This document shows positions 1-64,000 of a DNA stretch of 64,000 nucleotides, piece by piece (positions within the stretch are counted from its first letter, which is position 1; every line of letters begins with the position of its first letter). This stretch comes from Lentilactobacillus curieae (GTDB lineage Bacteria; Bacillota; Bacilli; Lactobacillales; Lactobacillaceae). Both the position numbers and the translations under genes were made by a program. The notes beneath the pieces are model-generated. The model made no database searches and was not told where the DNA came from. It worked only from the letters and a program-made list of their open reading frames with translations. The DNA lies in contig NZ_CP018906.1 of the NCBI RefSeq assembly GCF_000785105.2, positions 496,001 through 560,000 on the forward strand. Reading direction: 5' to 3'.

Positions 1-1210
1 CACCACGATTAAATCCAAATTGAGTGGCTTGCCGTTGCGCTTGCTTAAGAGTTTGGTAACGATACATCAGAATTTTTTTAGCAAGTTCTGGGTTCGTGTA
101 AATAAAGAACGGTAACATAAAAATTTCAGTATCCCAGAAGTAATGACCACCATAACCACTTCCAGACAGCCCCTTTGCCGGAATACTTGTGTGCGCATTA
201 CGTCCAGCCGACTGATGCAGCTCAAATAAGTTAAACCGCAAACTTAACTGAACTTGTGGATCACCATCAATCTCCACATCACTGTGAAGCCAAAACGTTT
301 GCCATACTTGAGCAGATGCCATTAGTTCTGCTTTAAAACTAGTATGCCGAATATGTTCATTTAGTTTTGCAAGGTATTGGTCCGCGTACATCTGGGCATT
401 TACCAATGGATGAACATCACCAATGGAGAATAGAAATTCAAACTCTTTTTGTGAGCCCTTTTTGGCATGATACTTAGCATGGTAGCCCCAATGATTATTT
501 TCGTCTTTGTAATACTCCAGCTTAAAGCCCTTACCATTATACGTAAGGATTGCCCCCTGCTGGCTCTTATACGTAGTAATCAAGTAGCTGGGTTGGTCAT
601 ATCCTTCAAGAAAATCAAGCTGCAGGTGTCCTTCTGATTCATTAACCCGGACATCTGAAACAGTCGAACTAGTAGCCTGATTGATGTAACTATGCATTTT
701 GATGACTTCAATATCATCATCAAAGTTAACCGGCACAACCCCATATTTAATTCCATAAACATTGTCAGACGCAAGACTGCTAAAGCTCTCAACAACTAGG
801 TTAAATATTTTGCCCTCGGGAGTTGTTACGCTAAATATTTCGTGGAGTAACCCCGTTTGCATGTCCAGGTTCTTATCAACAGTTTCTGACTTGAAGAAGT
901 CTACGGAAGAATTCTCATCCCCAACTTTAATTCTGATGTACCGCGGATCAAATAATCGGTTGATTACCTGATCATTCTCAGGATATCCAGTATATTTTTC
1001 CCCATACTCAATTGGGTAATAGTCGTAAAATCCGTTAACAAATAGCCCTGGTGTCCCCACATAGTTCGGATTGTTTCCTTGAAGCGGGTTAGAGTCTCTG
1101 ACCCCAATGTGTCCATTTGCCACATTAAATATAGTTTCTAGATATAATTGATCTTTTGACTTGAGATTTTGTAAATGGATTTGAAAATCTGGCCGTTGTT
1201 CAATTCGCAT
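1..1210 (-). CDS. GH65 glycoside phosphorylase (maltose/kojibiose phosphorylase family), C-terminal part outside the window
   Basis: The reading frame is open from an ATG at 1210 (RBS AGGAG) to the window edge, giving the N-terminal 403 residues of a family that is usually about 750. The N-terminal beta-sandwich domain is followed by the start of the catalytic barrel, with the family signature GLSGSGYGGHYFWDTEIF near residue 350. GH65 enzymes phosphorolyse alpha-glucosyl disaccharides (maltose, kojibiose, nigerose, trehalose) to beta-glucose 1-phosphate and glucose in the cytoplasm. The catalytic glutamate and the specificity loop lie outside the window, so the disaccharide cannot be named. 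It lies 55 bases past the rpsN terminator; a partner beta-phosphoglucomutase would be expected beyond the edge. Confidence 0.88.
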   Translation of the reverse strand, partial: MRIEQRPDFQIHLQNLKSKDQLYLETIFNVANGHIGVRDSNPLQGNNPNYVGTPGLFVNGFYDYYPIEYGEKYTGYPENDQVINRLFDPRYIRIKVGDENSSVDFFKSETVDKNLDMQTGLLHEIFSVTTPEGKIFNLVVESFSSLASDNVYGIKYGVVPVNFDDDIEVIKMHSYINQATSSTVSDVRVNESEGHLQLDFLEGYDQPSYLITTYKSQQGAILTYNGKGFKLEYYKDENNHWGYHAKYHAKKGSQKEFEFLFSIGDVHPLVNAQMYADQYLAKLNEHIRHTSFKAELMASAQVWQTFWLHSDVEIDGDPQVQLSLRFNLFELHQSAGRNAHTSIPAKGLSGSGYGGHYFWDTEIFMLPFFIYTNPELAKKILMYRYQTLKQAQRQATQFGFNRG

Positions 1211-1264
1211 TTCAATTCTCCTATTAGCTAATTGTTTTATTAACTATTAAGGTAATTAAAACCA

Positions 1265-1297
1265 CAAAAAAAAGCAATCATTTGAGATTGCTTTTAA
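1265..1297 (-). terminator. Intrinsic terminator of rpsN
   Basis: On the minus strand AAGCAATC pairs with GATTGCTT and is followed by eight T. It lies directly after the rpsN stop codon. Confidence 0.85.
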
Positions 1298-1310
1298 GTA
1301 AAACGCTATA

Positions 1311-1580
1311 TTACCAACTAGCCTTTTTAACACCAGGTAATTTACCCTCGTGTGCCAACTTTCTAAAGTTGAGTCGTGACATGTGGAACTTACGCATATA
1401 TGCGTGTGGACGGCCGTCGATTTCGTCACGACGGTGGATTCTTGTAGGTGAGGCGTTTCTTGGCAGCTTACTTAGAGCTGCGTAATCGCCCTTAGCCTTG
1501 AGTTCACGGCGTAAGTCAGCGTATTTTGCCACTGTTCTTTCGATTTTTAATTCTTTTTGGATCTTTGATGTTTTTGCGAT
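1311..1580 (-). CDS. rpsN: 30S ribosomal protein S14, zinc-independent type, with apparent AUC start
   Basis: S14 of the small ribosomal subunit. The C-terminal 73 residues are classic ([37 protein letters not shown]), and there is no CXXC zinc ribbon, so this is the long 'C-minus' type of 89 residues. A GTG at 1532 would give only 73 residues and lacks an RBS. The frame continues upstream with [20 protein letters not shown], matching the family N-terminus, back to ATC at 1578-1580. That is exactly 89 codons plus stop, 9 bases after AGAAGG, and an in-frame TAG lies just above. No ATG, GTG or TTG exists at the right place. The start is therefore read as AUC; a sequencing error (ATG to ATC) is the alternative. 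Confidence 0.85.
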
Positions 1581-1604
1581 AAGACGCTACCTTCTCTCTC
1601 AAAT

Positions 1605-1650
1605 AGTATTAATTACCATTTAAATATACCATTAACTTATTTTTTGTCAA
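1605..1650 (-). promoter_or_regulatory. rpsN promoter with a Zur-like operator
   Basis: TTGACA (1645-1650) and TATATT (1623-1628) are 16 bases apart on the minus strand. Over the expected start site lies GGTAATTAATACT (1605-1617), one mismatch from the GTAATNATTAC core of Firmicute Zur boxes. Zinc-free S14 paralogues are often Zur-controlled; the box assignment is inference. Confidence 0.5.
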
Positions 1651-1853
1651 CAAAATTTAAAGTAATGAAACCGCCCATCCCCTTTACTAACCCGTTTTTA
1701 ATGGGTATAATTAACTTGTTTTTCACTTGGGACATACACTGTATTCACGGGCATAGGAAATGCGTCGAGTTAGCTGATGCTATATAATGTGTGTAATGAA
1801 TACGCCAGTTTTTATAACCTCAAAGAAATTTTTTCTAAAGGAGAAATTAAAGT

Positions 1854-2789
1854 ATGAACAGTAAGCTACTTTCATTTCTGGAAGAGATCAAAGCCCAAGG
1901 AAATATGTCAAAGGCTGCTCAGTCTTTATTTGTGACCCAGCCTTACATTAGTAGAGTTATCAAAAATGCGGAGGACAATTTCGGTGTTAAATTAATCGAC
2001 CGATCATCTCACCCCATTCAGCTAACTTACGCCGGCGAACGATTACTTGGCTTCTTACAAGATGAACACCAACTAAGAGCCAATCTTGACCGGGAAATGA
2101 CCCATCTGTCTCAATTTAAATACGGCCACCTTACGATAGCATCAAATGAGGCGGTTACCAACGAAGTTTATAAGCCAGTCCTCCTTAGGTTCTATGATAA
2201 ATACCCTAAAGTGCATGCGCAAATTATTTCAATTCCAAGTCGTGATGCTGAAAAGCGTTTGACTTCCGGATCATTAGACTTTTTCGTCGGTAACCCACTT
2301 CAAAGTCCAAAAATTCAATATTTACCAGTTGCTCGGGTACCACTAGTATTGGTAATTCCAAAGTCATCTGCCCTTTACCAAGAAGGCAAGACGTTTGTTG
2401 ATTTTGAAGAGCTAGACCTCAAGCAAATGGCGGGCGAATCATTTATCAGTATTCCCCATGACAACACATATCACAGACTTATCGCTAGTTTCCTTCATGA
2501 TAAGGGTGTTGCAGTCGAATATAGTATTGAAGTACCGGATGTTGGTTTAGCTGCCGAATTAGCGCTTAACCACATTGGGGCATCAATTATTCCAGAGAAT
2601 TACGTCACTGAGGACAAGCTTGCTGATGCAAAAACTGAAGACATCAACATCGCCCGAATTCCAATGGGTATGCTTACTGCTGACTTCGGAATTTCATACA
2701 TCAAATCAAAACAGACTGCAGAACCAGTTGATGACTTGGTGACAATCATCTCAGATGTATTCAAAGAGCTCACTCCCAAGCGAGACTAA
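1854..2789 (+). CDS. LysR-family transcriptional regulator
   Basis: A 311-residue LysR-type regulator. The winged HTH is at about residues 1-60 (SKAAQSLFVTQPYISRVIKN at 19-38) and the periplasmic-binding-like effector domain at about 90-300. The ATG follows AAAGGAG. LysR proteins bind DNA as tetramers and usually respond to a small metabolite. Its neighbours are rpsN on the other strand and the converging xanthine permease, so no target is suggested by divergence. The 270-base leader may hold its own binding site. The effector is not predictable from sequence. Confidence 0.88.
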   Translation: MNSKLLSFLEEIKAQGNMSKAAQSLFVTQPYISRVIKNAEDNFGVKLIDRSSHPIQLTYAGERLLGFLQDEHQLRANLDREMTHLSQFKYGHLTIASNEAVTNEVYKPVLLRFYDKYPKVHAQIISIPSRDAEKRLTSGSLDFFVGNPLQSPKIQYLPVARVPLVLVIPKSSALYQEGKTFVDFEELDLKQMAGESFISIPHDNTYHRLIASFLHDKGVAVEYSIEVPDVGLAAELALNHIGASIIPENYVTEDKLADAKTEDINIARIPMGMLTADFGISYIKSKQTAEPVDDLVTIISDVFKELTPKRD

Positions 2790-2853
2790 CACGTCTTAGA
2801 GTAAAATATTAGCCATTTATATTTAATGGCTACAAAAAATATTAGCAACATTG

Positions 2854-2886
2854 AAAAAGCCACTCTCATTTCGAGAGTGGCTTTTA
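2854..2886. terminator. Bidirectional terminator between the LysR gene and pbuX
   Basis: AAAAAGCCACTCTC pairs with GAGAGTGGCTTTT with a short loop and suits both converging genes. Confidence 0.85.
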
Positions 2887-2891
2887 TCCGT

Positions 2892-4199
2892 TTAGTCTTC
2901 TGTAACAACATCTTTTAGACCAGTGTGATTCAACAGAATGTTTAAAATTACGGCTGTAAAACAGCCAATAACCATTCCGTTACTCATAATAACTTGAACT
3001 GATGATGGTAAGTATTGGAATAAAGCAGGCTGAGTAGTAACCCCAATTCCCATACCAACTGAAATCGCAATAATTAATAGGTTTCTGATGTTTAAATCAA
3101 CGTCTGAGAGCATCTTGATACCTTGAGCACCAACCATCCCAAACATGATCAACATTGCACCACCAAGAACTGAGCTTGGAATTAGAGTAGCAACCGCCCC
3201 AAACTTGGGAATTAATCCCAAAATCATCAACATAAATGCTGAATAGTAAATTGGTGCTAACTTCTTAATTCCTGATAATTGCACGATTCCCACATTTTGT
3301 GAGAATGTTGAATATGGGAAGGTATTAAATAATCCACCCAGGATGGCGGCAAGCCCTTCTGAACGGTATCCTCTAGCCAAGTCATCGTCTGATAGATCAC
3401 GTTTGGTAATATCAGCAAGAGCAAAATATACCCCCGTTGATTCAATCATACAGGTCAATGCGGCTAAAATTAATGTAGCAATTGATGACCATTCAAACTT
3501 CGGTGCTGAGAAATAGAATAATTGTGGTAATTGAACCCAGTGAGCTTGGCCAACTGAAGCAAAGTCTACAGTTCCCATCGCAACTGCTAGTAATGTTCCC
3601 ATTACAATCCCAATTAAAATGGCAATTTGTTTGATGAATCCACGAGCCCAAATGTTGAGCACAATAATAACTAAAGCTGTAAATGAACCAATAATCAAAT
3701 GGGTTGGATCACCAAACGATTTAGCAGTAGTATCGCCACCACCAAGGTTTTGGAACGCCACTGGCATCAGGGTAAAACCAATTAATGTAATTAATGAACC
3801 AGTAACAACTGGAGGGAAGAACTTACGCAGTTTTGCAAATGGTTTTGCAATTAAAAGAATAAACAGTCCGGCAACCATAATTCCACCGTACATGTAACCT
3901 AAACCAAAGTTCTTACCAATTGATTGTAGTGGGGCAACATATTCGACCGCACAACCCAAAACAACTGGCAACCCAATCCCTGTAATTGGAGTTCGCTTGA
4001 TTTGCAATAGCGTTGCAACCCCACACATAAAGATATCCATTGAAACTAAGTACGTCATCTGAACAGCATTAAATCTCAAGGCAGTTCCGATTAATAACGG
4101 AACTAAAATGTCGCCTGAGTACATCGCAAGCAAATGTTGAAAACCAAGAATCGCATTTCTAACTTGTGACTGCTTTTTTGGCGCTGATGCATTATCCAT
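2892..4199 (-). CDS. pbuX: Xanthine permease (NCS2 / nucleobase:cation symporter-2)
   Basis: A 435-residue integral membrane protein with about 14 hydrophobic segments, typical of NCS2. The substrate-site residues can be located: E253 in the CMIEST segment (TM8) and the QNVG motif at 301-304 (TM10). The family imports xanthine or uric acid, or uracil in another branch, with protons or sodium. Three PurBox-like sites upstream and overall similarity to Firmicute PbuX favour xanthine. The gene stands alone, with no xpt and no purine riboswitch in front, so PurR rather than a riboswitch probably controls it. Uracil permease is the less likely alternative. Confidence 0.85.
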   Translation of the reverse strand: MDNASAPKKQSQVRNAILGFQHLLAMYSGDILVPLLIGTALRFNAVQMTYLVSMDIFMCGVATLLQIKRTPITGIGLPVVLGCAVEYVAPLQSIGKNFGLGYMYGGIMVAGLFILLIAKPFAKLRKFFPPVVTGSLITLIGFTLMPVAFQNLGGGDTTAKSFGDPTHLIIGSFTALVIIVLNIWARGFIKQIAILIGIVMGTLLAVAMGTVDFASVGQAHWVQLPQLFYFSAPKFEWSSIATLILAALTCMIESTGVYFALADITKRDLSDDDLARGYRSEGLAAILGGLFNTFPYSTFSQNVGIVQLSGIKKLAPIYYSAFMLMILGLIPKFGAVATLIPSSVLGGAMLIMFGMVGAQGIKMLSDVDLNIRNLLIIAISVGMGIGVTTQPALFQYLPSSVQVIMSNGMVIGCFTAVILNILLNHTGLKDVVTED

Positions 4200-4236
4200 T
4201 AACTTCCACCTTTTCCTAATCGTTTAGAATAGGTTA

Positions 4237-4364
4237 ATGTTAACATTTTGTTCGGGAAATGGCAACGAAAATCCGAATATTAACCGTTTTCAGAAATCGT
4301 TTGTTTGTATTTTACGGACTAATGTTCGGATTTAGGTGGTTGGTATGGGTAAAATTCGGATTTT
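4237..4364 (-). promoter_or_regulatory. pbuX promoter and PurBox cluster
   Basis: TTGCCA (4260-4265) and TAACAT (4237-4242) are 17 bases apart on the minus strand. Upstream are AAATCCGAACATT (4321-4333, minus strand; exact match to the PurBox AWWWCCGAACWWT), AAATCCGAATATT (4269-4281, plus strand, one mismatch) and AAATCCGAATTTT (4351-4363, minus strand). Inverted PurBox pairs are the usual PurR target; in lactic acid bacteria PurR activates. Confidence 0.75.
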
Positions 4365-4383
4365 AAGTCGTTTTAATGTATTT

Positions 4384-4768
4384 CCAAACGTGCTCACTCA
4401 ATCTAATCCCTACGTTTAAAAAAATAACGAGCATCACGACAACTCGTCGCAACTTTGGCAATATAGACTAAACGTGCTCAACCTTTCAGGTTACTGTGTA
4501 CCTCTTAGCAACTCCCAAACGTGCTCACTCAATCTAATCCCTAAGTTTAAAAAAATAACGAGCATCACGACAACTCGTCGCAGTTCTGGCACCATAGCCA
4601 AAACGTGTTCAACCTTTCAGGTTACTGTGTATCTCTCAGCAACTCCCAAACGTGCTCACTCAATCTAATCCCTACGTTTAAAAAAATAACGAGCATCACG
4701 ACAAATCGTCGTAATGCTCGTTATTTCATTAATCCTCGGGATTACCCGATTGAGTTCGCACTCTATTT
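4384..4768. repeat. 131-bp tandem repeat array ending in a nested stem-loop element (family A, copy 1)
   Basis: Three near-identical starts, CCAAACGTGCTCACTCAATC, lie at 4384, 4515 and 4646, a period of 131 bp. Only the last unit has the complete structure: an inner hairpin (ATAACGAGCAT pairing with ATGCTCGTTAT) inside an outer stem (CTCAATC/GATTGAG with AATCCC/GGGATT). The earlier units keep just the left arm. The array fills the gap between pbuX and the Apf-like gene; no gene was found inside it. The final hairpin may also terminate transcription. Confidence 0.85.
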
Positions 4769-4770
4769 TC

Positions 4771-5121
4771 TTAATACCACCCATGTGACAACCAGTGGCG
4801 CTTAGCATTCACCCAGCTACCATAACGGTTCTTCACATAACGATCAGCAGTCTTTTCTTGGTTGGTCTTTGACCAATCACCATGAAGATATGCAGCTGAC
4901 AGTTGGTAACGACCAATGTATTGGCCATTTCTTACCTTGTATGATCCTCTTGATTCACGGTATGCGATCCAAGCCTTGGCCTTTTGATTAGCCTTTGATA
5001 AATTTGATTTGTAAACTTTGCTAGTCTTAGCGCTTGCAACATCTGGGGTTACAACGCTTTCGAATGTGCCAAACAATGTTAAAGCACTCATTAAAACTAC
5101 AACTAATTTCTTGAAATTCAT
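4771..5121 (-). CDS. Secreted Apf-like protein with lysozyme-fold C-terminal domain
   Basis: A 116-residue exported protein. A signal peptide (MNFKKLVVVLMSALTLFG, cleavage near VASA at 28-31) precedes a C-terminal domain like that of lactobacillar aggregation-promoting factors: WIAYRESRGSY with the presumed catalytic E56, GQYIGRYQLS, and terminal WLSHGWY. The start at 5121 was chosen because AAGGGGAG lies about 11 bases upstream; the longer frame from 5151 would contain the RBS. Unlike typical Apf proteins it has no LysM or long Q/A-rich linker, so it is close to a bare catalytic domain. It probably cleaves or binds peptidoglycan and affects cell shape; the activity is inferred. Confidence 0.8.
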   Translation of the reverse strand: MNFKKLVVVLMSALTLFGTFESVVTPDVASAKTSKVYKSNLSKANQKAKAWIAYRESRGSYKVRNGQYIGRYQLSAAYLHGDWSKTNQEKTADRYVKNRYGSWVNAKRHWLSHGWY

Positions 5122-5346
5122 AAAGATTATTTCTCCCCTTAATTTATTCAACGATGGATAATATACAGCATCGGAATTACAGGGGGATATCTGTCAAGTT
5201 ACATATTTATTAATCATCTTATGAAAATCGTAACATTTGTGTCACATTGGTCGATAAATTTTATATTCTATGGATTTTCATTCGCATTTATTCCGGTCTT
5301 TTCCTATAATAAGGCAAGTACATATACTATCCAGGGGGGATTGCGG

Positions 5347-5814
5347 ATGGACGACGAGTTTAATGACGTTACTAAAGCGGGATACGAAAAGTTAGAGCAA
5401 GAAATTGAAGATTTAAAAGCGTCAAGACCAGAAAAAATTAAAATCTTAGCAGCTGCTAGAGCACTTGGAGACCTTTCTGAGAATGCTGAATATAGTGCTG
5501 CTAAGCGTGATTTACGGCACCTTGAAAGCAGACTTCGGTTTCTTACAAAACAGCTCCAATACGCTAGAGTCTACGAGCCAAGCGATAACGATATTGTTGA
5601 GATCGGCAAAACCGTTACGTTCCAATATCTTGACGATAACGACACTGACACCTATGAAGTTGTCGGTACTCCAGAGGTTGATATTGATCATGGAAAGATA
5701 TCAATTGCCTCACCAATTGGAGCAGCACTTATGAATCACAAAACTGGGGACACGATTACTGTTTCCGCTCCAAATAATAGTTTCAAAGTAAAAATCATTA
5801 AAATAACCCGGTAA
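5347..5814 (+). CDS. greA: Transcription elongation factor GreA
   Basis: A 156-residue GreA that rescues backtracked RNA polymerase by stimulating transcript cleavage. The N-terminal coiled coil (residues 1-75) carries the acidic tip pattern GDLSENAEYSAAK, and the C-terminal FKBP-like domain contains IASPIGAALMNHKTGD. An in-frame ATG at 5221 gives a longer frame, but GGGGGGA six bases before the ATG at 5347 and the family length fix this start. A TATAAT at 5305-5310 is a plausible -10. The next gene starts 11 bases downstream, so the two probably form an operon. Confidence 0.92.
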   Translation: MDDEFNDVTKAGYEKLEQEIEDLKASRPEKIKILAAARALGDLSENAEYSAAKRDLRHLESRLRFLTKQLQYARVYEPSDNDIVEIGKTVTFQYLDDNDTDTYEVVGTPEVDIDHGKISIASPIGAALMNHKTGDTITVSAPNNSFKVKIIKITR

Positions 5815-5825
5815 AGGAGAAACTG

Positions 5826-6929
5826 ATGTCGCAATATATTCATGTTGTAATGACGGCTGCAGTTGCATTTCCATTCATTGCAATTTTAATCACGTTTCCA
5901 ATTTTATTAATCAATTATCACAAGTACGGTTCCATCCCCAAATGGAACATCTTCATGCTTTATACCTTTGTGTTCTACTTATTATGTGCGTATTTCTTAA
6001 TTATTCTGCCATTACCACCACTTAGTTATGTGGAACATTTAACGACACCAAAATATAATTTAAAGCCATTTACATTTATTCTTGAATTTATTAAATACAA
6101 TCCATTTTCGCCACTACACCCAGGAACTTGGGTAGCTGCATTAAAAGCCCCCACCGTCATCCAACCAGTCTTCAACATGGTTCTGACAGTTCCGTTTGGG
6201 CTTTACCTTCGCTACTACTTCAAGCGAAATATAAAACAAACTATTTTAATTTCATTCCTACTTTCATTATTCTTTGAAATCACCCAACTAAGTGGGCTAT
6301 ACGGTATTTACCCCCGCCCTTATAGGCTCTTTGATATTGATGACCTGATGCTCAACACTTTGGGTGGTGTAATTGGGTTCTTGCTTGCGGGTCCACTTCT
6401 CCGCTGGCTACCTACTCGAGAAAACGTAATGAAACGGGCAAGTTCGTTAACCGAAAACGTTTCTGTATTTCGTCGGGCAGTCGCCTTTATTTTCGACATG
6501 ATTGTCGTGTTTGCACTATCAATTATCTTTAACTTCGTGCCTGTTATTCGTGACTTTGGTTTCGCGCTTTCTCTAATCATATTGGTGGTTATCCCGCAGA
6601 TTATCTGGGGCAAATCGCTTGGGATGCGAATGGTCCGAATTAAAGTGACGGATCAGTACAACCAGAAACCACTTTGGTGGCAAGTTATTATTAGAAACAT
6701 ATTTGCATACGGACTATCTGGCGGTTTAGTACTGGTATGGCTCAAAATGTTAGAGTTGACTGGAACAATTTCTCGTAGCTATTTAGGGATTGTTCACATC
6801 TCCATTATTATCATTACCGTGTTTATCGTACTAATTCTGGCTGACTTTTTGCTGGAATCATTCTCAAAGAAGCATCGCTTGTACTTTGAACATCTAAGCA
6901 AAACAGATACCAAAAATACGTATAGATAG
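5826..6929 (+). CDS. VanZ-RDD fusion membrane protein
   Basis: A 367-residue polytopic protein. Residues 1-190 resemble VanZ (LLFFEITQLSGLYG and DIDDLMLNTLGGVIGF). Residues about 210-350 form an RDD domain (RRAVAFIFDMIVVF, GKSLGMRMVRIKV). VanZ-like proteins are linked to low-level glycopeptide tolerance and envelope function; the RDD function is not settled. The gene follows greA closely, with AAAGGAG before ATG, and ends at a strong terminator. The fusion occurs in other lactobacilli; the biochemical role here is unknown. Confidence 0.85.
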   Translation: MSQYIHVVMTAAVAFPFIAILITFPILLINYHKYGSIPKWNIFMLYTFVFYLLCAYFLIILPLPPLSYVEHLTTPKYNLKPFTFILEFIKYNPFSPLHPGTWVAALKAPTVIQPVFNMVLTVPFGLYLRYYFKRNIKQTILISFLLSLFFEITQLSGLYGIYPRPYRLFDIDDLMLNTLGGVIGFLLAGPLLRWLPTRENVMKRASSLTENVSVFRRAVAFIFDMIVVFALSIIFNFVPVIRDFGFALSLIILVVIPQIIWGKSLGMRMVRIKVTDQYNQKPLWWQVIIRNIFAYGLSGGLVLVWLKMLELTGTISRSYLGIVHISIIIITVFIVLILADFLLESFSKKHRLYFEHLSKTDTKNTYR

Positions 6930-6968
6930 AAAAAACCAGCCTTGATTATAAAATCATGGCTGGTTTTT
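6930..6968. terminator. Bidirectional terminator after the VanZ-RDD gene
   Basis: AAAAACCAGCC pairs with GGCTGGTTTTT, with T-runs on both strands; it also serves the converging ATPase gene. Confidence 0.85.
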
Positions 6969-6983
6969 GTATATGTCATACAT

Positions 6984-9761
6984 TTATTTTCCCAACGCCT
7001 TCTTGATTCCTGACAGTACAAACGTAGGAACCGCTGAAATGATAATGATTCCAGCATACAGAGGCATTGATAGTGGCGCTGTTCCCATCACTTCGTTGAA
7101 GAATGGTAACAAGGTCACCAACACAGATGAGGTTGCAGCGAACCCAACTGCTAGGGTCAACCGTGAATTAGAGAACGGATTCCTGTCAAACAGTGTATGG
7201 GCGCTTCTGGCATCGTACACGTGCCATAGCTGACCAAATACCAACACAAGAAAGGCAACAGTCTGTGACTCTGCCACAGAATAGCCACTACTTGCAGCCC
7301 AGATGAAGCCTAAGAATACTAGGCCACCCATGACAGATCCCCTTAGTAGCACTCGTCCTAGCATCCCATTTGCTAAGATTGACTGGCTGGTATCACGAGG
7401 AGCTTCTTTCATCATGTTAGCTTCTGCTTCATCATAGCCCAATGCGAATGAAGGCATTGAGTCACTAACCATGTTGACCCACAACACCATCAAGGCAGTC
7501 AAGGTTGGGGTAACTGCAGTAACTTCACCGATAGTAGTGTTGATTAACACCACCCCTAGTAACAGTGATAGAACTTCGGCCACATTCGTAGTCAACTCAT
7601 GGCGCATAAAATTCAGGATGTTACCAAAGATTGTCCGCCCAGATTCTACGGAAGCCTCAATCGTCGTGAATTTGTCATCCAATAAGATTAAATCTGCGGC
7701 ATCTTTCGTAACCTCAGTTCCATTGATTCCCATAGCAATTCCGATGTTTGCGGCTTTTAGTGCCGGAGCATCATTAATTCCATCTCCAGTCATCCCCACA
7801 ACTTGGCGGTGACGCTGAAGCTGCTTCACAATTCTTTGCTTATGCTCAGGTGAAACCCGAGCGTAAACTCTTGTATCCAAAACTTTTTCGCTCAACTGAT
7901 CATCAGTCATCTCTTCGATTTGGCTACCCACAATTGCTTCAGCACTGTCACTCTTAATAATTCCTAGTCGCTTAGCAATCGCTTTTGCCGTTGCAGCGTG
8001 GTCTCCGGTGATCATTACCACGTTAACAGAAGCCCCAGTCAGTTTACTGATGGCATCCTTAACCTCTTCACGTGGGGGATCAATGATTCCAGCAATTCCT
8101 AAGAAGCATAAATCCTGCTCTAGCTCCTCAGCCGTACCGTGATAAGCTTGCTCTTCAGTAACTTTTCTGTGGGTAATAGCGATAGTTCTCAATGCATCAT
8201 TAGCGAACTCCAGAATCGTTTGGTCAACTTCATCAGCGATTTGTGAATAGCTAACCTGTTCTCCGTTGACCAACGCACCAGTTGTCCTCACAGCTACCAC
8301 ATCAGGTGCGCCTTTAGTTAAACTGTAGTATTGATCATCTTCTTTGATAACCACCGTCATCATTTTTCTAGTACTATCAAACGGAATCACCCTAAGCACA
8401 TCAATATCCCGATTTTCTTCCTTCTCTAACAGATGATCTCTGGTAATCCCAGCTTTTTTGGCCATGACAACCAAAGAAACATCAGTAGGGTTACCAAACG
8501 GCCGCCAATTCTGGTTCTCGTCCGGCTTAACTTCCGCTTCATTATTCAAGGCAGCAATTTCAAAGAAACGGCGATAGTCCTTTTCATCAGCGACCTCGCA
8601 TTTATCATCAAGAATATCACCAAACGGAGTGTAGCCATTTCCTTCCACGTTGAATTTCTTGCGATTTGAATAAAATCTGGTTACCGTCATCTCATTCTTA
8701 GTTAAAGTTCCAGTTTTATCAGAAGCAATGTATGTTGTTGCCCCAAGGGTTTCCACACTGCTTAATGATTTGATCAGGCCTTTAGATTTAGCGAGCAACT
8801 TGGCGCCAATCGTCAACACGATTGAAAGTACCACAGGCATCGCATCTGGAATTGACGCCACGGCGATTGCGATTGCCGTTGAAGAGATTCCAGCAATGTC
8901 TGATACCGTGATTGTGCCAACGTTCATAAATTGCTTAGTTAATTCAAATCCAACGGTAAAGACAATTACTCCACCAGCAATCAACATTAACTTTTTACTT
9001 AAATCAGCCACCGACTTTTCAATTGGCGTCTTTTGGGTGTCTTCGTCATCCATTAAGTCAGCAATCTTACCAAGTTCCGTATCCATCCCGGTTGCAACGA
9101 TTACCCCGATACCATTTCCGTTTACTACCATCGATCCTGAAAATCCCATGTTAGTTCTGTCCGCTAAATCAGTATCTTCTGGCAAACTATCTGTAGTTTT
9201 GGTAATCGCATCGGATTCACCGGTTAATTGGGACTCGTCAACCTGTAATTCCGACGTCTTAAAGAAACGCATATCGCCTTCAATAAAGTCACCTGACTTA
9301 ACACTAACTATGTCTCCAGGAACTAGCTCGTCAGCTGCAACCGATGTCCACGTTCCATCTCTAAGCACATTTAAATGCGGTTGGCGCATATCACGCAGTG
9401 CATCCAGAGATTTTTGCGCACTCCTAGTCTGGTGGAAGGTTAGACCCCCGTTGATTAAAACGATGATAAAAATTGCGGCCGCTTCATATAGTGAGGCCAC
9501 TCCATGTTCAGAATTACCTGAATTAAACTCATAGATTGAGCTTAGAATTGCAATCGTGATTGCTACTAACAAGATAACAATCAGTGGTTCTTTAAAGCTT
9601 TCCAGAAACATGAGCCAAGCTGGCTTACTCTTTTTCTGGGTGATTTCGTTGGGACCGTAAGAATCAATTCGCTTACTTGCCTCAGCATTGCTTAGCCCCG
9701 ACGCTCGATCGGTGTTGAGCTTTGAAATTACTGAGTTTGCATCATTTGAATACCATGACAT
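6984..9761 (-). CDS. P2-type cation-transporting ATPase
   Basis: A 925-residue P-type ATPase of the P2 (Ca2+/Na+ pump) class. It has the cation ATPase N-terminus, TGES in the actuator domain, the phosphorylation motif DKTGTLTKNE (D348), KGAPD in the nucleotide domain, MITGDH, GDGINDAPALK, and C-terminal membrane helices with NVAEV and NMVSD. The TM4 motif is SIPDAMP where P2A calcium pumps have PEGLP, so the ion-binding glutamate is aspartate. The ATG at 9761 sits 8 bases from GGAG; the upstream in-frame GTG at 9770 overlaps that RBS. It acts at the plasma membrane. The ion (Ca2+, Mn2+ or Na+) is uncertain because of the altered motif. Confidence 0.85.
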   Translation of the reverse strand: MSWYSNDANSVISKLNTDRASGLSNAEASKRIDSYGPNEITQKKSKPAWLMFLESFKEPLIVILLVAITIAILSSIYEFNSGNSEHGVASLYEAAAIFIIVLINGGLTFHQTRSAQKSLDALRDMRQPHLNVLRDGTWTSVAADELVPGDIVSVKSGDFIEGDMRFFKTSELQVDESQLTGESDAITKTTDSLPEDTDLADRTNMGFSGSMVVNGNGIGVIVATGMDTELGKIADLMDDEDTQKTPIEKSVADLSKKLMLIAGGVIVFTVGFELTKQFMNVGTITVSDIAGISSTAIAIAVASIPDAMPVVLSIVLTIGAKLLAKSKGLIKSLSSVETLGATTYIASDKTGTLTKNEMTVTRFYSNRKKFNVEGNGYTPFGDILDDKCEVADEKDYRRFFEIAALNNEAEVKPDENQNWRPFGNPTDVSLVVMAKKAGITRDHLLEKEENRDIDVLRVIPFDSTRKMMTVVIKEDDQYYSLTKGAPDVVAVRTTGALVNGEQVSYSQIADEVDQTILEFANDALRTIAITHRKVTEEQAYHGTAEELEQDLCFLGIAGIIDPPREEVKDAISKLTGASVNVVMITGDHAATAKAIAKRLGIIKSDSAEAIVGSQIEEMTDDQLSEKVLDTRVYARVSPEHKQRIVKQLQRHRQVVGMTGDGINDAPALKAANIGIAMGINGTEVTKDAADLILLDDKFTTIEASVESGRTIFGNILNFMRHELTTNVAEVLSLLLGVVLINTTIGEVTAVTPTLTALMVLWVNMVSDSMPSFALGYDEAEANMMKEAPRDTSQSILANGMLGRVLLRGSVMGGLVFLGFIWAASSGYSVAESQTVAFLVLVFGQLWHVYDARSAHTLFDRNPFSNSRLTLAVGFAATSSVLVTLLPFFNEVMGTAPLSMPLYAGIIIISAVPTFVLSGIKKALGK

Positions 9762-9785
9762 GGTGCTCACTCCATTCGATAATTA

Positions 9786-9810
9786 TTTTGTTATTAAAAG
9801 TATAACAAAA
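9786..9810. promoter_or_regulatory. Perfect 9-bp inverted repeat at the ATPase promoter
   Basis: TTTTGTTAT (9786-9794) and ATAACAAAA (9802-9810) are perfect inverted arms with a 7-bp spacer. They overlap TATACT on the minus strand, a likely -10 for the ATPase gene. It resembles a repressor operator; the regulator is unknown. Confidence 0.55.
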
Positions 9811-9849
9811 ATAACGGAACGATTCACTAATTAACTACTGGGTGCCAAC

Positions 9850-9899
9850 AAAAAAATGGGTATCTAAGGCATTTATCATGCCTTAGGTACCCACTTTTT
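9850..9899. terminator. Terminator after the DedA gene
   Basis: AAAATGGGTA-CTAAGGCAT pairs with ATGCCTTAG-TACCCACTTTTT. T-runs occur on both strands. Confidence 0.85.
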
Positions 9900-10518
9900 A
9901 TTTAATCTTCGCTTTAGTTTTTGAGTATCGATAATAAAGAAATGCAGCAACTGCCACGACTGCAATTACTAAAATCACAACCAACCATTCATCGACAATT
10001 CCAAGAATGTGTTGCCATGCATGGCCAGCATAATGACCAACAATAATCAAAATTGTATTCCAAATTAAGGTTCCGAGAATTGTAAATAAGCTAAATTTTG
10101 CAAACGGATAATTCACCATGCCCGCTGGAATCGAAATTAAGCTCCTCACTACCGGCACACAACGGCCAAAGAAGATTGCTTTACCCCCGTATTCAGAGAA
10201 AAAGTTTCCTGCCTTGACGACATCACTGCCTTTTAACCTAAGCACTCGGCCGATTCTTCCGGACAGAACTTTTTCCAGTTGATGCACACTTAGGAGTTTT
10301 CCGACCCCAAACAAGACTAATGCACCAAGATACGCCCCGACTGTTGCAGCAATAATTGCACCAATAATGTTGATATCACTGGAAATCGTTAAGTAGCCAG
10401 CAAACACTAAAACTAATTCGGACGGGATTGGTGGAAAGATATTTTCAATGGCAATCAGGAAGGCAATTCCTAGATAGCCATACTGATTTACTAATTCGAT
10501 AATTTGAGTTTGGCTCAC
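9898..10518 (-). CDS. DedA-family membrane protein
   Basis: A 206-residue DedA/VTT-fold membrane protein. It shows the family motifs ENIFPPIPSELVL near the N-terminus, the GR.VPVVRSLISIPAGM signature and several hydrophobic helices. DedA proteins are thought to recycle or flip lipid carriers such as undecaprenyl phosphate or to maintain proton motive force. The GTG start at 10518 is preceded by GAGGGAG at the right spacing; the longer frame from 10575 has no support. It is monocistronic between a terminator and a divergent aldo-keto reductase. Confidence 0.87.
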   Translation of the reverse strand: MSQTQIIELVNQYGYLGIAFLIAIENIFPPIPSELVLVFAGYLTISSDINIIGAIIAATVGAYLGALVLFGVGKLLSVHQLEKVLSGRIGRVLRLKGSDVVKAGNFFSEYGGKAIFFGRCVPVVRSLISIPAGMVNYPFAKFSLFTILGTLIWNTILIIVGHYAGHAWQHILGIVDEWLVVILVIAVVAVAAFLYYRYSKTKAKIK

Positions 10519-10635
10519 GAAATAGTCTCCCTCTCTTGATTTGTTAAAAAAATTATAGCATAATCCCCTCAGCAATTTCTTAAACTAAGGTTTAACTGAA
10601 AGCGTTATAATGGAATTCAGAAAGGACTGATACAC

Positions 10636-11589
10636 TTGAAAACGATTAAACTTGGAAACACAAATTTTGAAGCATCCCAAGTCGCATTAGGCATTATGCG
10701 GATGGCCGGTATGGAAACTGGTAAGGCTGCTGATGCCATCAATGCTGCCGTAGATTCAGGTATCAATTACATTGACTCAGCCGATATTTACGGCGAAGGT
10801 CAATCAGAAACTAAGTTTAAAGAGGCACTAAAGCAAGCTAACGTTAGCCGTGACAAGCTTTTTATTCAATCAAAGGGTGGAATTGTTCTCGACCCTAAAC
10901 GTAGTCATGACGGCTTGGTATTCGGTGCTCGTTACGACTTTTCGAAGGAACATCTAATTGAATCAGTTGATGGGATCTTGGAACGAATGGGCCTTGATTA
11001 TCTGGACTCATTCCTACTTCACCGACCAGATCCACTGATGGAAGAGGATGAAGTAGCTGACGCCTTTGATACTTTACAACGTCAAGGTAAAGTCCGCCAC
11101 TTTGGGGTTTCAAACTTCAACCCTGAACAAGTTGAAATGGTTCAATCATGGGTTAACCAACGATTGATTATCAACCAACTTCAATTTAACGTAGTTCATT
11201 CTGGAATGGTTACTCGCGGAATGCACACTAACATGATCGATAACGGAAGTATTGATCATGATGGTGGAATTCTGGAATACTCGAGAAGAAAGCACATGAC
11301 GATTCAAGCATGGTCACCTTTCAACTATGGATTATTTGCAGGAATGTACATTAATGATCCTAAGTACCCTGAACTAAACGCCAAGTTGCAAGAACTTGCT
11401 GATAAGTACGGGGTATCAAAGAACGCCATTGCAACGGCATGGATTATGCGTCACCCAGCACACGTTCAGGTTCTTTTGGGAACGATGAATCCAGAGCACA
11501 TCAAGGATAGTGCTAAGGGTGCGGATGTTGAGCTGACAAAGCAGGAGTGGTATGACTTGTACTTTGCGGCAGGAAATGATTTGCCATAG
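10636..11589 (+). CDS. Aldo/keto reductase (YdhF-like)
   Basis: A 317-residue TIM-barrel NADPH oxidoreductase of the AKR superfamily. The catalytic tetrad can be placed: D47 and Y52 in INYIDSADIYGEG, K80 in FIQSKGG and H129 in FLLHRPDP. GKVRHFGVSNFN is the usual second signature. Its closest well-known relatives are the E. coli YdhF group, with undefined carbonyl substrates. It starts with TTG at 10636 after AAAGGA. It is a single-gene unit, followed by a family B stem-loop element. Confidence 0.85.
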   Translation: MKTIKLGNTNFEASQVALGIMRMAGMETGKAADAINAAVDSGINYIDSADIYGEGQSETKFKEALKQANVSRDKLFIQSKGGIVLDPKRSHDGLVFGARYDFSKEHLIESVDGILERMGLDYLDSFLLHRPDPLMEEDEVADAFDTLQRQGKVRHFGVSNFNPEQVEMVQSWVNQRLIINQLQFNVVHSGMVTRGMHTNMIDNGSIDHDGGILEYSRRKHMTIQAWSPFNYGLFAGMYINDPKYPELNAKLQELADKYGVSKNAIATAWIMRHPAHVQVLLGTMNPEHIKDSAKGADVELTKQEWYDLYFAAGNDLP

Positions 11590-11594
11590 AAAAC

Positions 11595-11729
11595 AGAGTG
11601 CTGAACCCAGCGGGAGTTTACGAGCACTAAGGCGCAAATTTTTGGGCGAGCAAACGAAGTGCGCGGACAAAAATTTGTGCTTAGGAGAGTGAACTGCTGG
11701 GTGAAGCCGTTCTACTAGAGTGCTGAACT
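11595..11729 (-). repeat. Dispersed stem-loop element, family B, copy 1
   Basis: About 135 bp flanked by AGAGTGCTGAAC at both ends. Inside are nested complementary arms (CCCAGC/GCTGGG, GTTTAC/GTGAAC, CACTAAG with CTTAG, AAATTTTT/AAAAATTT) around a conserved central stretch GCGAGCAAACGAAGTGC. Related copies lie at 20262-20396 and 55650-55780 in the opposite orientation. Confidence 0.75.
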
Positions 11730-11775
11730 AAACGGTATTCATCGATCATTTTCTTAATATTTTGAATTTAGTAAA

Positions 11776-11822
11776 CAACGCCCATCAGATTGAACATCAG
11801 TCTGGTGGGCGTTATTTTATTT
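11776..11822 (+). terminator. Hairpin terminator downstream of the aldo/keto reductase region
   Basis: AACGCCCATCAGA pairs with TCTGGTGGGCGTT and is followed by ATTTTATTTT on the plus strand. Confidence 0.65.
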
Positions 11823-11859
11823 TAAATGACGTAAAAATCTTAATGAACAGTCATCCCCA

Positions 11860-13200
11860 TTAATTCAACGGCTTTTGCGACCTCACAATTTCCGCCGGCC
11901 ACAACATTAGTAAATATCCATGACCTTCCTGATCAAATGCTAAGCTCTCACACTCACGCCTAGATGTTAACGCTGTGTAGTGAATATCTGATGGCTTAAA
12001 ACTACCATCTCGAACCTGCTGAGCCGGAATTGAAGTCAAAATATCATCAGTGACGTAGTAAATTCGGTCGTTTGCAGGGTTATAACTTATACCCTGATTG
12101 GGCGAGCCACCCCGATTTTTCATGTATGATGGAGCCGCTTGAAATTGGATGTTATTTTTATCTAACCGGCCATAGAAAAACATATAACCCATTCCAATTT
12201 TTCTACCCCAGTAAGCATTCCCCGCTTTATCAAACGTCAAAGTGTGTAACTGCAGATTTCCATCAGTCCCATTATGCATCTGAAAATTGTACTGTCTAAT
12301 TGGGTTTAAAGACTGTGCATCCATTTCAACAACTTCATTATTTTGGTCCCTCGTTGCCAAATCAGTCAGCGTATTATCCTGAACAATATATAGATGCCGA
12401 TTTTGCGGATTAAACGCAAGCGTTTCGCCATGACCGATATCAATTTGTGGGCTCAATTGCGCAGCACTAGCAACCTTTGCGTACTCCAGTAAAGCGTGAT
12501 TTTTATCTTGGAATTTTTTCAAATTATCATTCTGGTTTTTAAGTCGTAATTTCAATTTAGAACTGCTTTTCTGTACTAGCTTCCCCTTAGTTATCCTTAT
12601 TTCTTGCTTATCCGTCTTGATTCTATCTGCCACATCTGAATACTGCTGATTATGAGCAATGCCGTCTTTCGTGTATGGATTGTAGTAATTAAATGCCCGC
12701 CATAAAATCATCGGGTCTGACTCAGTTCCCAGCTTTTTTAGTTTAGAAAGTTGGTATTTAATAATTACCCCTAAATTTGTTTCACTTCCGTTTGACTCTG
12801 CAAAATAGATATTCCCTGAATCATCCATCGTTACGTTTTGAAAGTTTCCATGCTGATAGCTGGTAACGTTGAATCCATCTGGTAAATATAAATCTGTTTT
12901 AAAGGAATTGCTACTGGTGCTGTCAGCGGTTGTTTGATAATTATTTATCGGGGCTGCTTCATTGAAATCCAACTCTTTTTCAATATATTTCCGATCCATA
13001 TTGCCCTTTGCAGTAAGGTTATCAACCGCATTCAAACTATTCTTTGTGTAGTCCTTCAGGACATTGCCTGCATTCACCACTGGAATGTTTTTGGTACTAC
13101 TACTAGGAACGTCTAAAACATCAGCTTGGGCAACTTCCACTGCCCCACCAACTGCAACAAATGTTGCCAGCATCAATAAAGTTGTCTTTAATTTAGTCAT
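11860..13200 (-). CDS. Secreted protein of unknown function, beta-propeller-like
   Basis: A 446-residue protein with a signal peptide (MTKLKTTLLMLATFVAVGG, cleavage near AQA-D). The middle and C-terminal parts contain recurring short blocks such as NVTMDDSGNIYFAES, LAFNPQNRHLYIVQD, TLTFDKAGNAYWG and ISYNPANDRIYYVTD. This is the pattern of propeller blades, but no catalytic motif is recognised. A charged coiled-coil-like stretch lies at about 195-245. There is no LPXTG motif. Its start codon overlaps the stop region of the upstream secreted gene by 8 bases, so translation is probably coupled and the two proteins may act together at the cell surface. A specific function cannot be given. Confidence 0.75.
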   Translation of the reverse strand: MTKLKTTLLMLATFVAVGGAVEVAQADVLDVPSSSTKNIPVVNAGNVLKDYTKNSLNAVDNLTAKGNMDRKYIEKELDFNEAAPINNYQTTADSTSSNSFKTDLYLPDGFNVTSYQHGNFQNVTMDDSGNIYFAESNGSETNLGVIIKYQLSKLKKLGTESDPMILWRAFNYYNPYTKDGIAHNQQYSDVADRIKTDKQEIRITKGKLVQKSSSKLKLRLKNQNDNLKKFQDKNHALLEYAKVASAAQLSPQIDIGHGETLAFNPQNRHLYIVQDNTLTDLATRDQNNEVVEMDAQSLNPIRQYNFQMHNGTDGNLQLHTLTFDKAGNAYWGRKIGMGYMFFYGRLDKNNIQFQAAPSYMKNRGGSPNQGISYNPANDRIYYVTDDILTSIPAQQVRDGSFKPSDIHYTALTSRRECESLAFDQEGHGYLLMLWPAEIVRSQKPLN

Positions 13201-14800
13201 TTATGTCACCTCGACTGGTCTGTAATTGAACTGGAACGTTTATCGAATCACCAAACTTAGCACTTGCTAACCTATCAGCGTCGGCATCAGAAATTTGCTC
13301 TCCGTTACCAATTTGGTACCCAGTGCCATCCAGAATTGCAATTGCTTGGTGAATAATGGCTAACCGATCTGCGGGTAGCAATTGCAGCTTACCGTTATTG
13401 ATTGCTCCCAAGGTACTTCCCTTTTTAGCGGGATTATCGGAATCTGTATTTACATAATCAAAGCTCCGGACTACATTTTTGTTATCACCACTTACAAGGT
13501 TAATTCGCACAGCGTTATCCGCAATCTTGTTAGTTTTAGAGCTGGCTGAGACATACACCTGGCCACCAAAATTACCATTAGCAATCTGCTGGTACTGACT
13601 ATCAGTTAACTTAATCTGGTACGTTGACGCTTTAAACTTATCGTCTAATTGCGATTGAATCTGTTTTCTTTCATCTGCACCTAAACTGCCAACCTTCGTT
13701 CCCCTTTGTGCTTCCTTTCTTGCAAAATCAACGTACCCAATCACAGAATCATTTGGATCCATAACGTTGATTCTAATTGCATCATCACCAATCTTAATCG
13801 TTGGCAAGGCAGTTAATGCAGCCTTACCACCAAAGGTTGCCTGAGCCAAAAAGCCACCCTTACTTGAAGTAATCGCATCCAAAGTGTAGCCTGTGCCAGA
13901 TAATGATGCCCTGACTGCGTCCTGAATTTTCTTTTGATCCGTAGCCTTCAAAAGCCAGACGGGCGTTCCATCATTTAGATAACTGATTCCCAAAGTTTGG
14001 CCGCTCTGAGCCCCAGGCTTCTGGTAGTCGAAATACTTAATCAGATGACCAGCACTGTTTAAAATATCAATTCTAACAGTGTCATCACTAACCTTGGGCT
14101 CCGCTTCAACAAGTCCTTTCAGTTCAATCCAACCGTTAGCCCTTGTGTCTTTTGCATCAGTATTCTTAACGTGCACCCAAGTATCTCCTTCACGGGTTCG
14201 TTCCCCGATTTTATCAATTCTAAATGTTGAGTCTTGATACGAAATTAATGAGTTCACTGTTCTACCAGCACCCAAAACCGTATTCATTGGTTGTATATAT
14301 GTAGAATTTTTGCCATCATTTACCAGTCCAAAGGTTGCCAACTTAAACGTTTTGGTGATCAAACTCTCTGGAACTGAGCTTTCCTTAAAAGTGATAAATT
14401 GCTTAACTCCACCGCTCAATCTTTTAGGTTGCTTGCCTCCATAAATCCAACCCTGATATCGATTATCGAAGGACCGTACCCAGTAGAATCTTTTCCCATT
14501 TGCTTCTTTAGCAACTTTTAGAGCAACAAAGTTATCCTTTGAATTGGTACTTTTTGCCAATCTTTTCAATTGGGATTTGGTCAAGATTATCTGCCTAGAA
14601 CCACTTGTTTGGGGATCTCGATAAAGAGCAAACTTCCCAGTAAACGTAACGTTAGGCCTAGAATTTCCAGTTAATGAACTTACCTTTACACTTTGAGGAT
14701 TATGGCTGGCAGTAGCTGTCGTCGATCCGGGTAAACACCCCAGTGCAATGCCTGTGAACACCGCAATTATTCCTAAACCAGTTGTGTGATGTAATTTCAA
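13193..14800 (-). CDS. Secreted surface protein with SH3-like wall-binding modules and three C-terminal repeats
   Basis: A 535-residue exported protein. A signal peptide (cleavage near TATA-S, about residue 31) is followed by two SH3/GW-like modules at about 50-125 (FYWVRSFDNRYQGWIYGG) and 150-232 (GDTWVHVKN, NGWIEL). Three tandem repeats of 80-100 residues follow (about 239-332, 339-420, 428-525), each opening with a TVRIDIL / AIRINVM / AVRINLV block, then a YFDY-like turn and AxFGG. The SH3-like modules suggest non-covalent cell-wall attachment; the repeats may bind a ligand. It starts with TTG at 14800 after GGAG. It is the first gene of the two-gene secreted operon; the function is unknown. 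Confidence 0.75.
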   Translation of the reverse strand: MKLHHTTGLGIIAVFTGIALGCLPGSTTATASHNPQSVKVSSLTGNSRPNVTFTGKFALYRDPQTSGSRQIILTKSQLKRLAKSTNSKDNFVALKVAKEANGKRFYWVRSFDNRYQGWIYGGKQPKRLSGGVKQFITFKESSVPESLITKTFKLATFGLVNDGKNSTYIQPMNTVLGAGRTVNSLISYQDSTFRIDKIGERTREGDTWVHVKNTDAKDTRANGWIELKGLVEAEPKVSDDTVRIDILNSAGHLIKYFDYQKPGAQSGQTLGISYLNDGTPVWLLKATDQKKIQDAVRASLSGTGYTLDAITSSKGGFLAQATFGGKAALTALPTIKIGDDAIRINVMDPNDSVIGYVDFARKEAQRGTKVGSLGADERKQIQSQLDDKFKASTYQIKLTDSQYQQIANGNFGGQVYVSASSKTNKIADNAVRINLVSGDNKNVVRSFDYVNTDSDNPAKKGSTLGAINNGKLQLLPADRLAIIHQAIAILDGTGYQIGNGEQISDADADRLASAKFGDSINVPVQLQTSRGDIND

Positions 14801-14882
14801 TCAGCTCATCTCCGTTTCACATAATTGTTTACAAACTGATTGTAACCTCGATTAGCAGCTGAAAATGTTGATTTACCAAAGG

Positions 14883-14925
14883 TTTACACACCCTTTACAT
14901 ACTTTTACAAAGGTACGGCTTTACT
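14883..14925 (+). promoter_or_regulatory. Pho-like direct repeats upstream of the nuclease gene
   Basis: TTTACA occurs at 14883, 14894 and 14904, with TTTACT at 14920. The 11- and 10-bp spacing of TTTACA units matches the PhoP box pattern of Firmicutes (TTWACA-N4/5-TTWACA). The orientation points to the nuclease gene. No PhoPR pair is in the window. Confidence 0.5.
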
Positions 14926-14983
14926 TGCCCGCACAAACGTTTGCTGTTATCGTTATTAGGTAAGTTATTAAAGGGGAATGACC

Positions 14984-15784
14984 ATGCCAAAAAGACGAAG
15001 ATACTACCACAAGCGCACAACCCAAAGCACAATTGCTGCCCTCGCATTGCTTCTTGTTATTTGGGTAGTCAACGGAATTTCTAAGGGAAATTTATTTGAA
15101 AACAATTCTCAAAATAATATCACCAATTCACGCACTGTTGCTAAATCGGATGAGCTATCAAATCTTGATTTTAAGTCTGGCGAATCCAGCGTAGTTTACA
15201 TAAATAATAACAAGGCGACACTAAACCCGGCAGATTGGAAAAGTAACCACGTCGAGTACCAAAACCTCGACCAGTACAACCGCACAAGCGGAGCTAATGT
15301 TGCCTACTTAGAAAACCACAACTTAGCTTCCGATAATAGTCGTGAGCGTCAATACGTCCGTCCAACTGCGTGGCATCAGAAATTTGTCGATGGAGAACCA
15401 ATCATCAACCGTGGCCATCTGATTGCCTACTCACTTTCGGGTGGAATTAATTCTGATGGTCGATACGTGGGGTCTGACGTGGGTGACCAAAATAACCCTA
15501 AGAACTTGTTTACCCAAACATCATTCTCAAATCAAAAAGTTCAAACAATTTATGAGCAAAAAGTTCGCCAAGCTCTTTATGACTACAAAAAGGTGATTTT
15601 TTATGCTAAGCCAATTTTCAAAGGTTCGGAATTGATGGCCCGCGGAATTCACCTGCAAGCAATCAGCACTGATAAAAGTTTAAACTTTAATGTTTATCTG
15701 TTTAACGTGCAACCGGGGGTTAAGTTTGATTATCAAAATGGCCGATCAACAATTGATCGAAACTTTGACGTTAAGGAGCCCTAA
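14984..15784 (+). CDS. Membrane-anchored DNA/RNA non-specific endonuclease (NucA/EndA type)
   Basis: A 266-residue beta-beta-alpha-metal nuclease. One N-terminal membrane helix (about 16-32) anchors it, so the catalytic domain faces outside. The signature is NRGHLIAY with general base H145; most relatives have DRGH, and the asparagine variant is known. The metal-binding asparagine is in the NPKNLFTQT stretch. Such enzymes degrade extracellular DNA for nutrition or serve competence-related uptake (pneumococcal EndA). The ATG at 14984 is preferred over the one at 14978 because AAGGGGA lies almost against the latter. Pho-like repeats upstream suggest phosphate scavenging as the role, which is inference. 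Confidence 0.88.
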   Translation: MPKRRRYYHKRTTQSTIAALALLLVIWVVNGISKGNLFENNSQNNITNSRTVAKSDELSNLDFKSGESSVVYINNNKATLNPADWKSNHVEYQNLDQYNRTSGANVAYLENHNLASDNSRERQYVRPTAWHQKFVDGEPIINRGHLIAYSLSGGINSDGRYVGSDVGDQNNPKNLFTQTSFSNQKVQTIYEQKVRQALYDYKKVIFYAKPIFKGSELMARGIHLQAISTDKSLNFNVYLFNVQPGVKFDYQNGRSTIDRNFDVKEP

Positions 15785-15810
15785 CAATTTCATTTAATCC
15801 ATTAAAAAAC

Positions 15811-15846
15811 AAAAAGCAGCTGCGATTAATTATCGCAGCTGTTTTT
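15811..15846. terminator. Bidirectional terminator after the nuclease gene
   Basis: AAAAAGCAGCTGCGAT pairs with ATCGCAGCTGTTTTT. Confidence 0.85.
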
Positions 15847-15863
15847 ATAACTTACCCACTGGT

Positions 15864-16403
15864 TTACTTTTTAACCAACCTTAAATTAGTGTCAATAATC
15901 TTTCTGTTGGTTTCATTTAGTTCTTCATAACTCATAAAATTTGGGTGCTTAAACCAATATACATATGAATTGATAATGCCAAACGAAATATATTCTAACG
16001 CCAATTTCTTTGGACTATCATCATCACTGATTTCCAGGACTTCTTGAAATGTACTAAAAAGCATCTTATGCAAATCATCAATCAAGGCATGATGACGATT
16101 ATTCAAGCATAACTGCCTGAACCCTTGGTAATTTGACATCAGGATTTTGTCAAAAATCGTAATGATATCGCTCGACACAGATGCTTCATTATTGAGAGCT
16201 CGATATACCTTTAGTGCCATCTCATCTCGGAAGTCCTCAAAAATTTCAAAAATATTGGAATAGTGCATATAAAATGTCCGGCGACTCACATGTGCCTTAG
16301 CGCATAGTTTTGTAATCGTGATTTCTTCAATCGGCTCATCTTCTAACAAACCGAACAATGCACTGGTTAAAGCTTGCCTAGTTTTTTCAATTCGCTTGTC
16401 CAT
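15864..16403 (-). CDS. TetR/AcrR-family regulator
   Basis: A 179-residue TetR-type repressor with its HTH at about residues 25-46 (ITKLCAKAHVSRRTFYMHYS) and an alpha-helical effector domain. The start at 16403 was chosen because AGGGGA lies 6 bases upstream; an earlier ATG at 16496 has no RBS. It is divergent from a polytopic membrane protein gene, and the shared intergenic region holds a long inverted repeat, so it most likely represses itself and that neighbour. The effector is unknown. Confidence 0.87.
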   Translation of the reverse strand: MDKRIEKTRQALTSALFGLLEDEPIEEITITKLCAKAHVSRRTFYMHYSNIFEIFEDFRDEMALKVYRALNNEASVSSDIITIFDKILMSNYQGFRQLCLNNRHHALIDDLHKMLFSTFQEVLEISDDDSPKKLALEYISFGIINSYVYWFKHPNFMSYEELNETNRKIIDTNLRLVKK

Positions 16404-16415
16404 AATAATTCCCCT

Positions 16416-16504
16416 AAAGATATTGCACACTTTACTGTATTTTGGCGCTAAAGCTATTCTACAAAGCAATAAAATAAATAACAAGTAAAGGCACAATATC
16501 TTTT
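16416..16504. promoter_or_regulatory. Divergent promoters with mirrored 20-bp arms
   Basis: AAAGATATTGCACACTTTACT (16416-16436) reappears inverted at 16484-16504, with a one-base length difference in the middle. The minus strand has TTGTTA (16478-16483) 17 bases from TAGAAT (16455-16460). The plus strand has TTTACT (16431-16436) 18 bases from TATTCT (16455-16460). The arms are candidate TetR operators. Confidence 0.55.
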
Positions 16505-16521
16505 GGAAGAGAAGAATAATT

Positions 16522-17316
16522 ATGTGGAACTTTTTAAACAGTATTTTTGCAACATATCATGGGACGTCATATTCCTTAAACGAATTTGTTCATTCGTTCA
16601 GTCCCAGTAATCCTCATTTTGCGTTAACTTTAGGAATTGCTGGTTTAACTTTTGCAATTGGATTTATTGAATACATTTACAGCTTTTTATTAGTAAATCG
16701 TGAAGCTAAATCACCATACAATATTTTGATGCACTCTTATTATTTTGCTATTGATTCTATGGGGATTTTCGTATTTGCCACCGCATCACACGCAGTTGGT
16801 GGGTTTTGGGTATTTAATGCCGCTTCCATTGCAGAAGTTGTGTGGACCTTATTTGAGGTTTATAACCTAGTTAAATGTGTTTACCTAGAGCGTGAAGATA
16901 TTTGGGGTAATATTTCAGTTGCTGACGCCTGGATGAGAGTCTGTGGATGGGTATTAGTAATGGTTCCAACAGTTAACTTATTCAGGGTATTCATGAATGA
17001 TCCCGCAATGTTAAAATGGTACATTTTCACTAACGTTTTAATGGGAATCATGCCTGGTCTGTACTGGGAAAAACGGGGAACCCGCGAAGGTGCTTCTTTT
17101 GGCTTAGCAATCGTAATCCTAATTGGGACAGTCAACTCGTTCTTGCCAAATAACATGTGGTCATTAACTAGTTCATACTTCTCATTTTCAAACAATCCAT
17201 GGTTCTATGTGACTGGAATCGTAGCAATTTGCTTTTCTATCCGAACTTTATTCGTATATAAAAAATTACCAGCCAAGCCAAAAGTTTTGGCAAATGGTAA
17301 GCATTCAGTCTGGTAA
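16522..17316 (+). CDS. Polytopic membrane protein of unknown function, divergent from TetR
   Basis: A 264-residue protein with about seven hydrophobic segments, for example residues 35-58, 72-95, 130-150, 165-182, 192-210 and 228-248. No family was recognised. A charged loop (YLEREDIWGNISVADAW) lies mid-protein. Its divergent arrangement with a TetR gene and the mirrored intergenic arms suggest repression released by a compound the protein may transport or tolerate. It is followed by a strong terminator, so it is a single-gene unit. An exporter function is only a guess. Confidence 0.65.
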   Translation: MWNFLNSIFATYHGTSYSLNEFVHSFSPSNPHFALTLGIAGLTFAIGFIEYIYSFLLVNREAKSPYNILMHSYYFAIDSMGIFVFATASHAVGGFWVFNAASIAEVVWTLFEVYNLVKCVYLEREDIWGNISVADAWMRVCGWVLVMVPTVNLFRVFMNDPAMLKWYIFTNVLMGIMPGLYWEKRGTREGASFGLAIVILIGTVNSFLPNNMWSLTSSYFSFSNNPWFYVTGIVAICFSIRTLFVYKKLPAKPKVLANGKHSVW

Positions 17317-17368
17317 TTAAAAGACATGCAACTAACTTTTTTTCCAGAGCCTGCTATGTTTAAATCAA

Positions 17369-17407
17369 TAAAGCGCAATGATGATTAAATCATCATTGCG
17401 CTTTTCT
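17369..17407. terminator. Bidirectional terminator between the membrane protein and SDR genes
   Basis: AAAGCGCAATGATGATT pairs perfectly with AATCATCATTGCGCTTTT. Confidence 0.88.
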
Positions 17408-17432
17408 GTTTGATAACTATTGTTCCAAGCTT

Positions 17433-18179
17433 TTAAGCTCTTTGGCCACCATCAACTGTAAATTCTGCACCATTTGCAAACTTGGATTCATCACTGCCCA
17501 AGTACACGCAAATTTCACCAATATCCTTTGGCTCACCCATGTGACCAACTGGAATTCCGGCAACAATCGCATCCTTGTATGCATCTGGCACAATATTAGT
17601 ATCAATCCAACCTGGATGAACTGAGTTGACCCGAATATCAACCTTTTGTTGTGCGAGTTGAAGTGCAGTTGCGTGGGTCAACATTCTTGTTCCTCCCTTT
17701 GTTGCGGAGTAAGCGGGGTTGAGTGGTAATCCAACCAAACCAGCTACTGATGAAACATTGATGATTGAACCCTTACCACCATTATGTTCCTTCATGGCTA
17801 AGATTCCGAACTTCTCACCTAAGAAGTTCCCCGTTAAGTTAATCCCAACAATTTGGTTCCAATCTTCCAAAGTAGCAGTTTCGATTGGAATGTTCTTGCC
17901 ACCAATTCCGGCATTGTTGACCAAGATATCTAATTTACCAAACTTCTTGATAGTTTGATCAATCGTGTTCTTCCATGAATCTTCATCGGCAACATCCTGT
18001 TGCACAAACAGTGCTTTGTCATCACCAAATTTTTCAACGGCTTTCTTTCCACCGTCAACGTTATGGTTTGCGGTAATAACAACCTTAGCACCTTCACGAA
18101 CAAAACATTCTGCAATCCCCAGCCCGATTCCGGCAACACCACCTGTGATAATTGCTACCTTATCCTTTAATCTATCCAT
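17433..18179 (-). CDS. Short-chain dehydrogenase/reductase, similar to R-specific alcohol dehydrogenase
   Basis: A 248-residue classical SDR with Rossmann motif TGGVAGIG (12-19), NNAG (88-91), N114, S144 and the catalytic pair Y157/K161 in YSATK. Overall it resembles Lactobacillus brevis R-specific alcohol dehydrogenase, an NADP-dependent homotetramer that reduces ketones; the C-terminal EFTVDGG block also agrees. The start at 18179 follows AAAGGGG. Upstream, TGAAACGCTTTCA (18203-18215) has inverted arms like a cre site but is one base short of the consensus. 3-oxoacyl-ACP reductase or glucose dehydrogenase activity is the alternative; the gene is isolated, which argues against a fatty-acid role. 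Confidence 0.82.
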
Positions 18180-18348
18180 GTCTGATTTCCCCTTTCACTT
18201 TTTGAAACGCTTTCATGATAATTTTATCTAGCAGGTTTCCAAATAGCAATTAATTACTATTAATTTCACAACCAAAATTTGTTAATCGCATTGACCATTT
18301 TGATGATAAAATTAAATCACAAAAATTCTTCACAAGGAGCTAACTGAC

Positions 18349-19014
18349 ATGCCAGGAATTACAACCGAAATGCGCAAAGTTGCGGATAATCTTTGGACTA
18401 AAAGTTTTAATCACCCCTTCATTAAGAAGTTGGCTGACGGTAGTCTGCCAATGGACACCTTCCGTTACTATTTGAAACAGGATAATTATTATTTAAAAAA
18501 CTTTGGAGAACTCCATTATAAAATTGCCAATCAAGTTGATGATGAACAAACTAAGCGGTTCCTAATTGATGGTGCTCAGGGGCTAAATGAAGGTGAAAAT
18601 GAAATTCGCCGAGAATTTTTTAGTAAACTTGAGATCACCGCAAATGAAATGAAGGATACACCAATTGCACCTAATGCTTACAGCTACGTATCCCATATGT
18701 ATCACGAGCTTAACGAAGGGACGGCTGCGAGAGCTTGCACCGCACTACTCCCTTGCTATTGGCTGTACAACGAAATTGGAAAACAACTAATCGCTAATGG
18801 CTCACCAGTAGATTTATACCAACAGTTTATAGAAACCTACGACAGTCCCGAATTTACAGACTCAACTAATAAGATGATTGAGATCGTTGATAATTTTGGC
18901 GCTAATGCCGATGTTAATGAACAACAAGAAATGATTACTGCATTTGTCAGGAGTAGTTATTACGAGCTTAACTTTTGGGAGATGGCATACTCAAATGAAA
19001 GTTGGAGAGCATAG
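18349..19014 (+). CDS. tenA: TenA-family thiaminase II
   Basis: A 221-residue all-helical TenA protein that hydrolyses aminopyrimidine precursors in thiamine salvage. Active-site residues match Bacillus subtilis TenA with a one-residue offset: D45 and Y48 (KQDNYYLKN), C136 (LLPCYWLY) and E206 (YYELNFW). The ATG at 18349 follows AAGGAG. No TPP riboswitch was seen in the 170-base upstream gap and no other thiamine gene is adjacent, so it is probably a stand-alone salvage enzyme. Confidence 0.9.
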   Translation: MPGITTEMRKVADNLWTKSFNHPFIKKLADGSLPMDTFRYYLKQDNYYLKNFGELHYKIANQVDDEQTKRFLIDGAQGLNEGENEIRREFFSKLEITANEMKDTPIAPNAYSYVSHMYHELNEGTAARACTALLPCYWLYNEIGKQLIANGSPVDLYQQFIETYDSPEFTDSTNKMIEIVDNFGANADVNEQQEMITAFVRSSYYELNFWEMAYSNESWRA

Positions 19015-19032
19015 TTAGTTGAATTAAAAATC

Positions 19033-19076
19033 AAAAACGAGTCTTGATGTTTTTAAGCATCAAGACTCGTTTTTTG
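19033..19076. terminator. Bidirectional terminator between tenA and osmC
   Basis: AAAAACGAGTCTTGATG pairs with CATCAAGACTCGTTTTTT. Confidence 0.88.
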
Positions 19077-19081
19077 TTTAA

Positions 19082-19504
19082 CTAAAACTCTTCCACCGTT
19101 TCCACAGTATAATTTGCACTACCCGACAGCAATTGAGACACAGGACATCGACCTTCTGCTTCCTTCACCATGTCTTCAGCTGTTGCTAAATCAACCTTAG
19201 GAACCCTAATTCGAGCATTAACTAAAAACTGGTACTTTGCTCGTTCACCAATGAAGGCAATTTGGACATGGACTTGCGCAGAATGCTCAATTCCCCGCTC
19301 CTTTTCAATCGCTTCAAGTGTCGACTTCAAACATGTTGCTAACGACATCCCCAGCAACTGTTCTGGATTCGATCCTGGGTGCTGGTTAAGCGGACTACTG
19401 GTCTTAACCACAATGCCATCCGGTACATAAGCATATCCTTCAAGCCCCGTATCATTTCTTGCTTCCGTCTTGTAAAGTGCGTTGTTCCAGCGTTCATCCT
19501 TCAT
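19082..19504 (-). CDS. OsmC/Ohr-family peroxiredoxin-like protein
   Basis: A 140-residue OsmC-fold protein with the two redox cysteines, C58 (SLATCLKSTLEAI) and C120 (EGRCPVSQLL). The family reduces organic hydroperoxides using a dithiol donor. The motifs fit the OsmC/Ohr branch generally; the sub-branch is unclear. No OhrR-type regulator is next to it. Confidence 0.87.
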   Translation of the reverse strand: MKDERWNNALYKTEARNDTGLEGYAYVPDGIVVKTSSPLNQHPGSNPEQLLGMSLATCLKSTLEAIEKERGIEHSAQVHVQIAFIGERAKYQFLVNARIRVPKVDLATAEDMVKEAEGRCPVSQLLSGSANYTVETVEEF

Positions 19505-19990
19505 GTTAGCGCCTCCATCATTTTCGTTGATTCAATTATATGCCGCTACCAAATTAAATCAATCATTTTCAGGGCGCACTATTTTTCTACGAGTGTTGCG
19601 ACCAATTAATCCTAACCACCTGTTACCATCAATGTTTAAATTAAAGTAATCAAAAATTAGATTAATCTTTTTATCGTATCTAAAGTATAGGTTGCTGATA
19701 TTTATCGTTCACATTTGACCACCTTAACCCAGGTTAACGAACAAGGTGCTATCTAATGGCACACAAATAGGACTTAATACTTGTATCCTTCAATTTACAA
19801 AGTGAGACCTCACAATTCTGAATAAATGCAAACTTTCTTCAAATTTTAACTGGTAAGGGGTGGTAATAATTAGCTAGTTAGTTATAATGGATATGGATGA
19901 TGAAAGCGCAACCATTTATTGATATATCTACTTTTGGCACTTTCACTGGCTGCGTGGTTCTGCCAATATTTTATGAGAGGGAGCATAATT
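19505..19990. other. 486-bp gap without a recognised gene
   Basis: No coding frame with an RBS was found. The visible items are an imperfect palindrome TTAACCCAGGTTAA near 19728, a TATAAT near 19884 suited to the small downstream gene, and a cre-like TGAAAGCGCAACCA at about 19900-19913 (12 of 14). Most of the stretch remains unexplained. Confidence 0.5.
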
Positions 19991-20173
19991 ATGGACAGAA
20001 ATATGGTAATTTCATTAATTGGTTTATTCACACTGATTTTTGGTACGATTTTAGCAGGAATTGTTGCTAATTGGGGAATCGGAGAAATGTTACCAGAACT
20101 GGCATCGTTTGGGGTCGCTGCTTTAATTGCGGTCGGAATTGCTAAGGCATCACATTTGAGATATAAGCACTAA
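19991..20173 (+). CDS. Small membrane protein, 60 residues, unknown function
   Basis: A 60-residue protein with two hydrophobic segments (about 5-25 and 34-50) and a basic tail (KASHLRYKH). The start at 19991 was chosen because GAGAGGGAG lies about 9 bases before it; the longer frame from 19919 has no RBS. A strong terminator follows about 30 bases later, giving a compact promoter-gene-terminator unit. No family was recognised. Confidence 0.6.
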   Translation: MDRNMVISLIGLFTLIFGTILAGIVANWGIGEMLPELASFGVAALIAVGIAKASHLRYKH

Positions 20174-20205
20174 TTGATTTCAGTTAATTTTGGATCAAGT
20201 AGCCA

Positions 20206-20239
20206 ACGGTCAGAATTTATTAGATTCTGACCGTTTTTT
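20206..20239 (+). terminator. Terminator of the 60-residue membrane protein gene
   Basis: ACGGTCAGAAT pairs with ATTCTGACCGT and is followed by six T. Confidence 0.88.
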
Positions 20240-20261
20240 ATGTGTGGAGATTACCGTGGAG

Positions 20262-20396
20262 CTCAGCACTCTTTTCTTAGAACGGCTTCCCTCCACAATC
20301 TCCTCTTCCAATTTCAAAATTCTGTCCGTGCACTCCGTTTGCTCGCAATCCTTGGCTGGCTAATCCTCGGGAATTCCCGTGAGGCTCAGCACTCTT
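20262..20396 (+). repeat. Dispersed stem-loop element, family B, copy 2 (degenerate)
   Basis: Flanked by CAGCACTCTT at both ends, with the shared blocks AGAACGGCTTC and GCACTCCGTTTGCTCGC. It also contains TAATCCTCGGGAATTCCCG, which resembles the 3' part of family A, so it may be a hybrid. The arms pair less well than in the other copies. Confidence 0.65.
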
Positions 20397-20444
20397 ATAA
20401 AAAAAAGTATATACTATTACTAACATTCATTAGGGGGTCTTTTC

Positions 20445-20978
20445 TTGTTCACACATCAAGTTAACCAATCCATCTCACTTAAACTACCAGCGGTTTCTGA
20501 CGCTGCCGCTCTCTATGAGCTTGTTGACGAAGACCGCCGAGATTTTAGCCAATGGCTACCATGGGCCGAACAAATGATGTCTGTTCAAGATGAAGCCTCA
20601 TTTCTCGATTACGGGATTAAAAAGATGGCCGAAGGTAACTTCTGGTTTGCCATTATTCTTGTAGATAACGAAGTTGCTGGAATGATCGATATTCATGCAA
20701 TTGACCAAGAACACCACCGCGGCGAAATTGGTTACTGGCTCAGCGAGCGTTACCAAGGACAGGGAGCAGTCACTGCATCCCTTGAAGCCGTTGAAGACAT
20801 TGCCTTCAATGAGCTAGCAATCCATCGTCTAGAGCTGTTTGCAGTTACCACTAACACCAAAAGTCGGGCGGTTGCCGAACGTCGATTTTTCCATCAGGAT
20901 GCTGTTTTAAAGGATTATCTGATGAATAATGGTAAATATGAGGACGCAGTACTATATTCTAAAATCGCTGATAATTAA
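20445..20978 (+). CDS. GNAT acetyltransferase (RimJ/RimL type)
   Basis: A 177-residue GCN5-related N-acetyltransferase. The acetyl-CoA site is in IGYWLSERYQGQGAVTASL (about 95-113), followed by HRLELFAVTTNTKSRAVAERRFF, typical of the RimL-like group that acetylates protein N-termini, with many members of unknown target. It starts with TTG at 20445, 8 bases after AGGGGG. The gene is monocistronic and converges on argD. Confidence 0.82.
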   Translation: MFTHQVNQSISLKLPAVSDAAALYELVDEDRRDFSQWLPWAEQMMSVQDEASFLDYGIKKMAEGNFWFAIILVDNEVAGMIDIHAIDQEHHRGEIGYWLSERYQGQGAVTASLEAVEDIAFNELAIHRLELFAVTTNTKSRAVAERRFFHQDAVLKDYLMNNGKYEDAVLYSKIADN

Positions 20979-21018
20979 AACAAGGCCTAGATTTCAAAGA
21001 AATCTGGGCCTTGTTTTA
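20977..21018. terminator. Bidirectional terminator between the GNAT gene and argD
   Basis: AAAACAAGGCC-AGATTTC pairs with GAAATCTGGGCCTTGTTTT. It overlaps the last bases of both genes. Confidence 0.85.
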
Positions 21019-22167
21019 CATTGTTCCAACACTTGTTTTCTCAATCACCTGTTTTATGATATCCACCCCTGCCAGTAACTTTGCTTCCGGCATAATCAAT
21101 GGTGGTAGTAGTCTCAGAGTGTTATGCTCTGCGCTCAACGTTAACATTCCTACCTTGTGCAGCTCTTTAATCACATCAATAACTGGTACCTCATCACTTA
21201 GATGAATACCAATCATCAACCCCTGGCCAGTAACTTCTATAACTGCAGGTAGTGAGCAAACTTCATTTTTTAACTTGGTCCACAAAGTTTCTGCTTTTTC
21301 TTGAACCACCTTTAAAAACTCTGGTGTTAGTTGAGTCAACACTGCCTTAGCAGACGCCATAGCCACCTTGTTACCACCAAACGTAGTTCCATGCGTTCCA
21401 GGTCCAAACGCCCCAACTAATTTCTCTTTGCCAATCATTGCTCCAACGGGAAGCCCATTTCCCAATGCTTTTGCACTAGTAATGATATCGGGATCGAGCC
21501 CATATTGTTCATATGCAAATTTTGTACCTGTTCGGCCAATTCCCGTCTGAACTTCATCCACAATCAACAAAACGCCGTGTTGGTGACAAGCTAATTCAAC
21601 CGCCTTAATCCAGTCAGCATTGGCGGGAACAACTCCACCTTCACCTTGGACAACTTCTAAGATGACGGCTGCTAAATCATTAGTGACGGCTTCGACACTT
21701 TCTGGATCGTTATAAGTCGCAAAACTAACCCCAGGAACTAAAGGCGCAAATCCTTCTGAAATGTGGGGATTTCCCGTCAAAGACATTGAACCATATGAAC
21801 GACCGTGAAACCCATTCTTAAATGCCAATACTTTGGTTTTGCCAGTGGCTTTTCGGGCAAGTTTAAAAGCCGCCTCATTTGCTTCGGTCCCAGAATTACA
21901 GAAGAATGCCACCATTCCCACAGGGCATAACAAGCTAGCAACATCTTCTTGGATCTGACTGGGATACAGATTTGAAGTATGCCATACCTTCCCAATCTGT
22001 TCAGTAACCGATTTTGTGATTAGCTCATTACTATACCCAAAACTGCAGACCCCAATTCCACTGGTAAAATCCAAATACTCAGTGCCGATACTATCAACCA
22101 AATGATAATCATGGCCGTCCACAATTTCCATTGGGAACTGGGCGTATGTATTAAATAAATGTGTCAT
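21016..22167 (-). CDS. argD: Acetylornithine aminotransferase
   Basis: A 383-residue fold-type I PLP aminotransferase that makes N-acetylornithine from N-acetylglutamate semialdehyde and glutamate. The PLP lysine is K233 in TSAKALGNGLP, and D204 is in LIVDEVQTGIGRTG. CNSGTEANEAA gives the phosphate cup. It is the last gene of argCJBD, and its ATG overlaps the argB stop by one base (TAATG), with GAGGAGGT inside the end of argB. Confidence 0.93.
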   Translation of the reverse strand: MTHLFNTYAQFPMEIVDGHDYHLVDSIGTEYLDFTSGIGVCSFGYSNELITKSVTEQIGKVWHTSNLYPSQIQEDVASLLCPVGMVAFFCNSGTEANEAAFKLARKATGKTKVLAFKNGFHGRSYGSMSLTGNPHISEGFAPLVPGVSFATYNDPESVEAVTNDLAAVILEVVQGEGGVVPANADWIKAVELACHQHGVLLIVDEVQTGIGRTGTKFAYEQYGLDPDIITSAKALGNGLPVGAMIGKEKLVGAFGPGTHGTTFGGNKVAMASAKAVLTQLTPEFLKVVQEKAETLWTKLKNEVCSLPAVIEVTGQGLMIGIHLSDEVPVIDVIKELHKVGMLTLSAEHNTLRLLPPLIMPEAKLLAGVDIIKQVIEKTSVGTM

Positions 22168-22910
22168 TAAATTACCTCCTCATTAGCTAAACTAATTTCC
22201 GTACCTGGAGCGGTCAAACTTCCAGTGATTGCCACCGAATTAACCCCGGATTTTAATGCGGTTACAGCAGCATTGATTTTCGGAATCATTCCTGAAGTGA
22301 TCTCACCATCTTGAAACAGTTCTTTAGCTTTCAACTCTGATAGTTTTTCAATCAACTGATGCTCGTGCAAAACCCCAGGAACGTCAGTTAAAAATAATAA
22401 TTTATCCGCCTGAATTTGTTTTGCCAGTCCTGCAGCAAAACTATCCGCATTAACATTAAGTAACTGTCCAAACTGATTTTTAACCAATGGGGCGAGAACG
22501 CCGATACCCAACTCAGAATGCACTGGATCTAGATCACAACTAACCAACTTACCAACCAGACCGTATTGACTGGTGTCAATCTCTGTTCCGTTCAAATCAA
22601 CATTGCTATTTAAGTTAAGCGAATTGGCAAATATTTGGTGCTGCTTAAGCTTATCAATCAGTTGGGGCTGAACTACTCCCAACAATACTGCTTGGACAAC
22701 AGCAATTTCTTGTTCACTAGTCACCCTGATTCCGTCAATTTTAGGAGCCAAAACTCCTAGTTTCTGACTAATCTTCCCAATCTGTGGACCCCCACCATGG
22801 ACGATAATCACCTTAATTCCAGCGGTCTGCCATAATCTTAACTGGCTGAAAAAGCTATCGTTCAAATCCTCTACTGCCTGTCCGCCAATCTTCACTACAT
22901 AAGTTTTCAT
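22167..22910 (-). CDS. argB: Acetylglutamate kinase
   Basis: A 247-residue amino-acid kinase that phosphorylates N-acetylglutamate. It has KIGGQAVED at the N-terminus, IIVHGGGPQIG for the substrate loop, and a C-terminal GMIPKINAAVTAL block. It lacks the N-terminal helix usual in arginine-inhibited hexameric forms, so feedback inhibition is not predicted from the sequence. It is the third gene of the arg operon. Confidence 0.93.
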   Translation of the reverse strand: MKTYVVKIGGQAVEDLNDSFFSQLRLWQTAGIKVIIVHGGGPQIGKISQKLGVLAPKIDGIRVTSEQEIAVVQAVLLGVVQPQLIDKLKQHQIFANSLNLNSNVDLNGTEIDTSQYGLVGKLVSCDLDPVHSELGIGVLAPLVKNQFGQLLNVNADSFAAGLAKQIQADKLLFLTDVPGVLHEHQLIEKLSELKAKELFQDGEITSGMIPKINAAVTALKSGVNSVAITGSLTAPGTEISLANEEVI

Positions 22911-22918
22911 ATAATCAC

Positions 22919-24121
22919 CTATTCATATGCTGCATTGATCTGTACGTATTTGTACGTCAAATCGCATCCCCAAGCTGTTCCCACACTATTACCGGCATGT
23001 AAATCAACGTCAATCACAACTTCATGCTCGCTCAATGAATCGCGGGCTGGTTGTAAATCAAATGTTGCTGGTTCGCTATTCTTCACGAGTTGAATACCAT
23101 TCAACCACACATTAACGTGATCAACATCGAGCGAAGCATCTGTCTTCCCGATAGCGTCCATAATTCTGCCCCAATTTGCATCTTCACCAAAGAGCATGGC
23201 TTTTACCAAACTAGAACCAACAATTTCTTTAGCAACCTGTTTGGCTTCTAATTCTGTGGCAGCCGACTTAACATTAACCTCTACTAACTTAGATGCACCT
23301 TCACCATCTTCAGCAATTTGTTTTGCTAGGTAAGCCAGCACCTGGTGGATTGCCAAAGCGAATTTTTCTTTTTCGCTAGATGAATCATCAATTTCCACAT
23401 TGCCTGCCATTCCATTAGCCATCAATACAACCATGTCGTTCGTAGAGGTATCTCCATCAACCGTAATTTGGTTAAATGTATTATTGGTTTCATCAATTAA
23501 AAGTTGCTGTAAATAATCTCCATCTACGCTTGCATCAGTTGTCACAAAGCCAAGCATCGTTGCCATATTAGGATGAATCATCCCTGAGCCCTTACAAAAT
23601 CCGGAAATCGTAACCTGCTTGCCAGAAAGATCTAATTGCACCGCAATGGTTTTGGGATGAGTGTCAGTCGTTAACACTGCTTCCGTGACCGCAATTGAAT
23701 CTGACAATTGCAAAGCATCAATCCCCTGTTCAATTTTTGCCATCGGAAGTTGTTTGCCAATAATGCCTGTGGAAGCGACCCCAACTAAATCAGGAGCTAT
23801 GTTTAACTTATCGGCAATCATATTCTGTTCTTTCAACGCATTCTGCTTGCCTAACTTACCCGTACACGAATTTGCATTACCACTGTTCAAAATAACCGCT
23901 TGAAGCTGCTGATCCGCACTAATCGTTGCCTTAGTTAGTTTAGTGGGTGCTGCTTGGAACTGGTTTGTTGTGTATACTCCTGCCGCTGATGCTGGAACTT
24001 CAGAAACTAACCAGCCTAAATCTAACTTATTCTGTTTAATCCCTGACTTGGTTGCACCAGCACTATATCCAAGGGGCCATTTAAAATCAATTTCAGTTGC
24101 TTGTTGTTCTATCTCTTGCAT
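22919..24121 (-). CDS. argJ: Ornithine acetyltransferase (ArgJ)
   Basis: A 400-residue Ntn-type enzyme that transfers the acetyl group from acetylornithine to glutamate, recycling acetate in the pathway. The self-cleavage site is MIHPNMATMLG with nucleophile T188, which becomes the N-terminus of the beta chain. SCTGKLG and the C-terminal DLTYKYVQINAAYE agree with the family. Whether it also uses acetyl-CoA (bifunctional) cannot be told. No argA is needed if it is bifunctional. Confidence 0.93.
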   Translation of the reverse strand: MQEIEQQATEIDFKWPLGYSAGATKSGIKQNKLDLGWLVSEVPASAAGVYTTNQFQAAPTKLTKATISADQQLQAVILNSGNANSCTGKLGKQNALKEQNMIADKLNIAPDLVGVASTGIIGKQLPMAKIEQGIDALQLSDSIAVTEAVLTTDTHPKTIAVQLDLSGKQVTISGFCKGSGMIHPNMATMLGFVTTDASVDGDYLQQLLIDETNNTFNQITVDGDTSTNDMVVLMANGMAGNVEIDDSSSEKEKFALAIHQVLAYLAKQIAEDGEGASKLVEVNVKSAATELEAKQVAKEIVGSSLVKAMLFGEDANWGRIMDAIGKTDASLDVDHVNVWLNGIQLVKNSEPATFDLQPARDSLSEHEVVIDVDLHAGNSVGTAWGCDLTYKYVQINAAYE

Positions 24122-24134
24122 ATTCCTGTCTCCC

Positions 24135-25163
24135 TTACACTGTCACTTGGGCCAACTTTAGCCCCTCGTCTTCAGCAAAGCCAAACATCTGGTTAAAATT
24201 CTGGACTGCTTGGCCACTTGCACCCTTTATCAAATTGTCAATTACACTGACAATCATCAACGTCTGATTAGTTTCGTTATAGGCAATTCCAACATCACAG
24301 AAGTTAGTTCCAACCACTTCCTTGATATCCGGGAGTTCAGTCCCTGTAAATCTAGTAAATGGAGCATCCGCTAATTCTGCTTCAAACAATTCATCAATCT
24401 CTGAAATTCCAACATCAGGTTTAACCTTAACATACATAGTTGCCATAATTCCTCGAGAAATCGGTAACAACGAGGTAGTGAACTGAATTGGCTTTGCCTC
24501 ATGATTCCACTCGACGAGTTGCTGCATAATTTCTGGAATGTGCTGATGTTGATTAGGTTTATATACTGAGAGATTTTCATTAACGTTAGTAAAATGACTA
24601 CTCTCAGTTAACCTTTTACAAGCTCCTGAGGTTCCAGATTTAGCATCCACAATCACACTGTCTAAGGAAAACATGTCAGAATTAAATACAGGTTTTAATC
24701 CTGTTAGCGTGGCCGTAGCGTAGCACCCAGGATTGGCAACGTAGTTAGTAGTTGAAGCTAAATGATTGAAGTCAGCAATTCCATATTCTGCTTCGTCCAA
24801 TCCGCTAACTGCTGCCGGCTTGTGATACCAGTCTTCATAAGTTTGGGGATCAGTTAACCGATAATCTCCTGACAAATCAATGACTGGAAAACCTTCGTGA
24901 ATAAACGGTTGGGCCAGTTTTGAGGTGACCCCGGCTGGGGTGGCAAAGAAAGCTGCGTCATTTTTATTCATAATTTCTGAATAGTCATATGGATAAACTC
25001 GGTCTCGGTTACCAATCATTCCCTTATATGTATCCGCAACAGTGGTAACCTCATCAACGTTGTGATCGTAGATATTTACTTGATTTACTCGGGAATGGCC
25101 ACCCAACAATTGATATAATACTTTACCTGCGTACCCACTCAATCCAATTAACGCGACTTTCAT
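24135..25163 (-). CDS. argC: N-acetyl-gamma-glutamyl-phosphate reductase
   Basis: A 342-residue NADPH-dependent reductase with an N-terminal Rossmann motif (ALIGLSGYAG) and catalytic C147 in NPGCYATATL. The ATG at 25163 sits about 7 bases after AAGGGG; the GTG at 25169 is too close to that RBS. First gene of argCJBD. Because argF, argG and argH are absent here, this operon alone makes ornithine; citrulline and arginine steps must be encoded elsewhere or are missing. Confidence 0.93.
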   Translation of the reverse strand: MKVALIGLSGYAGKVLYQLLGGHSRVNQVNIYDHNVDEVTTVADTYKGMIGNRDRVYPYDYSEIMNKNDAAFFATPAGVTSKLAQPFIHEGFPVIDLSGDYRLTDPQTYEDWYHKPAAVSGLDEAEYGIADFNHLASTTNYVANPGCYATATLTGLKPVFNSDMFSLDSVIVDAKSGTSGACKRLTESSHFTNVNENLSVYKPNQHQHIPEIMQQLVEWNHEAKPIQFTTSLLPISRGIMATMYVKVKPDVGISEIDELFEAELADAPFTRFTGTELPDIKEVVGTNFCDVGIAYNETNQTLMIVSVIDNLIKGASGQAVQNFNQMFGFAEDEGLKLAQVTV

Positions 25164-25213
25164 ATGCACACCCCTTTTTATTCATTTGATGATTATTTTA
25201 TAAATTGTTTTGT

Positions 25214-25298
25214 ATATTACACTACTGGTTTTATAAAATCAAGGAGTTTTAGAAAAATATTCTTTTATTTTTATTATTATAAATATTTATGCAATGTA
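25214..25298 (-). promoter_or_regulatory. argC promoter with a possible ARG box
   Basis: TTGATT (25237-25242) and TAATAT (25214-25219) are 17 bases apart on the minus strand. Upstream, TTGCATAAATATTTATA (about 25278-25296, minus strand) is one mismatch from an ARG-box pattern (WNTGNATWWWWATNCANW). ArgR control is typical for this operon. Confidence 0.5.
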
Positions 25299-25305
25299 AA
25301 GGTAT

Positions 25306-25351
25306 AAAAGTAGGCTGAGCAGTTTAATAATTCAAACTTTACCCAGCCTAT
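25306..25351 (-). terminator. Probable terminator of the DUF1275 gene
   Basis: TAGGCTGGGTAAAGTTT pairs imperfectly with AAACTGCTCAGCCTA, followed by CTTTTA on the minus strand. Confidence 0.55.
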
Positions 25352-25368
25352 AATCTAAAATTATTTAA

Positions 25369-26022
25369 TTAGCGTCCAAAGACTAACGTCAACAACAAAG
25401 CCACAGCAGAAATTAAAATCGTCTTAGCACCTAAAATTGGTAATAACAATCCGCTTAAAAAGGCACCAAATGCAAACGCCGTAATCACTAAAATAATTCT
25501 ACCTGCACGATTTCCGGCGTCCTTGTCACCAGTTGTTAGAAAGTCAAAAATTGATTCAGAGAAGGTTCTCAAGTGTCCCGTCATCATTAATGAAGTGAAA
25601 GGCTTGCCCTTCATAAGTCGGAACTCCTGAAGCTGCCCGGCTGCCGCAATTGACAAGAATCCTGCAGTTAGCATTCTAGGCATAAGCGGTGCTAAGAATG
25701 CCACCAAAACAAAAATTGCTATTTCATAAATTAGCGTCAGAGATTGTCGCTTTAATGCTACCTCACTTGGATAATGTTGCTGGATGACTCGGATAATAAA
25801 TACCCCAATCATGAACATAAATATTGAGAACAATTCAAGGCCAGCCTGGCTAAAGTCACGACTACCGATGTGCATCCCCATTAGGATCAAGTTACCAGTT
25901 TGCAAACCTGCAAATACTCCGCCGTCATGTAAATATGAGTATGCATCAAGGGAACCTGCTGCAGTTGCCAACATCATTCCCGTGGATAGCTTTTGGTAAA
26001 ATTCTTCATCTTTTTCCATCAT
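25369..26022 (-). CDS. DUF1275 (YoaK-like) membrane protein
   Basis: A 217-residue membrane protein with about six hydrophobic segments. It shows DUF1275 features: AAGSLDAYSYL near the N-terminus, QTGNLILMG, and MTGHLRTFSESIFD. Members are widespread, of unknown function, and sometimes linked to solute transport. The ATG at 26022 follows GGGG by 8 bases; a GTG at 26029-26031 overlaps the RBS. Confidence 0.82.
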   Translation of the reverse strand: MMEKDEEFYQKLSTGMMLATAAGSLDAYSYLHDGGVFAGLQTGNLILMGMHIGSRDFSQAGLELFSIFMFMIGVFIIRVIQQHYPSEVALKRQSLTLIYEIAIFVLVAFLAPLMPRMLTAGFLSIAAAGQLQEFRLMKGKPFTSLMMTGHLRTFSESIFDFLTTGDKDAGNRAGRIILVITAFAFGAFLSGLLLPILGAKTILISAVALLLTLVFGR

Positions 26023-26111
26023 GTCTCTCACCCCAAAATCCCGTTATTCTGGTGTATATATAACTACACTTTTAAAAAATAAGCAACTAACTCACCCAGA
26101 AACATGACAGC

Positions 26112-26140
26112 AAAAAAGCAGGCTCACAGGCCTGCTTTTT
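26112..26140. terminator. Terminator of the small secreted protein gene
   Basis: AAAAAGCAGGC pairs with GCCTGCTTTTT. Confidence 0.88.
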
Positions 26141-26145
26141 GTGGT

Positions 26146-26643
26146 TTATAGTGACAATCCACCTGTAAAGTGGTTGGCATTGTTTGTTGTGTAAACTTTG
26201 ATAGTATAGTTACCCTTCCCGACCAATAGTGAACCAGTTAAGGTTCCGTTGTCCGAACTGATTGTTTTATAAAGGTTACCGTTCTTGTAAATTCGGATTG
26301 AGAATGGATTGCCACTGTCAGCACCTCCATCTGTGTATGTTTTGACATTATACTTCAACACATTTAGTAAGTATGGGGCTGAGACACTTGTGGTCTGACC
26401 ACGATTCTCACTCTTGAATTCTGAGCCCGTTAGGCGAGGAGCTTGAACTTTAGCACTATTTGCTGATTTGGTTTTATCAACGTTTGATCGTTGTTGCTTA
26501 TTTTGATCAGTTACCCGCTCTTGACGAACTTGATTGTTACCAGGGGCAACGTTCGCACTTGCAGCGACTGATGTTAACGCTACGGGTGAAATCATTGAGA
26601 CAGCAACCGCTGCCTTTACTAAATTGTTCTTTACATTTTTCAT
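26146..26643 (-). CDS. Small secreted protein of unknown function
   Basis: A 165-residue exported protein. A signal peptide (cleavage near SASA-N, about residue 30) is followed by a polar Q/N/K-rich linker (35-75) and a small beta-rich domain at about 85-165 (YNVKTYTDGG, FSIRIYKNGNLYKTIS, KGNYTIKVYTTNN). No anchor motif is seen. The ATG at 26643 lies 9 bases after GAGG. Four CTTAA direct repeats upstream suggest control by an OmpR-type regulator, perhaps the one at 30223. The function is not known. Confidence 0.7.
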   Translation of the reverse strand: MKNVKNNLVKAAVAVSMISPVALTSVAASANVAPGNNQVRQERVTDQNKQQRSNVDKTKSANSAKVQAPRLTGSEFKSENRGQTTSVSAPYLLNVLKYNVKTYTDGGADSGNPFSIRIYKNGNLYKTISSDNGTLTGSLLVGKGNYTIKVYTTNNANHFTGGLSL

Positions 26644-26709
26644 ATTCAAATACCTCTTTTATATTCACATATTCCACAGTTGAAGGCGCCTTGCTTAACT
26701 GTTGAAGAT

Positions 26710-26763
26710 AGTATATAAAAGCCAACTTAATGGTGACTTAACCTGACCTTAAACGGGGCTTAA
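26710..26763 (-). promoter_or_regulatory. Four CTTAA direct repeats with exact 11-bp period
   Basis: CTTAA occurs at 26726, 26737, 26748 and 26759. On the minus strand they read TTAAG and lie upstream of, and over, the -35 region of TATACT (26710-26715). A helical-turn period upstream of a weak -35 is the classic layout for an OmpR/PhoP-type activator. Confidence 0.7.
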
Positions 26764-26792
26764 ATTCAAATGTTTATAAATTATCTTTCCCA

Positions 26793-27803
26793 TTAAGTTG
26801 GATTGCTTTGAGAATCTCTGTTAGCAACTTTAAACCTAACAACTGAACCAGTCCGTGCTGAGTTTGGCTGACTAACGGTTTCTGTAAATCCAACCGCTGA
26901 CTCCACTACATATAGTGGTCGTTTCCTTGATGCAACGAATGTCCGATAAATATAGGACCCAAGAACGCCAACTGAAGTAATAACTGCACCAGCCATTGCA
27001 ACGACAACGCTTGCTAAAATATCAACATCACTAAAACTAAAGATCAAGCACCCTAAGATTAAAGCAACCCCAATTCCAAATAAACCGGAACCAATGATGC
27101 TGATCAACTTAAGAGGAAAATTAGAAAACGAAGTAATGCCATCCATTGCTAATTTAAACATTTTCTTCAAAGGATACTTGGTTTCACCGGCAATTCGCTC
27201 CTGTCTTTCATAGCGAACAGCTGCTTGCTTGAAGCCAACCCAACTTACCATCCCCCTAACAAAGGGTTCTGGTTCGTCCATCGAGGTCAACACATCGACT
27301 ACCTTTCTATCCATAAGTCTAAAATCACCAGTATCTACTGGAATTTCAATTGAAGTAATTCGATCTAACAAACGATAAAATGTTGCCGCTGTGAACTTCT
27401 TAAACTTGCTTTCACCCGCCCTTGCAACCCGTTGACCGTACACAACGTCGTATCCCTGTTGCCACATTGAAATCATTTTTGAAATAATTTCAGGTGAGTC
27501 CTGTAGATCCGCATCCATTACCACAACGGCACTACCGGATGTGTATCTAATTCCCGCGGTGATGGCTAATTGGTGGCCAAAATTTCTTGAGAAATTAACT
27601 AACTTAATATTTGGCTTTCTAGACGCATGATGTTTAATTATCTGGACAGTTCTATCACTTGAACCATCGTTAACAAAAATTAGTTCAAATCTTTCGTTTC
27701 TTGTTTCCACATATTTTTCTAGTTTATTGATGGTGGTTGCAATTAGCTCTTCTTCATTAAATACAGGAAGAACAATTGAAACTAAATCTGCTTTTTCTAC
27801 CAT
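26793..27803 (-). CDS. GT2 undecaprenyl-phosphate glycosyltransferase (GtrB/YkcC type)
   Basis: A 336-residue membrane glycosyltransferase. The GT2 domain (1-215) has FVNDGSSDRT and VVMDADLQD (the DXD metal site), and QRVARAGESKFKK. Two C-terminal membrane helices follow (about 230-255 and 262-290). This class transfers a sugar from UDP- or GDP-sugar to undecaprenyl phosphate at the inner face of the membrane. The GT39 gene 12 bases upstream would use the lipid-linked sugar outside; the pair resembles B. subtilis ykcC-ykcB. The ATG at 27803 follows GGAGG. Confidence 0.87.
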   Translation of the reverse strand: MVEKADLVSIVLPVFNEEELIATTINKLEKYVETRNERFELIFVNDGSSDRTVQIIKHHASRKPNIKLVNFSRNFGHQLAITAGIRYTSGSAVVVMDADLQDSPEIISKMISMWQQGYDVVYGQRVARAGESKFKKFTAATFYRLLDRITSIEIPVDTGDFRLMDRKVVDVLTSMDEPEPFVRGMVSWVGFKQAAVRYERQERIAGETKYPLKKMFKLAMDGITSFSNFPLKLISIIGSGLFGIGVALILGCLIFSFSDVDILASVVVAMAGAVITSVGVLGSYIYRTFVASRKRPLYVVESAVGFTETVSQPNSARTGSVVRFKVANRDSQSNPT

Positions 27804-27815
27804 TGCCTTCCTCCT

Positions 27816-30038
27816 TTATTTATAAATTCCTGACAAGTCGTACAAAGTCTCTTGATTGCCACCGCCCATTGGTCCTTGCGGCTGTTTCATTCCTTGCTTT
27901 GGCTTCGAATTTGAAGTTTGTTTTCCAGTTGCTTTTTGTTTTGGATTTGGATTTTGTTTTAAATTCTTACCTGGCTTACCCTTGCCTTTAAACCCAGGTC
28001 CTTGCTTTGATGATTTATTAGGTCTATTGGGCATTTGTCCACTAGCTTTAGATTTGTTGGTACTACGTGATTTTCTAGTTTGACTAACCTGCCCAGGTTG
28101 GTTATTTTTGCTTGTCTTATCCAGATATTCTGAACTTGCAACTTTCTTACCATTTTTCTTGACCCAGCTTATGATTTTGCTATTCTCACTACTACTTGAT
28201 CCTTGACCACCCATCATTCCACCACCGTAAAAATACTTAAGTTGGCCTGACTTAACGAGCTGCTTTAACTCCTTTAAGGTAATGGCCGGATCGGATCCTT
28301 GGAAGCCGCCCATTGCCATCACTGGTTTTCCAGTCTTAATAATGTATGGTGCTGCTGATTGAGAACTACTAGTGGCGAATAAATATTTAGCACCATCCTG
28401 ATTCTTTTCCAAATAGTTCAGCAATTTGGTGTTGAGCTGGTTACCCATATCTCCGCCACCCATTCCGGTAGCTCCTTGTTTATTGGATAATAAATCAGGT
28501 CCAGCACTAGGAATTCCGGCGGATTCAGCTGCAATTGTTGGTGTCAATGACCACCATGTTGGAATCACCATGATTCCGATTATGGCGGCAATACTACCGT
28601 AACGAATCAGTTTCTGATGGTTTCTTAGTACAACTAAGGCGACTGCCAATAGGATAATCAGTCCAAATAAAATGCCTGTCCAACGTGGATAATATTCATA
28701 GGCATACCACAACTGAAGAATTCCAGTTAAGATAACGCCAACAACCAACGTAAGACCAGAAATACTCATTATTCCGGATTTTCGGATCCCCGAAATTAAC
28801 TTAGTGACCCCAACACCAGCCATGACGGCAATTGGAGGTGCCAACATTATCATGTAGTATGGGTGAAAGAATCCCGCAATTGAAAAGAATCCATAAACCG
28901 GAACTAACCAGCCTGCCCACATCAACAGATTCTTTTGCTGTTCGGATAGTTCATACCACCGACGACGTCGGTCTTTATATGCAAACAGACTAAACATCAA
29001 TCCGATAATTGCCATCGGCAATAGCCAACTAATTTGTGGTCCTAGTTCTTTTTGAAATAGGCGGAATGGTCCGGCAGTTCCAATGTTAAATGCGCCACCA
29101 CCGCCACCTTTTTTACCGGCTCCGCCCATCTTTGGTGCTTTCATTTTTTCCCCACTGAGCTTCTTCTTAACACCGGAGGGAATTCCCTTAGGTTGCTTGT
29201 GTTTACCCCCACTTGGCATGGCACCACCACCGCCACCAGATTGTCCCGTAAGTCTTTGAGTACCGTTATATCCAAACGCGAGTTCTAACTCTGAATTATG
29301 TTGAGACCCACCGATATATGGACGCTGTGATGCCGGGATTGAATCAATAGTGATCGGCAAAGCCAACGTAAAGACAGCTAGTGACAGCGTGGCCAAAAGT
29401 GTCTTGATAATTTTTTGTTTCCAACTTTCATGACCAGCAATCCAGTAGAAGAAATACATCGCTGGCAAGATCATAAATGCTTGAAGCATCTTGATATTAA
29501 ATCCAATTCCGACAAGTCCAAAACTAATCAGTAGCCAACGAGTTTTGCTTGTCTGAACCGCTTTGTCCAAAAACCAGAGAGCCAATAACAAGAAGAACAT
29601 CAATGTTGCATCCATGTTATTAGTCCGTGCGTTGGCAACCACAATCGGTGTAAGCGTCATGATTAATGCTGCCATCCGCCCTGCGTTTCTTCCAAAGTGC
29701 GGAGTTACCAGCTTATAAATCAAAAATACGGAACCGGTACTAAACAATATTGACGGAAGAACAATGCTCCATCCATGGAGGCCAAATATTTTAGCACTGA
29801 TTGCCATAAACCAAAGTGCAACTGGCGGTTTATCTACTGTGATGTACCCTGCAGGATCAAAACTGGCAAAGAAGAAATTCTTGAAGCTCATTGTCATACT
29901 CTTAATTGCGGATGTATAAAACGAGTTAGCATTTCCCGCTTTCCAGCATTGCCATCCGTATAAAAATAGTGCAAGTGCTATAATTGCTGTTAAAACCCAG
30001 TCAAATTTTTTTCGCTGGGGTGCTTTACTATATTGCAT
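27816..30038 (-). CDS. GT39-family membrane glycosyltransferase (YkcB/ArnT-like)
   Basis: A 740-residue polytopic enzyme of the PMT/ArnT clan. The N-terminal outside loop has the catalytic-type aspartate in ITVDKPPVALWF (about 62-73), followed by about 10 membrane helices up to residue 500. Odd features are a Gly/Lys/Met-rich insertion at about 258-315 (GGGGGAMPSGG, GAGKKGGGGGAF) and a low-complexity Lys/Gln/Asn-rich tail (about 640-720) before the conserved end TLYDLSGIYK. It should move a sugar from undecaprenyl phosphate to an envelope polymer such as teichoic acid. The acceptor is not known. Confidence 0.85.
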   Translation of the reverse strand: MQYSKAPQRKKFDWVLTAIIALALFLYGWQCWKAGNANSFYTSAIKSMTMSFKNFFFASFDPAGYITVDKPPVALWFMAISAKIFGLHGWSIVLPSILFSTGSVFLIYKLVTPHFGRNAGRMAALIMTLTPIVVANARTNNMDATLMFFLLLALWFLDKAVQTSKTRWLLISFGLVGIGFNIKMLQAFMILPAMYFFYWIAGHESWKQKIIKTLLATLSLAVFTLALPITIDSIPASQRPYIGGSQHNSELELAFGYNGTQRLTGQSGGGGGAMPSGGKHKQPKGIPSGVKKKLSGEKMKAPKMGGAGKKGGGGGAFNIGTAGPFRLFQKELGPQISWLLPMAIIGLMFSLFAYKDRRRRWYELSEQQKNLLMWAGWLVPVYGFFSIAGFFHPYYMIMLAPPIAVMAGVGVTKLISGIRKSGIMSISGLTLVVGVILTGILQLWYAYEYYPRWTGILFGLIILLAVALVVLRNHQKLIRYGSIAAIIGIMVIPTWWSLTPTIAAESAGIPSAGPDLLSNKQGATGMGGGDMGNQLNTKLLNYLEKNQDGAKYLFATSSSQSAAPYIIKTGKPVMAMGGFQGSDPAITLKELKQLVKSGQLKYFYGGGMMGGQGSSSSENSKIISWVKKNGKKVASSEYLDKTSKNNQPGQVSQTRKSRSTNKSKASGQMPNRPNKSSKQGPGFKGKGKPGKNLKQNPNPKQKATGKQTSNSKPKQGMKQPQGPMGGGNQETLYDLSGIYK

Positions 30039-30071
30039 TTTTATCTCCTAAATAATTAAAGTGTAAGTATT

Positions 30072-30108
30072 TATTAATCATAATTAACTCACCATAAGCC
30101 AACCTTAA
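30072..30108 (-). promoter_or_regulatory. TTAAGG-like direct repeats upstream of the GT39-GT2 operon
   Basis: On the minus strand, TTAAGG, TTATGG, TTAATT and TTAATA begin 11, 10 and 10 bp apart (30108, 30097, 30087, 30077). They are weaker than the set at 26726-26763 but have the same form and suggest the adjacent response regulator. Confidence 0.4.
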
Positions 30109-30222
30109 ATATTATTAATTATCAAAATATTGCAAATTAATTTGACCAAATCCATTTCAATCCGTACACTGAATAAATTCAATTAACTATTAAATATTAC
30201 TGATACACCTGGAGGTACCACA

Positions 30223-30909
30223 TTGAACGACTTAAACATTCTAGTAATCGAAGACGATGAAGATCTCGCAAAAAGTCTTAAACTATTTTTAGACGACCTT
30301 GGTAAGGTAACAGTTAGTTACGACGGCTTTGAAGGCCAAATGCTAGGAGAAGACGGTATTTATGACCTAGTTGTACTTGACCTAATGTTGCCTGAAATAA
30401 ATGGCTTTGAAATACTGAAAAAATGGCGGACCGATGATAAGTTGGATATGCCCGTATTAATCTTGACTGCCAAGGACACTCTAGATGATAAGGTCCACGG
30501 CTTTCAATTAGGGGCAGATGACTACCTCACTAAACCATTTCACAGAGAAGAATTATTATTACGTGTAAAAGCGCTACTTAAGCGTTCTGGACGAATCGGT
30601 GATGAAAATCAACTAACCGTTGAACCATTTAGTGCCAACTTAAAAAACCGCACAGTCAAGGTTAATGGCACTAACCTTGAACTGAACGGTAAAGAATATG
30701 ATTTATTAGTTTACTTCTTGCAAAATCCCGGCACCATTATTACCAAAGATCAAATTTTTGACCGTTTATGGGGATTCGACTCAGATACTGCTCTATCAGT
30801 AATTGAAGTTTATATGAGTAATTTGAGAAAGAAGATCAAGCAAGTAGCGGAAATTCAACCCATCAAAACCATCAGAAACGTTGGTTACATTTTTGAAACG
30901 GAGGAATAG
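30223..30909 (+). CDS. OmpR-family response regulator
   Basis: A 228-residue two-component regulator. The receiver domain (1-115) has the acidic pair EDDED, phospho-acceptor D52 in VVLDLMLPEINGFE and K102 in YLTKPF. The C-terminal winged helix (about 130-225) has LNGKEYDLLVYFL and VIEVYMSNLRKKI. It starts with TTG at 30223, preceded by GGAGGT. The histidine kinase follows after 2 bases. It is divergent from the GT39-GT2 operon, a likely target. Confidence 0.9.
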   Translation: MNDLNILVIEDDEDLAKSLKLFLDDLGKVTVSYDGFEGQMLGEDGIYDLVVLDLMLPEINGFEILKKWRTDDKLDMPVLILTAKDTLDDKVHGFQLGADDYLTKPFHREELLLRVKALLKRSGRIGDENQLTVEPFSANLKNRTVKVNGTNLELNGKEYDLLVYFLQNPGTIITKDQIFDRLWGFDSDTALSVIEVYMSNLRKKIKQVAEIQPIKTIRNVGYIFETEE

Positions 30910-30911
30910 GA

Positions 30912-32234
30912 TTGGCAAAAAATGACCCTCAGCAAAAACAGCAGCGAACCTTCTTTGTTAAGGAACTGATTGCCTTTGCCGTACTGTTTATCTTGCTTGG
31001 ATTTACAGTGTTCGGAATTTTTCAACATTCAGTAATGCAAAACGTTGATATTGGTTTGGAAAATCAGCGGAGCCAAATCCTAACCAACCAATCGCAACCA
31101 TCAATAAGAATTGACCCTAACAAGGGGACGGCAAAGATTACTCCATCTGTAGGTGGCCCTTTCAGATCATCAACAATCATCTTTGATAAAGATGGCACAA
31201 TCATTAACAAGCCAATGCTAGGTGACCACTTCTACTCACTTATCAAGAGTATAAAATTAGATAAAACTCAGACTGATAAAATTTATGACATGACAATCAG
31301 TTCCAAAAACTTTACTAGCCACTTTAGAACATTATTAGTAAAGGTTCCTGAAAGTAATGAAAACGCCCTGTATGCAGGTAACTATGCAATGATCGTTGAA
31401 AACATAGATGCTGATCTCCTGGCTCTAAAAAGCTTCCAAAAGGCAATCTTTATCACAATTATTATTTTCTGGATTCTAGCAATTAGTATTGCATACTACC
31501 TTTCAAAATCCAGCATGAAGCCAATCTTAAAATCATGGCGGCGTCAAAGGGACTTCAGTGCTAATGCCGCACACGAATTGAGAACTCCCCTAACAATTAT
31601 CCGTAATCAGCTTGAGTTCTTGTTAACTAAGCCCAATGATAAAGTTGTTGATCAAGCGGAGAAAATCTCCACATCTCTCAACAGTGTTAATCAGCTACAA
31701 ACGTTAACCGATAGGCTCCTAACGTTGTCTAGGTCTGATGCAGATGTTGTCCAAGTTAATTTGCAGTCACAAAAACTAGACACCTTTTTTACCGAGGTAA
31801 TTCGGCCATACAAAGATGTTGCTGCCAGCCAAAATAAAAACCTAACTGTAAATATTGATACTCCAGGATCTGGAGCTTTTGATGGTGGCTTGATTCGCCA
31901 ACTGTTAGTAATTTTGATTGATAACGGAATCAAGTACACCCCAACTGAAGGTGAGATTGGCATTGATATTCAACGAATTAAGGATAACTTGAAGATTAAG
32001 GTTAGCGATAATGGACCGGGAATCCCAGATACAGATAAAAAGCGGATTTTCGAGCGTTTCTACCGAACTGATAAATCAAGAAATAGTAAAACCGGTGGCA
32101 ATGGTCTCGGTTTAGCAATTGCATCATTTATCGTTGACCAACATCACGGAAAAATTTCCGTGAGGGACAATCAACCAAATGGTGCAATATTTGAAGTTTC
32201 AATTCCGCTTAAAAGTCATGTCAAAGTGATATAA
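30912..32234 (+). CDS. Sensor histidine kinase
   Basis: A 440-residue membrane kinase. Two helices (about 15-38 and 176-198) bracket an extracellular sensor domain. The HisKA dimer with H-box FSANAAHELRTPLTIIRNQ carries the phosphorylated histidine near 226, and the HATPase domain has N-box VILIDNGIKYTP, G1 DNGPGIP and G2 GGNGLGLAIA. It starts with TTG at 30912 and overlaps no gene. A HAMP domain is not obvious between TM2 and HisKA. It should phosphorylate the upstream regulator in response to an envelope signal. Confidence 0.9.
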   Translation: MAKNDPQQKQQRTFFVKELIAFAVLFILLGFTVFGIFQHSVMQNVDIGLENQRSQILTNQSQPSIRIDPNKGTAKITPSVGGPFRSSTIIFDKDGTIINKPMLGDHFYSLIKSIKLDKTQTDKIYDMTISSKNFTSHFRTLLVKVPESNENALYAGNYAMIVENIDADLLALKSFQKAIFITIIIFWILAISIAYYLSKSSMKPILKSWRRQRDFSANAAHELRTPLTIIRNQLEFLLTKPNDKVVDQAEKISTSLNSVNQLQTLTDRLLTLSRSDADVVQVNLQSQKLDTFFTEVIRPYKDVAASQNKNLTVNIDTPGSGAFDGGLIRQLLVILIDNGIKYTPTEGEIGIDIQRIKDNLKIKVSDNGPGIPDTDKKRIFERFYRTDKSRNSKTGGNGLGLAIASFIVDQHHGKISVRDNQPNGAIFEVSIPLKSHVKVI

Positions 32235-32291
32235 CCGTTGATTCATATTTTAAAAAAATTGTCTAATCGTGCGCAACCAGTCATTGCCTAT

Positions 32292-32406
32292 TTGACAGTA
32301 AATGGTATCATTAAGGTATGAATTATCATACACAATAATTCATAGTTCCACACAAAGAAATCTAGCCATCTCTTGTATGTCCCAATACTTGATGGCTAGA
32401 TTTTTT
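32292..32406 (+). ncRNA. Candidate small RNA or long terminator leader after the histidine kinase gene
   Basis: TTGACA (32292-32297) is followed after 18-19 bases by GTATGAATTATCATAC (32316-32331), an inverted repeat containing a weak -10. A 13-bp hairpin, AAATCTAGCCATC/GATGGCTAGATTT, ends in six T (32358-32406). There is no ORF of note between them. It could be a transcript of about 80 nt or just the terminator of the kinase operon. Confidence 0.35.
32358..32406 (+). terminator. Strong terminator downstream of the two-component operon
   Basis: A 13-bp perfect stem with a 20-base loop and six T. Confidence 0.85.
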
Positions 32407-32445
32407 CGTATGGAGGTCTTTTCTGGAGTAGAAGCTGACTTATCC

Positions 32446-32656
32446 GTTTAAAAATAATAACGGCACTACGATAAAGTGTTTCGAAAGCGTGTTCAGTTGC
32501 TCATTTTTCTCCGCTTAGTAGGCTACACTGCCTAAACGTGTTCATATAAGCTGATTCCTACGTTTAAAATAATAACGGCACTACGATAAAGTTCAATCGT
32601 AATGCCGTTATTTCTTTAATCCTCGAAATCACCCGCTTATACTCACACTCTACACA
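32446..32656. repeat. Nested stem-loop element, family A, copy 2
   Basis: Two units 115 bp apart share AATAACGGCACTACGATAAAG (32457 and 32572 region). The last forms an inner hairpin ATAACGGCA/TGCCGTTAT within outer arms TATAAGC/GCTTATA and GTGTTCA/CTCACAC. The arm sequences differ from copy 1, but pairing is kept. The element ends with the shared AATCCTCG and CACTCTA blocks. The rest of the 517-bp gap holds only the sRNA/terminator candidate. Confidence 0.8.
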
Positions 32657-32751
32657 AAAACACCCGCTCCAGCAGCGGGTGTCAGCAATTATTATATGAG
32701 GAAAGGAATTTTTATGGAGTATGCGGCCTCATACCCCAAGTCCTCACAATA

Positions 32752-34170
32752 TTATTTGTAAAAGCCGAAATAGTCGTGTGCATTGTTATACGAAATATCT
32801 TCAACCATCTTACCCAATAATTCTTCATCTTCTGGAACTTGACCACGTTCTGCCCAGGTTCCAATCAAATTACATAGAACTCGTCTAAAGTACTCATGAC
32901 GTGGATACGATAAGAAACTCCGTGAATCCGTTAACATTCCAACAAAGTTTGATAACAAGCTTTGTTCTGCCATAGTTGTAAGTTGGTTGGTCATTCCAGT
33001 GTAGGTGTCATTAAACCACCATGCAGCCCCTAACTGAATCTTCTGAACACCATCTTGTTGGAAGTCACCCATTCCACTGGCTAATTGAAGCCAATCGTTT
33101 GGATTAAGTGAGTACAAAATCATCTTTGGCAATTCATTTTCTGATTGCATATCAATCAATAACTTCATAAATTGATCTGCAATATCAGCTTGAGTTCCCA
33201 TCGAATCAAACCCACCGTTACTACCAAATGCCTTAAGCATTGGCTTGTTGGCATCACGGATAACATTCATATGGAATTGCATTGTCCAGTTGTGCTTCTT
33301 ATTCAGTTTCATTAACTCTTCAACGACCATCGTTTGATACTTATCAATTTCAGTTTCAGTCAAATCTTCGTTATTACGAGCCTTTTTGATAATTGCATCA
33401 ACTTCTGAATCACTAGCCTTGTTAAATCGGAAGAAATTCAAGCCATGGTCTGATAAGCTACCGCCCATGGTTTCAAAGAAATCAAATCTTTGGTCTAGAG
33501 CAGCCATCAAGTCTTTAAATGAATTGATGTCCTTACCTGAAATTGCAGATAACTGCTTCAGGTAGTCATCATACCCAGCACTAGTTAGGTTAAACACAGC
33601 GTCTGGACGCATTGCTGGCAATACTTTAAATCCGTTTTCCTTTTCTTCTTCCTTAAGTAATTTGTGATACTTAAGGTCTGAGGCAGGATCATCTGTTGTA
33701 CAAACAACTTCAACATTAGAACGCTTGATTAAGTTTCTTGGTTTGAAGTCCTCAGTTGCCAACATTTTATTAGCCTTTTCCCAAATTGCTGGGGCTGTCT
33801 TTTCACTGAAAACATCATCAATCCCGAAGAAACGTCTTAACTCAAGGTGCGTCCACTCATAGAGTGGGTTGCCGAACGCTTTTTCGATTGTTTTTGCCCA
33901 AGCAATGAACTTTTCGTAATCATCACCATCACCAGTAATCAAGTCTTCCTTGACCCCGTTGGCGCGCATTAACCGCCACTTATAATGGTCCCCAAAGTTT
34001 CCTTCATTGATCCAAACCTGGGTAATATTGTCATAGTTCTTGTTTTCGTAAATTTCTTTTGGTTCCAAGTGACAATGAAAATCAATAATTGGCATTTTTT
34101 CAGCATGATCATGGAAAAGCTTTTTTGCCATATCATTAGTTAATAGAAAATCATCGTTCAATAATGACAT
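32752..34170 (-). CDS. uxaC: Glucuronate isomerase
   Basis: A 472-residue amidohydrolase-fold enzyme that converts D-glucuronate to D-fructuronate (and galacturonate to tagaturonate). The metal-binding [12 protein letters not shown] is at about 24-35, followed by [15 protein letters not shown]. The family length is about 465-470. It follows uxuB by 17 bases in one operon and is the first step of the pathway encoded around it. No galacturonate-specific genes (uxaA, uxaB) are present, which points to glucuronate as the substrate. Confidence 0.95.
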
Positions 34171-34187
34171 TTTTAAAATCTCCTCTT

Positions 34188-35798
34188 TTATTTAGAAAAT
34201 TCTGCTAAAGTGGCCTTTAATGTTGCCCGAACGGCACCCTTACCACTAATTTGTTTTGCAAAGTACGATTCAACTTGATCAGCTAAACCAATTTCATACA
34301 AGTCATGACCAAAGATCGCCTTGTTCGCCAAAATGTCCTTCAAGTGTTCGTGAACATTAACGTCTTCACCAAGTTTGATGTCCGAAACCTTTGGTTGAAG
34401 TTCAGTTAACAATGGATCTGGACTTGGTGTGAACTCCTCACCATTATCGTCGATTGCCATTAAGTAACGGCACCAAGTTGCCAATACAAGTGGGATAAAG
34501 TGAAGATCAGAAACATTTCTGTCACTTGCATCTAAATAGTGAGAAATGGTTACCCCATATCGGATAGCAAGTTTTTGTGAAGTATCTGATGCAATCCGTT
34601 GAGGCTTGTCAGGAATGTATGGATTTGGTAATCGCTTGTTTAATAGTTGGTCGATAAAGTCCTTTGGATCGATAACCTTAGGATCCTTAACAACCGGAAG
34701 GCCCTCGACGTAACCAATTTGCTTTATCAAGTTAAGCATATCTTCATCCTTAACTTCTTCAGAAATTGATTCAAATCCTAGTAAATCACCATGAACTGCT
34801 AAGGCAGTATGCAATGGGTTCAAACAAGTAGTAACCTTCATCTCATCGGCATCATTAACAGTATCTCTATCCGTCATGATAACCCCAGCTTTTTCAAATG
34901 ATGGCCGTCCATTAGGGAATGAGTCCTCAACAACCAGGTAATGAACCTCTTCAGTATTAGCAAATGCGGCAAAGTCGGTATTTCCAGTTGAAATAAGTTG
35001 AGAGTCTTCAAAGCCTTCGTTTGCCAATTTCTTAGCAACCGTTTCTGAAGGGTTTGGTGTGATTCGGTCAATCATTGATAGTGGGAAGCTAACTAACTTA
35101 TCGTTCTTCAAGTAGTCAACAAACTCACTATCAACTAAACCATTTTTAGCCCAGCCTTCAGCTACCGTAACTACACTCTTCTTCAGCTTATCTCCATTTT
35201 GTGAAAAGTTATCGGTACTCAATAATGCCATCGGGTACTTTCCAGCTTTAAAACGGGCAAACATCAATGATGCTAAACCTGCCATATTATTAACAGGGCT
35301 ATCGGGGCCATCAGCGATGTCCTTTTTGACAACATCTGTTAACTCACCATCTGACTTCCAAAGACCATAACCCTTTTCAGTAATGGTAAATGATGCAAGC
35401 TGTAACTCAGGCGATTCGAAAATCCCCTTCATTTTTTTCCAATTATCTGTTTCTGAAGGCGTTAAATATAATGCCTCAGAAACTGAAGCAAGTAATGACT
35501 TATCAAAATTTCCATCATCTTTTGTAATTACCCGCAATATTTTATTGTTAAAGGGTTTGTACACATCTTCAATCACAGCTTTACTGTGAGTATCTGCTAC
35601 CACAACTCCGGCATCAAGATCACCAATTGATAGCAATTTGTCGGCCACTGCGGCGTGGTAAGCCCTAAATAAGTTTCCACCACCAAAATGAACCCAACGA
35701 GTTTTTCCAGATAGCTTAGTATCATCGTAATCTGGAACAGAGATTCCGGCGTCCGCGAATGCTTGATTATTAATATAATTATCCGTAATTTTTACCAT
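34188..35798 (-). CDS. uxuB: Fructuronate reductase (mannitol dehydrogenase family)
   Basis: A 536-residue NAD-dependent polyol dehydrogenase of the long-chain family that reduces D-fructuronate to D-mannonate. The nucleotide-binding [14 protein letters not shown] is at about 36-49, and the active-site lysine region [11 protein letters not shown] is near 330. Its neighbours uxaC and the uxuA gene at 53429 fit mannonate rather than mannitol. It has its own weak promoter with a cre site in the spacer, after a terminator behind kdgA. Confidence 0.93.
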
Positions 35799-35824
35799 GT
35801 TAGAATTTAATCCTCCTGAATACC

Positions 35825-35853
35825 ATTGTACTGGTAAGCGATTTCACTTAAAA
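35825..35853 (-). promoter_or_regulatory. uxuB promoter with cre site in the -35/-10 spacer
   Basis: On the minus strand, TTTTAA (35848-35853) and TACAAT (35825-35830) are 17 bases apart. TGAAATCGCTTACC (35833-35846) matches 13 of 14 positions of the cre consensus TGWAANCGNTNWCA. CcpA binding here would block RNA polymerase. Confidence 0.6.
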
Positions 35854-35854
35854 G

Positions 35855-35884
35855 CTAAAAAATAGCCGAACTAACGGCTATTTA
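35855..35884 (-). terminator. Terminator between kdgA and uxuB
   Basis: AAATAGCCG pairs with CGGCTATTT and is followed by a T-run on the minus strand. Read-through would join kdgA to uxuB-uxaC. Confidence 0.75.
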
Positions 35885-35888
35885 ATTT

Positions 35889-36542
35889 TTATTCGAAACT
35901 GTTCCATTTAGAAATCAATTCTTTAGCATTAGCAGTAACTGCTGCATAATCACCCTTTGCAGCTGGAGCACTAAGTGAACCACCAACTCCGACAATCAAA
36001 GCACCGGCTTCTTTCCATTCGCCAAGGTTGTCTGCATTTACGCCACCTGAAGGCATAACACTAACGTATGGGAATGGTCCGTGAATTTCTTTAATTGCAC
36101 CTGGTTGTGCGATGCTTCCTGGGAAGAGCTTAACAATGTCAGCACCAAATTCAAGAGCATGTTGAATTTCAGTATTTGTAAAGGTTCCTGGAATGTATGG
36201 AATTTGATAAAGGTTTGAAATTTTAGCAACTTCTTCATTAAATGATGGGCTAACAATAAACTTGGCACCAGCAATAATGGCAATTCTTGCTGATACTGGA
36301 TCCAATACAGTTCCAGCACCAACCATTACATCAGTTCCTGCATACTTTTCGTTTAATTCACTAATTGCTTGGTCAGCGTTAGGAACAGTAAACGTTAACT
36401 CAATTCCCTTAACGCCACCTTCGACAATTGCATCAACTGTCTTAATCGCTTGTTCTTTTGAATCGCCACGAACTACAGCAACGACACCAGCCTTTTTTAC
36501 ATTGTTAAGAATCTCTACTCGTTTCAAAAGGTTCACCCTCAC
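35889..36542 (-). CDS. kdgA: 2-dehydro-3-deoxyphosphogluconate (KDPG) aldolase
   Basis: A 217-residue class I aldolase that splits KDPG to pyruvate and glyceraldehyde 3-phosphate. VGAGTVLDP carries the proton-relay region, and the Schiff-base lysine is in DIVKLFPGS (about K138). It is the last step of glucuronate degradation here. Its promoter (TTGACA, 16 bases, TATACT) contains a GntR-type operator in the spacer (36569-36582). An in-frame start a few codons downstream is possible. Confidence 0.93.
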   Translation of the reverse strand: MRVNLLKRVEILNNVKKAGVVAVVRGDSKEQAIKTVDAIVEGGVKGIELTFTVPNADQAISELNEKYAGTDVMVGAGTVLDPVSARIAIIAGAKFIVSPSFNEEVAKISNLYQIPYIPGTFTNTEIQHALEFGADIVKLFPGSIAQPGAIKEIHGPFPYVSVMPSGGVNADNLGEWKEAGALIVGVGGSLSAPAAKGDYAAVTANAKELISKWNSFE

Positions 36543-36564
36543 TTTAATTTTTTTGTTACCTTAA

Positions 36565-36681
36565 GTATATTAATATATTAGTTAATGTCAAACTATTCTT
36601 TTAATTTGATTTATTTCTTTAATTAAAGTACGTTTGACATACTGATATATTAATATACAATATTTGTAAGCGCACTCATAA
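36565..36681. promoter_or_regulatory. Divergent kdgA/kdgK promoters with two GntR operators and a cre site
   Basis: For kdgA (minus): TTGACA (36586-36591) and TATACT (about 36564-36569) with ACTAATATATTAAT between them (36569-36582). For kdgK (plus): TTGACA (36634-36639) and TACAAT (36656-36661) with ACTGATATATTAAT between them (36641-36654). A cre site TGTAAGCGCACTCA (36665-36678, 13 of 14) lies at the kdgK start site. Confidence 0.8.
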
Positions 36682-36708
36682 TATCACAAAAATTGGAGAT
36701 TGAAAACT

Positions 36709-37725
36709 ATGAAATTAACATCCTTTGGTGAATTAATGTTGAGATTCAAGCCAGAATCGGCAAAGCGGATCAGCCAATGTGACAGATTTGAAGCAAGTTT
36801 TGGCGGTGCCGAATCTAACGTTGCCGTTTCACTTACTCTATTAGGAGATAACGCACAGTACGTAACTAAGCTTCCTGAAAACACCCTAGGTGATATGGGA
36901 ATTCAAAAACTGCGTGGCATCGGCGTTGATACTAAAAATATCGTTCGTGGCGGAGATAGAATAGGAATTTATTTCTTTGAAAAAGGTGCTAGTGTTCGGG
37001 GAACTGACGTCGTTTATGATCGTAAATTTAGTTCCTTTTCTGAATCAAAAGCCGATGAGTATGATTGGAGCAAAATTTTAGGTGACACTAATTACTTCTA
37101 TGTATCAGGGATTACCCCTGCCCTTTCAAAAGAACTACAAGAAGCAACACTTGCTGCAGCAAATTACTGTAATGCACACGGAATTGAAGTGATTTATGAT
37201 GCTAACTATCGTGGCAAACTATGGTCAGTGGAAGAAGCTCAAGCATTTTCTAAGCAAATGTTGCCAAAGGTTTCAGTTGTGTTAGCCCATGATGAGGACT
37301 TTGAACAAGCTTTTGGAATCAAGGCATTTGACGGTGACATGACAAACGGTATCAACCAAATCGCTTCGTTTGAAGACGCAATGAAGGAATTAAAGAATCA
37401 ATACCCTAACATTAAAACAGTTGGGACTGTAGTTAGAAACATCCTATCCGTAGAAAAGAGTACTTGGACAGCACTTCTATATACAGACGGAAAGTTTTAC
37501 CAAGGTGGTTCTTACGATATGCACGTATACGAAGGTGTTGCCGGTGGTGATGCATTCGGAGCGGGCTTAGTCCACGGAATGATGAATGGAATGGATCCAC
37601 AGGCACAAATCAACTTCGCAATTGCTGCTAGTGTCTACAAGCTAACAATTAGTGGCGACTGGAACCTAGCTTCCGAATCAGAAATTAGTAGCATTATTTC
37701 TGGTGGTTCAGCAATGAATCGTTAA
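36709..37725 (+). CDS. kdgK: 2-dehydro-3-deoxygluconate (KDG) kinase
   Basis: A 338-residue PfkB-family sugar kinase that makes KDPG from KDG. It has N-terminal GELMLRFKP and FGGAESNVAVSL, and the C-terminal signature GVAGGDAFGAGLVHG with its catalytic aspartate. The ATG at 36709 is 10 bases from GGAG; an upstream TTG at 36700 abuts that RBS. It is divergent from kdgA, sharing operators, and ends at a strong terminator. Confidence 0.92.
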   Translation: MKLTSFGELMLRFKPESAKRISQCDRFEASFGGAESNVAVSLTLLGDNAQYVTKLPENTLGDMGIQKLRGIGVDTKNIVRGGDRIGIYFFEKGASVRGTDVVYDRKFSSFSESKADEYDWSKILGDTNYFYVSGITPALSKELQEATLAAANYCNAHGIEVIYDANYRGKLWSVEEAQAFSKQMLPKVSVVLAHDEDFEQAFGIKAFDGDMTNGINQIASFEDAMKELKNQYPNIKTVGTVVRNILSVEKSTWTALLYTDGKFYQGGSYDMHVYEGVAGGDAFGAGLVHGMMNGMDPQAQINFAIAASVYKLTISGDWNLASESEISSIISGGSAMNR

Positions 37726-37749
37726 AAGTGAAATAGTTTTTCAAATCTT

Positions 37750-37782
37750 GGCACCCTCAACTTATTGGGGGTGCCTTTTTTA
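37750..37782 (+). terminator. Terminator of kdgK
   Basis: GGCACCC pairs with GGGTGCC and is followed by six T. Confidence 0.85.
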
Positions 37783-37911
37783 GTGTGTATTCATTGTTTT
37801 TGTGAATAAATCAACATTTTTAACAAACAATTAAAAATAATTTACAAAATATCTAAAGCAGACAAACGCTGCTATTTCAGTACATCAAGGGGTTCTTTTG
37901 GTCGAATTTTA

Positions 37912-37991
37912 TTGAAAACGCTTTATATTTTGTTGTAGAATGTGAATTTTTGTGCTAATCTTTATCTGTATTGAAATACTAATATATTAAT
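37912..37991 (+). promoter_or_regulatory. Promoter of the sugar porter gene with cre and GntR operator
   Basis: TTGAAA (37912-37917) and TAGAAT (37936-37941) are 18 bases apart. A cre-like TGAAAACGCTTTAT (37913-37926, 12 of 14) overlaps the -35. ACTAATATATTAAT (37978-37991) lies about 35 bases past the -10, in roadblock position. Confidence 0.65.
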
Positions 37992-38024
37992 TATTGATTT
38001 TATTCATTATTTGGAGGCATTATT

Positions 38025-39434
38025 ATGAAAGCAACAACTAACGCTACGCCCTTGTCTAGCAAGGAACACAAACGTGCTTACCCCAAGTATTTAACGCTTA
38101 CCGTTTTCGTTGCAGCACTTGGTGGGCTCTTGTTTGGTTATGATCAAGGTGTCATGTCAGGAGCAGTTTCGTTTATCGGTCACTCGTTCAAAATGTCCAG
38201 TGGACTGCTCGGTTTTATCTCAGGCTGCATCCCTTTGGGAGCCATGGTTGGTTGCCTGATTGCAGGTTACCTTGCTGATAAGATTGGTCGGAAATTGATG
38301 ATGTTTGTTTCAGCAATTTTCTTTGCTCTTTCAGGTGTCGGCTGTGCAGTTGCACCATCAGTTGGAATTCTAATTGCATCACGACTTCTTGGTGGTCTAG
38401 GAATTGGTATGGTATCCACATTAGTTCCCCTTTACATCGCAGAAATTTCTCCTAAGAATGTTCGTGGAAAAATGGTTGGTAGTTATCAACTTGCCGTTGC
38501 AACTGGAATTTTCATAGTCTATCTAGTTAATGCTTTGATTGCCAACACCCACACCATGGAATGGAACCAAAACGTTGGCTGGCGCATGATGTTCATGGCC
38601 GCAATCATCCCCGGAATTTTATTCTTTGGATTACTATTCTTAATCCCTGAAAGTCCAAGATACTTAATTAGTAAGCATCAAGACGAAGAAGCTCGTAAAA
38701 TTATGACTCGGGTTTCTTATGAAAGTAGTCAAACTATCAACAATGAAGTTGAAAGTGTTAAAGATTCACTGAAAGAAGAAAATAACAGTGGTAATTTCTG
38801 GAAAGAAATTATCAAAAAGGGAACTCGAATGGCCTTGTTCATCGCCATTATGTGTTCAATCTTCCAACAATTAACTGGTGTAAGTGCCGTTGCTTACTAT
38901 GCCCCAGTTATTTTCAAAAATGCCGGTGCAGGTACCGATGCTGCGATGGTAGAAACCGTTTTAATTGGTTTAGTAAAAGTTATCTTTGTTGCCTTCTTCA
39001 TGGGAATGATCGACAAGCTCGGTAGAAAGCGACTTCTTAAATGGGGTGGCTACGGAATGGCAATTTGTATGTTCCTACTAGCCTACTGCTTCAGCCAAAG
39101 CGATATGTCAAAGGCATTCGATATCTTCGTCATTGCCCTGATCATCATCCACACTAGTTTCTTCGAAATGTCATGGGGTGGCGGTGCCTGGGTTCTTATC
39201 TCAGAAATGCTTCCAAATAAGATTCGTGGTCGTGCATCATCTCTCGCATCATTTGCTCTTTGGGGTGCCACATACGCAGTAACCCAATTGTTCCCAATGA
39301 TGCTTGATAACCTTGGTGATGTTTGGACATTCGCAATTTTCGGTATCTTCTGTGTCATCATGGGATTATTCATTCACTTCTTCTTTAAAGAAACTGCTGG
39401 AAAATCTCTAGAGGAAATTCAAGAGTCAAAATAA
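38025..39434 (+). CDS. MFS sugar porter, probable uronate or pentose:H+ symporter
   Basis: A 469-residue 12-helix transporter of the sugar porter family (XylE/GalP/AraE type). Signatures are GGLLFGYDQGVMSGA in TM1, LADKIGRK, PESPRYLI, QLTGVSAVAYYAP in TM7 and ISEMLPNKIRGRA. It shares a GntR operator with kdgA, kdgK and uxuA, so glucuronate, or a glucuronate-containing sugar, is the most likely substrate by context. Sequence alone would equally fit xylose or arabinose. Confidence 0.85.
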   Translation: MKATTNATPLSSKEHKRAYPKYLTLTVFVAALGGLLFGYDQGVMSGAVSFIGHSFKMSSGLLGFISGCIPLGAMVGCLIAGYLADKIGRKLMMFVSAIFFALSGVGCAVAPSVGILIASRLLGGLGIGMVSTLVPLYIAEISPKNVRGKMVGSYQLAVATGIFIVYLVNALIANTHTMEWNQNVGWRMMFMAAIIPGILFFGLLFLIPESPRYLISKHQDEEARKIMTRVSYESSQTINNEVESVKDSLKEENNSGNFWKEIIKKGTRMALFIAIMCSIFQQLTGVSAVAYYAPVIFKNAGAGTDAAMVETVLIGLVKVIFVAFFMGMIDKLGRKRLLKWGGYGMAICMFLLAYCFSQSDMSKAFDIFVIALIIIHTSFFEMSWGGGAWVLISEMLPNKIRGRASSLASFALWGATYAVTQLFPMMLDNLGDVWTFAIFGIFCVIMGLFIHFFFKETAGKSLEEIQESK

Positions 39435-39446
39435 AGTCTATTAAGC

Positions 39447-39496
39447 AAAAAATAGCGCGTTAGAAAGCCCATAGCTTTTCTAACGCGCTATTTTTT
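39447..39496. terminator. Terminator of the sugar porter gene
   Basis: AAAAAATAGCGCGTTAGAAAGC pairs with GCTTTTCTAACGCGCTATTTTTT, a very long stem. Confidence 0.88.
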
Positions 39497-39621
39497 AGGC
39501 AAGAAGCCTTCTTATCCGACACTTACCAAACTAACCTTAGATTGCCCAGCAACGACCACTGAGAGCTTGCTAATCCATGTAGCTTAGGCTGTCGATTCAA
39601 CACGGACTGACTTTATAATAC

Positions 39622-39691
39622 AAAAAACCAAGAGAGCGGCAAGGAGGCATATTCGTATGCTTTCTTGACCGCTCTCTTGGATTTTTTTTTG
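39622..39691. terminator. Terminator of the rhamnosidase gene, large hairpin
   Basis: CCAAGAGAGCGG pairs with CCGCTCTCTTGG, with an inner GCATA/TATGC helix. T-runs follow on both strands (ten on plus, six on minus). The 39497-39621 stretch before it shows no gene. Confidence 0.8.
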
Positions 39692-39735
39692 TTTAGATAA
39701 TACTCTTTAAAACTAGTTATATGATTAGGAAATAA

Positions 39736-42357
39736 CTAATTACTCAATGAATAAGTTCCAGAACCTAATTCGGTCTTAGTATAGTCCGTTCCATTTGCCT
39801 TTGGTAACATTACCGTTGCCTTAGTATTTGCGGGAACAGTTACCTTAGCCGTAAGCTTATCTCCACTCATTTGGTAACTGACCTCAATTGTTCCTGATGC
39901 AGTCGGAACTTTGATTGCAGCACTATTAACATTTCCTGGTTGAACTTTAACATCAAAGGTCTTGTATCCAGGAGCAGTTGGTTTAAGTCCAAACATTCCT
40001 TGAATCAATTGAGTTGCTGGAGCAGATCCCCAAGGATGAGAGAACGTCATGTTAGGCTTCAATGATGGGTCCCATGCCTCAGGAGTAATTGTTGAGTGCA
40101 AGTTATCAATAACGTGCAACCAGCTCCTAATGTCAGTCGAATTCAACAATTTAGTTGCTTGTTGTGAATCGTTACCATTATAAAGTCCTTGAAGAACGAA
40201 GTATGCTCCGTAAATACTGGTATGGAATCCATCTCCACGAGCATCAATCTTCTGAGTTAAATTCTTAGCCATTTCAGGGGTGTCATAAACTCCCATTGCT
40301 AGTGGGAATGCTTGGGCATGTTCAGAAGCGTGGTCAGTTGCTTCTGAATCTTTAAACTGTCCTTTTTTGCTGTCATAAAGATTTTTGATCATCCCTGATT
40401 TTACATTGTCCGCGTACTTAGTAAATGCGGCTTTATCACTTTGATTACCAACCGCGTCAGCAATCTTGGACATATCTCTATATGCACCATATGCCAAGGC
40501 ATTTAAAACAGTATCATATTTACCAAATGTATAGTCATCACGCTCGGATTGTGGCCAATCGACTAGCACAGCATTCATAGTGCTTGATGACGTGTTTTCA
40601 TCTCTAACTAATCCGTTCGCATCGATATCATGTGTAAATAAGTCGTTACGACTAGCCTTTAACGCATCATATTCCTTTAATAATAAGGTCTTATCACCAG
40701 TATATAAATATTCATTCCAAGCATTCATGACTGAGAAGAAGCCATATTCTGCTGGCCAAGTCGGATTACTAATGCCCCACTCAGTACTAAAAGCTGATAA
40801 TGCGTAGTTATTATCTACCGAGTATGAAGATAGTGAGTTGATCAATGTATCTCCCTCATAAACCCCACGTTCACGGGATTGAGAATCAACCATCAAATCT
40901 TGGTTAGTAGCTTTAATTGAGTACTTGGATAATTCATATTCCTTATTCATTGCACTATCTGAAGATTTAAAGTTCGATGCTTCATCATTAAATTCTTGTT
41001 GAAGGGCTAGTCCTTCAACATTGTTTGTCTTCAAATCTGCTGGTAAATTAGAAATTTCTACATACCTATAAGTTAGCAAATCAGTATTTTCAACCGTCTG
41101 CTTACCTTTAAGGAAGCTCCAAAACTCACCATAATTATTGGTAGTCCGCATTCTCCATTTGACTGAGTTACCATCAAGTTCCTCACCATATCTAATTTCA
41201 GCAGTTCTATCTGATTTAACATTTAAATTGCTTAATCCAAAACTACCGACAATCTCTTTACCCATATCAATCAGATAGTGGCCATTAGCTAATTTCTTAA
41301 TTGATTGAGGACGAACAACCTTACGTTGAACATTATCTACTGGGTAGCTTTCAAGCTGTTGATCACTTGATACTAAATAATTACCGTGGCTTGTTGGCGT
41401 CTTCCATCCCTTATTAGAAGTGTTTTTAGGGTTAGTCCAATTGTTAGGGAAATATTTTTGATTAATATTTTGAGGTGCTGCTTTGAAGTAAAAAGTTCCT
41501 AAATTATCCTTGCCATTATCACCAAACGCTTTGGTTCCATCGTAAACTTGCCATCCAGAATTTTTCACCCCACTATTAGTCATTATTTTTTTAGTTCCAT
41601 CTTTATAGTAGACCGTCATTTGGGCTAAGAAACCAGAATCCAATAACGAATAATTCAGTGCTCCAATAACATTCTTACCCTTACGCAGATTATTAGTGAT
41701 GTCATAGTTATTGTAATAGTAAGTATTGCCATTATTTCTAGCTGGACCTTCACCGACAAATTTTCCGTTCACGTAAAACGAATCAACGAATTGGCGGGTT
41801 TCTTGATTGTTTTTGGCTGCAACACTAACCACAGCTTTCTCAATCTTTTCTGGATTGTTGATATTCAATCGTTTTCTTGCAAACACAAAGTTCGCGTCCA
41901 CTCCAGAATTATTTTTTAGTGACCAGATTGAGTTTTTACTCTGCCAGTCGGTTTTAGTGGTAAAACTTTGCTTATTTGATGGTCCACTGGTATTCCCATG
42001 ATTATCTTTAACCTGAACTGTCCAACTGTATAAATCATTGTCTTTAAGTTGGCTAACTTGGGCAACATGAACTCCTGTAGAATTATCTGACTGGGTCCAT
42101 CCAGTTTCCACAACAGGGGAATTTGAACCTTCATGGTAAATACTAATTTTGTAGGCAGTCTGTTTACTGTTGTTTTGGTTATCGGTCATCGCCCAAGAAA
42201 ACGTTGGTTCTTTTGATTGATCAACTCCCAATGGTTTGTTCATTAAATTAATCTTTTGATTAGTCACATTAACTTTATTTTCGCTAGCTAGCAACGTTAG
42301 TGAGCCAAAGGTCAACGCAATTGCAAACGATAATACTGCTAAATACATCTTCTTCAT
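39736..42357 (-). CDS. Secreted GH78-family alpha-L-rhamnosidase
   Basis: An 873-residue exported enzyme. A signal peptide (MKKMYLAVLSFAIALTFG, cleavage near LLAS) is followed by N-terminal beta-sandwich domains (40-350), an (alpha/alpha)6 catalytic barrel (about 460-780) and a C-terminal beta-sandwich. The general-acid region reads DSQSRERGVYEGD (490-503), and a second acidic site is expected in the HTSIYGAYFVLQGL part. SHPWGSAPA is typical of GH78. No LPXTG anchor is seen. The start at 42357 was chosen for AGGAAGGA; the longer frame has no signal sequence. It removes terminal alpha-rhamnose; in arabinogalactans rhamnose caps glucuronic acid. A cre-like site precedes it. Confidence 0.85.
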   Translation of the reverse strand: MKKMYLAVLSFAIALTFGSLTLLASENKVNVTNQKINLMNKPLGVDQSKEPTFSWAMTDNQNNSKQTAYKISIYHEGSNSPVVETGWTQSDNSTGVHVAQVSQLKDNDLYSWTVQVKDNHGNTSGPSNKQSFTTKTDWQSKNSIWSLKNNSGVDANFVFARKRLNINNPEKIEKAVVSVAAKNNQETRQFVDSFYVNGKFVGEGPARNNGNTYYYNNYDITNNLRKGKNVIGALNYSLLDSGFLAQMTVYYKDGTKKIMTNSGVKNSGWQVYDGTKAFGDNGKDNLGTFYFKAAPQNINQKYFPNNWTNPKNTSNKGWKTPTSHGNYLVSSDQQLESYPVDNVQRKVVRPQSIKKLANGHYLIDMGKEIVGSFGLSNLNVKSDRTAEIRYGEELDGNSVKWRMRTTNNYGEFWSFLKGKQTVENTDLLTYRYVEISNLPADLKTNNVEGLALQQEFNDEASNFKSSDSAMNKEYELSKYSIKATNQDLMVDSQSRERGVYEGDTLINSLSSYSVDNNYALSAFSTEWGISNPTWPAEYGFFSVMNAWNEYLYTGDKTLLLKEYDALKASRNDLFTHDIDANGLVRDENTSSSTMNAVLVDWPQSERDDYTFGKYDTVLNALAYGAYRDMSKIADAVGNQSDKAAFTKYADNVKSGMIKNLYDSKKGQFKDSEATDHASEHAQAFPLAMGVYDTPEMAKNLTQKIDARGDGFHTSIYGAYFVLQGLYNGNDSQQATKLLNSTDIRSWLHVIDNLHSTITPEAWDPSLKPNMTFSHPWGSAPATQLIQGMFGLKPTAPGYKTFDVKVQPGNVNSAAIKVPTASGTIEVSYQMSGDKLTAKVTVPANTKATVMLPKANGTDYTKTELGSGTYSLSN

Positions 42358-42374
42358 TTGTTTAGTGTCCTTCC

Positions 42375-42388
42375 TGTAAGCGCTTTTA
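42375..42388 (-). promoter_or_regulatory. cre-like site before the rhamnosidase gene
   Basis: TGTAAGCGCTTTTA, 12 of 14 cre positions. LacI-family local regulators bind similar sequences, so CcpA and the local LacI protein cannot be told apart. Confidence 0.45.
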
Positions 42389-42443
42389 ATTATTCCAATA
42401 AAAAAAGGCACTCCGATACCGTTTTTAATCGTAAATCATTGTT

Positions 42444-42806
42444 TTACTTTTCAATCGCCTTTCCGAGTTCATTTAATAACTCTACCCACGACTTCTTACC
42501 TTGGTACTTAATATCCATACTGGCAACAAACTGAGTAAGAATATCTTGAGTTGGTTGTGAATACTGACCCTTCACATCTTTTAATGCTTCATTAATTCTT
42601 AAGTCTTCCCATTGCATGTAGGTCTGGCTTTCCCACTCGGTGCCGTTATACACCAAGGCAAATGTTTCTTGATTAACTAGATTACTAAGATTAGCGTTAT
42701 CACTCAGTCCAATTTCCGTTAAGTCAAGGTTTGAAAAATCATCGCTCTTTGAGACATTAAACATGTTCTGGTCTGGTTGGTTGTATACAATAATTGAATC
42801 TGCCAA
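42444..42806 (-). CDS. Small unknown protein in the glycosidase operon
   Basis: A 120-residue soluble acidic protein with no signal peptide and no recognised domain. The N-terminal half is Asn/Asp/Ser-rich (QPDQNMFNVSKSDDFSNLDL), followed by WESQTYMQWEDLRINEAL and a C-terminal helix KSWVELLNELGKAIEK. It lies 32 bases after the GH59 gene and so is probably cotranscribed. Its role, perhaps as a subunit or chaperone of a neighbouring glycosidase, is unknown. Confidence 0.6.
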   Translation of the reverse strand: MADSIIVYNQPDQNMFNVSKSDDFSNLDLTEIGLSDNANLSNLVNQETFALVYNGTEWESQTYMQWEDLRINEALKDVKGQYSQPTQDILTQFVASMDIKYQGKKSWVELLNELGKAIEK

Positions 42807-42838
42807 TGTAAAAAGTTCCTTCTTTCATACTCACTAGG

Positions 42839-45382
42839 TTATTTTCTTAAATCATCACTAATATCCACTGCATCCAGGGTAAACTTGCCCTTTGTTACCA
42901 CCACCCTAACTTCATGGTGACCATATGGTAGGTCATGGATAATCAGCACTTCTGACTTATCAGCACCCTTTTGGCTGGCAACACTCGGTAAAACAACCCG
43001 TCCATCAATGAACACCTTTAAATATGATCTGCGGTTTTGCTTTCCAATTAGTGAAAAGCCAGTTCCGTCAAATTCGAATTTGAAGTTATTCTCACCATCG
43101 CCCTGAGCTGAAGACAAAGAACGATTCCAGATGGTGTTTCCAAGGCCACAAACGTGATTCCAGTTTCCGCCGTAAATAATCTGATCATCTAAGTCATCTA
43201 GGCGAGTCTTAGTGACCGTGACACCGCCAGAGATACTTATAACAGTGATTTTATGAATTTTAGTATTGTAAAAACCAGTTCCAATCTTAATTCGACCACT
43301 GTAGTGAATATTTTCGTCATCAACGTACTTAAATAGCACTTTATCGTCTACTTTTGAATACAGAATCCCGTCAACAATCGTAAACTCAACGATATGATGA
43401 GCATCTAAATCCAAACCATCCACGTAACCTAAATTAACAACTTGATCATCCTTAAGTAGTTGATAAGACCCGTCAGTATAAAGCTTGAATACATAAGGGG
43501 CACTTTCCAATCTCCCCTTGACATCAGTCATTTCGTACAGACCAATCCCGATGTAGTTACCATAAGCAGTGTTTTGAATTGTCTGGTTATCAAACTGGAA
43601 GTCCAACTTGACACTGTAATCTGTCCAGTGGTCATCCCCCAAAGTAAAGTTAGGGGCGTATGAGTATTCCCAGTCTAATGCTCGTTCCTTTTCGGTAATC
43701 ATTTGCTGCAGAACGTTTCCTTCTGGGGTCTGAACGACTTCAAAAGCACCGCCCTGGTCGGTAGTAAACCTTGGAGTCCCTCCTCGGCGGCTTAGATAGT
43801 CAGCAGGATAATCTGAATAACTAAAGTCATCAGAGTACAACAAATTTGTTCGTACATCTTGGACTAAGACCTTCTCATCTTTACCAGAAGTAATTCGTTG
43901 ATACTTAACTTCATTATCGTCAGCTAATTTTAACGTCGTGGCAGTCACAATACTATGAGCTGGTACGAACACCTTAACTACATCTGCAAAATCAATCGTC
44001 TCTCGTAGCCGCTTTAGATTAGCATCATAATCTTCTTCTGCACTCTTAGGTCCCTGGCTTTCCCAAACATCTAAATCTTTTTCCGGAATATTTTTTAGTG
44101 AGATTTCGTACTCACGGCCAGCAGGACCGTCATTAACAAAAATCACCGAATAATCTTGCTTGTCTGGAGACATTAGGGTTAAGTAACTTGGCTTGAAGGT
44201 ATCTTCGGTCAGATTTTCCGTTCCGCCAACTTGGCTATCAGAAGCACTAGTTAGAATCCGCCAAGCGCCGCAATCTTCCCAGCCGGTTTTGGCAAAGTCA
44301 GTAAAGTGCTTGATAATTTGAAGTCCAACGTTGTCTACATCAAACTCTCCTGACCATGGACGGCTGGCAGAAATTAGCTCTTTGTGACTGTAGTTAACCC
44401 CTGGATAATAGGCCGAAACGGCAGGTTGGAACAGATACAAACTACGCCGCGACTTTACGTAACTTTTGATTACTCGGTTGGCAACATCCAGCCCTGACTG
44501 CTTGCCACCGATTCCATCACCGTTACTTGCTTTGACTCGATACTTGCCAAAGGTCATTGGCGCAATTCCTTCGCTATACCAAACTTCCTTATGATACTCA
44601 TCAGCAAGTTTCGTAAACGAGTTATCTGGACTGTCGTCAGTATTATAGTGGAAACCAGCAGCAGTTACTTTATCTCTGAGTTCTGCATCCGCTACCATAG
44701 CATCCCCAAAGTCAGTCTCGTAGTTCTGATCGGCAGCGATAATTTTAATCGCATGATATTCATCCACCGGAAAACCATTGGGAAAATCTATGTCACTCTT
44801 AATTCGGTCTGCAAACCACTTTGTCCACTTATACATTGGGTGCTTATTTTCATTACGATCTGGATTCACATAGTCAAACACAAACCCGTAAGTTTCATAA
44901 GCCGCAACAATTGTTTTCTTGTAATATTGGTACATTGGTTCATAAGCAGACTCAGGTACTCGGTTGTCGTGATCCGAACTCTTAACCTCTGTCCAAAACG
45001 GCCTTAAAAATCCTGGTTCACCCCAGCGTAATAAGGCTGTTTTGATATCAGGTTGGATTCGTTTTACATCAGCAATTAGCTGATAGCCTGCCCCACGTTT
45101 AACATTCGCTTCACCATCAATGGATCTAACTGGAGCTGGTTCTGTACCAGACGAGGTATTAGCATCGTCACCCAGTTCTACTTTGAGCATTCGCATTACT
45201 GGGTGCTTACCACCAAATAAGGTAGCTAGAATTTGTTGATAACTTTCTGGATGTTCATATTTGTAGTCCATCAACAATCTTGATGAATTGTTACAGTTGA
45301 TGTAGCCAAATCCCTTAAAGGTATTAGCATCCGAGGTTGTTAACAACTCGCTTGCATCAATCGTAAAACTGGTACTATTCAA
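42839..45382 (-). CDS. GH59-like beta-galactosidase (galactocerebrosidase family)
   Basis: An 847-residue cytoplasmic protein without signal peptide. The N-terminal TIM barrel resembles galactocerebrosidase: SSRLLMDY, MRMLKVELGDDANTSSGTEP, a putative acid/base E178 in NPDRNENKHP and a putative nucleophile E271 in VWYSEG. A beta-sandwich follows, then a lectin-like C-terminal domain starting LLYSDDFSYSDYPADY. In animals the family removes galactose from galactosylceramide; bacterial members are little studied. Between rhamnosidase and glucuronidase genes, a beta-galactosyl bond of arabinogalactan is a more sensible target. The family is assigned from motifs recalled by eye. Confidence 0.75.
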   Translation of the reverse strand: MNSTSFTIDASELLTTSDANTFKGFGYINCNNSSRLLMDYKYEHPESYQQILATLFGGKHPVMRMLKVELGDDANTSSGTEPAPVRSIDGEANVKRGAGYQLIADVKRIQPDIKTALLRWGEPGFLRPFWTEVKSSDHDNRVPESAYEPMYQYYKKTIVAAYETYGFVFDYVNPDRNENKHPMYKWTKWFADRIKSDIDFPNGFPVDEYHAIKIIAADQNYETDFGDAMVADAELRDKVTAAGFHYNTDDSPDNSFTKLADEYHKEVWYSEGIAPMTFGKYRVKASNGDGIGGKQSGLDVANRVIKSYVKSRRSLYLFQPAVSAYYPGVNYSHKELISASRPWSGEFDVDNVGLQIIKHFTDFAKTGWEDCGAWRILTSASDSQVGGTENLTEDTFKPSYLTLMSPDKQDYSVIFVNDGPAGREYEISLKNIPEKDLDVWESQGPKSAEEDYDANLKRLRETIDFADVVKVFVPAHSIVTATTLKLADDNEVKYQRITSGKDEKVLVQDVRTNLLYSDDFSYSDYPADYLSRRGGTPRFTTDQGGAFEVVQTPEGNVLQQMITEKERALDWEYSYAPNFTLGDDHWTDYSVKLDFQFDNQTIQNTAYGNYIGIGLYEMTDVKGRLESAPYVFKLYTDGSYQLLKDDQVVNLGYVDGLDLDAHHIVEFTIVDGILYSKVDDKVLFKYVDDENIHYSGRIKIGTGFYNTKIHKITVISISGGVTVTKTRLDDLDDQIIYGGNWNHVCGLGNTIWNRSLSSAQGDGENNFKFEFDGTGFSLIGKQNRRSYLKVFIDGRVVLPSVASQKGADKSEVLIIHDLPYGHHEVRVVVTKGKFTLDAVDISDDLRK

Positions 45383-45415
45383 TGTAATCCCTCCAATTGA
45401 ATTATGTTTAGGCTT

Positions 45416-47209
45416 TTAGTCGCCTAGTTTTTCCCAACGCTTCTTTAAGAAGAAAGCTGCTGCTTTTGGCTGGCGATCTCTTGTAAAGATACCCTTCTTG
45501 TTACCGTTCACCCGCATATTTCCTTCAACAGTTTGGAAATCAGCGAAGTTCCAAACTTGTTCACCACGAATGAAGTCATATGAATCAAACACTCGGCCAA
45601 ACATTTCTAGAACTTCAACTTGATACTCTTCACTCCACATGATTGAAGGCAATTTATGAAGTCCTGGTTCAGTATCAGCACCGTATTCCGTGTATACTAG
45701 TGGCTTATCAATATCTGAATTCTTCCACTGATCCATCTCACGTCTTAATCCAGCTTCACCATCTGAGATTTCAAATCCCCACTTGTGATACCAACCTGGA
45801 TAACGGTTAAGAAGGTATAGGTCTGGGAATTGCTTACATTTTGATGCTTCGTAAGTATCATCTTCACTAAGAGTGAATGTCCGACCACGGTGTTGTGGGT
45901 CTAAGTCTTTAGTTTCTTCAAAGACTTTGGCAAAGTATGGCACGGCTGAATCAGTTACAGTATCAGGTTCGTTAAACAAGCTCCAAGCAAATACTGATGG
46001 ATGGTTCTTGTCACGTAAAATCATATCGTGAATTTGTTCCAAATGCTTCTTTTGCAATTCTTCAGTCCAATCACCATCAAAGAATGATGCGTTCAATCCA
46101 CCTAAGAAACTAGCGGCTGCCATCTTAAATCCAACCGCAGGAACTTCATCAATCACTAAGAATCCTTCACGGTCAGCAAAGCGGTATGCTTCTTCATCAT
46201 ATGGGTAATGTGAAGTTCTAAATGAGTTAGCATCAGTCCACTTCATCAACTCAACGTCTTTTCTTTCAACGTTAAGATCAAATGCACGGCCAGAGAAAAT
46301 ACTATCCTCGTGGCGGCCAAATCCTTTAAGGTATACAGATTTACCATTAACTAAAATCTCGTGGCCTTTGATTTCGATTGTTCGAATTCCAATTTCATCA
46401 GAATATTCATCCACAATTTGATCACCATCGACTAGCTGAATTTTGATTGTGTACAAATATGCGTCTCTAACATTCCATAACTTAGGATTAGTAACTTCTA
46501 AGCTACCAGATTTACCAGTGGCAGTTGCTACTTCATTGCCCTCTTCATCAGCTAGACTAACCTTAACGTCTGCATCACCAGTAATTTCTACTGAATAATT
46601 GACTTTAGCTGAATTATTACCTAGTTCAAATGTAGTTGAGTAGTCACTAACAGCTACCTTTGGAGTTGCAATTAAGTGAACACTTCTGTTCAAACCTGAG
46701 TAATTATAAAAGTCAAAAAATGGTTTTACCATCTTCTTACCATTTTCAAGGGTGATCGTATCCCCTGCAGGAAGAGCATCGCGATGTAATTCATTGTTGA
46801 TTTTAATCGAAACAACGTTATCTGCACCAAACTTTGCTGCAGACGTAATATCAGCGGTGAATGGTAGAAAGCCACCTTCATGACTACGAATTTCTTGGCC
46901 GTTAACATAAACAGTTGCCCGGTGGGTTGCAGCACCAAACCGAATCCCAACTTGTTTGTCAGCTAGGTCACTTGGAATGAAAAATTTGGTTGAATACCAA
47001 AAGTCTCCAGCATATTCACGAGATTCCTTATCAGTAAAAAAGTCATTAAAACTGGCAGGAACCGGCATCTTGGTGCCATCGTGAAATCCCTTAGTCCAAT
47101 CTTCTTGATTACCGACCTGTTTTGGATCAAACTTGAAGTTCCAAAGACCATCAAGCTTGCGGTCGTAGCGATATTCATTTAATTCTGGGTAAAGTAAACT
47201 TGTTTCCAT
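45416..47209 (-). CDS. uidA: GH2 beta-glucuronidase
   Basis: A 597-residue GH2 enzyme with the sugar-binding domain (1-180), immunoglobulin-like domain (180-275) and TIM barrel. The acid/base glutamate is in WSLFNEPDT (about 407) and the nucleophile in VYTEYGADT (about 500). The carboxylate-recognising NxK motif in NGNKKGIFT marks true glucuronidases. The loop after GFKM is short, as in mini-loop-1 types that accept larger substrates. There is no signal peptide, so it acts on imported oligosaccharides. The ATG at 47209 follows GGAGG by 10 bases; a TTG at 47227 overlaps that RBS. It releases glucuronate for UxaC. Confidence 0.93.
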   Translation of the reverse strand: METSLLYPELNEYRYDRKLDGLWNFKFDPKQVGNQEDWTKGFHDGTKMPVPASFNDFFTDKESREYAGDFWYSTKFFIPSDLADKQVGIRFGAATHRATVYVNGQEIRSHEGGFLPFTADITSAAKFGADNVVSIKINNELHRDALPAGDTITLENGKKMVKPFFDFYNYSGLNRSVHLIATPKVAVSDYSTTFELGNNSAKVNYSVEITGDADVKVSLADEEGNEVATATGKSGSLEVTNPKLWNVRDAYLYTIKIQLVDGDQIVDEYSDEIGIRTIEIKGHEILVNGKSVYLKGFGRHEDSIFSGRAFDLNVERKDVELMKWTDANSFRTSHYPYDEEAYRFADREGFLVIDEVPAVGFKMAAASFLGGLNASFFDGDWTEELQKKHLEQIHDMILRDKNHPSVFAWSLFNEPDTVTDSAVPYFAKVFEETKDLDPQHRGRTFTLSEDDTYEASKCKQFPDLYLLNRYPGWYHKWGFEISDGEAGLRREMDQWKNSDIDKPLVYTEYGADTEPGLHKLPSIMWSEEYQVEVLEMFGRVFDSYDFIRGEQVWNFADFQTVEGNMRVNGNKKGIFTRDRQPKAAAFFLKKRWEKLGD

Positions 47210-47236
47210 AATTGTTGTATCCTCCAAATCAAATTA

Positions 47237-47250
47237 GGTAAGCGCTTTCT
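47237..47250 (-). promoter_or_regulatory. cre/LacI-type operator before uidA
   Basis: AGAAAGCGCTTACC on the minus strand, 12 of 14 cre positions, about 30 bases before the uidA start codon. Confidence 0.5.
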
Positions 47251-47341
47251 CTTTAACTTTTATTGTACTAGCAAAAAAGTCCCGGTCAATGTTTTTTAGT
47301 AAAAAAGAAGAACTTTTATCAAACTTACACATTATTTTACT

Positions 47342-47385
47342 AAAAAAGAAGGCTACTCCTCGTTTAACGAGAAATAACCTTCTAC
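47342..47385 (-). terminator. Terminator of the LacI regulator gene
   Basis: AGAAGG and CTCGTT pair with AACGAG and CCTTCT, followed by six T on the minus strand. Confidence 0.7.
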
Positions 47386-47390
47386 ATTAA

Positions 47391-48404
47391 TTATAAACTA
47401 CTACCTCGATACACAATTTCAGTAGCTAATGTATTTGTTTCTGGAATCTTTTTAGGGTTCTTAATTCGCTGTTGCAATAACTCAATTGCCCGCTCACCAA
47501 GTGCTTCGGTATGTGAATGTACCGTTGTCAACGGAGGAGTGGTGTACTTGGCAATTGCAACATCGTTGAAACTAATGATGCTAACGCGATCAGGAATTGG
47601 GATAGCATGATCATTCAATGCCCTAATCGCGCCAACTGCCATCGTATCACTAGCAACAATGAACCCATGTGGCAACTTATCACCTAAAGTATCAATCGCT
47701 TTGTTCATCAATTGATATCCGGAATCCGGGCCAAATTCACCGTTGAATACAAAATCAGCATTAAAAACTCCCTTAGCAGTTAGATAATCTTTATGCGTCT
47801 GCTGTCTAGGTTCGGGAACTAGATTCTTTTCAGTTACAGTAGTTTCTTGACCACTCAGCATTCCAATATCTCGAATTCCCTCTTCAAAGAAATGATCAAT
47901 AATTTGCTTAACTGGGGTAATGTAATCACTTCTTACACTATCAAATCCATACTGCAAAGTATCTTGACCAACAAACACAACTGGCTTTCCAGTATTTGCC
48001 AACTTATCAACCTCGGTTTTATCAAATTTCCCGATTGCCACAATTCCGTCAAAATCTGAAATCGTATCATTATCTAAGTTTTTTATTGAAAAGGTATCAG
48101 TTGTAGCACCAGTATTACTTGCTTTGTTTTCAATTCCGTACTGAATCTGTAGGTAATATAAATCAGTTAGTTCCTCTTGATTTGAGTGCCATTGAGCAAT
48201 TGCGATTTTTTGAGAAACAGGCTTATTCTTTTTTCTTGGCTTACGCTTATACTGGATTCGCTCGGCAACCTCGAACACTCGTTGTTTAGTGTCATTGGTA
48301 ACCGCTAAAGTATCATCGTAGTTTAGGATACGCGAGACGGTTGAGATTGAAACCCCCGCTTGTTCTGCTACATCTTTAATTGTTGGTCCCTTTTCTGAGC
48401 TCAT
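47391..48404 (-). CDS. LacI/GalR-family regulator of the glycosidase cluster
   Basis: A 337-residue LacI-type repressor. The HTH is at about 8-27 (TIKDVAEQAGVSISTVSRIL) and the ligand-binding domain has GFIVASDTMAVGAIRALND and SIISFNDVAIAKYTTPPLT. The start at 48404 follows ACGGGG by 7 bases. It lies between the DUF2264 gene and uidA on the same strand and is the natural candidate to sense a disaccharide product of the locus. Palindromes with an NNCGNN centre upstream of DUF2264, uidA, the rhamnosidase and the MFS gene may be its operators or cre sites. Confidence 0.87.
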   Translation of the reverse strand: MSSEKGPTIKDVAEQAGVSISTVSRILNYDDTLAVTNDTKQRVFEVAERIQYKRKPRKKNKPVSQKIAIAQWHSNQEELTDLYYLQIQYGIENKASNTGATTDTFSIKNLDNDTISDFDGIVAIGKFDKTEVDKLANTGKPVVFVGQDTLQYGFDSVRSDYITPVKQIIDHFFEEGIRDIGMLSGQETTVTEKNLVPEPRQQTHKDYLTAKGVFNADFVFNGEFGPDSGYQLMNKAIDTLGDKLPHGFIVASDTMAVGAIRALNDHAIPIPDRVSIISFNDVAIAKYTTPPLTTVHSHTEALGERAIELLQQRIKNPKKIPETNTLATEIVYRGSSL

Positions 48405-48494
48405 CCGCGCACCCCGTTTCAAATTTAAATCATTACGATTACTAAACTAGTTTAACAAATTATGCCAATTTTTCCTAAAAATACTGATAATTAA

Positions 48495-50384
48495 CTAGAA
48501 CTCAGCTAATTCAGTTATAAATTCTTGATCAGAAACTTTAAATGTAACCTTACCATCAGCTAATTCAACAGTTGGAATAATTAACGTTCCATTTTCATCA
48601 AGGGACTCTAGTTCACGGTCACCAAGGTATAGTGAAACAAATACATAATCTCCAGGATCTACAACTCCACTTTGTAGAGGAATTCTAGTCTTTGGGAAGT
48701 AGATGTTGGTATTTGGCTCTGGAGTTGATAGTTCTGCAGTTAATTTTTCAGAGTAACCAACAATCCCGGTAATTCCTACTTCAGTTTTATAAAAGACTGA
48801 GTTAGGGACATCAGTTTTGATTTCTTGTTGTTCTGGCAACCCTGCTTCAGGTCCTGAAAAGCTCCCTTCAGCAAGATGTAAGGTTCTTCCAGTATGGATC
48901 TTGTGAACACGTACGTGCCAAGGCATATGAGGGATCACAAAGTTTTTAATTTCAACGTCATCATATGGTTTCCAATCAGAATAAACGTAGTCTTCATGCT
49001 CTGCGTAATCTTCATACTTAAAGGCGGTTTGCCAGAAGTTTTCTGATTCAGAAACGGCCAGTGTGTTATCAAAAGCTCCTTGCTTCAATAAAACACTACC
49101 CTTTGGCGTTGAAAAACCGAAAGTTGTAGAGTAAACATACTTTTCGTACTTGGCTTCACCATGAGCATGTTCATGTGAGTGTTGACCAGCGGTAAATGCT
49201 TGAACTTCTAATCCATTCTTGCTGTGTTCAACGAGCATTCTTGGTTCTGGTTGTAACTTACTCTTTTCAAACTTAAAGTCATCGCTCTCTTTTGCTTGCC
49301 AGAATTCGTCGTCATCAGGAAGAGCAAAGAAGATAAATGTCTTGAGTGCCCAGTATGCTGATGCTGGTCCGTTATACCCTTCAGCAAAGTTCATATTTGG
49401 ATATGAGTAGCCAATTGGAATCAAGCCATCGGTAGTAAAAATATTTTGTTTGAACCACCAACGGAGGTTATTAAGAAGTAAATGCTTAATGTCACCCATT
49501 GTGTAACCTTCAGGCATATCAACGTGAGCATATGAGTACGCTGCCCAGAAAGCCGCTTGAGCAAACCGATAATCCAAACTACGTCCATATGGCAAGGCTG
49601 CACCATCAGCCGCAAACCAGTTAGCGTAACTAGGAACAAATGCCTTGGCACGTTCCTTCAACAGTTCAGCTTGTTTGCTAGTTGACTTAGTTAATCCAAC
49701 AGTCAAAATCGTAAAGAACTGATATGCAAATGGAATGTAATTATCAATTTGATTTTCATAACCGTCATATGACCAACCATGATCTAAGTAGTGAGTGTTA
49801 GTTATTGCATAGTCATCGTCAACTTGCTTGGAACGATCATAATATCCTGAATCCGTAATAAACTGATTGACCATTGCTCTAAAGAATAGCCAGTTAGTCT
49901 TTGGGACAACTTTGTAATTAACTTGATCCATCCAGTCAACAATGCGCTTTTGTTGCACTTCTGAAAGGTGGTCCCAAAAGTAATCCTTAGTTTCATATAG
50001 GTATGCAGTCAAAGCACCCATTTCGACAAATAATTGGTCATAATCTCCAAGATCACCACCAAAATAATCAGGTGATTCTGGGTTTGTTCCTTCTAGAATT
50101 CCCTTAGACACCATCTCAAACCATTCTGGTTTTTCATATACCCTACGCTCATCACTAAAGAAAGGCCCCAAGCCCCAGAGCAAACGCATAAATCCTTCAA
50201 TTTCTGTCTTATCCTGTAAATAAACGGCACCGCTGTCGCTCATTCTAAATCTACCCGCTCGCTTTTGTTGGGCTAAGACATTCATTGCTGGTTCAAGGAT
50301 ATCTTCTAAAGCAGCTTTAACATCAGCTTTAGTTCTTAACGGATTATCTTTGATCTGTTCATTAAACAATTTTCGATAACTCAT
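48495..50384 (-). CDS. DUF2264-family glycosidase, GH154-type beta-glucuronidase candidate
   Basis: A 629-residue protein without signal peptide. It matches DUF2264 as I recall it: an (alpha/alpha)6-like N-terminal domain with WGLGPFF, NWLFFRAMVNQF, HYLDHGWSYDGYENQIDNYIPF and ALPYGRSLDYRFAQAAFWAA, then a beta-rich C-terminal domain. From memory, characterised relatives (CAZy GH154, Bacteroides) are exo-beta-glucuronidases acting on arabinogalactan. That would make it a second glucuronidase next to uidA. It has its own promoter with a perfect cre/LacI site. The catalytic residues cannot be assigned by eye. Confidence 0.7.
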   Translation of the reverse strand: MSYRKLFNEQIKDNPLRTKADVKAALEDILEPAMNVLAQQKRAGRFRMSDSGAVYLQDKTEIEGFMRLLWGLGPFFSDERRVYEKPEWFEMVSKGILEGTNPESPDYFGGDLGDYDQLFVEMGALTAYLYETKDYFWDHLSEVQQKRIVDWMDQVNYKVVPKTNWLFFRAMVNQFITDSGYYDRSKQVDDDYAITNTHYLDHGWSYDGYENQIDNYIPFAYQFFTILTVGLTKSTSKQAELLKERAKAFVPSYANWFAADGAALPYGRSLDYRFAQAAFWAAYSYAHVDMPEGYTMGDIKHLLLNNLRWWFKQNIFTTDGLIPIGYSYPNMNFAEGYNGPASAYWALKTFIFFALPDDDEFWQAKESDDFKFEKSKLQPEPRMLVEHSKNGLEVQAFTAGQHSHEHAHGEAKYEKYVYSTTFGFSTPKGSVLLKQGAFDNTLAVSESENFWQTAFKYEDYAEHEDYVYSDWKPYDDVEIKNFVIPHMPWHVRVHKIHTGRTLHLAEGSFSGPEAGLPEQQEIKTDVPNSVFYKTEVGITGIVGYSEKLTAELSTPEPNTNIYFPKTRIPLQSGVVDPGDYVFVSLYLGDRELESLDENGTLIIPTVELADGKVTFKVSDQEFITELAEF

Positions 50385-50408
50385 ATGACACCTGTCCTTC
50401 CGTTTTTT

Positions 50409-50655
50409 TGAAACCGATTACAAAAATAAGTATAAAATAGTTTTAGTAAAAATCAACAAAAATTCTAAACAATCTGCTCTTTAACATTTTTTTACTGTCC
50501 TTCACACATTCGTTGAAAAAAATGCGTTTCCTTTATATAACAAAGAAAACGGTTACGTCATGTGAATAAAATTTACTAAAATATAAAAAATATTACTAAA
50601 TTTCTTGTGTACTTTTGCCAGTTAATGATTATAATGGTGGATGTAAGCGCTTATA
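50409..50655. promoter_or_regulatory. Divergent control region of the DUF2264 and MFS genes with three cre/LacI-type sites
   Basis: TGAAACCGATTACA (50409-50422, 14 of 14 cre positions), AGAAAACGGTTACG (50544-50557, 12 of 14) and TGTAAGCGCTTATA (50642-50655, 13 of 14). The three sites over about 230 bp could allow DNA looping by a LacI-type protein or strong CcpA repression. No gene was seen in this 306-bp gap. Confidence 0.65.
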
Positions 50656-50690
50656 TATTCTCTTTTACTTTAAACAAAGGAGTAACAAAA

Positions 50691-51980
50691 ATGGCAGACA
50701 ATAAAGAAAAAAAGGTCGTCAAAACTGCGGTTGGTGAAATCACTAACGCAGTCATTAAAGATGAACAACAACCAAAATTACCATGGTTAGTATCATCTGC
50801 AATGTTTTTGGCACCATTATGTTGGTACGGACCTATTGGTTCTACTAGAAGTGTTTTAATTCCACAACTATTTGCACAAATTGATCCAGCAAACAAAGTT
50901 TGGGCCGTTGGTATCTTAGCAACGATTGCATCAATTACTGGTGCGGTCGCTAACTTGCTATTCGGTGCATTCTCAGATGTTACTAGAACTAAATTCGGTA
51001 AACGTAAGCCATACATAGTTGCTGGTACTGTGTTGGTGGCAATATCACTAATTATCATTGCTAACCTAACGTCGATTTGGGGAATTATAATTGTTTGGAT
51101 TGTCGCGGCGGCAGCTGAAAATGCGATTGCAGCTGCGATATACCCACAAATTTCTGATCGAGTTGCCCCTAAATGGCGTGGTACTGTTTCAACATTCTAT
51201 GGTGTTGGATTTACCATTGCCCAACAAGGTTTCGCTTTACTTGCCGCTCAATTCCTTGGCAATGTAAAAGTTGGTATCTATGTTATGGCTTCAATGACCG
51301 TTGTACTTGCAATCATTCATGTACTATTGATTAACGAACACAGTAACTTGTCAGAACCACGGGTTGCTTTTAATAAAGAATCATTGAAGAAGTACTTCTT
51401 CTTCCCAACCCATGATGCCCGTGATTTCTATCTTGCCTTAACTGGTAAGTTCTTCATGGTTGTTGGTTCAACAATCGTCACTACTTTCCAACTATTTATC
51501 TTTACAGATTACATCGGCCAAAGTACAAAATCAGCCGGTCAATCAATCTCTATTTTCTCAATGATCATGTTATTCATCGGTGTATTCTTTGCCTTAGTTG
51601 GTGGACCATTAGCTGATAAAATGAAGCGAGTTAAGGCACCAGTTGTTATTGCAACCTTCGCTCTTGGTGCAGCTGCCCTCTTCCCACTATTTATCCGTCA
51701 CCCATGGGCAATGTTTGTATACGCAATTATCGCTGCATTTGGTAATGGACTTTACAACTCAGTTGACGGTGCCCTTAACATGGACGTTTTGCCATCATCT
51801 GATACTGCCGGAAAAGATTTAGGTTTAATTAACTTGGCCAACACTTTAGGTCAAATGCTTGGTGCCATGGTTGCCTCAGCAATCGTTGAAGCCTTCGGTT
51901 ACCAATCAATCTTTATCTTCGCCGTTGCAATGGAAATCATTGGTGGTGCTGCTATCATGGCCATCAAACGTGTCCGGTAA
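50691..51980 (+). CDS. GPH-type MFS oligosaccharide transporter
   Basis: A 429-residue 12-helix transporter. The loop-2 motif GAFSDVTRTKFGKRKPYI is the GPH (glycoside-pentoside-hexuronide) signature and a second copy-like motif GGPLADKMKRVKAP follows TM8. GPH porters import glycosides with H+ or Na+. The ATG at 50691 follows AAAGGAG; the frame upstream is non-coding. First gene of an operon with a small unknown protein and GH43, divergent from DUF2264. It probably imports the oligosaccharide or disaccharide hydrolysed by the intracellular glycosidases. Confidence 0.85.
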   Translation: MADNKEKKVVKTAVGEITNAVIKDEQQPKLPWLVSSAMFLAPLCWYGPIGSTRSVLIPQLFAQIDPANKVWAVGILATIASITGAVANLLFGAFSDVTRTKFGKRKPYIVAGTVLVAISLIIIANLTSIWGIIIVWIVAAAAENAIAAAIYPQISDRVAPKWRGTVSTFYGVGFTIAQQGFALLAAQFLGNVKVGIYVMASMTVVLAIIHVLLINEHSNLSEPRVAFNKESLKKYFFFPTHDARDFYLALTGKFFMVVGSTIVTTFQLFIFTDYIGQSTKSAGQSISIFSMIMLFIGVFFALVGGPLADKMKRVKAPVVIATFALGAAALFPLFIRHPWAMFVYAIIAAFGNGLYNSVDGALNMDVLPSSDTAGKDLGLINLANTLGQMLGAMVASAIVEAFGYQSIFIFAVAMEIIGGAAIMAIKRVR

Positions 51981-52012
51981 TTCTATAATTTACAGTAGAA
52001 AGAAGGATTTAC

Positions 52013-52375
52013 ATGTCTGTAAACAATGAAGATTGGAAAGCTGCCTTACAGTCTAAGGAAGGCTTTGAAGAATTTATTACTAAATACTTTCATGAACACA
52101 AAGAGTTAACCGGTAACTATGATACTCCCAGTTACTACGAGTATTACACCGTAACTTTAGATAGCAAAAAGGGACTAGTTGTTACCCTTAAAACTGGTTT
52201 AAAACAATCAAATCCCCCACTACCATTCAAAGATATCGAGCACTTATCAATTGAAGAATTCCGCCAACTGATTTTAAACAAAAAGTTTGAGGATCAAAGC
52301 GAAACTCTGGGAGATGTCTTTTCAAAGATGTTGTCCGAAGAACCTAGTGCCCACATCAAAAAGAAGGACGAATAA
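52013..52375 (+). CDS. Small unknown protein between the transporter and GH43 genes
   Basis: A 120-residue soluble acidic protein, no signal peptide, not related to the other 120-residue protein at 42444. It is mostly helical by composition with a central beta-like stretch (YYEYYTVTLDSKKGLVVTLK) and a PPLPFKDIEHLSIEEFRQLI segment. ATG follows AAGAAGG. It begins 32 bases after the transporter gene and is followed by a hairpin, so it belongs to the transporter transcript. No function is recognised. Confidence 0.65.
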   Translation: MSVNNEDWKAALQSKEGFEEFITKYFHEHKELTGNYDTPSYYEYYTVTLDSKKGLVVTLKTGLKQSNPPLPFKDIEHLSIEEFRQLILNKKFEDQSETLGDVFSKMLSEEPSAHIKKKDE

Positions 52376-52382
52376 TTTAATC

Positions 52383-52418
52383 AACAGCAGCAACCTCATA
52401 AAGTTGTTGCTGTTTTTA
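52383..52418 (+). terminator. Hairpin between the small gene and GH43 gene
   Basis: GCAGCAAC pairs with GTTGTTGC followed by five T. It may attenuate transcription into the GH43 gene. Confidence 0.7.
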
Positions 52419-52445
52419 CATACTAATAAAGCGAGGAATTTCCAA

Positions 52446-53348
52446 ATGAAAAAACACGGATATTATTTATTTACTTACTTTGCTGGCGAAAAATACGCTG
52501 ATGGTGAAAGCATATTCTTTGCCGTTAGCCGTGACGGCTTACACTGGCAAGACATAAACGATAATCACCCCATACTAACTTCAAACACTGGTACCCACGG
52601 GATACGTGATCCATTTATTATTAAAAACCCACGAACAAATCAGTACACAATTATCGGCACTGACTTAAAGATGCATGAAGCTGATAACTGGGGTGAAGTT
52701 CAGAGAATCGGTAGCCGCAGTCTACTTATCTCAAATTCTGATGATTTACTGAATTGGAGTGCCCCACAATTAATCGAAGTAGCTCCTGAAGGCTTCGGTT
52801 GTGTCTGGGCTCCAGAGGCAACCTATGACCCAGTAACTAATCAATTTTTAGTTTATTGGTCCTCAAAAACTAATGAAGATGACTATAAGAAGCAAAGAGT
52901 TTATTGCGCTACCACTCTAGACTTCACTAACTTTAGTTCACCAAAACTGATGATTGAAAAAGACCACAGCACAATTGATACCACCGTCATTCACTACAGA
53001 GATCACTATTATCGATTTAGTAAGGATGAAACTGATAAGCGGGTTTTTGCCGAACGTCTGAAACAATTGGCCTCTACCCCTCAACCAGTCACCTCTCCTG
53101 CACTAACTGCACTTTCAGGGGTTGAAGGACCAACTATATACAAATTAGTTGGCCAATCCAAGTGGGTTTTACTTCTAGATAATTATTCAAAATCAGGATA
53201 CTTTCCATTACTATCAAATAACCTTCCTAAGGGCGAATTTAAGCAACTACCAGAATCCGCATACCACATGCCTTCTCGCGCCCGCCATGGGACGGTAATC
53301 TCAATTACCCAAGAAGAGTACCAACGCATCAAAAATCACCAATTTTAA
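52446..53348 (+). CDS. GH43-like five-bladed beta-propeller glycosidase
   Basis: A 300-residue cytoplasmic protein of the GH43/GH32-like propeller clan. Visible motifs are IFFAVSRDGLHWQ, GIRDPFIIKN (the pKa-modulating aspartate), WAPEATYDP (probable acid glutamate) and GVEGPTIYK. The usual N-terminal aspartate base of GH43 is not evident, so catalytic competence or subfamily is uncertain. The family mostly removes arabinofuranose, xylose or galactose. With araB and araD nearby, arabinose release from an arabinogalactan side chain is plausible. The ATG at 52446 is chosen because the longer frame from 52287 runs over the preceding gene. Confidence 0.78.
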   Translation: MKKHGYYLFTYFAGEKYADGESIFFAVSRDGLHWQDINDNHPILTSNTGTHGIRDPFIIKNPRTNQYTIIGTDLKMHEADNWGEVQRIGSRSLLISNSDDLLNWSAPQLIEVAPEGFGCVWAPEATYDPVTNQFLVYWSSKTNEDDYKKQRVYCATTLDFTNFSSPKLMIEKDHSTIDTTVIHYRDHYYRFSKDETDKRVFAERLKQLASTPQPVTSPALTALSGVEGPTIYKLVGQSKWVLLLDNYSKSGYFPLLSNNLPKGEFKQLPESAYHMPSRARHGTVISITQEEYQRIKNHQF

Positions 53349-53355
53349 ACAATAA

Positions 53356-53406
53356 AATACCGCCTGTGATTATTCCCTGATGGGTTAATCACAAGCGGTA
53401 TTTTTA
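53356..53406. terminator. Bidirectional terminator between GH43 and uxuA
   Basis: AATACCGCCTGTGATTA pairs with TAATCACAAGCGGTATT with T-runs both ways. Confidence 0.85.
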
Positions 53407-53428
53407 ATTAATCAATATATTGTTTAGA

Positions 53429-54511
53429 TTACTTATTCTTTTGGATTGATTCCCAAAGTCCATTTAGGTAAGTAATTCCTAGGGCTCTGTCGTACAAACC
53501 ATAACCAGGACGGCCATCTTCGTCCCAGATATTTCTACCATGGTCAGGACGGATGTAACCATCAAAACCACTATCATCCAATGCCTTCATGATTTCGTAC
53601 ATATCTAGTGAACCTTCGTCTGACAAGTGTGGAGCTTCATGGAACTTAGTCTTTTCAGCGTTAGTAAACTTGATGTTTCTAGCATGGATAAATGGTGCAC
53701 GGTCCTTGCCAACAAATTCTCGGATAATTGCAGGAAGGTCGTTCTTAGGGTTTTCGCCCAAACTACCAGTACAGATAGTGAAACCATTGTACTTAGATTC
53801 GTTTAATTCTTCAATGGCAACCATGTCATCACGGTTTTTGTAGATTCTTGGCAAACCAAATAGTGGGAATGGAGGATCATCTGGATGCATTGCCATTCTT
53901 ACGTCAGCTTCCTCACAAACAGGAATAATTTCGTCAAGGAAGTACTTAAGGTTTTCAGTTAACTTCTTAGCATCAACGCTCTTGTATTTTTCAAACAAGG
54001 CTTTAACTTCAGCAAGACGGTCTGGCTCCCATCCTGGCATTTCAAATCCTTTTGAGCCTTCTTTGATTCTTTCAATCATTTCATTAGGATCGTCAGGCAC
54101 CATAGTTGGATCATATGCCAAGGCATTTGAACCATCTTCAAGGGGTTCATGCAAATTAGTTCTCAACCAGTCGAATACGGGCATAAAGTTGTAACAAATT
54201 ACCTTAATTCCGTATTTTGAAAGGTTACGGATTGTTTGCTTGTAGTTTTCAATATATTTATCACGAGTTGGCAAACCAATCTTGATGTCATCGTGGATAT
54301 TAACAGATTCGATTACTTCAAGCTTAAGGCCAGCCGCTTCAACAGTTTCCTTCAAGTGAGCAATCTTTTCTTCTGGCCAAACTTCACCAACTGGAACATC
54401 GTACAGTGATGCCACAACCTGAGTAGTACCAGGAATTTGTCTAATTTGCTTTAACGTAATTGGGTCATCATCTTCGCCAAACCAGCGAAAGCCCATATCT
54501 AGCTTCTTCAT
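53429..54511 (-). CDS. uxuA: Mannonate dehydratase
   Basis: A 360-residue TIM-barrel enzyme that dehydrates D-mannonate to 2-keto-3-deoxygluconate. It opens with MGFRWFGEDDDPITLKQIRQ and has the metal-site stretch MAMHPDDPPFPLFGLPRI plus CTGSLGENPKND and IHARNIKF. It completes the uxaC-uxuB-uxuA-kdgK-kdgA route. It is divergent from the GntR regulator, with an operator just downstream of its -10 (54534-54547). Confidence 0.95.
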   Translation of the reverse strand: MKKLDMGFRWFGEDDDPITLKQIRQIPGTTQVVASLYDVPVGEVWPEEKIAHLKETVEAAGLKLEVIESVNIHDDIKIGLPTRDKYIENYKQTIRNLSKYGIKVICYNFMPVFDWLRTNLHEPLEDGSNALAYDPTMVPDDPNEMIERIKEGSKGFEMPGWEPDRLAEVKALFEKYKSVDAKKLTENLKYFLDEIIPVCEEADVRMAMHPDDPPFPLFGLPRIYKNRDDMVAIEELNESKYNGFTICTGSLGENPKNDLPAIIREFVGKDRAPFIHARNIKFTNAEKTKFHEAPHLSDEGSLDMYEIMKALDDSGFDGYIRPDHGRNIWDEDGRPGYGLYDRALGITYLNGLWESIQKNK

Positions 54512-54533
54512 CTTCTGCCTCCAAAATTTAAAT

Positions 54534-54775
54534 ACGAATATATTAGTATTCTAGTATATAGAAAACATTTTTGCAGCTAACTACGTCTTAAGTTATGGGC
54601 TTAATTTAAGCCCCAAATCTAATAGTTGATAACAAACGGCACTGATCAAACCCGCAAAGGAATTACGTTTGTCCATCCTATAAATAAAATTTGCTGGCTA
54701 CAAAAATTGTTCTTTATTTAATTAATATATTAGTATACTATATACATATGATAGCATCTTCTGTAACCGCTATCA
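54534..54775. promoter_or_regulatory. Divergent uxuA / GntR control region with two operators and a perfect cre
   Basis: Operator copies: ACTAATATATTCGT (54534-54547, minus strand) next to a uxuA -10 TATACT (54553-54560 region), and ACTAATATATTAAT (54721-54734, minus strand) overlapping TATACT (54734-54739) of the regulator. TGTAACCGCTATCA (54762-54775) matches all 14 cre positions. No gene is seen in the 342-bp gap. Confidence 0.75.
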
Positions 54776-54853
54776 ACACATATTTTTACTTTATTTAATA
54801 AGATTTATGATAAGATTTAAATGTTAATAATTTTCGACACAAAGGACAATATA

Positions 54854-55513
54854 ATGGAAAGTCTACAAGATCGTGCATACAGCACAATATACAATTCAAT
54901 AATTACCTTGGAACTAAAACCTGGGCAACGAGTTTCTGACCATGAGTTCGAAAAGCAGCTCGAAATGAGCCGCACCCCAATTAGAGAGGCCATGCTCCGT
55001 TTATCAAGAAACGGCCTACTTAACTCTGTTCCCCAAAGTGGAACTTTCGTTACCAGGATCAATATCAAGAAAGCCTTAGATGCTCGGTTTGCCCGCCAGA
55101 CTCTTGAGCGTAAAATTGTTAGTGAAATTACCGCCAACCACACCGAACAAAACATTGAAGACCTAGAATTTTTATTGCTTCAACAAAAAAGAGCAATTAG
55201 TCGAAATGAACTAAGAACATTTTTTGAAGCCGATGATGAATTTCATGCCTCGCTTTACAAATTCACAGATCACGGTAGTATTTGGGACTGGTTAATGAGT
55301 TTAAGCATCGACTTAAACCGATTCAGATATCTCCGTTTATTCGATACCAACTTATCCCCTACCCCATTGATTGATGCCCATGCACGTTTAATTGATGCCA
55401 TTAAAGGTGATAAGAAGGGCGATGCTGACAAAATCATTGAGGACCATTTGGATTTGCAATTGGTTGATAAAAACGATGTGATTAAGCAGTATCCTGACTA
55501 CTTTGAAGAATAA
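54854..55513 (+). CDS. GntR-family (FadR/FCD subfamily) regulator of glucuronate catabolism
   Basis: A 219-residue GntR-type repressor. The winged helix at 1-70 has LKPGQRVSDHEFEKQL and SRTPIREAMLRLSRNGLL. The FCD domain (90-215) has its metal/ligand residues in ADDEFHASLYKFTDH and AHARLIDAI plus EDHLDLQL. The start at 54854 was chosen for AAAGGA 7 bases upstream. It is divergent from uxuA. The five ACTAATATATTAAT sites before uxuA, itself, kdgA, kdgK and the sugar porter define its likely regulon; a pathway intermediate such as fructuronate, mannonate or KDG probably induces. Confidence 0.88.
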   Translation: MESLQDRAYSTIYNSIITLELKPGQRVSDHEFEKQLEMSRTPIREAMLRLSRNGLLNSVPQSGTFVTRINIKKALDARFARQTLERKIVSEITANHTEQNIEDLEFLLLQQKRAISRNELRTFFEADDEFHASLYKFTDHGSIWDWLMSLSIDLNRFRYLRLFDTNLSPTPLIDAHARLIDAIKGDKKGDADKIIEDHLDLQLVDKNDVIKQYPDYFEE

Positions 55514-55555
55514 AAAAAGACCATCACGGTAAAATGCCGTGGTGGTCTTTTTTTG
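55512..55555 (+). terminator. Terminator of the GntR regulator gene
   Basis: AAGACCATCACGG pairs with CCGTGGTGGTCTT followed by a T-run. Confidence 0.88.
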
Positions 55556-55602
55556 TTTGTGTTGGGTTTTAGAATTTGCTGTTTGCCAACGGCAACATAG
55601 CC

Positions 55603-55657
55603 AAAACGTGTTCACTCAATCTAACCCCGAGGATTACCCGATTGAGTTCGACACTCT
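55603..55657. repeat. Stem-loop element, family A, solo copy 3
   Basis: A 55-bp element with CACTCAATC pairing with GATTGAGT and the shared AACGTGTTCACTC, GAGGATTACCCGATTGAG and ACTCTA blocks, but without the inner hairpin of copies 1 and 2. It abuts a family B element. Confidence 0.75.
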
Positions 55658-55780
55658 ACCAGAACGGCTTCCAGCCTCAGACTTTTCTCTTAGCTCCAAA
55701 TTTTGCCTTGCGCACTTCGTTTGCTCAATCCAAAATTTTAAGCTAATGCTCAAAGTCTCCCAAGGCTGTCAGCACTCTAT
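55650..55780 (+). repeat. Dispersed stem-loop element, family B, copy 3
   Basis: Bounded by ACACTCTA and CAGCACTCTA. AGCCT/AGGCT and AGACTTT/AAAGTCT form the outer stem, and CTTAGCTCCAAATTTT pairs with AAAATTTTAAGC, around the conserved GCGCACTTCGTTTGCTC. It ends 4 bases before the araD stop and may act as its terminator. Confidence 0.75.
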
Positions 55781-55783
55781 TCC

Positions 55784-56512
55784 TTATTCATGCTCCGCAT
55801 GGCTCTTTGACTTCGCATTGTTTTGACCGTAATATGCGTTCGCACCATGCTTACGGTAGTAATGCTTGTCCAACAAGTATTGTGGTACGTGGATTTCATC
55901 TCTAGTCAATTGCAAACCATGGTATGCAATTTCAGCTGAAACTTCCAATACCTTTGCGTTGTAAACTGACTTGTCTGGTGTTGGTCCCCATGAGAATGGT
56001 CCGTGTTGGCTAACCAATACGGCTGGCACAGCATCTGGATCAATACCACGACGTTCAAATTCGTCAACGATAACCTTTCCAGTATTTAATTCGTATGCTT
56101 CTTCAATTTGTTCCTTAGTCAAAGCTGGAGCAGCTGGAATATCACCGTAGAAAGTATCTGCATGAGTAGTACTTACAGCAGGAATATCCATCTTAGCTGC
56201 AGCAAATGAAACACCCCAAGGTGAATGAGTATGAGTAATTCCACCAATGTTTGGGAAATGGTTGTATAGGTAAGTATGAGTTGGTGTATCTGAAGAAGGG
56301 TTCATGTCACCTTCAACAACTTTACCGTCCAAATCAACAACAACCATATCTTCTGGCTTCATATCATCGTATTCAACACCTGATGGTTTGATTACAAATA
56401 AACCTTTTTCACGGTCGATACCTGAAACGTTACCCCAAGTAAAGGTAACCAAATCAAGCTTTGGCAATTTCATGTTTGCTTCGTAGACTTCTTGTTTGAG
56501 CTTTTCTAGCAT
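55784..56512 (-). CDS. araD: L-ribulose-5-phosphate 4-epimerase
   Basis: A 242-residue class II aldolase-fold enzyme that makes D-xylulose 5-phosphate from L-ribulose 5-phosphate. It has TWGNVSGIDR, the substrate loop SSDTPTH, zinc ligands in THTHSPWG and AVLVSQHGPF, and the C-terminal HGANAYYGQ. It follows the kinase gene by about 145 bases. Its product enters the phosphoketolase or pentose phosphate route. Confidence 0.93.
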   Translation of the reverse strand: MLEKLKQEVYEANMKLPKLDLVTFTWGNVSGIDREKGLFVIKPSGVEYDDMKPEDMVVVDLDGKVVEGDMNPSSDTPTHTYLYNHFPNIGGITHTHSPWGVSFAAAKMDIPAVSTTHADTFYGDIPAAPALTKEQIEEAYELNTGKVIVDEFERRGIDPDAVPAVLVSQHGPFSWGPTPDKSVYNAKVLEVSAEIAYHGLQLTRDEIHVPQYLLDKHYYRKHGANAYYGQNNAKSKSHAEHE

Positions 56513-56656
56513 TCTCGTAACTTCCTTTTCGAATTTTTGATGGTCATTAGTTTTATTTCAAAACTTACGTTTTACCTAACAATGCCAATGTCAAAAAACG
56601 GTCGTTAACTGATCAGTTTTTAACATCGGCATAGTTAATTATCCGGACAACTTTGT

Positions 56657-58267
56657 TTACTTAGTCATCTTCATTGACTTAACAGCTTCTTGTTCTGCAG
56701 GAAGAGCAGCCTTGTAGTTATCGATAAACTTATCGTAACCAGCAACACTTTCTGGTTCAGGTTCAAGAGTTGCACCAGTGGCATCCTTGAAGACGCGATT
56801 CTCAAGGTAATCTGCCAAGCTTTCGCCGTTCTTCTTGTTGCTTGCGTACAATGCAAGAATTGCCATACCCCATGGGCCACCTTCGCCGGCGTTGTCCATA
56901 ACAGTAATTGGAGTGTTAAGAGCGTCAGCCAAAACTTGTTGGGCAACGACTGGTGTCTTGAACACACCACCTTGAGCAATCAGTACGTTTGTCTTGATGT
57001 GTTCTTCTCTAAGAAGAATATCCATACCAATCTTCAATGGAGCAAATGCTGAGTACAATTGAGTCTTAATGAAGTTTGCTAGGTTCATCTTTGAATCTGG
57101 CTTTCTTACAAACATTGGGCGACCTTCAGGAACACGAGTAATGTTTTCACCTGAAAGGTAACTGAAGTTTACAAGGCCACCGGCATCTTGGTCACCCTTA
57201 ACTGATTCTGAGAATAAAGTTCCGTATAAATCGTTAGGTTTAACTTGGACACCAAGTGCACGAGCAAATTCACCAAACAATGATACCCAGGCATTGATAT
57301 CTGAAGAACCATTGTTAACGTGAACCATGGCAACTGGTGCTCCATCTGGAGTAGTAACCATATCAATATCGCGGTGAACTGCCTTCATTGGGCCATCAAG
57401 GACAACCATTGAGAATGCTGAAGTTCCGGCTGAAATGTTACCGGTACGAACCTTAACAGCGTTAGTTGATACCATACCAGTACCAGCATCACCTTCTGGA
57501 GGAGCGATTAATGATCCTGCTTCAAGTTGACCTGAAGCATCAAGTAATTTAGCACCTTCAGCGGTTAATTCACCAGCTTTTTCACCGGCTGGCAAGATTG
57601 CTGGTAATACGTCAGGAACGTTCCATGAACGGGCTTTGATTTCATCAAGGTCATTGAATTTATCAAGCATTTCTTGGTCGTATGACTTAGTTTCGTTATT
57701 AATTGGAAATACACCTGAGGCATCACCAACACCCAATACGTTTTGACCTGAAATCTTCCAAGTTACGTATCCTGCAAGTGTAGTGATGAAATCAATATCA
57801 TCGATGTGTGATTCGTTGTTAAGCACTGCTTGGTAAAGGTGAGCAATACTCCAACGTTCTGGAATGTTGAAATCAAATAACTTAGTCAGCTTTTCAGCAG
57901 CTTGACCAGTGATATTGTTTCTCCAAGTTCTAAATGGAACTATAAGTTCACCCTTTTTGTTGAATGGCATGTAACCGTGCATCATAGCACTTACACCAAT
58001 TGAGCCAATCTTCTTAAGATCAACGCCATATTCATCATGAACTTGTAATGCCATGTTGGCGTAACTAGTTTGAATTCCAGTCCAAACTTTATCGATTGAG
58101 TAAGTCCAGATACCGTTATCCAATTCGTTTTCCCAGATAAAATCACCTGAGGCAGCCGTTTCAAAGTCATCGGTAACTAAGACAGCTTTGATACGTGTAG
58201 AACCAAGTTCAATTCCAAGCGAGATGTTTCCGCTTACAATTTCATCTTTAATATGATTTTTGTCCAT
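56657..58267 (-). CDS. araB: L-ribulokinase-type FGGY carbohydrate kinase (lactobacillar AraB)
   Basis: A 536-residue FGGY kinase closely resembling the AraB of Lactobacillus plantarum. It has SLGIELGSTRIKAVLVTDD (phosphate 1), FRTWRNNITGQAA, HLYQAVLNNE, PPEGDAGTGMV, SAGTSAFSMVVL and AGEGGPWGMAILA. It should phosphorylate L-ribulose from arabinose. The ATG at 58267 follows GGAGG by 8 bases; a GTG at 58282 overlaps that RBS. A cre-like TGTAAGCGCTAAAC (58371-58384) lies upstream. No araA isomerase or AraR is in the window. Some database entries label this family xylulokinase. Confidence 0.87.
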   Translation of the reverse strand: MDKNHIKDEIVSGNISLGIELGSTRIKAVLVTDDFETAASGDFIWENELDNGIWTYSIDKVWTGIQTSYANMALQVHDEYGVDLKKIGSIGVSAMMHGYMPFNKKGELIVPFRTWRNNITGQAAEKLTKLFDFNIPERWSIAHLYQAVLNNESHIDDIDFITTLAGYVTWKISGQNVLGVGDASGVFPINNETKSYDQEMLDKFNDLDEIKARSWNVPDVLPAILPAGEKAGELTAEGAKLLDASGQLEAGSLIAPPEGDAGTGMVSTNAVKVRTGNISAGTSAFSMVVLDGPMKAVHRDIDMVTTPDGAPVAMVHVNNGSSDINAWVSLFGEFARALGVQVKPNDLYGTLFSESVKGDQDAGGLVNFSYLSGENITRVPEGRPMFVRKPDSKMNLANFIKTQLYSAFAPLKIGMDILLREEHIKTNVLIAQGGVFKTPVVAQQVLADALNTPITVMDNAGEGGPWGMAILALYASNKKNGESLADYLENRVFKDATGATLEPEPESVAGYDKFIDNYKAALPAEQEAVKSMKMTK

Positions 58268-58370
58268 CGGTTTTTCCTCCACCGTTCGTTAGTTATTTAC
58301 CTTACAAATCTAAGTATAAAATATTCGTACGTATAAATCAATGAATACAGAAATTTATTGAACAAATTTT

Positions 58371-58384
58371 TGTAAGCGCTAAAC
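58371..58384 (-). promoter_or_regulatory. cre-like site upstream of araB
   Basis: TGTAAGCGCTAAAC, 12 of 14 cre positions, overlapping the last codons of the upstream FLP gene. Confidence 0.45.
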
Positions 58385-59050
58385 TATCAGTGCTAACCCG
58401 TCTTCATCGATGATTGAGACTTTTGCTCCAGCCGTACTAATTAGCCCTTGTTCTGCGAACTTTTTCAGCGTTCTGGTAATTGTTTCTGGAGTTGTCCCTA
58501 AATAAACCGCAATATCTTTTTTCTTCAGCGGTAATTTAAACGATTTCGATTTTTCACCAGCGCTAGTTTCCAATAAATAACGCGCAACTTTTTCGGTAAC
58601 GCTGGCAGTTGATGCGACCGCCTTTTCGTTTTCCAACTCAGTAATTCGACTTCCCATCGATGCCATCATATTCGTTGCCAAATCAGGGCTCTTGGTTAGT
58701 AGTTGTTGAAATGATGTTTGACTGATCTGACAAATGTTTGAATCGGTTAGGGCAACTGATGTGGCATTTCGCGAGTTTCCAGAAAAGAGTGCAGTTTCGC
58801 CATCAAACTCCCCTGGAAGGAGAACCCGAATTATTTGTTCCTTACCATCTCGGTTTACCGTTGATACCTTCAGCTGACCCTTATCGACAATCATGAACTG
58901 GCCTAGTTTATCTCCGGCCATATAAATCGTTGTGCCCTTGGGATAAAATTTTTGAACAACCAAATCAGCTAATTGTTGACGCTGGTCTAACGGCAATGTG
59001 TTAAACATTGGCACTAAATTTATACATTCTAAAGCATGATGCTGATCCAT
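58379..59050 (-). CDS. flp: FNR-like protein (FLP), Crp/Fnr-family redox regulator
   Basis: A 223-residue Crp/Fnr regulator with a cyclic-nucleotide-fold domain (10-130), dimer helix and C-terminal HTH (KKKDIAVYLGTTPETITRTL). Unlike FNR it has only two cysteines, C9 (ALECINLVP) and C107 (SNICQIS), almost the spacing of the C5/C102 pair that forms a redox disulfide in Lactobacillus casei FLP. It is therefore probably an oxygen or thiol-stress sensor rather than an iron-sulfur protein. The start at 59050 follows AGGTGAT. It lies 8 bases after an unknown gene and should be cotranscribed with it. Confidence 0.82.
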   Translation of the reverse strand: MDQHHALECINLVPMFNTLPLDQRQQLADLVVQKFYPKGTTIYMAGDKLGQFMIVDKGQLKVSTVNRDGKEQIIRVLLPGEFDGETALFSGNSRNATSVALTDSNICQISQTSFQQLLTKSPDLATNMMASMGSRITELENEKAVASTASVTEKVARYLLETSAGEKSKSFKLPLKKKDIAVYLGTTPETITRTLKKFAEQGLISTAGAKVSIIDEDGLALIV

Positions 59051-59058
59051 AGAATCAC

Positions 59059-59709
59059 CTATTTTTCTGAAATCATTTGTAACCATTTTTTAGTTGGTAC
59101 ATCAAAGTTATCAGGAACGTCAAATCCAAGTGGTTCAAAGATTCCCCGAACCTTTTCCCAGTCAATTGTACCTTCGTTACTAAAACTAGTAATTGTTGCT
59201 TCTAATTGTTCTTGGGTAACTTGTTGAAGCTTTTCTTGGTTGCCACCTAAAGTTGCGATAAACGTATTAGCAGCTAATTGGCCAGCAATAATTTCGTTAA
59301 CCCCGCTAGCATCCAACTCATCACTGATTGTTTTTCGTTCCTTAAGTGGAACAGCTTTTAACTCCCGATTTAAAAATCCTTGGAATTCAGAAAAGTTATC
59401 TGCAATTTGTTCATAAAATTGCCAAGGAACCCCAACATTAATTTGTTGTAGTACTTGAGGTAATAATTCTTCAATCGACCATACTTGTTGGTCCTGGCCA
59501 ATAACGATCCACTGTTGTAAGAATCGTTGCATTGATTCTCTAACTGCTAACTTAAGTTTTTTCTTTAAAGTTAAACCGTAGCGAACAAGCATGAAATCTT
59601 CGAACTCTGAATCGTTGATTGTTCTTTCTTGTGGCTTGCGTTTTGCCTTTAAAATTTGCTTGATTTGTTTTTGTTTGCTTGATTTTGCGTACTTACCTTG
59701 TTTTGCCAA
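59059..59709 (-). CDS. Conserved-looking protein of unknown function, cotranscribed with flp
   Basis: A 216-residue soluble protein with a strongly basic N-terminus (about 1-35: KQGKYAKSSKQKQIKQILK) then a helical body rich in Q, E and hydrophobics (VWSIEELLPQVLQQI, NFSEFQGFLNREL, KLQQVTQEQLEAT). No membrane helix or catalytic motif is seen. It starts with TTG at 59709, 8 bases after AAAGGAG; the ATG at 59739 lies before that RBS. The basic head could bind nucleic acid. The function is not recognised. Confidence 0.65.
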   Translation of the reverse strand: MAKQGKYAKSSKQKQIKQILKAKRKPQERTINDSEFEDFMLVRYGLTLKKKLKLAVRESMQRFLQQWIVIGQDQQVWSIEELLPQVLQQINVGVPWQFYEQIADNFSEFQGFLNRELKAVPLKERKTISDELDASGVNEIIAGQLAANTFIATLGGNQEKLQQVTQEQLEATITSFSNEGTIDWEKVRGIFEPLGFDVPDNFDVPTKKWLQMISEK

Positions 59710-59876
59710 TGTATTTTCTCCTTTGTCGTATACAGACATTTTATCATGAAATGATTAACTAATTTTGAGGAATGAAAATTGGTCTTTTCATTGGAAAATA
59801 GTAAACGTATTTTGCGTACGAATTTCTTGCTATAAATTTTTTTCTGGCTAATACAACATCCAAAATGGAAAATCAA

Positions 59877-59905
59877 GATTGAATATACAAACTTGTGTTC
59901 GTATA
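59877..59905 (+). promoter_or_regulatory. Promoter of the 74-residue gene
   Basis: TTGAAT and TATAAT, 17 bases apart, about 30 bases before the start codon. Confidence 0.75.
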
Positions 59906-59933
59906 ATTAAATAACCGAACGGAGGTTGATTAC

Positions 59934-60158
59934 ATGGAACAAATTTTACCAATCAGCGCAATTGCCGAGGACGCAATGCGCAACGGAGCAATCGTTGAAA
60001 TTAAACTTTTCAATAAACAAAAGGTGTTTCACCGACAGGATTTAATCGGTAACGTCACCGGAGTAAAGGATAGAATAATTACCTTAACTAACCTCTTTAA
60101 CCATTCAAAAAAAATTAATGAGGATGATATCGACGATATTGTCTACATAACAAAATAA
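59934..60158 (+). CDS. Small protein of unknown function, 74 residues
   Basis: A 74-residue soluble protein with a predicted beta-rich core (GAIVEIKLFNKQKVFHR, IGNVTGVKDRIITLTNLF), reminiscent of small Sm-like or SH3-like barrels, and an acidic C-terminus (NEDDIDDIVYITK). It has a near-consensus promoter and GGAGG before ATG, so it is likely real and well expressed. It is divergent from the unknown-flp operon. No family was recognised. Confidence 0.65.
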   Translation: MEQILPISAIAEDAMRNGAIVEIKLFNKQKVFHRQDLIGNVTGVKDRIITLTNLFNHSKKINEDDIDDIVYITK

Positions 60159-60290
60159 GGGAGAGCTAAAGAAATCTCTGATTTCGTCTTAGCTCCCCCG
60201 CAACGATGACGCATACTAATCGGCACGAGTAGTGACGATTAGTCGCGACAGAGACTGTGCTGAAGTTTGCGAGTAGCAACTATCTGTATA
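60159..60290. other. Structured intergenic region
   Basis: Two imperfect hairpins: GGGAGAGCTAA with TTAGCTCCC (60159-60197) and ACTAATCG with CGATTAGT (60215-60243). A third possible one is GTTTGC with GCAAC near 60265-60280. No ORF was seen. It may be a dispersed element or an RNA. Confidence 0.4.
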
Positions 60291-60296
60291 AAAGAG

Positions 60297-60346
60297 AAAA
60301 TACCGTTATAATTTCAAAAAATGAAATTATAACGGTATTTTTTTGA
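60297..60346. terminator. Strong bidirectional terminator downstream of the lepA paralogue
   Basis: AAATACCGTTATAATTTC pairs with GAAATTATAACGGTATTT followed by a T-run. Confidence 0.9.
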
Positions 60347-60392
60347 TGGGCCTAGTTTTTATCCCAGCCTCTTTTTATTTACCACTTCTAAT

Positions 60393-62192
60393 TCACACAT
60401 CATGAACTTCCAATATTGCATTAAACACACTCTGTGGCAGTTTAATATCATTCTGAGCTGCCTTTCTCTTATTTATATTTTGGCGTCTCAACAATGCTTG
60501 TTTCTTAGATACACTCTTCTTATCGCCACTAACCGCAGCATTCTTTCTTAATGGTGGCACGTCAACTCTAGCAATCGCCTTACCCTCAACCATCGCTTGG
60601 ACTGGCATTGGATAAAGCTTTCTAGGAATTGTGTACTTCAACTTGTGTACTAACTCTTGCGTCTGTTTTGGTGCATCCAATCGGTGAGTTACGAATGCCA
60701 ATGAATCCACGTCAGCATAGTTAATTCTGACATCCACCTGCACCATATCAGCGACCCGATAGCCAATCATCTTAGAAGATAACGTTGCGTAACCATGACT
60801 AACCGACTTAAGTTTATTGAAAAATTCAAAGGCAATTTCTGATAGTGGCATATTATAAATTGCGTCAATCAGGCCGTTATTATCCTGCAAATCATCAAGT
60901 TCCCCCTTATACTGCTCAGCTAACTTCATAACCTCGCTAAGTAATTCGTTAGGCGTAGAAATAGTTGCCCTAACAAACGGCTCCTCAACGTATTGCACCT
61001 CTGAAAAGTCTGGAAATTGGCCTGGATTTTCAACTGTTAATGCTTGTCCATCGCTAGTTGTCACATGGTAAGTAACGTTGGGTGAGGTGGTCAAAACGCT
61101 GACCCCATATTCATCCACTAGTCGCTCACGGATGATTTGCAAATGAAATCCGCCAAGAAACCCACACCGAAATCCAGGCCCTAATGCGTCCGAAACTTCT
61201 TCCCTGTAGTGAAAAGCAGGGTCATTTAAAGCAACCTTTTCCACGGCTAATTTCAAATCAGCGTAGCTCGACTCATCTGGATATAGTCCAGCAAACACAA
61301 CCGGTTCTGAGGATTCGTATCCTGGTAAGGTTACTTTTGCTGGTGCCTCAGCATAGGTAATCGTATCGCCAATCCTAACTTTTTGAGGATCCTTAATTCC
61401 AGTAATTATGTAGCCAACTTCTCCAGCAATTAAACTGTCCTGTGGATTTTTGTCAGGGGTTAGAATCCCCACCTCACCCGCATTAAAATCGGTCTGATTG
61501 GCCATCAATCTTAATTGTCTTTGCTTTGTTAGGTTGCCACTAACCACTCTAACTAACGCCACGATTCCCTTATACTGGTCGTAATTAGAATCAAAAACTA
61601 ACGCCTTCAACTCATCGCCATCATCGGCAGTTGGCGCAGATATTTTATCAACAATGGCTTCTAAGACTTCAGGAACTCCTAATCCAGTTTTAGCCGAGAT
61701 TTTGAGAATTTTTTCATCTTTTAGTAACTCATCTAAATTATGGATCTGAGATTCTACTCGATCCACTTCTGCAGACTGGCTATCAACTTTATTAATTACG
61801 GGGATTATTGCTAGACCTGCAGCTTTAGCTAGCCTAAAATTTGCAACCGTTTGTGCCTGAACACCCTTTGTTGCATCGACCAATAAGATTGCCCCTTCAC
61901 AGGCAGACATACTCCGTGAGACCTCATATGCGAAATCAACGTGCCCCGGCGTATCAATAAAGTTTAGTTCATACTTTTGGCCATCGCCGGCCTGATACTC
62001 ATTAGTAACCGTTCTCGATTTTACCGTCACTCCATGGGCTTGCTCAACCTGCAAATCATCCAGCAACTGATCAGACTGCTCCCGTTCACTAATCGTATCC
62101 GTTAACTCCATAATTCGGTCTGCCAAAGTCGATTTGCCATGGTCAATATGCGCGATGATTGCAAAGTTACGAATTTGCTTTACGTTTTTCAC
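60393..62192 (-). CDS. lepA: Divergent LepA/EF-4 paralogue
   Basis: A 599-residue translational GTPase with LepA domain order and the diagnostic C-terminal domain. G1 is AHIDHGKST, G3 DTPGHVDF, G4 NKVD and G5 SAKTG. Switch I reads LQVEQAHGVTVKSRT where canonical LepA has ERERGITIK, so it is not the standard copy; lactobacilli such as L. plantarum are known to carry a second LepA. It starts with GTG at 62192, overlapping the stop of the TetR gene by 4 bases (GTGA), so the two are translationally coupled. EF-4 back-translocates or remodels stalled ribosomes; a stress-specific role is inferred. Confidence 0.85.
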   Translation of the reverse strand: MKNVKQIRNFAIIAHIDHGKSTLADRIMELTDTISEREQSDQLLDDLQVEQAHGVTVKSRTVTNEYQAGDGQKYELNFIDTPGHVDFAYEVSRSMSACEGAILLVDATKGVQAQTVANFRLAKAAGLAIIPVINKVDSQSAEVDRVESQIHNLDELLKDEKILKISAKTGLGVPEVLEAIVDKISAPTADDGDELKALVFDSNYDQYKGIVALVRVVSGNLTKQRQLRLMANQTDFNAGEVGILTPDKNPQDSLIAGEVGYIITGIKDPQKVRIGDTITYAEAPAKVTLPGYESSEPVVFAGLYPDESSYADLKLAVEKVALNDPAFHYREEVSDALGPGFRCGFLGGFHLQIIRERLVDEYGVSVLTTSPNVTYHVTTSDGQALTVENPGQFPDFSEVQYVEEPFVRATISTPNELLSEVMKLAEQYKGELDDLQDNNGLIDAIYNMPLSEIAFEFFNKLKSVSHGYATLSSKMIGYRVADMVQVDVRINYADVDSLAFVTHRLDAPKQTQELVHKLKYTIPRKLYPMPVQAMVEGKAIARVDVPPLRKNAAVSGDKKSVSKKQALLRRQNINKRKAAQNDIKLPQSVFNAILEVHDV

Positions 62193-62842
62193 TTGATGCC
62201 ATTCCTCTCTGAAAATCCATTTAGGTAATCTTGAAAGGTCTCAATTGACTCTGCGACCACATTAACGTTAAAGTCCTTAAAATCCCCAATTTGTTCGCTA
62301 TTAAAGTCACTCAAACCAGACAAATTCATCAATCCACTAACAATTGAACTTTGGATTACAAATAAATGGCTAGCTGCTGAAACAGAAATTTGTGGTAATT
62401 TTTGATGAATCATTTCACCTAACTCTTCGTTGATGACGTACAAACGTTCCCTTTGTGCGAGCGTTTGTTTACGATCAGCTCCGGGTTCCAAGATTGGTCC
62501 CCTTAAAGAATTAAGCCGTAGTATAACTGTCTCGTTAGTTACCATGTCTTTAGTCTCAACTAAAAGCCAATTAGCAAACTCGTCCCAGTTGTTTATTTCA
62601 GCGGCATTTAATCTATTGATAAAACCCGCAAAATACTGCTGGTATCCGTCTAAAAGTAGATACATAAAAACATTTTCTTTAGTTTTAAAGTAATTAAATA
62701 GTGTCCCCTTAGAAACCCCAGCTCGTTTAGCAATAACAGCCATCGTAATTTCGGGATAACTCTGCTCTTTAAAAATTGTTTTAGCTGTATTGGCAATAAG
62801 TCTTGCCTTAGCAGCTTTTTCTTCATCAGATAAAAAATTCAT
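62189..62842 (-). CDS. TetR-family regulator coupled to lepA
   Basis: A 217-residue TetR/AcrR-type repressor. Its HTH (about 30-52) reads MAVIAKRAGVSKGTLFNYF, followed by the usual helical ligand domain. It is the first gene of a two-gene unit with the LepA paralogue and carries a likely autoregulatory operator upstream. The MFS exporter downstream of lepA is on the same strand as both but lies upstream of this promoter, separated by a terminator. Confidence 0.87.
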   Translation of the reverse strand: MNFLSDEEKAAKARLIANTAKTIFKEQSYPEITMAVIAKRAGVSKGTLFNYFKTKENVFMYLLLDGYQQYFAGFINRLNAAEINNWDEFANWLLVETKDMVTNETVILRLNSLRGPILEPGADRKQTLAQRERLYVINEELGEMIHQKLPQISVSAASHLFVIQSSIVSGLMNLSGLSDFNSEQIGDFKDFNVNVVAESIETFQDYLNGFSERNGIK

Positions 62843-62854
62843 ATTGCACCTTTC

Positions 62855-62873
62855 AAAACTGACTACCGGTCAT
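62855..62873 (-). promoter_or_regulatory. Probable TetR operator
   Basis: TGACTACCGGTCA, arms TGAC/GTCA around a 5-bp centre, lies about 15 bases before the TetR start codon. Confidence 0.5.
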
Positions 62874-62946
62874 TTTTAATCAATATTATTACCTGTGGAC
62901 GTATAAATGTCAAATTAAGACGGGCTCAGATCCACTACGTTCCCAA

Positions 62947-62974
62947 TAAAAAAAGGCCGCGAATCCTCGCAGCC
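62947..62974 (-). terminator. Terminator of the MFS exporter gene
   Basis: On the minus strand GGCTGCGA pairs with TTCGCGGCC followed by seven T. Confidence 0.8.
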
Positions 62975-62979
62975 ATTCC

Positions 62980-64000
62980 TTATCCCACCTTTGCGTGGGC
63001 AAAACTATCTTTAATCTTATAGGTCAAAATAAATGAAGCGAAAAGGAATACCGTAACTACTATATATGGGTAGTGGTAATTCCAATCAAGCAAAGCACCG
63101 GAAACAATTGGGCCAATGATATTTCCAACACTGGTTAACGACATGTTGATTCCGTTAACAAAACCTTGGTTAGTGGTGCTTGCCTTTGTCAGCAATGTGG
63201 TAATTGCTGGTCTCAATAAATCATACATCGTAAACACAATTAAAGTTGCCACAATAACTTCAATTTTTGAATGGGCCAAGATAATCCAAATCGTTCCAGC
63301 AAATGCTAGGAAGAAACAATATCTAATTAATCGTTTCTCAGTCAACCACGTTACCATCCGGTCGAACAAGACAACTTGGAAAAACAATGACGTAAATCCA
63401 TTAAGCGTCAAAACTAACGCAATGTTTTCTAGAGTGAAATGATGAACTTCGTTAACGTACAAACTATAAATACTCTCAAATCCAACTAGTCCAAATGATG
63501 ATACCAAAATCATCAAGAACAGTAATCCCATCGGACCAAATAAAATTCCTTTAGTTTGAGTCCAACTAGCTCTACCAGCTCGGGGATCTTTGACCTCTCC
63601 CCCAGTTTGATTGGCAAGTACTTTGATATCTTCGTCTTTAGGCAACATCACAATGAAGGAAATCATTGAGAGGACACCCAAAACAGCTGCACTCCAAAAT
63701 GGTGCCTTGTAGTCAATCTTAGCAAGGATACCGCCAAGACCGGGTCCTAAAATCAATCCCCCACTGAATGCCGCTGACAACAATCCAATTACTCTAGCAC
63801 GTTGTTTGGGCGTGGTAATATCCGCAGCCAATGCGTTAGTAGTTGGTACCACCATCGCTGCTGACAGTCCCCCAATTACCCGAGAAATATCAAACATCCA
63901 CAGATAGTTGGTGGCAGCGAACATCACTTCCGAGACAGCATACAAAGCTAGACCAGCTACCAAAATCTTTTTTCTACCCATTCGATCAGAGATCTGACCA
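62980..64000 (-). CDS. MFS multidrug-type exporter, N-terminus outside the window
   Basis: The frame is open through the window edge; the visible 339 residues begin GQISDRMGRKK, which is MFS motif A after TM2, so about 60 residues are missing. The remaining part has about 10 helices, with GLLSAAFSGGLILGPGLGG (antiporter motif C-like, TM5), characteristic of drug:H+ antiporters of the 12-helix DHA1 group. The substrate is unknown. A TetR gene lies downstream on the same strand and could be functionally linked. Confidence 0.85.
   Translation of the reverse strand, partial: GQISDRMGRKKILVAGLALYAVSEVMFAATNYLWMFDISRVIGGLSAAMVVPTTNALAADITTPKQRARVIGLLSAAFSGGLILGPGLGGILAKIDYKAPFWSAAVLGVLSMISFIVMLPKDEDIKVLANQTGGEVKDPRAGRASWTQTKGILFGPMGLLFLMILVSSFGLVGFESIYSLYVNEVHHFTLENIALVLTLNGFTSLFFQVVLFDRMVTWLTEKRLIRYCFFLAFAGTIWIILAHSKIEVIVATLIVFTMYDLLRPAITTLLTKASTTNQGFVNGINMSLTSVGNIIGPIVSGALLDWNYHYPYIVVTVFLFASFILTYKIKDSFAHAKVG

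Follow-up and report, generated by a model that had tools for sequence, protein, structure and literature searches.

Bacterial gene sets acting on plant arabinogalactans have been described in Bacteroides, bifidobacteria and Maribacter. As far as the accessible text of the source goes, the AGP loci of Bacteroides (GH145, GH105 and GH43_24; PMC8406133) remove Rha-GlcA caps and trim the side chains in one regulated set, and they include a former GH154 member, BT_3677 (PMC12269599). BcGDH, the β-D-glucuronate dehydratase of B. caccae PUL25, belongs to the DUF2264 family (PMC12269599, in part). The Bifidobacterium gum-arabic clusters comprise GH39 enzymes (GAfase/AAfase) and the GH43_22 enzymes BlArafA and BlArafE, and members of both families are known to act on arabinogalactan (GH39, PMC10688797; GH43_22, PMC11264647; both in part). 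In the marine Bacteroidota, the arabinogalactan PUL of Maribacter (GH78, GH115, GH105 and GH43_18) combines GH78 with GH115 and is induced by arabinogalactan/galactose (PMC11036162, in part).

Here we analyze a window of 64,000 nucleotides from a Lentilactobacillus genome of 2.10 Mb. Compared with the Bacteroides AGP loci, as accessibly described, the locus in this window has GH78 in place of GH145, a GH2 β-glucuronidase (GUS) and a GH59 enzyme in place of GH105 and GH43_24, and an MFS importer in place of SusC/D, and no GH88/GH105 gene was matched in the genome; it would likewise remove Rha-GlcA caps and trim side chains. The locus may share a GH43_22-like enzyme with the Bifidobacterium clusters, and the GH39-like and GH127 neighbors in related lactobacilli also recall those clusters, whereas the GUS-GH59 core is lactobacillar and is not mentioned for bifidobacteria in the accessible parts of PMC10688797 and PMC11264647, nor for Maribacter, which has GH105, in that of PMC11036162. 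We propose, with moderate confidence and from sequence comparison, that the locus serves the LacI-controlled scavenging of acidic side-chain oligosaccharides from plant type II arabinogalactans (gum arabic/AGP type).

Organization of the locus

The locus consists of three short units amid genes leading from glucuronate to pyruvate and araD. Its open reading frames between 39736 and 58267 lie where an earlier note on this DNA had placed them, and the gene set is real; profile searches bore out the families assigned to GH78, GH59, GH2 β-glucuronidase, DUF2264, LacI, UxuA, UxaC, KDPG aldolase and AraD, as well as the PfkB-type kinase and the GntR/FCD regulator. A simple foreign island was rejected, the G+C content being even across the window (0.37-0.43 in 2-kb steps).

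Unit 3, on the minus strand, carries GUS, GH59, a short orf and a secreted GH78. The predicted α-L-rhamnosidase of family GH78 (39736..42357; PF17389/PF17390/PF05592/PF25788) has the six-hairpin rhamnosidase domain and the C-terminal domain (PF17389, 112 bits; PF17390, 62 bits) and scores far below the NCBIfam equivalog cut-offs; its likely start is the ATG at 42357, with a signal peptide, within a frame that opens at 42411, and its N-terminus is the most hydrophobic among seven locus proteins examined. The intracellular GH59 β-galactosidase-type enzyme (42839..45382; PF02057, 253 bits) keeps its presumed catalytic glutamates, positioned by motif, at E178 in 16 of 17 and E271 in all 17 aligned rows, the exception at E178 coming from the relative locus L049. 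To our knowledge, GH59 is known solely as a galactocerebrosidase-type β-galactosidase, and no report of it as an arabinogalactan enzyme was found among the literature matches listed. The intracellular GH2 β-glucuronidase (45416..47227; NF007538, 696 bits, cut-off 544) contains NKK at 576, an instance of the N-x-K motif that we take to be the carboxylate-binding motif of β-glucuronidases. Its closest PDB chain and closest solved relative is 6eca (988 bits), presumably the β-glucuronidase of Lacticaseibacillus rhamnosus, the comparison being with an enzyme structure.

Unit 2 consists of the DUF2264 gene (48495..50384, minus strand; PF10022, 344 bits) and that of a LacI-family regulator (47391..48422, minus strand; PF00356/PF13377), which is followed by a terminator-like hairpin of 17 pairs (47347..47383, minus strand), detected by consensus scan only. 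Unit 1, on the plus strand, comprises a transporter, an orf and a GH43-like gene. The transporter (50607..51980) had been called a GPH protein; its MFS membership holds (PF07690, 113 bits), and its likeness to GPH proteins is weak (PF13347, 45 bits; TIGR00792, 32 bits, cut-off 231). The putative α-L-arabinofuranosidase (52446..53348, likely from the ATG at 52446 in a frame that opens at 52287) is GH43-like only below threshold, both in Pfam (26.1 against 32.2) and with BAD_1527, the best-fitting curated GH43 model (NF052546, 178 bits against 500). Both small proteins are 120-residue orphans lacking a Pfam match at E 0.01: orf120a of unit 3 (42444..42806, minus strand), whose PHROG matches are at chance level, has a 59% relative adjoining a GPH gene in Lacticaseibacillus zeae (L076), and orf120b of unit 1 (52013..52375, plus strand) occupies 16 rows, 13 of them distinct, among the loci fetched. 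AlphaFold models of the two, built on 4 and 2 sequences (pLDDT 67.6 and 87.9), had no PDB match at E <= 0.001.

All five glucuronate-to-pyruvate genes that the earlier note placed next to these units are present, but only uxuA lies inside 39736-58267 and the uxuB-like gene scores below its cut-off. The other four lie at 32752-37725: uxaC for glucuronate isomerase (32752..34170, minus strand; NF002794, 618 bits, cut-off 387); probable uxuB, a fructuronate reductase/mannonate dehydrogenase gene assigned by context (34188..35798, minus strand; fructuronate reductase model, 128 bits against 603); kdgA for KDPG aldolase (35889..36542, minus strand; PF01081, 142 bits); and probable kdgK for KDG kinase, also by context (36700..37725, plus strand; PfkB family, 104 bits). 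A sugar-porter MFS transporter gene follows (38025..39434, plus strand; TIGR00879, 383 bits, cut-off 238), with a 78% relative in locus L033 beside a surface GH59, GntR and GH115. On the other side are uxuA for mannonate dehydratase (53429..54511, minus strand; PF03786, 536 bits; NF003027, 481 bits, above cut-off), a GntR/FCD regulator gene, UxuR-like by context (54821..55513, plus strand; PF00392/PF07729), araD for L-ribulose-5-phosphate 4-epimerase (55784..56512, minus strand) and an FGGY sugar kinase gene (56657..58282, minus strand; PF00370/PF02782). The reading of the last two as araBD stands for AraD (NF006047, 382 bits, cut-off 257) and is softer for AraB: the kinase, possibly an L-ribulokinase, has the FGGY domains and falls below every named-kinase cut-off (XylB, 104 against 380; ribulokinase, 47 against 428). 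A local araBAD operon was rejected, as the one AraA match in the genome is at 1,040,790 of the same contig, outside the window, with no araB or araD in the surrounding 20 kb (ORFs of >=180 aa).

Regulation and conservation

Two putative LacI operators, TTTASTAAA, lie upstream of GUS (47295-47303 and 47336-47344) and two between the DUF2264 and transporter genes (50442-50450 and 50572-50580). The motif is thus common to the upstream regions of GUS, DUF2264 and the transporter, and in relatives it again precedes GUS and the transporter gene; upstream of GH78 it was found at none of the five genes in named loci. The gene set is probably co-regulated, with LacI as its presumed repressor.

The synteny comparison across lactobacilli that the earlier note had proposed came out positive. 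Among the 30 named loci, which span seven genera, 28 have GUS no more than 3 kb from GH59, more often than by chance, and the same holds for 17 of 19 relative regions besides these. Frequent companions are lacI (25 loci), DUF2264 (19) and a window-type transporter (13, at 82-88% identity). The locus is not special to one strain; it occurs in at least seven genera. These observations bear on the idea of a broad glucuronide/arabinoside forager, in which GUS would take any small β-glucuronide and the other pentoside and galactoside genes would be independent and merely neighbors. Enzymes of the 6eca type are known to act on many glucuronides, and araD and the kinase may partner the distant araA, whose own neighborhood shows neither; the GUS-GH59 linkage across genera and the common upstream motif argue against mere proximity, and we regard this explanation as unlikely.

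GH78 is less regular, occurring within about 5 kb of GUS/GH59 in five of the 30 named loci: those of A. composti, of a MAG nearly identical to it, of L. parafarraginis and of two Schleiferilactobacillus. These GH78s are 32-35% like that of the window and 48-93% like each other, and we therefore conclude from the two identity groups that two rhamnosidase lineages joined such loci. Many independent recruitments were rejected, as nine of the other 10 GH78s compared group in a single additional lineage and the tenth is a 61% relative of the window GH78. In three of the six GH78 regions fetched (L119-L121), a second-lineage GH78 is no more than 6 kb from uxuB-uxaC, and only in the window is GH78 downstream of GUS-GH59 on the same strand.

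The loci of relatives add GH115, GH39-like, GH127, GH43 or LacLM genes. In Lacticaseibacillus zeae, L. chiayiensis and Agrilactobacillus fermenti, one stretch joins GH59, the window-type transporter and the uxu and kdg genes; L113 and L115 hold GH115 with uxuA, DUF2264, LacLM-like genes and a transporter. A secreted GH39-like gene adjoins DUF2264 or is one gene away in L042, L044 and L046 (checked with Pfam in L042 alone: 31.5 bits, threshold 26), its product having a sub-threshold CBM35 match, and the large GH59s of relatives carry FIVAR or DUF5776 repeats.

The DUF2264 protein

The earlier note held that each listed activity fits one bond. This fails for DUF2264, which is a relative of glucuronate dehydratase and not a proven hydrolase: former GH154 enzymes are reported as β-glucuronate dehydratases in the accessible part of PMC12269599, and this report and the conserved dehydratase residues weaken an assignment as a β-glucuronidase or GH154 hydrolase. 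The protein has three PDB matches (9o4u, 9nwf and 8oi4). Nine of the ten active-site residues mutated in BcGDH are identical (E63, R67, N164, W165, F168, Y216, R268, Y272 and Y337), with Y216, R268 and Y272 corresponding to Tyr229, Arg285 and Tyr289 of BcGDH; dehydratase activity is putative here. Unlike BcGDH, it has an extra C-terminal domain, DUF2264_C, and BcGDH N176 is replaced by T163, a threonine shared by every one of the 25 lactobacillar clade rows. The usual partner, GH88/GH105 (PF07470), had no match in this genome, and GH88 lies within 6 kb of DUF2264 in 13 of 17 copies outside the clade but in none of 15 inside. KduI, the one isomerase of this step that was searched for, was likewise unmatched in the genome, and the classical dehydratase-GH88-KduI route was rejected.

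Studied relatives yield Δ4,5-GlcA (PMC12269599, in part); because no known hydrolase for this product was found in the genome, DUF2264 is left unexplained by our main scheme. We speculate, at a rather low probability, that the clade DUF2264 pairs with GUS instead of GH88/GH105 and would hydrate Δ4,5-unsaturated GlcA caps, leftovers of other microbes' lyases on the side chains, to a saturated uronate that GUS could remove. The draining hydrolase would then set the direction of one reversible reaction, and the clade-specific N176-to-T change may mark the switch. As a close alternative, some enzyme of the locus may be a novel unsaturated-uronyl hydrolase.

Substrate and proposed function

The gene set supports use of a plant glycan of rhamnose, glucuronate and galactose, possibly with arabinose, and type II arabinogalactan side chains would fit best. 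In this scheme, GH78 would cut off the terminal rhamnose cap outside the cell and the MFS transporter would take in the GlcA-ended oligosaccharide; inside, GUS would free GlcA, GH59 then the underlying β-galactose, and the GH43-like enzyme arabinofuranose. GlcA would pass through UxaC, UxuB, UxuA, KdgK and KdgA to pyruvate and glyceraldehyde-3-phosphate, and arabinose would be handled by AraA, whose gene is about 0.5 Mb distant, together with the FGGY kinase and AraD. RhaA, the one rhamnose-route enzyme searched for in the genome, was unmatched. Rhamnose is therefore probably no more than a cap to be taken off and left unused, and its use as a carbon source via RhaA was rejected.

The arabinogalactan reading of the earlier note gains from the conserved Rha/GlcA/Gal module and the arabinogalactan-suited neighbors in relatives, but GH78, GH59 and GUS would also suit a saponin that carries Rha-Gal-GlcA. 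Soyasaponin I bears this trisaccharide on a triterpene, and GH78, a GH59-type galactosidase and GUS match it sugar by sugar; they could strip it, the glucuronate being burned. Such use of saponins or flavonoid glycosides is in our view improbable: the companions in relatives are of polysaccharide type (GH115, secreted GH39-like, GH127, LacLM-like and large repeat GH59s), soyasaponin I needs neither arabinose genes nor a GH43-like enzyme, and no such lactobacillar locus was found among the literature matches listed. A glycosaminoglycan substrate was rejected, since the scan of locus proteins showed neither lyase nor hexosaminidase, and a rhamnosidase would be out of place on such a glycan.

Elsewhere, the genome encodes GH127, GH51-type, second GH127-type, GH43 (matches at two places) and GH27-type pieces and a GH115; GH39, the only one of GH39, GH16 and GH30 that was searched for in its own right, had no match. 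A GH115 member reportedly acts on arabinogalactan (Aalbers 2015). The family also suggests use of glucuronoarabinoxylan side chains, with GH115 taking MeGlcA and the GH43 enzyme taking Araf from xylan. We know of no role on this polymer for GH2 GUS, which acts on β-linked GlcA, GH59 or GH78, and the GH115 gene is about 0.64 Mb from the locus; we thus consider this very unlikely, despite the presence of GH115 here and beside relatives' modules and despite the closest curated GH43 enzyme, BAD_1527, being active on arabinoxylan and inactive on larch arabinogalactan (PMC11264647, in part).

The locus is a candidate genetic basis on which lactobacilli may feed on the acidic side chains of plant gums, a niche described in Bacteroides and bifidobacteria. 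The gene set is compact and lends itself to tests in individual strains, and it makes testable the role of a glucuronate dehydratase-type enzyme in cells that yielded no match to the enzymes known to use its product.

Results

The window belongs to a single-contig genome of 2,095,860 bp, of which it forms positions 496001-560000. On the basis of strand and intergenic gaps, three units were drawn: transporter-orf120b-GH43-like on the plus strand from 50607; DUF2264-lacI on the minus strand, closed by a terminator-like hairpin (47383-47347); and GUS (the GH2 beta-glucuronidase)-GH59-orf120a-GH78, also on the minus strand. These units are flanked by uxaC, uxuB-like, kdgA and kdgK-like genes (32752-37725) and by uxuA (53429-54511). 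The reading frames proposed in the earlier note all exist, and its family assignments held except at four soft spots in the profile search: the transporter is an MFS protein with weak GPH likeness, and the GH43-like protein, the FGGY kinase called AraB and the UxuB-like protein each scored under the curated cut-offs. Because a clear hydrophobic N-terminus was found in GH78 alone among seven locus proteins examined, GH78 is taken to be extracellular and the other locus enzymes intracellular.

Two orphan families of about 120 amino acids, orf120b (52013-52375, plus strand) and orf120a (42444-42806, minus strand), frequently adjoin GPH/MFS transporter genes; across the extracted loci, 16 rows (13 distinct) of orf120b and 2 of orf120a were collected, and neither family gave a Pfam match or a PDB fold match at E 0.001. 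These proteins are possibly transporter partners or regulators.

The locus represents a true, conserved system. Of 150 genomes, 23 including this one gave a GH59 match, which was strong (E below 1e-30) in 19, and GUS adjoins GH59 in 17 of 19 regions drawn from the 18 other strongly matching genomes. Gene counts in the 30 GH59 loci of a second scan are lower bounds, since many of these loci are contig ends: GUS was present in 28, at most 2.8 kb from GH59 each time (in L080, where GH59 matched in part only, the distance was taken from the partial match), lacI (at least 45% identity) in 25, DUF2264 in 19, GH78 in 5 and the window-type transporter in 13, or 16 when an alternative GPH type, found as well or instead, is included. 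The loci without GUS, from Lacticaseibacillus chiayiensis and L. zeae, combine GH59 with a transporter gene and a GH30 gene in a setting of uxu and kdg genes. In two Lentilactobacillus loci (L113:2921-16700 and L115:1708-15600), DUF2264 is accompanied by LacL-like, LacM-like, transporter, uxuA and GH115 genes instead of GUS. The uxuA match of another genome of the genus (G018, contig C110, 146351-146947) is fragmented by internal stops, and glucuronate use may be decaying there.

GH78 proteins 32-35% identical to that of the window lie about 5 kb or less from GUS or GH59 in five of the 30 loci, from three genera. Because nine such proteins compared form one lineage (46-93% mutual identity) and the window protein pairs with a 61% relative in L118, two rhamnosidase lineages, not many, have joined GUS/GH59 loci. 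L033:9193-12555 and L036:1066-5640 encode large GH59 proteins, of 1121 and 1525 aa, that carry DUF5776 or FIVAR repeats and are probably surface-bound, a setting that we do not know of for GH59. A Schleiferilactobacillus perolens-type GH59 protein (L049:9188-11752) has A at the presumed acid/base E178, which is E in 16 of 17 rows.

Eight copies of the palindrome TTTASTAAA are present in the window against a shuffle mean of 1.59, a number attained by 1 of 100 shuffles. Four sites fall in two stretches that total 385 bases, one ahead of GUS and one separating DUF2264 from the transporter gene; the remaining four, elsewhere in the window, are taken as chance. Having first been spotted in the window, the motif was then sought within 300 bases upstream of genes in the 30 loci. 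The upstream regions of the 28 GUS genes (9.2 kb) contain 30 sites, with at least one for 17 of the 28, and those of the 13 window-type transporter genes (4.3 kb) contain 21, spread over 10 genes. For the 25 lacI genes (8.2 kb) there are 10 sites at 10 genes, for the 19 DUF2264 genes (6.3 kb) 7 sites at 6 genes and for the 29 GH59 genes (9.6 kb) 6 sites at 6 genes; none preceded the five GH78 genes, and the background, taken from 198 other ORFs (62.5 kb), was 6 sites. The 11 GUS genes without an upstream site come from Levilactobacillus or near it (L061-L067, L073), Secundilactobacillus (L078), Sporolactobacillus (L070) and Schleiferilactobacillus perolens (L072). In all nine of L061-L067, L073 and L078, transporter and DUF2264 precede GUS on the same strand, and each of the five whose sites were listed (L061, L063, L064, L067, L078) has the motif before its transporter gene; in L072 it stands 367 bases upstream of GUS, beyond the 300-base limit. 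Where DUF2264 lies away from GUS, in L113 and L115, the motif precedes uxuA, DUF2264 and the LacL-like gene, and in L114 it precedes the latter two. We infer that TTTASTAAA is a putative operator bound by LacI, and the locus genes are probably co-regulated. A promoter scan of the window was given no weight, because its 31 promoter-like sites fell below the shuffle mean of 45. AT-rich palindromes, among them TATATTAATATA-like repeats, lie at 36543-36699 and 54512-54820, upstream of kdgA/kdgK and uxuA/gntR, and may represent a UxuR-type site distinct from the LacI motif.

DUF2264 matched three PDB entries, namely 9o4u and 9nwf, both of a glucuronate dehydratase, and 8oi4, deposited as a beta-galactosidase. 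Passages of PMC12269599 describe BcGDH of B. caccae as a dehydratase producing Delta-4,5-GlcA for GH88, report that BT_3677 is active on methyl glucuronide too, and propose dehydratase activity for the entire former GH154 family; glucuronidase and galactosidase activities were reported in earlier work. PMC13260240 names GH154 six times. Nine of the ten residues mutated in BcGDH are identical in all 37 aligned DUF2264 rows. The earlier assignment of one bond to each enzyme does not hold for this relative of the dehydratase. The N176 position is T in 25 of 25 rows of the clade containing the window protein and in none of the 12 other rows; this close-knit clade has support of 100/98, and the tree's long branches are unsure.

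PF07470 (GH88/GH105) matched 33 of 150 genomes, with no match in this genome by profile search. Among 32 DUF2264 copies from 24 genomes, a PF07470 match lies within 6 kb for 13 of the 17 that fall outside the clade, versus 0 of 15 inside. Six of the 17 were classed by score and place rather than by tree, contig ends restrict some clade-copy neighbourhoods (one contig is 9,995 bases) and the contrast comes from related genomes, so that its Fisher value cannot be read as a true probability. The division is not sharp: in Agrilactobacillus composti (L077) and in a near relative (L068), about 10 kb separates a clade DUF2264 from a GH88-type gene, and 6 of the 15 clade-bearing genomes carry some PF07470 match, over the cut-off in G008, G010, G043 and G079 and under it in G009 and G013; the matches of G009, G010, G013 and one of G079 are weak and lie in frames of 710-740 aa, the weak G079 match 11.5 kb from a clade copy. 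For KduI, one enzyme that acts downstream of GH88, 6 of the 41 genomes searched gave a match, this genome not among them. Since neither GH88/GH105 nor KduI was matched here, the DUF2264 protein of the window would either have another role or yield a product used by an uncharacterised route. On reversibility, passages of PMC12269599 state that reactions were taken to a plateau regarded as equilibrium, and nothing further. That the clade enzyme is coupled to GUS, hydrating Delta-4,5-unsaturated GlcA caps for it, seems to us rather improbable.

Discussion

The pairing of GUS with GH59 suggests GlcA over beta-Gal, and the UxuA and UxuB-type genes point to glucuronate, not galacturonate. Companion genes in relatives comprise GH115, secreted GH39-like, GH127, LacLM-like and large repeat-domain GH59 genes; elsewhere, this genome has GH127 (L147), GH115 (L153) and, in L148, a GH51-type protein, a second GH127-type protein, GH43 and GH27-type pieces. 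L148:2852-12020 (about 1.175-1.184 Mb) is a second pentoside locus, in which the GH51-type, GH127-type and GH43 genes are joined by an MFS gene 49% like the window transporter and by an orf120b paralogue with TTTASTAAA 98 bases upstream; its GH27-type gene, in two pieces, may be broken. Judged from gene content, Rha-GlcA-capped type II arabinogalactan side chains, as described in passages of PMC8377490 and PMC8406133, would be the best-fitting substrate. The arabinogalactan side-chain proposal of the earlier note stands as the best available guess, but soyasaponin I also suits the three core enzymes. The sugar chain of soyasaponin I is Rha-Gal-GlcA, which GH78, GH59 and GUS match.

Among the matches listed, in which subscription journals are thinly covered, no paper on such a lactobacillar locus and none using the word DUF2264 was found, and the phrase "glucuronic acid dehydratase" occurred in PMC12269599 only. 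The locus adds a variant to glycan-utilisation loci, and its unpaired dehydratase-type enzyme is the most interesting part.
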